From a virus, in IMG/VR virus record IMGVR_UViG_3300042864_000549, positions 1 to 28,861 of that record: a DNA stretch of 28,861 bases, one strand, 5' to 3'. Below the pieces are notes generated by a model. The model was not told where the DNA came from. It was given only the letters and a program-made list of their open reading frames with translations, and searched no databases. Both the position numbers and the translations under genes were made by a program. This document shows positions 1-28,861 of this stretch, piece after piece. Numbering within the stretch: position 1 is the first letter of the stretch; every line of letters starts with the position of its first letter.

Positions 1-276
1 AAATGTAACCTGATCTCTGATTTCAAGACCAAACTTCGACAAGAATTGTCCGTCACCTTCATAACTCTCATAGCTACGAATATACATGTCAATTAAGTAA
101 GAACTGTTGTACTGTGATAATGCATCTTCTTCGTAGATTTCGTCTTTTTCTACGAGTGTACGAGGACAGTAGAATACATCATGCCCATAAATTTGAATAG
201 ACTCGAGAACCAGATCTTCAATTAAGACCTGCTCTTGGCTATTTGTAAAGTTGTTGAAATAGAAGTTGGTCGACAT
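1..276 (-). CDS. 14: T4-like neck protein gp14 (N-terminal 92 residues; continues past left edge)
   Basis: The frame opens with ATG at 276 and stays open to base 1, giving 92 residues that begin MSTNFYFNNF and include the segment GHDVFYCPRTLVEKDEIY. From memory this matches the N-terminus of gp14 in T4-like cyanophages, which forms the neck with gp13 and helps join head to tail. The gene lies three bases downstream of gp13 on the same strand, the T4 order 13-14. The complete protein should be about 250 residues, so roughly two thirds is outside the window. The family call rests on remembered motifs and synteny. Confidence 0.85.
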   Translation of the reverse strand, partial: MSTNFYFNNFTNSQEQVLIEDLVLESIQIYGHDVFYCPRTLVEKDEIYEEDALSQYNSSYLIDMYIRSYESYEGDGQFLSKFGLEIRDQVTF

Positions 277-279
277 GTA

Positions 280-1023
280 TTATCCAATCATATCGAGAAC
301 CGGCAGAGAATAAGAAGAAATCATCTCGTCTTCGAGTTTTTTTCTTTCGGCAACAGCATCATCATAAATTTTCTCTCCGTTAAACTGCACTCCACCAGGT
401 AAAGACATTCCAGTAAACTTTGTAAGGTTTGATCCCCATTGTTCTTTGATCAGAGTCGTAGCATAGTTTTGAAGCCAACGATCGTTATAAGCATCTGTCC
501 ATGTTTCTGGATCAATCACTTCATAAGCTTCGACGAGTAAGAATTCGCCGACAGCAACTGTGTTCCAATCCATATCAACGTGCAGTCGATCTTTATGACG
601 AGAATAACGAATAGGTTGTTTACCGACAAGGAGCTCATTCATCAAAGCAAGGTGTTCCATCACCATGTAGTATGGAACAAGCGACACGTTAGTCAGAGTG
701 TAGAGGTCGTTGAGAGCGATCTGATATCGAATATTAAAGAGGTCGTCAGAGCGAATCGAAGGATCACCCATCGAGAAGATGCTGACAGCACCGATGATAT
801 TCTCTGGAAGAGTGATATACTTATTAGCCACATCAGTTTCCGTGATAGCATGTTTATAGTATACTCTTTCTGAACCATCAAAGTGATAGTCATACCAGTA
901 ACGAAGCGCTTCGTCGACGCGATCATCGACTTGATCATCGTCGACGTTAATCTCAATGACTGGTTTGCCGAGCTTCCGAAGGCAATACTCTTTAAATGTT
1001 GCTTTGGTGGTAGGAATGGCCAT
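280..1023 (-). CDS. 13: T4-like neck protein gp13
   Basis: 247 residues. The N-terminus has the acidic segment EINVDDDQVDDRVDEALRYW (about residues 24-43), which I recognise from gp13 of T4-like cyanophages. In T4, gp13 and gp14 form the neck collar that completes DNA-filled heads before tail joining. The ATG at 1023 follows an AAAGAGGT ribosome-binding site about 8 bases upstream. A perfect late promoter sits at 1057-1064 on the same strand, so gp13 and gp14 are likely one late transcription unit. Length fits marine phage gp13 and is shorter than the T4 protein. Nothing looks broken. Confidence 0.85.
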   Translation of the reverse strand: MAIPTTKATFKEYCLRKLGKPVIEINVDDDQVDDRVDEALRYWYDYHFDGSERVYYKHAITETDVANKYITLPENIIGAVSIFSMGDPSIRSDDLFNIRYQIALNDLYTLTNVSLVPYYMVMEHLALMNELLVGKQPIRYSRHKDRLHVDMDWNTVAVGEFLLVEAYEVIDPETWTDAYNDRWLQNYATTLIKEQWGSNLTKFTGMSLPGGVQFNGEKIYDDAVAERKKLEDEMISSYSLPVLDMIG

Positions 1024-1056
1024 CGAATACCTCTTTATTATATTTATGTGTCTGGC

Positions 1057-1064
1057 TATTTATA
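1057..1064 (-). promoter_or_regulatory. T4-type late promoter for gp13-gp14
   Basis: The minus strand reads TATAAATA, the T4 late promoter -10 consensus recognised by the sigma factor gp55. It stands 34 bases upstream of the gp13 start. A second, weaker copy (CATAAATA) is at 1041-1048. It lies back to back with a plus-strand TATAAATA at 1070-1077, only five bases apart. Confidence 0.65.
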
Positions 1065-1069
1065 AGCCG

Positions 1070-1077
1070 TATAAATA
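1070..1077 (+). promoter_or_regulatory. T4-type late promoter for the plus-strand island
   Basis: Exact TATAAATA, 31 bases before the ATG at 1109. It is the inverted partner of the minus-strand promoter at 1057-1064. It should drive the oxygenase and glycosyltransferase at 1109-2409. Confidence 0.65.
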
Positions 1078-1108
1078 CAACAAGTACAACATGAGGACTT
1101 GAAATATT

Positions 1109-1660
1109 ATGAATTTAGACTTGATGATTATTGATAATTTCTATACAAATCCCGATGCTGTTAGAGCCTATGCTTTGACCCAAGAGTTTGATGTAACTGG
1201 CAACTATCCTGGCAAACGAACTCAATCTTTTCTGACAGACGATGTTAAAGCATGCATTCAGTACTGGATGAATTTTGCTGGTAACATTACCAACTGGTAC
1301 GAAGACTCTGGTTATACCGGAGCTTTTCAGTATGCCACAGCCCAAGATCGTACCTGGATTCATTGTGATCATACGAGCATGTGGGCAGGAGTATGTTACT
1401 TGACTCCTGATGCACCGCTATCGAGTGGTACTGCTATGTATCGGCACAAGGAATCAGGAGAATGGCGATCGCATGAAAACCTTTACGAAGGATACGACTA
1501 CACCAAATGGGATAAAGTAGATTCGATAGGCAACAAGTATAATCGACTTATTCTTTATCGTGGAGATCTCTTCCATGCTAGCCTCGACTACTTCGGCAAA
1601 AACTTATATGACGGGAGATTGTTCCAGACATTCTTCTTTGATACGGAGAGATTCTCATGA
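1109..1660 (+). CDS. Putative 2OG-Fe(II) oxygenase, DUF6445-like
   Basis: 183 residues. It has the double-stranded beta-helix signature of 2-oxoglutarate/Fe(II) oxygenases: H85-x-D87 (in TWIHCDHT), a distal H156 (LFHASLD) and R170 (GRLFQTFFF) placed to bind 2OG. The opening LMIIDNFYTNPDAVRAYAL is typical of the DUF6445 family as I remember it. A GAGG about 12 bases upstream of the ATG is a modest ribosome-binding site. It is the first gene after the late promoter at 1070-1077 and overlaps the next gene by four bases (ATGA). Substrate is unknown; a protein hydroxylase acting on phage fibres is only inference from context. Confidence 0.65.
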   Translation: MNLDLMIIDNFYTNPDAVRAYALTQEFDVTGNYPGKRTQSFLTDDVKACIQYWMNFAGNITNWYEDSGYTGAFQYATAQDRTWIHCDHTSMWAGVCYLTPDAPLSSGTAMYRHKESGEWRSHENLYEGYDYTKWDKVDSIGNKYNRLILYRGDLFHASLDYFGKNLYDGRLFQTFFFDTERFS

Positions 1661-2409
1661 AGATATGTAAGGTAATATGGTCGACGAATCGACTCGAATA
1701 TTTGATTCCTACTCTAAAATCACAGCGTGATATGCTAAACTTTGAAGGATGTGAAGTCGAAGGCATCTTTATTGATGATATGCCAAAAGGTCGCCATGAT
1801 GGTACGATGTTCGAGCTAGCCAAGAATTTTGGCTTTACTGAGATCTTCCTACATCAGCAGAATATGGGTTTACCATACGTATGGAATCGAACCTTCGAAT
1901 TGTTGAGAGAACGAGATTATGATTACGTTTATCTATCTGAAGATGATGTGACGTTCAACTGTCCGATTCGAATGCTCGACATGACTCAGATTCTTCACGA
2001 CTATCAAAAAGTTTCTCAGGTATGTTTAACAAGGCAAAAATGGTATGATTTTGAAGAGGAAACACAGGCTTATGAAACAGACATTACATTCGGAAAATAT
2101 CGCGGCGAACTTTCTGAGGCATATTTTTGGAGTTTGGCGAGTATTTTTCCTCGCGCGATAGTAGATCTTCCACATGCCGAATCAGTAGGTGAGAAAAACT
2201 TAAGCGAGTATGTTGTAGCGAAATCATTGCAGCAACTTGGCATGCAAACTTGTAAGCTCAAGACCGAAGAAGGCCATAACATCGTAAATCATATCGGCGA
2301 ATATAGCATCGGTAAGAGGGCAGAACCAGGAGATCCTCGTTATGAAGATTTCGCGTCATATGATCCTGAAACGAAATATAGCTCAAAGCACGGAACGAAG
2401 TGGGTTTAA
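1657..2409 (+). CDS. GT-A-like glycosyltransferase
   Basis: 250 residues. The N-terminal part looks like a nucleotide-sugar-binding GT-A (family-2-like) domain: an opening strand KICKVIWSTNR, FIDD (38-41), a QNMGLPYVWNR segment (68-78), and YVYLSEDDV with the E95-D96-D97 metal/sugar-nucleotide motif. The C-terminal third is a less typical helical/acceptor region ending in a basic tail. No signal peptide or membrane segment, so it should act in the infected-cell cytoplasm. It is translationally coupled to the upstream oxygenase by ATGA and precedes two repeat-fibre genes. Donor and acceptor are not deducible; virion protein or cell-surface glycan are both possible. Confidence 0.7.
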   Translation: MKICKVIWSTNRLEYLIPTLKSQRDMLNFEGCEVEGIFIDDMPKGRHDGTMFELAKNFGFTEIFLHQQNMGLPYVWNRTFELLRERDYDYVYLSEDDVTFNCPIRMLDMTQILHDYQKVSQVCLTRQKWYDFEEETQAYETDITFGKYRGELSEAYFWSLASIFPRAIVDLPHAESVGEKNLSEYVVAKSLQQLGMQTCKLKTEEGHNIVNHIGEYSIGKRAEPGDPRYEDFASYDPETKYSSKHGTKWV

Positions 2410-2441
2410 TCAAAATTGAATTATACTGGCGTCATAATTAT

Positions 2442-2449
2442 TATAAATA
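2442..2449 (+). promoter_or_regulatory. T4-type late promoter for tail-fibre gene 2481-4349
   Basis: Exact TATAAATA in the 71-base gap after the glycosyltransferase, 31 bases before the ATG at 2481, the same spacing as at the 1070-1077 promoter. An AGGGAA ribosome-binding site lies between promoter and start. Confidence 0.65.
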
Positions 2450-2480
2450 TAAGTAAATAATCTGTGGGATAGGGAACCAG

Positions 2481-4349
2481 ATGACACCAAATAACTTTCG
2501 CGTTAAAAACGGGTTAACCGTAGCGAATGGCGTAACAATATCGGCAGGCAACGTCGTAATTACGAGCGGTCAACTCGTTATTGGTGCGACTGCGATTAAC
2601 GCTACCTCACTGAGTGACGGGGCCAATAACGCATATTCCAATGCAGTCACTTATACCGATACAAAGATTGGAACTGCCAACACAGCAATGGTAGCCAATG
2701 CCGGTGCAGCTTATACGAATGCCATTACAATTGCTGCGAATGCTAGCAATCTGACTTCTGGTACAGTGGCATTTGCTCGATTGCCTTCATTGTTTGTTGG
2801 AACAACGACGATTCAGTCGACGAGTGCCGCGCAAGCAGTCAGTGGCATTACAACTCTTGCTGCTGGTAACACAACGATCACTGGCGATATCACAGTTTCT
2901 GGTAACCTCACTATCAATGGTACCACAACGAATATAAATTCTACAAATCTTCTTGTAGAAGATAAAAATATTATACTTGGTGATGTGACTACTCCAAGTG
3001 ATGTCACTGCCGATGGCGGTGGTATTACTCTGAAAGGTGGTACCGATAAGACATTTAACTGGGTTGATGCAACTGATAGTTGGACATCTTCCGAACATTT
3101 AGATATTGCAACTGGTAAAACCTATAGGATCAATGGTACTACTATTGCTAACTCTACGGCTTTAGGTACTGGAATTCTTGCATCGTCTCTTACCTCTGTA
3201 GGCACTTTAAGTTCTCTTACACTCGGCGGAGCTTTATCTGCGAATGGTGGAGTAGGAACTGCCGGTCAGGTATTAGCATCGAATGGAGCGACTGGTTCTC
3301 CATATTGGGTAACAGCAGTCGGTCCTCAAGGTGCTCAAGGCGCAACTGGTGCAACTGGTGCTCAAGGTGCTACTGGTGCAACCGGTGCTCAAGGTGCTAC
3401 TGGCGCACAAGGTGTTGCTGGCGCGCAAGGTGCTCAAGGACTTCAAGGCGCTCAAGGTGCTACTGGTGCAACTGGTGCTCAAGGTGCTACTGGTGCAACC
3501 GGTGCTCAAGGTGCTACTGGCGCACAAGGTGTTGCTGGTCCTATAGGCGGATCCAATACACAAGTCATATTTAATGATAGTAACGTAGCGAATGGTTCTG
3601 CTAACTTTACATTTAATAAAACAACTAGTGCAGTAACTTTTGGTGGACCGGTATCAGGTATCACGACTCTTGCAGCCGGTAATACTACGATCACTGGAAA
3701 TATTAGCGTTACAAGCGTTGGAAGTTTTGATCGAGTGACTACTGCTAATAATGGCAGTGGAACAAATATTGGCATCGGTGATGATGCGTGGTTCGGAGAT
3801 GTTAACATCGCTGACACTGTTCGTATTATGGGACAACAAAGTGCCAATAACGGACACATTATCTTTGGTAATGCTGATAATAGTGTAAAACTTGGTAGAA
3901 CTGGAACTGGTGCTCTTACATGGAACGGAGCATTTAGTGTTACTGGTGGTCTAACTACGCTGTCAGCGAACCTTGTGATGGCCAATAACAACATTACTCG
4001 CCCAATCTTAACAGGTTATACAGAACACGAAGTGGCTAATACTGCTGCGACTGGATCATATAGCCTTGATTGCGGTGCTGCTAACTTCTTCGATTTGACT
4101 CTCACTGGAAATATTACAATCGCTCCGACCAATATACCTCCGGCGACTCGCGTATGGTCTGGTTCTATTGCAGCCAAACAAGATGCAACAGGAGGTCGTA
4201 CGATCACATGGCCGGCAGGTACTAAATATGCAGGAGGAGTTGTGCCTCCTGCGACAACGACTGCAAACGCGCTCGATATCTGGTCGATTATGACGTACGA
4301 CGGAGGCACGACTTATATTGTTTCATTGTCAGTGAAAGCGGCGGCATAA
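2481..4349 (+). CDS. Modular tail fibre with collagen-like Gly-X-Y domain
   Basis: 622 residues, a structural fibre rather than an enzyme. Order: N-terminal head ([14 protein letters not shown]); an Ala/Asn/Thr-rich beta region; a fibre module around residues 130-215 with [23 protein letters not shown] and [13 protein letters not shown]; a [15 protein letters not shown] connector; a collagen-like stretch (about 281-356, [10 protein letters not shown] repeats); then a C-terminal module with [13 protein letters not shown] and [11 protein letters not shown]. The C-terminal module and connector recur in the minus-strand fibre at 19428-21173, so the two are partial paralogues. Gly-X-Y triplets here carry few prolines. 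The ATG is preceded by AGGGAA and a late promoter. It likely forms a trimeric tail fibre; receptor unknown. Confidence 0.8.
3321..3549 (+). repeat. Collagen-like Gly-X-Y coding repeats with internal duplication
   Basis: Nine-base multiples encoding GAQ, GAT and GVA triplets. A block of about ten triplets ([30 protein letters not shown]) occurs twice, offset by 117 bases, with nearly identical DNA. This indicates a recent tandem duplication inside the collagen domain. Confidence 0.85.
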
Positions 4350-4352
4350 CTT

Positions 4353-6044
4353 ATGGGTATTGGTGGCGGTTCTAAATTTACACTCGAAAAAACCTGGCGA
4401 GCAAGCGGTGTCGGTACGACGAAGTTTAATAGCCCAGGAAATATCGCAATTCCTTATGGTAGGAATAGTATTCTTGTTTCAGGACAAGGTGGATCTGGAA
4501 CTGCTTTAATTCCTGGGCCTGGAGCTAACTTTAATATTGTCGCCGGAAATGCAACCGGTACATTTAATATTATTCCCGGGACCGGAAGCACATTCAACGT
4601 AATTCCTGGACCTGGAGCTAACTTTAATATTGTACCAGGAAATGCAACCGGTACATTTAATATTATTCCCGGGACCGGAAGCACATTTAATATTATTCCT
4701 GGACCTGGAGCTAACTTTAATATTGTACCAGGAAATGCAACCGGTACATTTAACAAAGTTCCTGGGACCGGAGCTAACTTTAATATCATCTTTCCACAAA
4801 CAGGCACATTTAATATTCTCTTTCCGGGAACAGGCACATTTAACATTGTTGCAGGAACTGGAACAGGCACATTTAATAAAGTTCCTGGAACTGGAAGCAC
4901 ATTCAACGTAATTCCTGGGCCTGGAGCTAACTTTAACATTGTTGCAGGAACTGGAACCGGTACATTCAATAAAGTTGCAGGAACTGGCACAGGTACATTC
5001 AATAAAGTTGCAGGAACTGGAGCTGGCTTTAACGTTGTTGCGGGAACTGGAGCTGGCTTTAACGTTGTTGCGGGAACTGGAGCTGGCTTTAACGTTGTTG
5101 CGGGAACTGGAGCTGGCTTTAACGTTGTTGCAGGAACTGGAACTGGTAGTTATAATACTAGCGGTGGAAATGCAGTCTCTTATAATGCTCCTAGTATTAA
5201 ATATGGCCCAGGATTTGTGAATGCATTTAACGCTATAAGTAATGGTCCTCAAAACTTCAATGCGCCTTCAAATGGTCCACAAAACTTCAATGCGCCTTCA
5301 AATGGCCCACAAAACTTCAATGCGCCTTCAAACGGCCCTCAAAACTTCAATGCGCCTTCAAACGGCCCTCAAAACTTCAATGCACCTACAAATGGGCCAC
5401 AAAACTTCAATGCTCCAACGAATGGCCCACAGAATTTTAATGCACCTACAAATGGGCCACAAAACTTCAATGCTCCAACGAATGGCCCACAGAATTTTAA
5501 TGCTCCAACGAATGGCCCACAAAACTTTAATGCGCCAACGAACGGGCCTCAAAACTTTAATGTCGCGAATGGTCCTCAGAACTTCAATGTCGCGAATGGT
5601 CCTCAGAACTTTAATGCGCCAACGAACGGGCCTCAAAACTTTAATCCTGCAACTAACGGGCCTCAGAACTTCAATGCGCCTACAAATGGTCCTCAGAACT
5701 TTAATGCGCCAACGACCGGGCCTCAAAACTTTAATGCGCCAACGACCGGGCCTCAAAACTTCAATGCGCCTTCAAATGGCCCACAAAACTTCAATGCACC
5801 TTCGAATGGTCCACAAAACTTTAATCCTGCTACCAATGGTCCGCAGAATTTTAATGCTCCAACTCCGGCGGTTCCAGGAAATGCAGCAAATGCGCTCGGT
5901 ATTACTTTCCCCGGATCAAATGCCGGTGGTACGCCTGCGCCGGTGATAAATAATCAGACGGCAAGCTACTATTCTTTTCCGGATGGCCAATCACATTCGG
6001 TAACTGTAGCGCCCGGAGGATATATAGATATTACTATTGAATAA
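4353..6044 (+). CDS. Decapeptide-repeat (xFN) fibre or adhesin
   Basis: 563 residues. Residues 1-50 resemble the lead-in of phage glycine-rich tail domains (KFNSPGNIAIPYGRNSILVSG, then GQGG). Residues about 54-280 hold some 22 units of the type GTGAGFNVVA, with Phe-Asn (or Tyr-Asn) every 10 or 11 residues. Residues 297-504 hold 21 units of NGPQNFNAPT with the same F-N register. The last 60 residues form a cap (GNAANALGITFPG ... HSVTVAPGGYIDITIE). A regular beta-solenoid or stacked-turn fibre is the natural reading, but that is inference. Start is three bases after the upstream fibre stop with little ribosome-binding site, suggesting coupling. The head and cap resemble those of the protein at 16050-19412. 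Confidence 0.7.
   Translation: MGIGGGSKFTLEKTWRASGVGTTKFNSPGNIAIPYGRNSILVSGQGGSGTALIPGPGANFNIVAGNATGTFNIIPGTGSTFNVIPGPGANFNIVPGNATGTFNIIPGTGSTFNIIPGPGANFNIVPGNATGTFNKVPGTGANFNIIFPQTGTFNILFPGTGTFNIVAGTGTGTFNKVPGTGSTFNVIPGPGANFNIVAGTGTGTFNKVAGTGTGTFNKVAGTGAGFNVVAGTGAGFNVVAGTGAGFNVVAGTGAGFNVVAGTGTGSYNTSGGNAVSYNAPSIKYGPGFVNAFNAISNGPQNFNAPSNGPQNFNAPSNGPQNFNAPSNGPQNFNAPSNGPQNFNAPTNGPQNFNAPTNGPQNFNAPTNGPQNFNAPTNGPQNFNAPTNGPQNFNAPTNGPQNFNVANGPQNFNVANGPQNFNAPTNGPQNFNPATNGPQNFNAPTNGPQNFNAPTTGPQNFNAPTTGPQNFNAPSNGPQNFNAPSNGPQNFNPATNGPQNFNAPTPAVPGNAANALGITFPGSNAGGTPAPVINNQTASYYSFPDGQSHSVTVAPGGYIDITIE
4512..5186 (+). repeat. First decapeptide array (GTGxxFNxxx), about 22 units
   Basis: Units of 30 or 33 bases encoding variations of PGTGSTFNVI, AGNATGTFNI and AGTGAGFNVV. 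Four consecutive copies at about 5019-5138 are almost identical DNA, consistent with recent unit expansion. Confidence 0.85.
5241..5864 (+). repeat. Second decapeptide array (NGPQNFNAPT), 21 units
   Basis: Twenty-one in-frame units fill 624 bases: nineteen of 10 residues and two of 9 (ending NVA). Variants end in APS, APT, VA or PAT, and two units begin with T instead of N. A two-unit higher-order repeat (60 bases) is visible at about 5391-5510. Prolines occur at fixed positions 3 and 9. Confidence 0.9.
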
Positions 6045-6065
6045 GTGACTTGACGAGGATTTACT

Positions 6066-6659
6066 ATGCCATATATTATTCCTAAATATGGGAAACAATT
6101 GAATTGCTTTGCAGTATGGTCGGGAGGATTTACTCCTGAAGAAGTCGATAAAATTATCGATCTCGAAAAACTCCAAGAGTTTGAAAAAGGAAAAGTTGGG
6201 CTAGAGAAGAATGCCGCAGCTCCGGCTGAAACGCGAGATTCTGATATCTCGTGGATACATCATGATCAACACAGTGATTGGCTATTTCAGAGAATGTCAG
6301 GAATCGTTTCTGTCGTGAACTACGACAACTTTATGTATGATATCGAAGGCGTCGAAGCTTTTCAATATACAAAGTACGGACCAAATCAACATTATACATG
6401 GCATTGGGATGTTGAATTTGGCTGGCAGAAATATATAAGAAAGATCTCAGCATCTCTGCTTCTTTCAGATCCGAGTGAATATGAAGGTGGAGAGTTAGAG
6501 ATCGTAAACAACGGAAACTTTGAAGACAAAGTTTCGTTTAAACCGAATAAAGGTGATATCGTATTCTTCGCTTCATGGATGCCACATCGAGTGAAGCCAA
6601 TCACTTCTGGTTTTCGTAAGAGTCTTGTAGCATGGGTAATGGGTGAGAGAGAATGTTGA
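6066..6659 (+). CDS. 2OG-Fe(II) oxygenase, prolyl-4-hydroxylase-like
   Basis: 197 residues, the length of small phage P4H-type oxygenases (2OG-FeII_Oxy_3-like). Catalytic residues are all visible: H113-W-D115 in HYTWHWD, distal H174 in MPHRVKPI, and R184 in SGFRKSLVAW for 2OG binding. LLLSDPSEYEGGELEI (131-146) is the typical strand pair of this family. The expected reaction is Fe(II)- and O2-dependent hydroxylation with conversion of 2OG to succinate. A GAGGA ribosome-binding site lies six bases before the ATG. It follows the decapeptide-repeat adhesin directly and overlaps the next gene by seven bases. It is a paralogue of the protein at 14174-14770. Proline as substrate is likely from family, not proven. 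Confidence 0.87.
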   Translation: MPYIIPKYGKQLNCFAVWSGGFTPEEVDKIIDLEKLQEFEKGKVGLEKNAAAPAETRDSDISWIHHDQHSDWLFQRMSGIVSVVNYDNFMYDIEGVEAFQYTKYGPNQHYTWHWDVEFGWQKYIRKISASLLLSDPSEYEGGELEIVNNGNFEDKVSFKPNKGDIVFFASWMPHRVKPITSGFRKSLVAWVMGEREC

Positions 6660-7390
6660 GTTGGAATCCTTTTAAAAAGAAACCTATTATTGAGTTTTAT
6701 TGCCATCGCGATGATGTTGAGGCATTACCTCAGCCAAAGCCTGCGGCAAAATATATGCCAGAATGGTATAAAAGAATTCCTCCACTGATTACAGATGGAA
6801 GAGATGATCGTGATTGGTCAGGATCTCATAGCTTTACTGCAAAAAAATGCATGCCGATGATCGACGCAATGTCATTAGGATATGTCATTCCTCTTATCGG
6901 CGACTTGACAGTCAGATCAAATCACGACTGCAGTACAATTGAAGTCACGTCTTCTCCACAGATCAACGTATGTGAGTTTCATGACATTCGACAACTTGGA
7001 GAAAGATCTGCTCCTGGATTTCCTGCACCTCCTTTGAAGTTTGTCAATCCATGGATTGTAAAGACTGCTCCGGGTTGGTCGACTCTTTTCATAGCTCCGA
7101 TTAATAACTTTGAAAGCCATTTTACATGTCTGTCAGGATTAGTTGATACAGATACATATCCAAAAGAAGTCAATTTTCCTGCAATCTGGCACACTCCAAA
7201 TGCCGACGTGCTTTTACTTGCTGGTACACCTTTAGTCATTGCCATTCCAATTAAGCGTGATGCTGTTCCATCAAAGCCCAATATTCGAAACATGAAAGAA
7301 GATGAACATCACTTAATTAATATCATATCAAAGATGCAAAACACTCGAAGAAGCGTATATACAAAAGAATTGAGAGTACCAAGAAAATGA
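6653..7390 (+). CDS. DUF6065-like protein, paralogue 1
   Basis: 245 residues, function unknown. After a short basic N-terminus come KPAAKYMPEWYKRIP (33-47), CMPMIDAMSLGYVIPLI (about 64-80), PGWSTLFIAP, CLSGLVDTD and a C-terminal AGTPLVIAIPIKRD. The same ordered motifs occur in the genes at 7387 and 14770, so the window holds three paralogues. The pattern resembles the uncharacterised DUF6065 family as I recall it; I infer a beta-sandwich fold from the regular short strands. No catalytic metal triad is obvious. It overlaps both neighbours (7 and 4 bases) within the oxygenase/glycosyltransferase cluster. Two of the three paralogues sit directly beside a P4H-like gene, suggesting a shared process. 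Confidence 0.5.
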   Translation: MLSWNPFKKKPIIEFYCHRDDVEALPQPKPAAKYMPEWYKRIPPLITDGRDDRDWSGSHSFTAKKCMPMIDAMSLGYVIPLIGDLTVRSNHDCSTIEVTSSPQINVCEFHDIRQLGERSAPGFPAPPLKFVNPWIVKTAPGWSTLFIAPINNFESHFTCLSGLVDTDTYPKEVNFPAIWHTPNADVLLLAGTPLVIAIPIKRDAVPSKPNIRNMKEDEHHLINIISKMQNTRRSVYTKELRVPRK

Positions 7391-8127
7391 AAAACTTGTT
7401 TTCTTTATTAAAACCAAAGAAAGATATTGAATTCGTAGATACTAAGAAGTTATCTTATCATAACTTTTCTGTTGAACGAGCGATTGATGTTCCAACAAAT
7501 ACTCGCAAGGTTCAACAAGACAAGTATGGCAAGCATCTGATGCCATACTGTCCGGGAATTTTAGACTATGCTCAATTTGGCTATATCATTCCGGCGTGGG
7601 TAGACATTCATATTATGGCAAATAAAGCTGGTACTTCTTGGTATCTTGGAGACAGAGGACCGAGAGGAGATCGCGGATTTGACAATGGCGTAAAGATGGA
7701 TGAAAAATTTGTAGAAGGCGCATTTACTCCAATTGGAATTGATCCTACAGCAATCTTATTTCCATCTCCTTGGAAAATTTTTACTCAAAAAAACATTAGC
7801 GCATTGTTAATGCCTGCATTTTATCATTCTACTTTTCTTGAAGATCTATACATAACTCCTGGTTTGGTAGACTATAAGAGTTTCCATATTACAAACTTCA
7901 TTTGCATGCCGAAAAGAGAATGTAACGTTCACATTAAAGCGGGAGAACCTTTGTTGCACGTCATTCCTTTCCTCAATAAAGATATTACTGCTTCTGTTGG
8001 CCCAGCTTCAGATGAGATGATAGATAAAACTATGAATCTAATTCCCGGAGATGATAAGCAATACTATCGAAAGTATATGGGAATAAAAAAGAAATTTAAT
8101 ATGCAAAAAGAAGAGAATAAACAATGA
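7387..8127 (+). CDS. DUF6065-like protein, paralogue 2 (divergent)
   Basis: 246 residues, starting at the ATGA overlap with the previous gene. Shared motifs with the other two paralogues: HLMPYCPGILDYAQFGYIIPAW (about 49-70), a central strand region ending LLMPAFYHS, ITPGLVDYKSFHITNF, and KAGEPLLHVIPFLNKD. The N-terminal WYK motif is missing and a charged loop (GDRGPRGDRGF) replaces the middle, so it is the most diverged copy. Function unknown. It overlaps the following PF11397-type glycosyltransferase by four bases. An accessory or substrate-handling role for the modifying enzymes is speculation. Confidence 0.45.
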   Translation: MKNLFSLLKPKKDIEFVDTKKLSYHNFSVERAIDVPTNTRKVQQDKYGKHLMPYCPGILDYAQFGYIIPAWVDIHIMANKAGTSWYLGDRGPRGDRGFDNGVKMDEKFVEGAFTPIGIDPTAILFPSPWKIFTQKNISALLMPAFYHSTFLEDLYITPGLVDYKSFHITNFICMPKRECNVHIKAGEPLLHVIPFLNKDITASVGPASDEMIDKTMNLIPGDDKQYYRKYMGIKKKFNMQKEENKQ

Positions 8128-9146
8128 ACATTTTTGTTTCAGTATGCTCGTATCAAGATCCTTTACTTCCTCATACCATCAAGAGTATGATGCAAACCAA
8201 ATCCAATCGGAATAATGTAGTCTATTCGATCTTCGAGCAAACTCGTTATGAAGATTCGTTGGCGTGCACAGAACCTGTGCTTGTAAGTCGAGATGATGTC
8301 ATCTATAAAAGAATCGATCCCGAATACTCTGATGGTTGTGTTTGGGCAAGATATATTAATATGTTAAATATCACAAACGAGTATGACTTCATTTATCAAG
8401 TCGACTCACATATGTTACATGATATGAATTGGGATCGAGCTCTGATTGAAGATTATAAGAGAGCGATGGATATGTGTGAAACCAATAAAGTCATCATTAC
8501 TGGATCATGTAAATCATTTATAATTGAAGAAAAAGACGGAGAGATTAAAACTTATCTTTGTCAAGAAGAAAATGATGCTTGTCAAGTCAAGTATTATACT
8601 ATTGATCCGGATACTTTGATTCCAGATGTACATGGAGACGCGATTCCATCGACTGATATGCCAAGACCGGCGTTTCATATTATGGCAGGAAACTTCTTTA
8701 CGCATGTCGATTGGATTGACAATGTCGGATTAGATCCAAAAGTCTTCTTTGTAGGAGAAGAAGTCATGATGACGATGATGTCATACGCTGCTGGATATAA
8801 AATGTTCCATCACAGTAAGATGGTTTCATATCACTTAGAAGACACGAGTAATTGGCATACGAAAACTCCGCCAGAAGATGCGAAAGCTGCGCGAAGAAGA
8901 AAAATACTTTCAGAGATCGGTCGTTGGCAATGGAAAAAATATCTTGAGGCATGCAGAGAAGATCTTCTTTCTGAATTCCACAAAGAATTTGGTGTAGACT
9001 TTATTAATCTTGATATTGAAGATCGTGCTCGAACTTATAGTCTTGACGTTGTTCCAGGTAAAATTGATCTTCTTGCTATTTCGAAGAAACCGAAGAAGAA
9101 AGTGAAATTGCCGAAAACTCTTTTTATGAGTGAAGATGAAGAATGA
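8124..9146 (+). CDS. Glycosyltransferase of the GlcNAc/Skp1 GnT1-like family (PF11397 type)
   Basis: 340 residues. Family hallmarks in order: NIFVSVCSYQDP (2-13), YSIFEQ (34-39), DGCVWARY (70-77), YQVDSHMLHDMNWD (91-104, with the D94-S-H96 metal/sugar-nucleotide motif), and FFVGEEVMMTMMSYAAGYKMFHH (208-230) followed by VSYH. This closely follows the Glycosyltransferase (GlcNAc) family, whose characterised eukaryotic member adds GlcNAc to a hydroxyproline of Skp1. No membrane anchor, so cytoplasmic. The lysine-rich tail is unusual. It sits in an ATGA-coupled operon two genes after a prolyl-hydroxylase-like gene and near repeat fibres. Family assignment is strong; GlcNAc as donor and hydroxyproline as acceptor are inference. 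Confidence 0.78.
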   Translation: MNIFVSVCSYQDPLLPHTIKSMMQTKSNRNNVVYSIFEQTRYEDSLACTEPVLVSRDDVIYKRIDPEYSDGCVWARYINMLNITNEYDFIYQVDSHMLHDMNWDRALIEDYKRAMDMCETNKVIITGSCKSFIIEEKDGEIKTYLCQEENDACQVKYYTIDPDTLIPDVHGDAIPSTDMPRPAFHIMAGNFFTHVDWIDNVGLDPKVFFVGEEVMMTMMSYAAGYKMFHHSKMVSYHLEDTSNWHTKTPPEDAKAARRRKILSEIGRWQWKKYLEACREDLLSEFHKEFGVDFINLDIEDRARTYSLDVVPGKIDLLAISKKPKKKVKLPKTLFMSEDEE

Positions 9147-9679
9147 TCGTTTGTTCTCTTCCACGATGTGGTGCTACTCGTTTTTGCTTGGATCTCCAAG
9201 AGAAAACAAGTTTACCATTTGTGGGAGAGTTACATCCTGTTCACATTCAAAGTAATAGAAAACAACTTACTCACGAAACTAAGCATCAAACAAATTTTAC
9301 GCAAGATTCGTTTGCCGACTTGTTACAAGATCATAGTGAACACATCGTACTTGTAAATCAACACTCGTATCTTTTAGCCAATCAGGCAAGTTTCTTTATA
9401 CTTCGTAAAAATATGAGAAACGCTGCTTTAAGTATGGCAAATTATTTGCTAAAAGTATATCCCGAATTAAAACCCAATGCCATTCGTTTTAATATTGGTT
9501 TGATGTATAATGATTATCGTGCACTCGTCGCGTATTTAAATAAATACCAAAAAGAAGTTGTTTGGTACGAAGATTATTATGGTATCGAAGACACACATAT
9601 GCCTTTACTTGATTCGTATCCTGGCAAAGAGTCTATTATAAAAGAGATTGATTCGTATTATGAATCTAAAAGTTCATAA
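9143..9679 (+). CDS. Sulfotransferase-like P-loop protein
   Basis: 178 residues. The N-terminus CSLPRCGATRF (4-14) resembles the 5'-phosphosulfate-binding loop of PAPS sulfotransferases (PRSGT type), and FFILRKNMRNAALSMANYLL (84-103) resembles the 3'-phosphate-binding region with R88 and S97. It is shorter than usual sulfotransferases and the loop has A-T instead of T-T, so activity is uncertain. It overlaps the glycosyltransferase by four bases and the desaturase start by about 20 bases. A true PAPS sulfotransferase lies nearby at 10933. It could instead be a related nucleotide-binding protein of unknown role. Confidence 0.5.
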   Translation: MIVCSLPRCGATRFCLDLQEKTSLPFVGELHPVHIQSNRKQLTHETKHQTNFTQDSFADLLQDHSEHIVLVNQHSYLLANQASFFILRKNMRNAALSMANYLLKVYPELKPNAIRFNIGLMYNDYRALVAYLNKYQKEVVWYEDYYGIEDTHMPLLDSYPGKESIIKEIDSYYESKSS

Positions 9680-10385
9680 AAGATATGTGCTTACATTCGC
9701 GCAATTAGCAGGCCCATTTATTACAATCTGGGCTCTGATTCAATATGCAACTTTTCCATGGATAATTGTTTCACTCACAGCGTTCTTTTTGATGAGAGTA
9801 ATAGGTGGATCGATTACGTACCATCGAATCCATAATCATCGTACGCATACAATGAATCCTATCGTAGAATTCATATGCACGGCATTCGGATTCTATGGTT
9901 CATTTGCTTCGCCGCTTGAATTCTGTGTATCGCACGACAATCATCACAAGTATCATGACACTCAGAAGGATCCGCATCCTTACCATTTGCAAGGTTGGAA
10001 AATACTTTTTCCAATTCTTTGGAATAATGACACGAATCAAATAAATTTGAAAACAACAGTCAGACTGATTCGTAATAAGATTACCAATTTCTTCTATGAA
10101 AAATACTGGATTTTGTTATTCTTACCGTTTCTATTGTTATTCATATCGTTACCAGCATACTTGTTTATTTACATTGTTCCTGCTACATTGTCGATATGGT
10201 CCACAGGAATCGCATCTCTAAATCATGATAAAAACGGTCCAAAAGATATGGGATTTTGGTACGGAATTATCAGTGGTGGAGAACATATGCATAAACAACA
10301 CCACGAACAACCATTTGATACAAGCAAAGAAGGTTGGATAAATACCATCGCAGACATAATAGCTACAAAGAGAGTTAAGATATGA
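9660..10385 (+). CDS. Fatty acid desaturase, delta-9 acyl desaturase type
   Basis: About 241 residues from the ATG at 9660; a TTG at 9648 is in frame but weaker. Three histidine boxes are intact: H55-RIHN-H60, H92-DN-HH96 (in SHDNHHKYHDTQKDPHPYH), and H211-KQ-HH215 (in GGEHMHKQHHEQPFD). SLNHD near 186-190 also fits the acyl-CoA/delta-9 group. Hydrophobic segments at about 12-49, 70-90 and 150-185 are membrane spans, so it should act in the host membrane on acyl chains using a host electron donor. It is shorter than many delta-9 enzymes but complete in its motifs. It lies inside the coupled modification cluster and shares an ATGA with the next gene. Confidence 0.88.
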   Translation: MNLKVHKRYVLTFAQLAGPFITIWALIQYATFPWIIVSLTAFFLMRVIGGSITYHRIHNHRTHTMNPIVEFICTAFGFYGSFASPLEFCVSHDNHHKYHDTQKDPHPYHLQGWKILFPILWNNDTNQINLKTTVRLIRNKITNFFYEKYWILLFLPFLLLFISLPAYLFIYIVPATLSIWSTGIASLNHDKNGPKDMGFWYGIISGGEHMHKQHHEQPFDTSKEGWINTIADIIATKRVKI

Positions 10386-10936
10386 ATATTGTTTATACTG
10401 TTATAAATGATTTGTCAGAAATAGATTTTGATGACTTGTATGAAAGATCAAAGGATGCTATTGATGCGAATTGGCCGGAAAATTCTACATTAACTGACGC
10501 CGAACGAAAAACCAACATGCGCACATTAATTGAAAGCGGAATTAATAATGAGTGGCCAGGATTAAATCCTCATGGCGCAAATGATACTTATATTATGATA
10601 AGAGCTTTTGATACTGTAGCTGGAAAAGATATGGGATTTGTAAGCGGGTTTATCCTTGAAAATGGAACATTAGATGGCAGACATTCACTCACTGCTCCGG
10701 ATGAAAACGGTTCTAGAAATTACGTTTTTAATCAAGAAAATGTAACAGCCAAAAATAATTTTAATATTGAAATTGGTATAACTAAACATTTGTATAGAAA
10801 TATTCCTGCAAATTCAATCTTTCATAGAACTTTGCGTATGCGAGCAAACGCAGCAAACTATGAACTTTTAGAAGACGTAGATTCTCCAACGCACGGGCCA
10901 AATTTTAGAAATATATTAATACAATTAAATCTATGA
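10382..10936 (+). CDS. Uncharacterised protein, possibly acyltransferase-like
   Basis: 184 residues, not recognised with certainty. It begins with a strand (NIVYTVIND), then an acidic helix (FDDLYERSKDAIDANW). A central strand pair, TYIMIRAFDTVAGKDMGFVS, and IEIGITKHLYRNIP have a layout reminiscent of GNAT acetyltransferases, but no clear acetyl-CoA loop is visible. The C-terminus is another strand-rich part. No signal peptide or membrane segment. It is coupled to the desaturase upstream (ATGA) and to the sulfotransferase downstream (ATGA), which suggests a role in the same modification pathway. The GNAT resemblance is weak. Confidence 0.5.
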   Translation: MNIVYTVINDLSEIDFDDLYERSKDAIDANWPENSTLTDAERKTNMRTLIESGINNEWPGLNPHGANDTYIMIRAFDTVAGKDMGFVSGFILENGTLDGRHSLTAPDENGSRNYVFNQENVTAKNNFNIEIGITKHLYRNIPANSIFHRTLRMRANAANYELLEDVDSPTHGPNFRNILIQLNL

Positions 10937-11637
10937 AGTTTTTATTGAATGTAGGAGCCGAGAAATCTGGCACTACTTGGTTATATGAGTATTTTAAAGA
11001 ACACCCAGATTTCTATGATATGGGAAAAGAACTGAATATTATTCAGAGAGACGATTTAGTTCCTGTCTTAGAAGATGTAAGCGAATATAGAAAAGACATA
11101 GAGTCTTTTTTTCGGGCTGTTTCAAATATAAATCAAGTCACAGGCGACTTCACACATTATGAAGGCTCGAGTGAGAACATCTTTCGACTTATTAAAAACG
11201 GTTTACTAAAATACGATATCGAAGTAGTACCAGTTTATATTATGAGAGATCCTATTCAGAGGAGTTGGTCTTCTTGGAATATGATTGGAGGAGGTAAAAT
11301 TCCAAATCGGTCGTTAGCTTCACGATTTGTCATGAGCAATTTCATATCATGTAAATATAAAGAAACTATCGAAGCTTTGGACAGTGTGTTCGCAAATCCG
11401 CTCTACTTCTTTTATGAGGATTTTTTTACTCAAACCAATATCAATCAGATATGTGACGAGTTAGAAATTTCTCGACATCCAGCAGAATGTGATAATAAAG
11501 CAGGAGCTTCTTCCTATAAGAAAATGCCAAACAGTTTCGTCAAGGCTTTTGGTAAATCTTTAAAGAATAAAGAGGCTGCTAAATATGTTTTTGAAAGATT
11601 TGAAAATGTACCATGGAAACTCGAGGATTATTCGTAG
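10933..11637 (+). CDS. PAPS-dependent sulfotransferase
   Basis: 234 residues. The 5'-phosphosulfate loop is clear: GAEKSGTTWLYEYF (8-21, catalytic-type K11 and S12-G-T-T). The 3'-phosphate-binding motif is MRDPIQRSWSSW (104-115; R105, R110, S111). Length is slightly short but typical of bacterial and phage sulfotransferases. The expected reaction transfers sulfate from PAPS to a hydroxyl or amine on a sugar, peptide or lipid. It begins at ATGA after the unknown protein and ends inside the next gene. Substrate unknown; glycosylated fibre, host glycan or small molecule are all possible. Confidence 0.8.
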   Translation: MKFLLNVGAEKSGTTWLYEYFKEHPDFYDMGKELNIIQRDDLVPVLEDVSEYRKDIESFFRAVSNINQVTGDFTHYEGSSENIFRLIKNGLLKYDIEVVPVYIMRDPIQRSWSSWNMIGGGKIPNRSLASRFVMSNFISCKYKETIEALDSVFANPLYFFYEDFFTQTNINQICDELEISRHPAECDNKAGASSYKKMPNSFVKAFGKSLKNKEAAKYVFERFENVPWKLEDYS

Positions 11638-12208
11638 ATCTACTCTCGATGAAGATATTCGCTTAACTTTTCTTGAAGGTTTAAATAGGCATACGAACAT
11701 GCATTACTTTGATCGTAATGCGCCTACAAATAAAACAGATGAAGCTGTGCTTGAATTTCTCGACAGAGAACAGTTTAATTGTAACAAAACTCATATTGAA
11801 TATTGGTATCAGGCGTATAAATCTTCTGGAGATTTGTGGCCTCATGTAGATTTTAATGAAAAGCTTCGGCACAGAATTGAGGCTGGAGAAAAGTTGAAAC
11901 CAGAAGAATTAATGTCTCCAATTACCATATCGTGTTACTTAGAAGCAATCGATCTTGAAGGCGGAGAATTTTGTATTTCTGAAAGAAGTTGGTTAGACTA
12001 TGAAAAAGAACTGAGCCCTCCGGAAGTTTTAAAAGAAGAATTGTTAAAATATACACACGAGTCTTTTCAACCTACCGAAGGTGCGGTCTTATACTTCGAA
12101 GGCAGTCGATACTACCATTGGGTCAATGAAATCAAAAGCGGCTCTCGCAAGAGCATACTCATCAATTTCTGGGACAATTGTAGTCTTAACTCCACTTCGC
12201 CCAATTAA
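11585..12208 (+). CDS. 2OG-Fe(II) oxygenase-like protein
   Basis: 207 residues from the ATG at 11585, which has AAAGAGG nine bases upstream. This start makes a 53-base overlap with the sulfotransferase, and an ATG at 11606 is the alternative. The 2OG-Fe(II) set is visible: H87-V-D89 (WPHVDFN), distal H178 (YYHWVNEI) and R188 (GSRKSILINF). ITISCYLEAIDLEGGEFCI provides the family strands. The insert at about 92-112 and 135-160 is larger than in the P4H-like paralogues, so the substrate probably differs. It is the last plus-strand gene and converges on the minus-strand gene at 12205 with a four-base overlap and no visible terminator. Confidence 0.72.
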   Translation: MFLKDLKMYHGNSRIIRRSTLDEDIRLTFLEGLNRHTNMHYFDRNAPTNKTDEAVLEFLDREQFNCNKTHIEYWYQAYKSSGDLWPHVDFNEKLRHRIEAGEKLKPEELMSPITISCYLEAIDLEGGEFCISERSWLDYEKELSPPEVLKEELLKYTHESFQPTEGAVLYFEGSRYYHWVNEIKSGSRKSILINFWDNCSLNSTSPN

Positions 12209-12813
12209 TTTCTAATGTCTATATTACCAGAAATAGAAATACGATGTTCGTCTGAAGTTTGAAACGGATATACCTGATGCTTAAGATAATTTGGAAACAT
12301 AATAAGAGAACCTTCCCATGTCTTATCAATATCTAATTGAGTCGTACTAATTCCACCGTCTAATGAGTTATAAATGAATTCAAACTTTGATGCAACTTTA
12401 TAGTTTGATTCTCTTACATTTGGCATATTTAATTCCTCTTCTAAATCATAAGGAATTGCAATCCATATCACCCATGAAATAGCTTTGTGGTGAAAATGTA
12501 TTGGATTATATTCGTGTTTCTTCTGAAAATTTACCCAAGCATCATTATCAATGACATAATTATGATTTTCATAAAAATTAAATTTTCTTCTATATTCAAG
12601 AAACGTTTGCTCTATGCATTCTCTAAACTGCCCGTTAATAACATACTGAAATTCTGTTTCTAATTGCCCAGCTAAATTAGTATTGTATTTTTCCGGATTA
12701 TTATCAACTTGCTTTTGCAAGTCACAAGTCAACTCAGCAAAAATAGAAACTGGAATTCTTGTTTTAAGAACTCCTGGGTTATAAAGTTTTATTTCTGAAA
12801 ATTCTAAGTTCAT
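12205..12813 (-). CDS. 2OG-Fe(II) oxygenase-like, HxH (PF13759) type
   Basis: 202 residues. The centre reads AWVNFQKKHEYNPIHFHHKAISWVIWIAIP, with H106-F-H108 at the place of HxD; the distal FPNYLKHQVYPF gives H179, and HRISISGNI gives R191. This H-x-H/H/R layout is that of the 2OG-FeII_Oxy_5 family, in which the second ligand is often His. Helical N-terminal third. A GGTGA ribosome-binding site precedes the ATG. It is last in the leftward accessory group and overlaps the plus-strand oxygenase tail-to-tail through a TTAA. Reaction is presumably a hydroxylation; substrate unknown. Confidence 0.68.
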   Translation of the reverse strand: MNLEFSEIKLYNPGVLKTRIPVSIFAELTCDLQKQVDNNPEKYNTNLAGQLETEFQYVINGQFRECIEQTFLEYRRKFNFYENHNYVIDNDAWVNFQKKHEYNPIHFHHKAISWVIWIAIPYDLEEELNMPNVRESNYKVASKFEFIYNSLDGGISTTQLDIDKTWEGSLIMFPNYLKHQVYPFQTSDEHRISISGNIDIRN

Positions 12814-12831
12814 AATTTCACCGATAATAAT

Positions 12832-13053
12832 TTAGTTAATAGTAATTGTAGAGGTGTCTTTACATATGCTCATAGTACCTTCGCAACAGATATTCCAATC
12901 TTGACCTGTCTTTGCCCCACGGCTTGGAACATTAATGATAACATTTTTACATAGATATTCTTTACCATCTTCGAAAACGCGCCAGACATGATCTTCTGTC
13001 CCGCGATTAGGTTGTCCTCTTGATTGATTGAATCTTATCATAAACTCAGACAT
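12832..13053 (-). CDS. Small conserved phage protein of unknown function
   Basis: 73 residues, beginning MSEFMIRFNQSRGQPNRGT, followed by DHVWRVFEDGKEYL and a C-terminal part with two adjacent cysteines (NICCEGTM). I recall very similar small proteins in T4-like cyanophages, always unannotated. It lies between two HxH-type oxygenase genes in the same direction, one base after the upstream stop. Composition suggests a compact beta protein. The cysteines are not in a known metal motif. Confidence 0.65.
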   Translation of the reverse strand: MSEFMIRFNQSRGQPNRGTEDHVWRVFEDGKEYLCKNVIINVPSRGAKTGQDWNICCEGTMSICKDTSTITIN

Positions 13054-13054
13054 A

Positions 13055-13693
13055 TTAGATTATTTCTGCTGTTGCATCATATACTATAGGTTCAATGTAC
13101 GGACGTGTACCAATGTTCATGTGAATAAATTTGAAAGGTTTGGTTGATGTGTTACGAGTAAAGCTATGCGGTAGCCAGGAATTTGCAAACATTAGTTGAC
13201 CAGGAACTGGCGTAAAATTAATAGACGATGTTGCTGTGGTAATGTTAGAAGAATTATGTTCGTATAGTGGTAACATAAGTTTCATTGGTCGCGGATCATG
13301 AATCACCATTCGCGGAGGATCTTTCGGGCACTCTAAAAAATAAAAAGCAACTAACTGACAGTCGCTGTGATTATGATACTCCATTGATGAATACTTATGG
13401 TGTTCTTGACTCCAACATTCGGTAAGATAAGTCGAAAGTCCATTCATGTTGTATCCTTGATCGCTCAAAAGATTCCATGCTGTGTTTAATGTGTACTGTA
13501 TCAGTGGAAGAAGATCTTCTTCGTTAGACACATCTGCTTGCACGACTGGATATACATCGTTTATTTTTGTTATTTTGCGCGCGGCCCTTAACGCCGCATT
13601 TGATGCTGCTCTTGAGAAATCAAGAAGTTCTGGCTTCATAATACTATAGATAGGTGAGCTAAAATACTGCCACTGATCAAGTATGTCTGTCAT
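13055..13693 (-). CDS. 2OG-Fe(II) oxygenase-like, HxH type, with Lys in place of Arg
   Basis: 212 residues. N-terminus FSSPIYSIMKPELL is typical of PF13759 members. Metal-site candidates are H107-N-H109 (MEYHNHSDCQLVAFYFL) and H176 (SWLPHSFTRN); the strand that normally carries the 2OG-binding Arg reads PFKFIHMNIG, so K188 replaces it. A helical region at 60-95 precedes the core. AAGGA lies upstream of the ATG. A second HxH gene (12205) follows after one small gene, and the two may be distant paralogues. Activity is plausible but the Lys substitution lowers certainty. Confidence 0.62.
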   Translation of the reverse strand: MTDILDQWQYFSSPIYSIMKPELLDFSRAASNAALRAARKITKINDVYPVVQADVSNEEDLLPLIQYTLNTAWNLLSDQGYNMNGLSTYLTECWSQEHHKYSSMEYHNHSDCQLVAFYFLECPKDPPRMVIHDPRPMKLMLPLYEHNSSNITTATSSINFTPVPGQLMFANSWLPHSFTRNTSTKPFKFIHMNIGTRPYIEPIVYDATAEII

Positions 13694-13708
13694 AATAAAA
13701 TCCTTATG

Positions 13709-14167
13709 TTATGTATATTGGGAAAGATCAGCCTCTATCACTGTATCTAAAAACAGTCGGTTTCCAATCTTATTCCAACCACTGTTGACTTGATAAAATA
13801 TATTTAAACCGTTGTTCAAACCATACTGAATAGCCCAACTAAGTATTTCGGCTGTTAGCGGAGCGCCTGCTTCAAGCAGTTGTAAAAAGCTAAGATCAGG
13901 ATTTTCGTGTTGTCTCCAAACCATAATTACGTTTGATTCGTCTGGTTTCATCCACATCGGAATAGTATCAAGACCGAGTGGAAACTTTTCATTTCCTAAC
14001 CATACACAGCTAAACGATTTGCACGGATTCTCAGGTCGTTGTTCATGTATCGAACATCCTTTTGTAGTTACAAAATGACATTTCCTTCCTGGCCAAAATT
14101 GATGGCCAAGAGCTTCTCCAGTTAACCAACCGCAGCACTTCGTGCAACTTCCACATTCTCTTGTCAT
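13709..14167 (-). CDS. CxxCxxCC (YkgJ-like) zinc/iron-binding protein
   Basis: 152 residues. The N-terminus has C5-x2-C8-x2-C11-C12 (ECGSCTKCCGW), followed by C30, C38, C49 and C54 (GRKCHF, GCSIHEQRPENPC, FSCVW). This is the eight-cysteine pattern of the CxxCxxCC family (YkgJ/FliB-related), proposed to bind zinc or iron. The remaining 100 residues are less typical. It sits between two 2OG-Fe(II) oxygenase genes read in the same direction. A link to iron supply or to the redox state of those enzymes is inference. Confidence 0.78.
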   Translation of the reverse strand: MTRECGSCTKCCGWLTGEALGHQFWPGRKCHFVTTKGCSIHEQRPENPCKSFSCVWLGNEKFPLGLDTIPMWMKPDESNVIMVWRQHENPDLSFLQLLEAGAPLTAEILSWAIQYGLNNGLNIFYQVNSGWNKIGNRLFLDTVIEADLSQYT

Positions 14168-14173
14168 ATTATC

Positions 14174-14770
14174 TCACTTAAATTGAGGACCAGCTAACCA
14201 TACTACTAGAGTTTTACGAATGCCTTTTGTCACAGGAGTTACTCTGTGTAAAATAAAGGACGGGAATGCAACTACTAAACCTTTTTGTTTTGTGACTTGA
14301 GTCGGCACGGGTGCATCAAATATCTCAAGATCTCCCCCCTCGTATTCAGAAGGATCAGATAATTGTATTACAAGAGATAATTTGCGAGGCGCATTCGTTG
14401 CATTTCCACCTCTGTCAAGATGCCACGTATAATGATCGTCTTTTCCATCGTATATAGTATACTGAAAGTCCTCTACAAATCCCCATATATCTAGATTGAA
14501 GAATTCACCGTTCAGTTGTCTTGCTATGAAAGCAATTCTATCATATATAAAATTAGTCTCGGGCGTAAGATTTATCCAACCTATTTTAGATGATCTAACT
14601 GCTTCTTCAACTTTACTATCAGGTCCAACACTAGCAGATTTGATCGTGAGACTATCACCAATACTAACTATTTTATCGATCTCTTCTTCAGTAAAACCAT
14701 CACGCCATGATGCAAAAGAAATTTCTGGTATACCTAACGATGGAGAAGGAGCTATTTGATATACTGCCAT
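14174..14770 (-). CDS. 2OG-Fe(II) oxygenase, prolyl-4-hydroxylase-like (paralogue)
   Basis: 198 residues, almost the same length as the plus-strand gene at 6066 and clearly its paralogue. Shared motifs: ASWRDGFTEEEIDKI near residue 20-34, HYTWHLD (H117, D119), SDPSEYEGGDLEIF (138-151), HRVTPVTKGIRKTLVVW (H175, R185). All Fe(II) and 2OG ligands are intact. It overlaps the upstream DUF6065-like gene by one base (TAATG). The gene pair P4H plus DUF6065-like thus occurs twice in the window, on opposite strands, though the order of the two genes relative to transcription is reversed. Hydroxylation of proline in phage fibres is inference. Confidence 0.85.
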   Translation of the reverse strand: MAVYQIAPSPSLGIPEISFASWRDGFTEEEIDKIVSIGDSLTIKSASVGPDSKVEEAVRSSKIGWINLTPETNFIYDRIAFIARQLNGEFFNLDIWGFVEDFQYTIYDGKDDHYTWHLDRGGNATNAPRKLSLVIQLSDPSEYEGGDLEIFDAPVPTQVTKQKGLVVAFPSFILHRVTPVTKGIRKTLVVWLAGPQFK

Positions 14771-15483
14771 TATTTACGCTCCCAAATATTATCTCGATAA
14801 TGGGATTCATGACTTTGAAGCTTTCTACGTGTACCTTTGAGTGCTTTCAGTTCAGTTTCATTGAATGCTCTACATACATTTTTCGAAAACAAAGTATCTC
14901 TTTTAATTGGAATAACCTGCATTAACGGTGTACCAGCAGGTAGAATACCTTTAAAATTGGGTTCGTTCCAAACAAATGGAAAGTTAATAAACTCAAAATA
15001 ACCATCGCAGTCTACCATACCCGAAAAACAAGTAAATCTTGGATCAGGTCTATTTAATGGTGGAACAAACAACAGTGAGTATCCTTTCGGGCAGTTGATT
15101 GCCCACCAGTTCATGAATTTAATTGGAGGTTTTGGTAAATGTGGAGCGGGGCATTTGTCAGATGTTACTTGCCACTGTAAATGATTCTCGATCATTGCTC
15201 TCGGATATTTGCTGTTGTATTCAATGAACGAACAATCTTCATTCGAAGTGATTTCAACATCAGCAACGAGTGGAATAATCCAACCCGTGATCATCGCATC
15301 AAGAAAAGGTGGGCATCTTTTGAGAGTAGATTGATCAAAGCCTACATCCTTCTTCATTGGCAAAGCTTTATACCATTCTGGTATCAGTTTGCGGGCAGGA
15401 TAAGGTTCTGGTATATTTCCTAAATCATCATCATAGCAAAGAAATTCTAGTTTAGGCTCATTCTTTTCAAAAAACGAAAACAT
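14770..15483 (-). CDS. DUF6065-like protein, paralogue 3
   Basis: About 237 residues from the ATG at 15483, which overlaps the upstream TGA by one base. Motifs align with the gene at 6653: PYPARKLIPEWYKALP, CPPFLDAMITGWIIPLVADVEITSNED, KGYSLLFVPPLNRP, CFSGMVDCDGYFEFINFPF and AGTPLMQVIPIKRD. It is closer to paralogue 1 than to paralogue 2. Function unknown. It is paired with a P4H-like oxygenase immediately downstream, as paralogue 1 is paired with one immediately upstream. Confidence 0.5.
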   Translation of the reverse strand: MFSFFEKNEPKLEFLCYDDDLGNIPEPYPARKLIPEWYKALPMKKDVGFDQSTLKRCPPFLDAMITGWIIPLVADVEITSNEDCSFIEYNSKYPRAMIENHLQWQVTSDKCPAPHLPKPPIKFMNWWAINCPKGYSLLFVPPLNRPDPRFTCFSGMVDCDGYFEFINFPFVWNEPNFKGILPAGTPLMQVIPIKRDTLFSKNVCRAFNETELKALKGTRRKLQSHESHYRDNIWERK

Positions 15484-15689
15484 CAATTTTGTCCATTTCC
15501 AGGTTTTTCATAGTGTATTCCACCAGATTCAATAAATTTTTTACATTGCTCGACGTCGCTCGCACCTCTCAGAATATGATCATCATGCAAACTAAAATGT
15601 AAGCTTGAGATCCATATTCTGAGATGTGGTGGAAGTTTGTCATAGCAACGCATTACCAATGCCATTCTTTGTATGTTAACATGTTCCAA
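15483..15689 (-). CDS. Small protein of unknown function
   Basis: About 68 residues if it begins at the TTG at 15689; no in-frame ATG lies upstream and an internal ATG at about 15656 would shorten it by 11 residues. GAG at about nine bases before the TTG is a possible ribosome-binding site. The sequence includes MRCYDKLPPHLRIWISSLHFS and KFIESGGIHYEKPG. Not recognised. It ends by overlapping the next ATG by one base, so it is probably translated as part of the leftward operon. Confidence 0.45.
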   Translation of the reverse strand: MEHVNIQRMALVMRCYDKLPPHLRIWISSLHFSLHDDHILRGASDVEQCKKFIESGGIHYEKPGNGQN

Positions 15690-15717
15690 ATGAATGACTC
15701 TATTATATATATGTAAA

Positions 15718-16023
15718 TTACAGGGCTGCTAGTTCGACTAAGTTGCTCTCTGTGATGGCATCTAAGCCAATCAATGCTTGTTTGACTGCGGTAAAATCGT
15801 CATGTTTTTCATCGTAGATGACAAATGGAAAATCAGTAAATTCTCCAATATCCCATGTATTTAGAGCATTGAATACAGATTCGTATTGACTACTATCGTT
15901 GTATGATAAATGAGTAAACTCAATGTTATTATCCTGTAGCCACTGATAGGCTGCAGCAGAGTCGTTGCCACCTGTCGTAGTCAAACCAGTATAAAGATAA
16001 ACGTCTTTAATTCCTACTAGCAT
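15718..16023 (-). CDS. Small protein, glutaredoxin/thioredoxin-like fold suspected
   Basis: 101 residues. The order of elements is strand (KDVYLYTGL), helix (AAAYQWLQDNNIEF), strand (THLSYN), then TDFPFVIYDE, which looks like the cis-proline strand of glutaredoxins, and a C-terminal helix pair. The usual CxxC is absent: the equivalent position reads TTTGGNDS and the protein has no cysteine, so it cannot be a normal redox enzyme. AAAAGGAAA is a good ribosome-binding site and a late promoter lies at 16094-16101. Fold call is inference. Confidence 0.5.
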   Translation of the reverse strand: MLVGIKDVYLYTGLTTTGGNDSAAAYQWLQDNNIEFTHLSYNDSSQYESVFNALNTWDIGEFTDFPFVIYDEKHDDFTAVKQALIGLDAITESNLVELAAL

Positions 16024-16049
16024 GTATTGTTTCCTTTTTGTTATTTGTG

Positions 16050-19000
16050 CTAAAATGTTACACTCATCGTACCATTAGCGCTGCCTGTTCCAATATTTAT
16101 AGAAACTATTTGATATGGGTATACTTTTACTGATACTGAATTTGTCGTAGTACCAATATTACCAGCGTTTCCTGATGCTCCAGGATTTGATGTGCCGGCT
16201 GTTCCGGCGGTCGCTCCAGTTCCAGCACTACCTGCTGTGCCAGTATTTCCTGCTGCTCCTGCGCCTCCTGGATTTCCAGCCGCACCATTTGTAGCTCCAG
16301 TTCCAGCTGCTCCTGTTGTGCCAGCATTACCAGCAGCTCCGGCACCGCCTGGGTTTCCAGCCGCACCATTTGTAGCTCCAGTTCCTGCATTGCCAGTCGC
16401 TCCAGCATTTCCTGCTGCTCCTGCACCTCCTGGATTTCCAGCTGCACCATTTGTAGCTCCAGTTCCTGCATTGCCAGTCGCTCCGGCATTTCCTGCAGCG
16501 CCGGCATTACCAGGACTTCCTGCTGCTCCTGGATTTGCTCCAGTTCCTGCCGCTCCTGTTGTACCAGCATTTCCGTTGGCTCCTGCACCGCCTGGACTTC
16601 CTGCTGCTCCTGGATTTGCTCCAGTTCCTGCCGCTCCTGTTGTACCAGCGCTTCCTGCAGCGCCGGCATTACCAGGACTTCCTGCTGCTCCAGCGTTTGC
16701 TCCAGTTCCTGCGGCCCCAGTATTTCCAGCACTTCCATTGGCGCCTGCATTACCAGGACTTCCTGCTGCTCCAGCGTTTGCTCCAGTTCCTGCGGCTCCT
16801 GTATTTCCTGCGCTGCCTGGTGTTCCTGCATTACCTGAACCACCGGCAGCGCCCGAAAGAAGTCCTCCATTGCCGCCTGCGCCGCCGTTGCCGTTAGTAG
16901 CACCACTTATGTTGCCTGAATTACCCGCGGTACCAGCATTGCCGGCGCCGCTACCACCTTGCTTTAAAGTCCAACCCGATGCTCCGCCTCCGCCTCCGCC
17001 GCCTCCGCCGCCTCCGCCTACACCAGCGTTGCCAGGAGATCCGGAGTTACCCGCCGTACCACCAGCTCCTCCTGCACCACCGGCGCCATTTGTTCCTGGG
17101 TTACCAGCATTGCCAGTGGCTCCTGGATTCCCAGCATTTCCTCTTGCACCGCCTGCACCACCAGCACCGTTATTTCCTGGATTACCAGCATTGCCAGTGG
17201 CTCCTGGATTACCAGCATTACCAGCAGCACCGCCTGCACCACCAGCACCGTTATTTCCTGGATTGCCGGCATTACCAGTGGCTCCTGGATTACCAGCATT
17301 ACCACCAGCTCCTCCTGCACCACCAGCCCCATTGGTGCCAGGATTGCCTGTTCCTCCAATACCACCAGATGTCCCAGCTGTACCACCAGCACCACCAGTT
17401 CCTGCAGCTCCATTATTACCGGGATTGCCTGTTCCTCCAATACCTCCGGAAGTACCGGCCGATCCTCCGGCGCCGCCTGTACCAGCAGCTCCATTGTTAC
17501 CGGGATTGCCTGTTCCTCCAATACCACCAGATGTCCCAGCTGTACCACCAGCACCGCCAGTTCCTGCAGCCCCATTATTTCCGGGATTGCCTGATCCACC
17601 TGGATTTCCAGAAGTTCCGGCCGAGCCAGCTGCTCCGTTTGTAGCATTTCCTCCAGCCCCACCAGTACCACCGGTTCCACCTGGAAAATTAGCTAAGGAA
17701 CCAAACGTTGAAACGTTGCCTGGGTTTCCACTTGATCCCGGATTTCCGTTTGCTGCGCCAGTCCCAGCATTACCAGCAGCTCCGGCACCGCCTGGATTTC
17801 CTGCTGCTCCTGGATTAGCTCCAGTGCCAGCATTACCATTTGCTCCAGTATTTCCTGCTGCTCCGGCATTTCCAGGGCTCCCTGCTGCCCCTGGATTAGC
17901 TCCAGTGCCGGCATTACCATTTGCACCTGGATTTCCTGCTGCGCCGGCATTACCTGGATTGCCAGTAGATCCAGCGGTTGCCCCTGTTCCTGCATTACCA
18001 TTTGCTCCAGTATTTCCTGCTGCGCCTGCATTACCTGGATTTCCTGCTGCTCCAGCAGTTGCCCCTGTACCTGCGGCCCCTGTTGTGCCGGCATTACCAT
18101 TAGCACCGGCACCGCCAGGACTTCCTGCTGCTCCGGCGTTTGCTCCAGTTCCAGCCGCCCCTGTTGTGCCGGCATTACCATTGGCACCAGCTCCACCAGG
18201 ACTTCCTGCTGCTCCAGCGTTTGCTCCAGTTCCTGCTGCTCCAGTATTTCCAGCATTTCCATTGGCCCCAGCTCCACCGGGACTTCCTGCTGCTCCAGCA
18301 GTTGCCCCTGATCCTGCGGCTCCAGTATTTCCAGCACTTCCATTGGCACCCGCACCACCTGCACTCCCTGAATTACCAGTCACTCCGCTACCGCCGCCTC
18401 CGCCGCCGCCACCGCCGCCGCCGCAAACGCACCCCCCAAGATTTGCGCTTCCACCAAAGCCACCATTTCCTCCGCCAGGAGAGCCTCCGGCGCCGCCGGG
18501 GGCAGAACAAGGCGCAAATGGGGTGCCAAAACAACCGCAGCCACCGCCCGGACTACCACCGCTACCGGCTCCGCCACCGCAAGGTCGGGCTGAACCTTGT
18601 CCGCCGCCTCCTCCCGTACCTGCGCTACCGCCAGTGCCACCAGCACCGCCGGCACCATTATTTCCTGGATTTCCAGAGTTTCCTGTGGCACCTGGATTCC
18701 CAGCATTTCCTCTTGCACCGCCAGCACCGCCGGCACCATTGGTACCAGGATTACCAGAGTTTCCTGTGGCACCTGGATTCCCAGCATTACCAGCAGCACC
18801 GCCAGCACCGCCGGCGCCATTTGTTCCTGGGTTACCAGCATTGCCAGTGGCACCTGGATTCCCAGCATTACCAGCAGCACCGCCTGCACCACCGGCACCA
18901 TTAGTACCGGGATTGCCGGAGTTTCCTGTCGCTCCAGCATTTCCAGCAGTACCACCAGCACCGCCAGCTCCGCCAGCACCATTCGTACCTGCATTGCCAG

Positions 19001-19412
19001 TGGCACCTGGATTCCCAGCATTCCCTGCAGCACCTCCGGCTCCTCCTGGGCCGCCAGCACCGTTTGTGCCAGCATTTCCTGATGCGCCGGGATTTCCAGA
19101 TGTTCCAGCTGTACCACCAGCACCGCCAGCTCCGCCGGCCCCGTTTGTGCCAGCATTTCCTGATGCGCCAGGATTGCCAGATGTCCCAGCTGTACCACCA
19201 GCACCACCAGTTCCTGCGGCCCCATTATTTCCAGGATTACCAGCATTGCCAGCAGTACCAGGATTGCCTGCATTACCAGCGTTTCCATTGCCGCCACGAC
19301 CAGATATATCTATAGAATATACGCCTGCAGGAACGACGAATGTTGCGGGGGCATTGAATACTTGTGTGGCTGGAGCAGCCTTACCTGAAGCTCTAAATAC
19401 ATTTAATGGCAT
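16050..19412 (-). CDS. 1120-residue glycine-rich, triplet-repeat fibre or adhesin
   Basis: Residues 1-38 are a lead-in (VFNAPATFVVPAGVYSIDISG) typical of phage glycine-rich tail domains. Then follows a two-fold internal architecture: block A (about 39-265, GNPGATGNAG and NGAGGAGG triplets); a Gly/Cys-rich cap (about 266-345, all six cysteines); block B (346-555, GANGNAGTTGAAGTGA type); a spacer (FGSLANFPGG); block A' (600-790); a second Gly-rich cap (about 795-870, with poly-Gly and GWTLKQGG); block B' (870-1085); and a C-terminal beta cap (SVSVKVYPYQIVSINIG). Gly is at every third residue almost throughout, with dozens of X-Pro-Gly. Collagen triple helix or polyglycine-II bundle are both possible. 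AAGAAGG precedes the ATG. GC content is far above the neighbours. Confidence 0.75.
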   Translation of the reverse strand: MPLNVFRASGKAAPATQVFNAPATFVVPAGVYSIDISGRGGNGNAGNAGNPGTAGNAGNPGNNGAAGTGGAGGTAGTSGNPGASGNAGTNGAGGAGGAGGTAGTSGNPGASGNAGTNGAGGPGGAGGAAGNAGNPGATGNAGTNGAGGAGGAGGTAGNAGATGNSGNPGTNGAGGAGGAAGNAGNPGATGNAGNPGTNGAGGAGGAAGNAGNPGATGNSGNPGTNGAGGAGGARGNAGNPGATGNSGNPGNNGAGGAGGTGGSAGTGGGGGQGSARPCGGGAGSGGSPGGGCGCFGTPFAPCSAPGGAGGSPGGGNGGFGGSANLGGCVCGGGGGGGGGGGSGVTGNSGSAGGAGANGSAGNTGAAGSGATAGAAGSPGGAGANGNAGNTGAAGTGANAGAAGSPGGAGANGNAGTTGAAGTGANAGAAGSPGGAGANGNAGTTGAAGTGATAGAAGNPGNAGAAGNTGANGNAGTGATAGSTGNPGNAGAAGNPGANGNAGTGANPGAAGSPGNAGAAGNTGANGNAGTGANPGAAGNPGGAGAAGNAGTGAANGNPGSSGNPGNVSTFGSLANFPGGTGGTGGAGGNATNGAAGSAGTSGNPGGSGNPGNNGAAGTGGAGGTAGTSGGIGGTGNPGNNGAAGTGGAGGSAGTSGGIGGTGNPGNNGAAGTGGAGGTAGTSGGIGGTGNPGTNGAGGAGGAGGNAGNPGATGNAGNPGNNGAGGAGGAAGNAGNPGATGNAGNPGNNGAGGAGGARGNAGNPGATGNAGNPGTNGAGGAGGAGGTAGNSGSPGNAGVGGGGGGGGGGGGASGWTLKQGGSGAGNAGTAGNSGNISGATNGNGGAGGNGGLLSGAAGGSGNAGTPGSAGNTGAAGTGANAGAAGSPGNAGANGSAGNTGAAGTGANAGAAGSPGNAGAAGSAGTTGAAGTGANPGAAGSPGGAGANGNAGTTGAAGTGANPGAAGSPGNAGAAGNAGATGNAGTGATNGAAGNPGGAGAAGNAGATGNAGTGATNGAAGNPGGAGAAGNAGTTGAAGTGATNGAAGNPGGAGAAGNTGTAGSAGTGATAGTAGTSNPGASGNAGNIGTTTNSVSVKVYPYQIVSINIGTGSANGTMSVTF
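16094..16101 (-). promoter_or_regulatory. T4-type late promoter inside the end of the glycine-rich gene
   Basis: Minus strand reads TATAAATA, about 71 bases upstream of the start at 16023. It lies within the last codons of the 1120-residue protein, so it gives the accessory group 16023-12205 its own late start. Confidence 0.55.
16150..19300 (-). repeat. Nine-base-periodic Gly-X-Y coding repeats with A-cap-B duplicated
   Basis: Triplets GNP, GAT, GNA, GTN, GAG, GAA and relatives recur with near-identical DNA modules of 45-60 bases (for example around 17100-17330 and 18660-18900). Two glycine-rich breaks at about 18375-18615 and 16860-17040 divide it into four blocks. Low complexity makes exact unit borders arbitrary. 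Confidence 0.85.
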
Positions 19413-19427
19413 CGTATAACCTTCTTA

Positions 19428-21173
19428 TTAACCTGTATTTGCAAGAGATAAGGCACCGAGATATGTTGTACCTCCGTCGAGGGTAAAGAAACTGAAGACA
19501 TCGATTTTATTTGCACCAGTTGACATCGTCGGTGTCGAAGCATTCGGATATTTAACAGAAGCCGGCCACGTGATTATTCTCGATCCCGTGGCGTCTTGTT
19601 TACAATGAAGTGTGAAACTGTATGCATTGCCCGATGCAGGAGGATTTGAAAATGTAATTGTAATAGACGCGTTGGCCAATGTCAAATCGAATACGTTGGA
19701 TAGTGATAAATCTACAGTGTGAGTAGTTGTTGTTATAGTATTGGCAACAACTGCTTCTTTGTATGAAGCAAGCTTAGGATTACTTAACACATTATTTGCC
19801 ATTGCAACGTTGGCATTAAGAGTAGTAATACCAGCTACTTGTAGCGTCGAGGTTACGTTGGCAAAACCAGTGATCGTAGTATTACCGGCAGCAAGGGTGG
19901 TAATTCCAGATGCAGCACCTGCGGCTACAAGAGACGAAACAGCAAGTGGTTGACTGTTTGTAGACCAGCGATCATTTGTTTCATCCCAGACGAACTGAAC
20001 GTTGGCAGACGTCCCGCGCATGATCTCGAAGCCAGCATTCTCAGTAGGAGGATTAGCTCCAAGATCTGCATTCAGCGTAACAATATTATCACCAACGTCG
20101 AGTGTTGTGGTGTTCACGTAAGTTCTTGTACCGGAAACTGTCAGGTTACCCGAGAGTGTAAGATCGGCGATTGATAATGTGGAATTCACATGAATACCAG
20201 TCGTATTGACCGTAAGTGTTGGCCCAGCAGTTACTCCAATTGTACCACTAGTTGTAATCGTTCCACCAGAAAGTCCATTAGCCGTGGCGACTGAGGTTAC
20301 ACCTCCACCGGTGGCACCTTGAGCACCTTGAGCGCCTTGAGCACCAGTAACACCTTGAGGTCCAGCAACACCTTGAGCACCAGTTGCGCCAGTTGCGCCT
20401 TGAACACCTTGAGCGCCGGCAACACCTTGAGCACCAGTTGCGCCAGTTGCGCCTTGAACACCTTGAGCGCCAGCAACACCTTGAGCACCTTGATCACCCG
20501 TTGTGCCTTGAGCACCAGTTGCGCCAGTTGCGCCTTGAACACCTTGAGCGCCAGCAACACCTTGAGCGCCTTGAGCACCCGTTGTGCCTTGAGCACCTTG
20601 TGCACCGGTTGCACCTTGAGCACCTTGAGCGCCTTGAGATCCGAGAGTAAGTGAAGCACCATTTAAAGTTGTAACTTGAACAATATCACCAGCAATCGCA
20701 TTCGATGTAAGCGTTAAGACCGTGGTATTTGTCGTGTTATAGTCAACGGCCGCAATCTGACGCGAACCATTAATGAAGACGCTTTCAAGCCCTAAAGTAT
20801 ATACGAATGTGTTTGATGTGTCGTCTAATCCTGTAAACACCGTGGTATTCGATGTGACAGTAAACGTATAGGTATTCATGGTAGCAGCATTTGCCGTACC
20901 GCCTGAGCCCCAATAAACTCCTGTTCCATTCGATGAAAGAACTTGGCCGTTGGATCCAGAAGATCCGTTGGCTACGATCGTAGTGACAGCGAGAGAAGAG
21001 AGATTTGAACCAACTTCAAAGATGGCATTCGCAGCATCTGAAGAGAAGACTTTACGGTCAGTTAGGTTGACTGCAAATTCACCGTTATCAATAAAGCCGG
21101 AATTTGCTACGTCAGTAGTATTAGCTGTACGACCAGAAATTGTCGTGCGCTTAAATTGAAATTTATTTGCCAT
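19428..21173 (-). CDS. Modular tail fibre with collagen-like Gly-X-Y domain
   Basis: 581 residues from the ATG at 21173, chosen because GAGG lies six bases upstream; a TTG two codons earlier is in frame. Order: N-terminal module [12 protein letters not shown] ... [16 protein letters not shown], common to marine phage fibres; a [14 protein letters not shown] connector; a strand-rich part ([16 protein letters not shown]); collagen-like repeats (about 177-288: [18 protein letters not shown]); a [22 protein letters not shown] fibre module with [10 protein letters not shown]; and a C-terminal domain with [14 protein letters not shown] and [11 protein letters not shown]. The last domain is paralogous to that of the fibre at 2481. 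A late promoter stands at 21224-21231. Likely a trimeric tail fibre. Confidence 0.8.
20308..20642 (-). repeat. Collagen-like Gly-X-Y coding repeats
   Basis: About 37 consecutive Gly-X-Y triplets. The block [18 protein letters not shown] recurs three times with nearly the same DNA, indicating tandem duplication. Gln, Ala, Thr and Val dominate X and Y, and only the GPQ triplet carries proline. Confidence 0.85.
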
Positions 21174-21223
21174 TCTCAACCTCTATATAGAGCAACGAAG
21201 CGGTTATGTAACCCCTAATATTC

Positions 21224-21231
21224 TATTTATA
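21224..21231 (-). promoter_or_regulatory. T4-type late promoter for fibre gene 19428-21173
   Basis: Minus strand reads TATAAATA, 50 bases before the ATG at 21173. It overlaps the stop codon of the small gene at 21227-21418. The leader that follows contains two short inverted repeats (21202-21213 and the palindrome CTCTATATAGAG at 21181-21192). Confidence 0.62.
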
Positions 21232-21418
21232 CAGAAGTATCTTCAGCTTTTTTATTTTTATTTCCAAGCTTTTCAAGATCAACAATTTTTGCTTGAAGAC
21301 TGGTCATGGTTTTATCGGCCATGACCAGTCTTGTTTCTAGCATGATGTTCTTACTTGTAAGATCATGTACACTCGCGAGTAATCGATTGATGTACTCATT
21401 TACAAATTCAGCTTCCAT
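21227..21418 (-). CDS. Small coiled-coil protein
   Basis: 63 residues, almost entirely helical: MEAEFVNEYINRLLASVHDL, then a heptad-like LETRLVMADKTMTSLQAKIVDLEKL and a lysine-rich tail. Similar short proteins occur between fibre genes in marine T4-like phages; function is not established. It may be a fibre-assembly or structural adaptor. The start is three bases after the upstream fibre stop. A perfect 14-base inverted repeat lies within its coding sequence (21296-21332). Confidence 0.65.
   Translation of the reverse strand: MEAEFVNEYINRLLASVHDLTSKNIMLETRLVMADKTMTSLQAKIVDLEKLGNKNKKAEDTSV
21296..21332 (-). other. Perfect 14-base-pair hairpin inside a coding sequence
   Basis: Arms AAGACTGGTCATGG (21296-21309) and CCATGACCAGTCTT (21319-21332) are exact inverted repeats around a nine-base loop. 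It lies in the middle of the coiled-coil gene and encodes part of RLVMADKTMTSL. No U-run follows on the coding strand, so it does not look like a simple intrinsic terminator. Confidence 0.8.
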
Positions 21419-21421
21419 AAA

Positions 21422-23371
21422 TTAGAATGTCCCGCCGTCGAGGGTTGCGTATACAACTGCTGTACCGTTAGACTGAAGCACGAATCCAGTAGAGCCAACA
21501 GCTAATTTTCTAAAACCGTTCGAAGAGTTAGCAACTAAAATGTCTTCTGCAGTAACAGTCGCGAGTCCAGTACCACCGCTTGTTCCAGGCAGTGCAGTCG
21601 AAAGACTCAATGTATTCGCTGTGATACCAACCGCGAGTGTCGAGTTCGCAGTAAGAGTAACGTTAGTCGCGTTCGAAACCAAACCACCAGAGTTTAGGAA
21701 TGCTTGTAATGTAGCAGTAGTATAACCGGCTGCTGCAGTGTCTACAGTTGTTGTAGGTTCTGTTTGAGAACCAGCAAAGAGCTTATAAACGCCATCTGTA
21801 GCATCACGGAAAAGACCGGTATATTTAGCTCCAGTGGCACCGTATTGACCATAAAGACCGATATCAAGAATGTCGGTTGTTGCGTTTCCGTTTGCAAGCT
21901 CGATCAGCGAATCTTGGACTGTCAGGTTGGTAGTATCGATTGTCGAAAGCGTACCGAGAACAGTCAGATTTCCGGAAAGAGAAAGATCTGTAATCGAGAG
22001 TGCAGTATTAACATGGAGTCCAGCAGAGTTGACCGTGAGTGTTGAACCAGTGGTAAGGCCAACTGCATCTGCAGTGACATTAATACCGTTAGCAGCACCA
22101 ACATGAACTCCAGTCGCGTTAGCTGTAAGACCATCACCGCCAACAACGTTGATACCAGCGCCATCAACAGAAATACCGTTAGCAGCTTTGGCAAAGACGC
22201 CTGAAGTATTCGATACAATACCGTTGTTTGCTACAACAGCAATCGTGGCTGCACCACCTTCACCAGATGAGGATCCAGAAATACCGTTACCAGCTGTGAT
22301 AGTAGCAACATAGTCGCCTGATGTACCCGAACCAAGAGCAACGTCGCCTGAAAGTTGCGATGTGGCAATTGAAAGTGCAGCAGCATTGACATAAACGCCC
22401 GAGGTATTCGAAACAATCGTACCGTTACCAGATACGACATGCACACCTGTTGCGTTCGAAGCAATACCAGCTCCGGCAACAACAAAAACGCCTGTTGCGT
22501 TTGCAGATAGACCGTTATTTGCAATAACGTGTACGCCTGAGGTATTTGAAGCAAGACCGCTATTTGCAACTACAGCAATCGCGTCTGCAGAGACGCTGAT
22601 ACCGTTACCAGCACCAACATCAAGAGTTACCTCGCCAGATGTACCGCCACCAGTAAGACCAGAACCGGCTACGACTGATGTAATATCACCATCTTGAGGT
22701 GTTACCCAGTATACAGCTGTTCCGTTCGATGCAAGAACTTGTCCTGCAGTACCATTTGTGCCATTTGCATTAAGAGCAACGTTAGTTCCAATATTGATCT
22801 GTGTGGCATTTGCTACGAACGCCGTACCAACACTCACAATCGCTGCGTTCACGGTGCCTGTAGAGAATACACCGGTGGCATTCGCAACAAAAGAATTAGA
22901 ACCAACGACGAAGTTACCGCCAGAGCCAGCAAGAACGCCGCCGGCAACAGACAGTTTATTATTGGTATTATCAAACGTAAAGTCTGCGTCTCCGGCTAAT
23001 GCGCCAGAATTATTAAATTGAACTTGTGTATTTGAACCAGATACGCCAGAAGTAGGAGTTTCCCAATAAGCGGCTGTTCCATTTGAACTCAGTACTTGTC
23101 CGTTGGTACCCGTCGAACCATTGGCTGTAACTGTTGTCACAACAGCGTTAGCAACAATAATCTTGTCGATACCAGAGGTACCATTCGCAACGAGTGCTTG
23201 GTTGGCGGTCAGTATACCAGGATTAAATTTACCGGCAATGGTGATCGAAGCACCATTCGAACCAATAAATAAGTGATCGCCATTTGCTGTAAACGCTAAT
23301 TCACCGTTAGCTAATGTTGGCGCATCAGCTGTCGTTAACGACCTTTTAATTTGAATTAAATTGTCTGCCAT
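21422..23371 (-). CDS. Long repeat-rich tail fibre protein
   Basis: 649 residues. N-terminus LIQIKRSLTTADAPTLANGELAFTANGDHLFIGS is a conserved marine-phage fibre head, related to that of the 19428 gene. Two [18 protein letters not shown] ... YW connectors follow (about residues 85-105 and 212-230). Residues 240-450 are short repeats of the type GIASNATGVHVV or GISVNGAGV, probably a beta-helical shaft. Then comes the GNLTVLGTLSTIDTTNLTVQDSLIEL module, a domain with GLFRDATDGVYKLF, and a C-terminus GFVLQSNGTAVVYATLDGGTF. AAAGGAAT precedes the ATG. No collagen repeats. A virion fibre is the only reasonable reading; its exact position is unknown. Confidence 0.75.
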   Translation of the reverse strand: MADNLIQIKRSLTTADAPTLANGELAFTANGDHLFIGSNGASITIAGKFNPGILTANQALVANGTSGIDKIIVANAVVTTVTANGSTGTNGQVLSSNGTAAYWETPTSGVSGSNTQVQFNNSGALAGDADFTFDNTNNKLSVAGGVLAGSGGNFVVGSNSFVANATGVFSTGTVNAAIVSVGTAFVANATQINIGTNVALNANGTNGTAGQVLASNGTAVYWVTPQDGDITSVVAGSGLTGGGTSGEVTLDVGAGNGISVSADAIAVVANSGLASNTSGVHVIANNGLSANATGVFVVAGAGIASNATGVHVVSGNGTIVSNTSGVYVNAAALSIATSQLSGDVALGSGTSGDYVATITAGNGISGSSSGEGGAATIAVVANNGIVSNTSGVFAKAANGISVDGAGINVVGGDGLTANATGVHVGAANGINVTADAVGLTTGSTLTVNSAGLHVNTALSITDLSLSGNLTVLGTLSTIDTTNLTVQDSLIELANGNATTDILDIGLYGQYGATGAKYTGLFRDATDGVYKLFAGSQTEPTTTVDTAAAGYTTATLQAFLNSGGLVSNATNVTLTANSTLAVGITANTLSLSTALPGTSGGTGLATVTAEDILVANSSNGFRKLAVGSTGFVLQSNGTAVVYATLDGGTF

Positions 23372-23389
23372 TTGGCTATTCCTTTTAGG

Positions 23390-23635
23390 TTAAAATGATC
23401 CGCCGTCGAGATCTACTGCTAGATCCGCGAATGACAGTTGTCTCACCTCATATTTATCATTTTGAGAATTGTAGATTAATGTAGCGCCATTGGCGGCTTC
23501 AACGACGCTGACGTCGAGTATGTTTTCAATACTTCGTATTTCTTGAATTTGATTTTTCAGAGTAATAGGACCAGCAGATGATAATCTGCCGTTGTTATTT
23601 GTAATTGTAGCGACTAAACGAGATGCACCTGCCAT
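23390..23635 (-). CDS. Small structural protein of the fibre module
   Basis: 81 residues ending FADLAVDLDGGSF, similar to the C-terminus DGGTF of the larger fibre just downstream. Segment TLIYNSQNDKYEVRQLS resembles the junction between fibre units in marine phages. The start overlaps the upstream stop by one base. Function presumably structural; I do not recognise a named family. Confidence 0.6.
   Translation of the reverse strand: MAGASRLVATITNNNGRLSSAGPITLKNQIQEIRSIENILDVSVVEAANGATLIYNSQNDKYEVRQLSFADLAVDLDGGSF
23451..23458 (-). promoter_or_regulatory. Possible weak late promoter upstream of fibre 21422-23371
   Basis: Minus strand reads GATAAATA, one mismatch from the late consensus, 80 bases before the fibre start. 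It lies within the coding sequence of the small gene 23390-23635, so chance occurrence is quite possible. Confidence 0.25.
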
Positions 23636-23964
23636 TATCTTGTAACTCCTGGTGTAACTGTGACGATACCTTCAACAAGACGAGAAACTGTTCCGCTGCC
23701 ATCAGTCAACTCACAGTCATATACGTATCTTCCGGCTGTAAGGCCATTTGTGGTATTTGCCGACATCGAAAGAGCGACGACGCCAGTCACAGCAGTAATC
23801 GAAACTGTAAATGCGGTTTGAGCGGTCGAAGTATAATGCTTACGCATCTGAGCGGCACCTGTAAATCCTGTAAGATTTACGATGTTACCATTTTCATCAG
23901 TCACATCAATAGACGTAGCAAATGAAGTGCCTTGATCGATAATGATATTTGCTTTCAGTGCCAT
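23635..23964 (-). CDS. Conserved beta-rich (Ig-like) virion-associated protein
   Basis: 109 residues: ANIIIDQGTSFATSIDVTDENGNIVNLTGFTGAAQMRKHYTST, then VALSMSANTTNGLTAGRYVYDCELTDGSG and VEGIVTVTPGVTR. I recall this as a widespread small protein in T4-like marine phages, similar to the N-terminal domain of some baseplate or receptor-binding-protein adaptors (BppU-like). GGAAGA is a good ribosome-binding site. It lies in the middle of the fibre cluster, consistent with an adaptor role, which is inference. Confidence 0.68.
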   Translation of the reverse strand: MALKANIIIDQGTSFATSIDVTDENGNIVNLTGFTGAAQMRKHYTSTAQTAFTVSITAVTGVVALSMSANTTNGLTAGRYVYDCELTDGSGTVSRLVEGIVTVTPGVTR

Positions 23965-23982
23965 TTAATTCTTCCGCTATGT

Positions 23983-24426
23983 TTATTCAAAACTATAAGA
24001 TGTTACAGTTATCACCCAATATTTAGTTTCTGCACCATTTGATGCTGATACGTTAAACGTTTGTTCATTGAAACCACCTGTATAAGCTGCTACAAGTTCA
24101 ATTGATGAAGCACTTCCTCCACTTGCAACACTGGCGTATCCACTAAATCCATCTCCTCCAGTATAAGTCCAAACTACGCTTGAAGAAGCTGTGATAGTAT
24201 AACCTGCTTGGGAACCATACGCTTCGGCAGTGTCAAAAGTCGGAGATGATATTGTGCCGCCCACGGGACTAAAAGTAACTAAGGCTACATCTGCATACGG
24301 ACGTATTCCTACATATTGCCACGTAGATCCATTCCACATTTTAACGGCGGCAAAATCTTGGCTCCCGACCCACGACGAGCCGTTCCAATATTTAACAGGT
24401 TTAGCAGATAGGAACGTTAGCGGCAC
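23983..24426 (-). CDS. Fibre-associated structural protein with GTG start
   Basis: 147 residues starting with GTG at 24426, supported by AGGAG eight bases upstream. The N-terminal part has two Trp motifs (VKYWNGSSWVGS and VKMWNGSTWQYVG) like those in phage tail-tip and fibre proteins. The C-terminal two thirds form an Ig-like beta domain (AGYTITASSSVVWTYTGG ... TKYWVITVTSYSFE). It is likely a virion surface or decoration domain. No enzyme motif is visible. Confidence 0.62.
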   Translation of the reverse strand: MPLTFLSAKPVKYWNGSSWVGSQDFAAVKMWNGSTWQYVGIRPYADVALVTFSPVGGTISSPTFDTAEAYGSQAGYTITASSSVVWTYTGGDGFSGYASVASGGSASSIELVAAYTGGFNEQTFNVSASNGAETKYWVITVTSYSFE

Positions 24427-24429
24427 TTA

Positions 24430-24801
24430 TTATTCTCCTGGCTTAGATGGCCAAACAACGTCTGCTGCATTTGTATAAGTCTGAGGAAGATCTCTTAAAG
24501 TTTGACGATATGTAGCCCAAGCAGTTTTATCTCCAGGCCAATCTGCCATTTGAGTATAGTCAGATAAAGCTAGAAGATTATTTCTTTTCGATCTAATTTG
24601 TTCCCAAGTAATTACCACGACTCGATCTTGCAAAACAAGATTTCCTTGTGATAAAACCAATTCTTTATTTTGCATATTCATACCATGGAGAAACTGCTGG
24701 TGTTGCTCTGCGGTAATTTCAACAATATCTTGCGGCAATGACGGATACCCAAAATCAGTATCGTAAAAACCTTTTGTTGTTGGGCTGTAGTAAATTGTCA
24801 T
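24430..24801 (-). CDS. Tail fibre assembly chaperone-like protein
   Basis: 123 residues. The C-terminal half WEQIRSKRNNLLALSDYTQMADW ... WATYRQTLRDLPQTYTNAADVVWP is the signature of the phage tail assembly chaperone family (PF16778). The N-terminal half (YYSPTTKGFYDTDFGY ... ITAEQHQQFL) resembles gp38/Tfa-like fibre chaperones. Such proteins help fold or trimerise the adjacent fibre tip. It directly follows the fibre gene 24806-26530, which ends in a gp53-like tip domain, so that fibre is its likely client. Four bases separate the genes. Confidence 0.8.
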   Translation of the reverse strand: MTIYYSPTTKGFYDTDFGYPSLPQDIVEITAEQHQQFLHGMNMQNKELVLSQGNLVLQDRVVVITWEQIRSKRNNLLALSDYTQMADWPGDKTAWATYRQTLRDLPQTYTNAADVVWPSKPGE

Positions 24802-24805
24802 TTTA

Positions 24806-26530
24806 TTAATATCCCATTGCTAACCAGTAACCGGTATGAGAACTTTCATCTCCGTTAAACCAACTGAAACCAGTTGTTGATACACTAAAAATGGTTGCAC
24901 CTTTAGAAGCCTGTCCAAATACGCCTGTATCTCCTACGCCATTCATCACAGCTCGGGCAACCGCGGTGAACGATGTTGGAAATGATCCAGATCCTGTAGT
25001 ATTTGGAGTAACAGTTACTGTTCCCCACTGAATAATTGCTCCGTTTGGCAACTTAGTCCATCCATTTGACGAGAGACTTTGTGTATATCCTGTAGTTCCT
25101 GCAGTGTCAATCCAGATATCACCAGCCGCTGAAGCAGTAGGTTGAGTCGCTGTTACAAAAACTTGGCCGCCACTTGTAAATCCTGCGGTGACGTGTCTTA
25201 GAATAGGCGCGACAGCACCAGATGCACTTCCTTGGGCACCTTGTGGTCCGGTTGCACCTTGAGCACCTGTTATACTTGAACCTGCCGCGCCTTGAGCACC
25301 AGTTGCACCTTGTGCTCCGTTTATTCCAGGAGATCCTTGAGGACCAGTTGCACCTTGAGCGCCTTGTAATCCTTGAGCACCTTGAGGACCAGCAACTGAA
25401 GATGCTGCACCTTGTGCACCTGTAAGGCCTTGCGGTCCCTGTGGTCCTTGGATACCTTGCAAACCTTGGGCGCCTTGAGGACCGGCAACGGTTGAAGCAG
25501 CACCTTGAGCACCAGTTGTTCCTTGCGGTCCCTGAGGTCCGATAATTCCTTGTGCACCTTGTGGTCCCGTCGGTCCTTGAACCGAAGGTCCTTGTGGTCC
25601 TTGAGAACCAGTTGTTCCCTGTGGACCCTGGGAACCAGTTATTCCTTGCGCGCCTTGTGGACCAGGAACTGTCGAAGCTGCGCCTTGAGCACCAGTTGGT
25701 CCTTGAGAACCGGTAGATCCTTGTGCACCTTGAGCACCAGTTGCACCTTGCGCACCTTGAGGTCCAGCAAGTTGCGTCCACACCAAGTTAGCTGTCGCTC
25801 CACTTGATGCAAGGACGAAACCTGTTGTTCCAGCAGATTGTGTAGGTAGAAGGTTATTGATCGATCCGCCTGTACCGCCCCGAGATGTAGGAAGTGTACC
25901 GACAGTAATAGCAGATGCATCAACAAATACGCCTGCCGCGTTTACTGTTAAACCAGCATTCGCTACAAAACTAATCGTAGGATTTCCAGAAACGCCGTTG
26001 CCGTTTGTTACGCTAATGCCGTTCGTAGAAGCAATCGATACCGTAGTACCTGTTCCTGTACCAGTTCTGACTACGATACCATTCGCCGAGATATTGTATA
26101 CGGTGTTAGCATTGCTTGCTGTACCAGTATAGAGCGACGAGTTAACGCCTGCTCCACTCGGGAAATTCACCGTATTTGTAACGGTGATATTGTTTGCAAA
26201 GACATCAAAGCGAGCAGTCGTAGTACCAAGTGCACCACCGTTTGCATCTGGTCGTAGTGTTCCATAAGATGTCGTATTAAATACGAAAGCATTGAAACGG
26301 TTTGAAGTATTACCGAGTGGCTGCTGATCTGCAATCAGAAGAACCCCGCCTTGACCGATGGTAACGTTGGCGTATACAAGAGAACCATTTACTACAAGGT
26401 TACCAGATACAACAAACAAGTCGTTTTTAAAGTGCGCGTTGGCTTCTACGTCGACACGATCATAGAAGATCGCGTTGCCAGAAGCAACTAGACCGTTATC
26501 AACCTTAAATCTATTATTTGCGCCTGACAT
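24806..26530 (-). CDS. Collagen-like tail fibre with gp53-like C-terminal tip
   Basis: 574 residues. Residues 1-110 are a fibre head ([21 protein letters not shown]); about 110-250 is strand-rich with [10 protein letters not shown] and a [15 protein letters not shown] connector; about 255-437 is Gly-X-Y collagen repeats with many GPQ and interruptions such as AASTVPG; the last 120 residues (from ILRHVTAGF) contain [14 protein letters not shown] and [20 protein letters not shown], matching the gp53-like tail-fibre C-terminal domain (PF21882). That domain is usually the receptor-binding tip. AAGG lies six bases before the ATG. The assembly chaperone-like gene follows at once. This is the best candidate for a host-recognition fibre here. 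Confidence 0.83.
25221..25766 (-). repeat. Collagen-like Gly-X-Y coding repeats, interrupted
   Basis: About 180 residues of Gly-X-Y triplets with GPQ and GAQ predominating. Several four- or five-residue breaks of type AASTV or AASSV interrupt the periodicity. Many triplets have Pro at X, unlike the X-Pro-Gly of the glycine-rich protein at 16050. Confidence 0.85.
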
Positions 26531-26538
26531 ATATTACC

Positions 26539-28593
26539 TTACTTAATGAATTGAGCAACAACTTTTGCAGCCGTGCTAGATCTTGTTTGATTGACATATA
26601 CTCTTACGTTTGCAGTAGCCACGTTCGCAGAGAAAGTACCAAGTAAGCTGACTCCGGAATTAGCTGCAACAGGTGAAGAAACCGTACCATATGTTGTAAG
26701 CTGCGCAGTCGAATTATCATGAGCAAGTAGTACTTCAGAGATCTGTGTATTACCAGCATTTTTCAATTGAATGAGAAGTTTAGCAGTGCTATAGTCTGCC
26801 TTTGGATATTCGAAGACAAGAAGATCTGAACCAGTCGTAGCTCCAAGATTTCCGTTTGCAAAGATATCAACTACGTGCTCAGTCTTGAAAGTCACGATGT
26901 TTGCATGTGTAGCAGGACCAGTCACTGCGAGCGTATTCGCTAGAGCAGTTGCTCCTGTTACTCCAAGAGTACTCGAAAGCGTTGTAGCTCCAGTTACAGT
27001 GAGCGTATTCGAAAGATTCGTATTTCCTGTAACCGTCAGCGTATTTGCAAGAGCAACGTTCGAACTGACTGTCGCAGCACCTACAACAACAAGATGGCTT
27101 GTCGGCGTAATGGTAAGATTCGCAGATGCAGTGATCGATCCATTACCAATCGCCGTATTAAACGTTGCATTCCCAACAAGAACCGTAGTAGCATTTGCAA
27201 CGACATTCGCTCCGACTGCAACAACTGTTTGGTTAGCAGTAACAATACCTGCAAAGAATCCTGTCGGTGTAACGTTAGATGTCGACGTTGAGTTGACAAT
27301 GCTAACAATTCGAGTATTCGCTAAAACGGTATTACTACCTTCTGCGGTGAAGAATCGAAGCGATGTTAACTCAGAAGCGTTAAGCGTATTACCTACAAAT
27401 ACTCCGCTACTATTTGCTACAACGTTACCAATCGCACCTGTTCCAGTGATTTGCACTGTACCACCATTGGTAGCATTTGCCGTGACGTTTGCGCCGAGCG
27501 AGATCTGAATAGTATTGGCAGTAAAGATGCCAGTTTTAAATGCGTTCGGTTCGATGTTTGCAGTGGCACTCGAGTTAGCGATGCTAATGATTCGAGTATT
27601 TGCAAGAGTGGTGTTTGAACCTTCAGATGCAAGGAAACGAACTGATGTGACTTGTGAAGAGTTTAAAGTATTACCTACATGCAGGCCACTACTATTTGCA
27701 ACCGTATTGCCGACCGTACCAGTTCCTGTTACTTGGATCGTGCCGCCGTTGGTAGCATTCGCAGTGACATTGGCACCAAGTGAAACTTGAATGGTGTTAG
27801 CTGTAAAGATGCCTGTCTTGAAACTGATAGGATCAATATTTGCAGATGATGTTGTATTGGCAATGCTAATGATCTGATTGTTTGCGAGTACGGTATTGCT
27901 ACCTTCTGCGGCAAAGAATCGAACACTCGTCATCTGACTGTTCGTAACAGTATTGCCTACATATAGGCCGCTGCTATTTGATACACTGTTACCTACTGCT
28001 CCGGATCCTGTGACTTGGATCGTACCACCATTCGTGGCATTAGCAGTGACATTGGCACCTAATGTAATCTGAATCGTGTTCGCTACAAACAATCCAGTGC
28101 TAAAGCTAATTGGATTCATCGTAGCAGTGTTAGTGCTATTCGCGGCAACAACTGCGAATGCAGTTGCTGTTGTATTCGTGGTCGAGTTCGACTGAATCGT
28201 CAGCTTCGTTGTGTTAGCGACAAGGTTTGCACCAGTCAAACCAGCATGTAGACCGTACTGCCACATGAATGTGTTCGAAGAACCATTGGCAACTTCCAGA
28301 CGAATTTCGGTCGATGTCACGTTGCTCAGAACAGTGTTCGTACTGATCATGAGATTCGCAAACGAACCGTTGACGTTTCCGCCTTTCATCCAGTTTGTTA
28401 CGACGAGATTATTAGCCCCGAATGTTCCGTATAGCTGAGCTGTTCTTGGAAACGCAGTGTTACCCGTGTTTGCATACGTGCTATTTGCAGTGATGATTTC
28501 TGTCGAAAGCGCGTGAAGAAGTTCATTGGTCTCGAGGAGCCAAACCTCGAACGAGTCGGTAATTACATCAACATTAGCTACTGGTCTTGACAT
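26539..28593 (-). CDS. Long tail fibre with four 94-residue repeats
   Basis: 684 residues. The N-terminus RPVANVDVITDSFEVWLLETNELLHALSTEI is a conserved head I recognise from T4-like cyanophage fibres. The middle contains four copies of a 94-residue unit (GANVTANATNGGTIQVTGTG ... SGLHVGNTL ... SVRFLASEGSNTTLANTRIISIAN), likely a beta-rich shaft. The C-terminal 105 residues (GSDLLVFEYPKADYSTAKLLIQLKN ... SSTAAKVVAQFIK) form another conserved marine-phage structural domain. GGAAGA precedes the ATG, which overlaps the upstream stop by one base. Probably a tail or baseplate fibre replacing the gp9-gp12 region of T4. Confidence 0.8.
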   Translation of the reverse strand: MSRPVANVDVITDSFEVWLLETNELLHALSTEIITANSTYANTGNTAFPRTAQLYGTFGANNLVVTNWMKGGNVNGSFANLMISTNTVLSNVTSTEIRLEVANGSSNTFMWQYGLHAGLTGANLVANTTKLTIQSNSTTNTTATAFAVVAANSTNTATMNPISFSTGLFVANTIQITLGANVTANATNGGTIQVTGSGAVGNSVSNSSGLYVGNTVTNSQMTSVRFFAAEGSNTVLANNQIISIANTTSSANIDPISFKTGIFTANTIQVSLGANVTANATNGGTIQVTGTGTVGNTVANSSGLHVGNTLNSSQVTSVRFLASEGSNTTLANTRIISIANSSATANIEPNAFKTGIFTANTIQISLGANVTANATNGGTVQITGTGAIGNVVANSSGVFVGNTLNASELTSLRFFTAEGSNTVLANTRIVSIVNSTSTSNVTPTGFFAGIVTANQTVVAVGANVVANATTVLVGNATFNTAIGNGSITASANLTITPTSHLVVVGAATVSSNVALANTLTVTGNTNLSNTLTVTGATTLSSTLGVTGATALANTLAVTGPATHANIVTFKTEHVVDIFANGNLGATTGSDLLVFEYPKADYSTAKLLIQLKNAGNTQISEVLLAHDNSTAQLTTYGTVSSPVAANSGVSLLGTFSANVATANVRVYVNQTRSSTAAKVVAQFIK
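27197..28100 (-). repeat. Four tandem copies of a 282-base coding unit
   Basis: Equivalent positions fall at 27197, 27479, 27761 and 28043, an exact spacing of 282 bases (94 codons). The three rightmost copies are highly similar; the 27197 copy is a diverged, partial one. The strict length conservation shows in-frame duplication. Confidence 0.85.
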
Positions 28594-28802
28594 TAATTTC
28601 TTCCATTCACTACTTGTAAGAGTAGAGTTTTAATTTCTTTGAGATCGTCTTCGACTGCACTGATTCTATTCGATAGCTCTTTGCTATTCTTCGCTTTCGA
28701 TCTCTCTGCTACAAACTTTGCATAAGATGCATCGTCTGTATTTATGAAAGCTCCAGTAGAAGTATCTTTCATGAATCCATCAGTTTCAGTCTTGACTAAC
28801 AT
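28593..28802 (-). CDS. Small conserved phage protein with C-terminal coiled coil
   Basis: 69 residues: TDGFMKDTSTGAFINTDDASYAKFVAER, then a helical NRISAVEDDLKEIKTLLLQVV tail. Very similar short proteins lie upstream of long fibre genes in T4-like cyanophages. Start and stop both overlap neighbours by one base (TAATG), so it is translated in the same unit as the fibre. Role unknown; an adaptor or trimerisation function is a guess. Confidence 0.7.
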   Translation of the reverse strand: MLVKTETDGFMKDTSTGAFINTDDASYAKFVAERSKAKNSKELSNRISAVEDDLKEIKTLLLQVVNGRN

Positions 28803-28861
28803 TATGCGGAAACTCCGATAACCTGAATAGCCTCTACCTTTGGAACAATGTGAGATTGCGT
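28802..28861 (-). CDS. C-terminal 19 residues of an upstream virion gene (continues past right edge)
   Basis: The frame open from 28861 reads TQSHIVPKVEAIQVIGVSA and stops at 28802-28804 with TAA, overlapping the next start by one base. Codon phase is continuous to the window edge. Position by synteny would be a T4-like baseplate or tail gene, but too little is visible to name it. Confidence 0.55.
   Translation of the reverse strand, partial: TQSHIVPKVEAIQVIGVSA

What the first reader, a model, noticed from the sequence alone, without database searches (positions are those of the whole stretch)
1109..19412. Candidate fibre-modification system: six 2OG oxygenases, two glycosyltransferases and two sulfotransferase-like genes packed around collagen-like and repeat fibres
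Seen: 2OG-Fe(II)-type motifs at 1109, 6066, 11585, 12205, 13055 and 14174; glycosyltransferases at 1657 and 8124; sulfotransferase-like genes at 9143 and 10933; Gly-X-Y or other repeat fibres at 2481, 4353, 16050, 19428 and 24806. Known: prolyl-4-hydroxylases modify proline in X-Pro-Gly of collagen, and hydroxylated residues can then be glycosylated. Inference: the phage hydroxylates, then glycosylates or sulfates, its own fibres, stabilising them or varying the surface the host sees. It is unusual to have this many modifying genes with their likely substrates in one locus.
Basis: partly seen in the sequence, partly recalled or inferred. Interest (0 to 1): 0.88.

Follow-up and report, generated by a model that had tools for sequence, protein, structure and literature searches.

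The report
Phage fibres with dedicated prolyl-hydroxylase-like enzymes
A freshwater virus of bacteria carries two gene sets in which an enzyme resembling those that harden our collagen sits beside its own repetitive fibre-like protein, and related viruses keep the pairing, so these viruses probably hydroxylate, and in one set glycosylate, parts of their own tails.

Summary
The observation largely holds: five Pfam-supported 2OG oxygenases plus a DUF6445 protein with HxD...H...R, one strong and one weak glycosyltransferase, one supported and one unsupported sulfotransferase, and repeat proteins at the named places. Comparison sharpens it into two cassettes. A (4353-9146): a repeat protein rich in [YF]N, P and G, a P4H-like oxygenase, two DUF6065-family proteins and a PF11397 GlcNAc-transferase. 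In a scan seeded on the oxygenase alone, 52 of 52 distinct closer homologues have DUF6065 next door and 47 of 52 the repeat-protein family directly upstream; 0 of 12 remoter ones have either. B (12205-19412): a second P4H-like enzyme and a Gly-X-Y protein with X-Pro-Gly prolines. Y-position proline dominates near that enzyme (11 of 13 clusters) and not elsewhere (0 of 10; p = 7e-5). DUF6065 is predicted to have a dUTPase fold. Best reading: the enzymes hydroxylate the neighbouring repeat proteins; in A GlcNAc is then added, as on protist Skp1. Linkage is shown; the chemistry is inferred.

The parts
4353..6044 (+). repB: repeat protein of 563 aa (FNxxPG and NGPQNFNAPT repeats) between conserved N- and C-terminal ends; proposed substrate A
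6066..6659 (+). P4Ha: P4H/PKHD-like 2OG oxygenase (H113, D115, H174, R184)
6653..7390 (+). DUF6065a; predicted dUTPase-like fold
7387..8127 (+). DUF6065b (same family by phrog_7084)
8124..9146 (+). GnT: PF11397 GlcNAc-transferase, invariant D94-S-H96
2481..4349 (+). fibA: tail-fibre protein with a short Gly-X-Y run (26 triplets, two Pro, both in X)
9143..9679 (+). possible P-loop sulfotransferase-like protein (by eye), unsupported by any library searched
9660..10385 (+). fatty-acid-desaturase-like protein with histidine boxes
10382..10936 (+). unknown, conserved in the cassette A tail of close relatives
10933..11637 (+). sulfotransferase (Sulfotransfer_1)
11585..12208 (+). 2OG oxygenase c (PF13640, just above cut-off)
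1109..1660 (+). DUF6445 protein with 2OG-like HxD...H...R pattern
1657..2409 (+). weak GT2-like glycosyltransferase
16050..19412 (-). glyR: 1120 aa Gly-X-Y protein, prolines mostly in (N/S)-Pro-Gly; N-terminus related to repB; proposed substrate B
15718..16023 (-). small protein recurring beside glyR-type genes (called grx here by eye only)
15483..15689 (-). small protein (DUF6525 below cut-off) between glyR and DUF6065c in several relatives
14770..15486 (-). DUF6065c (phrog_7084)
14174..14770 (-). P4Hf: second P4H/PKHD-like 2OG oxygenase
13709..14167 (-). CxxCxxCC protein (phrog_9155; YkgJ-like by eye)
13055..13693 (-). 2OG oxygenase e (PF13759)
12832..13053 (-). small protein in the tail of cassette B, kept in several relatives
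12205..12813 (-). 2OG oxygenase d (PF13759)
19428..21179 (-). fibC: collagen-like tail fibre (one Pro, in X, in its Gly-X-Y run); probably not a substrate
24806..26530 (-). fibE: collagen-like tail fibre with gp53-like C-terminus (Pro 16 in X, 1 in Y); probably not a substrate

Best explanation
The window holds two self-modification cassettes of a T4-like phage. In cassette A the P4H-like oxygenase at 6066 hydroxylates prolines (possibly other residues) of the repeat protein at 4353 inside the infected cell, and the PF11397 glycosyltransferase at 8124 then adds GlcNAc to the new hydroxyl, as in the cytoplasmic Skp1 pathway of protists. In cassette B the second P4H-like oxygenase at 14174 hydroxylates X-Pro-Gly sites of the Gly-X-Y protein at 16050. 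The repeat proteins are fibre or adhesin parts made with the neighbouring tail fibres. DUF6065 is a constant further component with a dUTPase-like predicted fold and an unknown job (nucleotide handling or scaffolding). Shown here: gene content, conserved linkage, proline placement, predicted fold. Inferred: substrate, chemistry, virion location, purpose (stiffening or masking a fast-changing surface).
For: Linkage: the scan seeded on the oxygenase only (best 80 of at least 538 relatives kept) was analysed in 79 of its 80 loci, 64 distinct proteins. Of 52 with 185 bits or more, 52 have DUF6065 within 900 bp downstream, 47 the repB family within 100 bp upstream and 37 a GnT in the locus; of 12 below 185 bits none has any of the three. 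The DUF6065-seeded scan (best 80 of 494 kept) agrees: 32 of 35 distinct P4Ha-type genes in L085-L125. The 56 distinct close P4H proteins form 24 clusters at 70% identity, so these are not only near-copies. The repeats differ almost completely between lineages while the ends and neighbours stay. Substrate signature: Pro in Y exceeds X in 24 of 27 distinct Gly-X-Y proteins within 2.6 kb upstream of a P4Hf-type gene, against 1 of 78 others, and that one lies 617 bp from a P4Hf; by clusters 11 of 13 against 0 of 10. repB cores are 8-32% Pro (median 11.4%, 71 proteins) against 4.5% in P4H and 3.7% in GnT. Enzymes: the P4Ha profile matches PiuC/PKHD structures (1e-14) and P4Hs 5c5t (1e-9) and 2jig (1e-7); H-x-D, distal H and R are kept in 83 of 88 (77 by regex, 6 by reading the 11 regex failures). 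GnT: PF11397 2.5e-24. Skp1 precedent: passages of PMC3515798.
Against: The nearest solved relatives of P4Ha and P4Hf are PiuC/PKHD proteins, not proven prolyl hydroxylases. No GnT is seen in 15 of the 52 loci (some are short). [YF]N density, not Pro content, tracks GnT presence (6.4 against 3.1 per 100 residues, 18 and 12 clusters, p = 1.8e-4; Pro p = 0.21), so the modified residue in cassette A may not be Pro; relatedness was not controlled. The DUF6065 enzymes themselves are 8.3% Pro, so repB's excess over all neighbours is modest at its low end. There is no proteomic evidence, and virion location is by gene neighbourhood only. Five first-copy P4Ha proteins have lost the distal His. The 185-bit split was chosen after seeing the scores, the profile was built from DUF6065-linked genes, and several of the 12 low-scoring loci are short. 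All scans kept only the best 80 loci. Two of 13 clusters near P4Hf go the other way (the ordinary collagen-like fibres, which include L355-L357, and L186), and 7 of 33 P4Hf loci have no glyR-type gene upstream.
Confidence: 0.6

Rival explanations
1. The enzymes act on the neighbouring repeat protein, but on another residue: the oxygenase hydroxylates Asn or an aromatic residue of the [YF]N motif, and GnT adds GlcNAc there or to Thr/Ser.
For: [YF]N occurs 2016 times in 71 repB cores against a shuffled mean of 723; its density is higher where GnT is present; closest structures are PiuC-type; the PF11397/GT60 group also includes Thr-specific enzymes (recalled).
Against: Pro of glyR-type proteins stands in X-Pro-Gly beside P4Hf, which points to Pro at least in cassette B; [YF]N is followed by Pro within six residues in 76% of cases against 53% in shuffles.
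Confidence: 0.2
2. Cargo genes: the oxygenases, transferases and desaturase modify host lipids, surface sugars or small molecules, and only share a variable region with the fibre genes.
For: 2OG genes of this superfamily are common in T4-like phages (349 phage records match P4Ha) and the remoter ones examined lack repeat neighbours (0 of 12; HTVC008M and S-SCSM1); a desaturase-like and a sulfotransferase gene sit in the same run; HTVC008M also has tandem 2OG genes beside gp13.
Against: One P4H subfamily keeps the repeat-protein family as immediate upstream neighbour in 47 of 52 cases, and Pro placement depends on the neighbouring enzyme.
Confidence: 0.13
3. One reading: the collagen-like fibres (2481, 19428, 24806) are the hydroxylated substrates.
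For: They lie in the same region and match Pfam Collagen.
Against: Pro in their Gly-X-Y runs is 19 in X and 1 in Y; in relatives 2310 X against 24 Y; known collagen P4Hs act on the Y position (recalled).
Confidence: 0.05

Closest known systems
Skp1 prolyl hydroxylation and GlcNAc pathway of Dictyostelium/Toxoplasma (PhyA, Gnt1)
   Same: cytoplasmic P4H-type 2OG oxygenase followed by sugars on the hydroxyproline (passages of PMC3515798); that PF11397 is the family of its GlcNAc-transferase is recalled
   Different: here encoded together in phages beside repetitive fibre-like proteins with tens of candidate sites; no later sugar-adding enzymes identified
PBCV-1 prolyl 4-hydroxylase (Eriksson 1999, seen only as a reference in PMC9301287)
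   Same: viral P4H; the P4Ha profile matches P4H structure 5c5t at 1e-9 (that this is the PBCV-1 enzyme is recalled)
   Different: virus of algae; no fixed substrate neighbour or DUF6065 known to me
Mimivirus collagen-modifying enzymes (search listing with start of abstract only, PMC9546862)
   Same: virus-encoded collagens and collagen-modifying enzymes
   Different: lysine-directed hydroxylation and glucosylation; eukaryotic virus
Mycobacteriophages proposed to glycosylate their virions (search listing with start of abstract only, PMC11256854)
   Same: phage-encoded glycosyltransferases thought to act on a capsid protein
   Different: no hydroxylation step mentioned there
dUTPase / DUF6065 (PF19541)
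   Same: predicted DUF6065a fold matches dUTPases (Z about 10)
   Different: no dUTPase sequence-family hit; linked to P4H-like genes here
Plant extensins / hydroxyproline-rich glycoproteins
   Same: Pro-rich repeats; Extensin_1 matches repB weakly (0.004, 17.4 bits against a cut-off of 105)
   Different: analogy only

Membership tests
Fe(II)/2OG oxygenase superfamily (P4Ha, P4Hf) | family profile match above cut-off | tested here: met
   PF13640 64.6 and 56.4 bits against cut-off 27
Fe(II)/2OG oxygenase superfamily (P4Ha, P4Hf) | HxD...H iron triad and 2OG-binding basic residue | tested here: met
   H113, D115, H174, R184 of P4Ha align with P4Hf; 83 of 88 distinct homologues keep them, five first-copy proteins lack the distal His
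Prolyl 4-hydroxylase | sequence relation to proven P4Hs | tested here: inconclusive
   P4H structures at 1e-9 to 1e-4, but PiuC/PKHD closer at 1e-14
Prolyl 4-hydroxylase | acts on X-Pro-Gly | not testable with these tools
   only indirect: Y-position Pro beside P4Hf
PF11397 GlcNAc-transferase (Skp1 Gnt1 type) | profile match above cut-off | tested here: met
   86.8 bits against 21
PF11397 GlcNAc-transferase (Skp1 Gnt1 type) | metal-binding DxD/DxH motif | tested here: met
   D94-S-H96 invariant in 25 sequences; that DxH is the motif of this group is recalled
PF11397 GlcNAc-transferase (Skp1 Gnt1 type) | GlcNAc transfer to hydroxyproline | not testable with these tools
   needs biochemistry
dUTPase | dUTPase fold | tested here: met
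   AF2 pLDDT 91.9; the 50 VIA rows shown are dUTPases, Z 9.5-10.3; Foldseek best 4.5e-4, the only one under 0.001
dUTPase | dUTPase sequence family match | tested here: not met
   Pfam gives only DUF6065 (6653) or nothing (7387, 14770) up to E 1
dUTPase | nucleotide hydrolysis | not testable with these tools
   needs biochemistry
Collagen-like (PF01391) | collagen repeat profile match, glyR | tested here: met
   74.8 bits against 27.2
Collagen-like (PF01391) | collagen repeat profile match, repB | tested here: not met
   no Gly-X-Y run and no Collagen hit at E 0.01
Sulfotransferase | profile match, 10933 | tested here: met
   27.7 bits against 22
Sulfotransferase | profile match, 9143 | tested here: not met
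   no hit in Pfam to E 1, PHROGs to 0.01, NCBIfam to 0.1, nor PDB by profile to 0.1

The most novel reading that the evidence does not exclude
Tailed phages make hydroxyproline-rich glycoproteins: a two-step hydroxylate-then-GlcNAc cassette, with a dUTPase-fold DUF6065 pair as a constant further part, is bound to one family of hypervariable extensin-like repeat fibres, and a sister cassette hydroxylates X-Pro-Gly of a collagen-like protein. It would be a bacterial-virus counterpart of both the Skp1 pathway and collagen maturation.
Probability: 0.4. Interest if true: 0.9.

Novelty: new variant of a known kind. Interest (0 to 1): 0.76.

Why it matters
2OG oxygenase genes are widespread in T4-like phages (349 phage records match P4Ha), to my knowledge without a proven substrate; one paper says that how viruses use prolyl 4-hydroxylase 'remains cryptic' (PMC9301287, passage). 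Here the genome itself names candidate substrates and, for cassette B, the likely residue context, so the question can be tested by mass spectrometry on one co-expressed pair. If true it adds hydroxylation and hydroxyl-linked sugars to what phages do to their own surface, on a protein whose repeats change very fast.

Tried and rejected
Considered and dropped: the collagen-like fibres as main substrates (Pro in X); a common substrate for all six oxygenases (no evidence for 1109, 11585, 12205, 13055); DUF6065 as another oxygenase (the fold search gave dUTPases; in the viral library the first rows are other uncharacterised phage proteins, then dUTPases from 1.7e-5). Led nowhere: isolates carrying the cassette (GnT finds only three remote hits, in Xanthomonas phage XacN1 and Stenotrophomonas phages CM1 and RAS14; repB finds only a repeat protein in three Caulobacter phages); cellular genomes (one short MAG contig); PDB search for GnT, DUF6445 and 9143 (no useful hit); fold of repB (mean pLDDT 48, Foldseek best 0.26; only the ends, about residues 21-50 and 511-563, are confident). 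Paper searches joining phage with prolyl hydroxylase or hydroxyproline and fibres, collagen or virions, cyanophage 2OG oxygenase with tail fiber and DUF6065 listed nothing that by title or abstract start describes this system; of these papers I looked only at passages of PMC9301287 and PMC9004378. The library lacks most subscription journals.

Limits of the counts: the scans kept only the best 80 loci each. One search examined 79 of the 80 loci (L086 was left out, being counted) and one protein per distinct sequence. Nine of the 27 proteins near P4Hf are variants of the window's own gene; one search repeats the test by clusters, there counting P4Hf within 2.6 kb on either side. One search left out loci without a full-length repB or, if no GnT was seen, with under 3.2 kb downstream. 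The output was cut, so part of those proteins was not seen. The scan was used only as part of the pooled loci.
Full report
What is there. The window is a 28,861-base virus record from a T4-like phage: the neck protein gp13 lies at 280-1023 (phrog_211; best match among isolates Stenotrophomonas phage DLP6, 68%). Library searches support five 2OG oxygenases by Pfam and a sixth by motif, a strong PF11397 and a weak GT2 glycosyltransferase, and one of two sulfotransferases. Of 44 loci found with GnT, 21 repeat the window's genes at 99-100% identity as far as they reach.

Cassette A. On the plus strand, fibA (2481), repB (4353), P4Ha (6066), DUF6065a (6653), DUF6065b (7387) and GnT (8124) follow each other. 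In the other 23 loci (74-95% identity in GnT) the run from repB to GnT keeps its order as far as each contig reaches, while repB is only 54-79% alike and differs in repeat number and motif. In 41 more distant loci found with DUF6065 (49-60% identity; the scan kept the best 80 of 494), 32 of 35 distinct P4Ha-type genes have a repB-family gene within 100 bp upstream; in two more it lies 0.6 and 1.4 kb away and in one downstream.

An independent seed. A scan with the oxygenase alignment alone (best 80 kept) was analysed in 79 loci with 64 distinct proteins. At 185 bits or more, 52 of 52 have DUF6065 within 900 bp downstream (49 have two), 47 of 52 have the repB family within 100 bp upstream, 49 anywhere upstream, and 37 have a GnT. 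Of the other three, one is cut by the contig end (L263), one has a YN-repeat protein that the profile missed but which is visible by eye (L256), and one has it only downstream (L272). Below 185 bits, 0 of 12 have any of these; several of those loci are short. Four homologues in isolate, single-cell or large-phage records (126-154 bits) have none in the 12.5 kb examined either. The cut was drawn after seeing the scores, and the profile was built from DUF6065-linked genes. The 56 distinct close proteins fall into 24 clusters at 70% identity and 15 at 60%.

The repB family. Its members share an N-terminal stretch (TTFNxPGN..IPYGR..VSGRGGxGN) and a C-terminal one (LGVxFPGG...YPxxVPxGGxIxVK). Between them lie repeats that differ almost completely between lineages (NYNPLVPG, ASYNTVPGTTNPT, TNYNVAYPIANQP, NPPNPGSYTPG, output partly cut). 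In 71 distinct full-length members the core is 8-32% Pro (median 11.4%; P4H 4.5%, GnT 3.7%, but DUF6065 8.3%), [YF]N occurs 2016 times against 723 in shuffles, and 76% of these are followed by Pro within six residues against 53%. Where GnT is present [YF]N is denser (median 6.4 against 3.1 per 100, 18 and 12 clusters, p = 1.8e-4), while Pro content does not differ (p = 0.21); relatedness was not controlled. AlphaFold2 gives confident structure only at the two ends, about residues 21-50 and 511-563.

Cassette B. On the minus strand glyR (16050) is followed by two small genes, DUF6065c (14770), P4Hf (14174), a CxxCxxCC protein and two PF13759 oxygenases with a small gene between them. The glyR N-terminus matches the repB N-terminal profile (27.5 bits; the C-terminus does not match). 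A scan with P4Hf gave 80 loci; in L339-L371 (33 loci, mostly diverged) a Gly-X-Y protein with more PG than GP lies upstream in 22, its tail is visible at the contig edge in two (L344, L364), two are cut (L360, L362), and seven have none (L355-L359, L369, L371). Its prolines stand in X-Pro-Gly, in most cases chiefly Asn-Pro-Gly. Among 27 distinct Gly-X-Y proteins within 2.6 kb upstream of a P4Hf-type gene, 24 have more Pro in Y than in X (830 Y, 241 X); among 78 others 1 does (the 75 not upstream of any P4H: 5823 X, 100 Y), and that one lies 617 bp from a P4Hf. Nine of the 27 are variants of the window's gene; by clusters it is 11 of 13 against 0 of 10 (Fisher p = 6.7e-5). The two exceptions near P4Hf are the large cluster of ordinary collagen-like fibres (to which L355-L357 belong by their distance) and L186. 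Animal collagen P4Hs hydroxylate exactly the Y position (recalled).

Enzymes and mechanism. The P4Ha profile matches PiuC/PKHD hydroxylases best (1e-14) and prolyl 4-hydroxylases next (1e-9 to 1e-4). GnT belongs to PF11397, whose known member, as I recall, puts GlcNAc on hydroxyproline of Skp1; hydroxylation followed by glycosylation in that pathway is described in PMC3515798 (passages). I therefore propose hydroxylation of repB by P4Ha followed by GlcNAc addition by GnT, and hydroxylation of glyR by P4Hf. Substrate choice rests on linkage and proline placement; the chemistry is inference. The modified residue in cassette A is less certain than in B because [YF]N rather than Pro tracks GnT.

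DUF6065. The predicted structure of the 6653 protein is confident (pLDDT 91.9); the 50 structures listed by the aligner are dUTPases (Z 9.5-10.3), and Foldseek's best E-value is 4.5e-4. No sequence-level dUTPase match exists. By eye GLVDTDxY...N and AGTPLV..IP recall dUTPase motifs III and IV (recalled motifs), but this was not tested. Outside the cassette the family sits beside thymidylate synthase in the haloarchaeal virus HRTV-2 and beside tryptophan halogenases in cyanophage Syn9. Its role here is open: UDP handling for GnT is one guess, a trimeric scaffold another.

The ordinary collagen-like fibres put Pro in X (19 X, 1 Y in the window; 2310 X against 24 Y in L085-L125, the Y sum being my addition of the rows). 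Sulfation is supported by one enzyme only. The four other oxygenases and the desaturase-like gene remain without a substrate.

Noticed in passing
L292, L295, L300, L334 (glyR copies): glyR of near-identical contigs is 1120, 1147, 1093 or 1039 aa long: multiples of 27 aa apart, suggesting in-frame repeat gain and loss between strains.
   Followed up: no
window 9660-10385: Fatty-acid-desaturase-like protein (profile to acyl-CoA desaturase 4ymk 0.0018; NCBIfam DesA 3.5e-5, far below its cut-off) inside the cassette A run.
   Followed up: partly
L116, L120, L121, L203, L230: A first P4Ha copy has lost the distal iron-binding His (MPSR/MPAR for MPHR); in L116, L120 and L121 it still has a repB-family gene within 30 bp upstream.
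   Followed up: partly
L005, L007: DUF6065 outside the cassette: beside thymidylate synthase in Halorubrum virus HRTV-2 and beside two tryptophan halogenases in cyanophage Syn9.
   Followed up: no
L130: Pelagibacter phage HTVC008M has four tandem annotated 2OG genes beside gp13 and a tryptophan halogenase nearby.
   Followed up: no
window 15718-16023: A 101-aa protein has relatives in 20 of the 33 P4Hf loci L339-L371; it looks thioredoxin-like by eye but lacks CxxC.
   Followed up: no
window 13709-14167: CxxCxxCC protein (phrog_9155), possibly metal-binding, between oxygenases.
   Followed up: no
window 12205-12813 and 13055-13693: Both PF13759 oxygenases show HxH where the others show HxD (seen by eye).
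   Followed up: no
L105 and L256: A sulfotransferase-like gene (by eye) stands between the repeat protein and P4Ha.
   Followed up: no
window 16192-19419 plus strand: A 1075-codon open frame lies antisense to glyR; probably a by-product of the GC-rich repeats.
   Followed up: no
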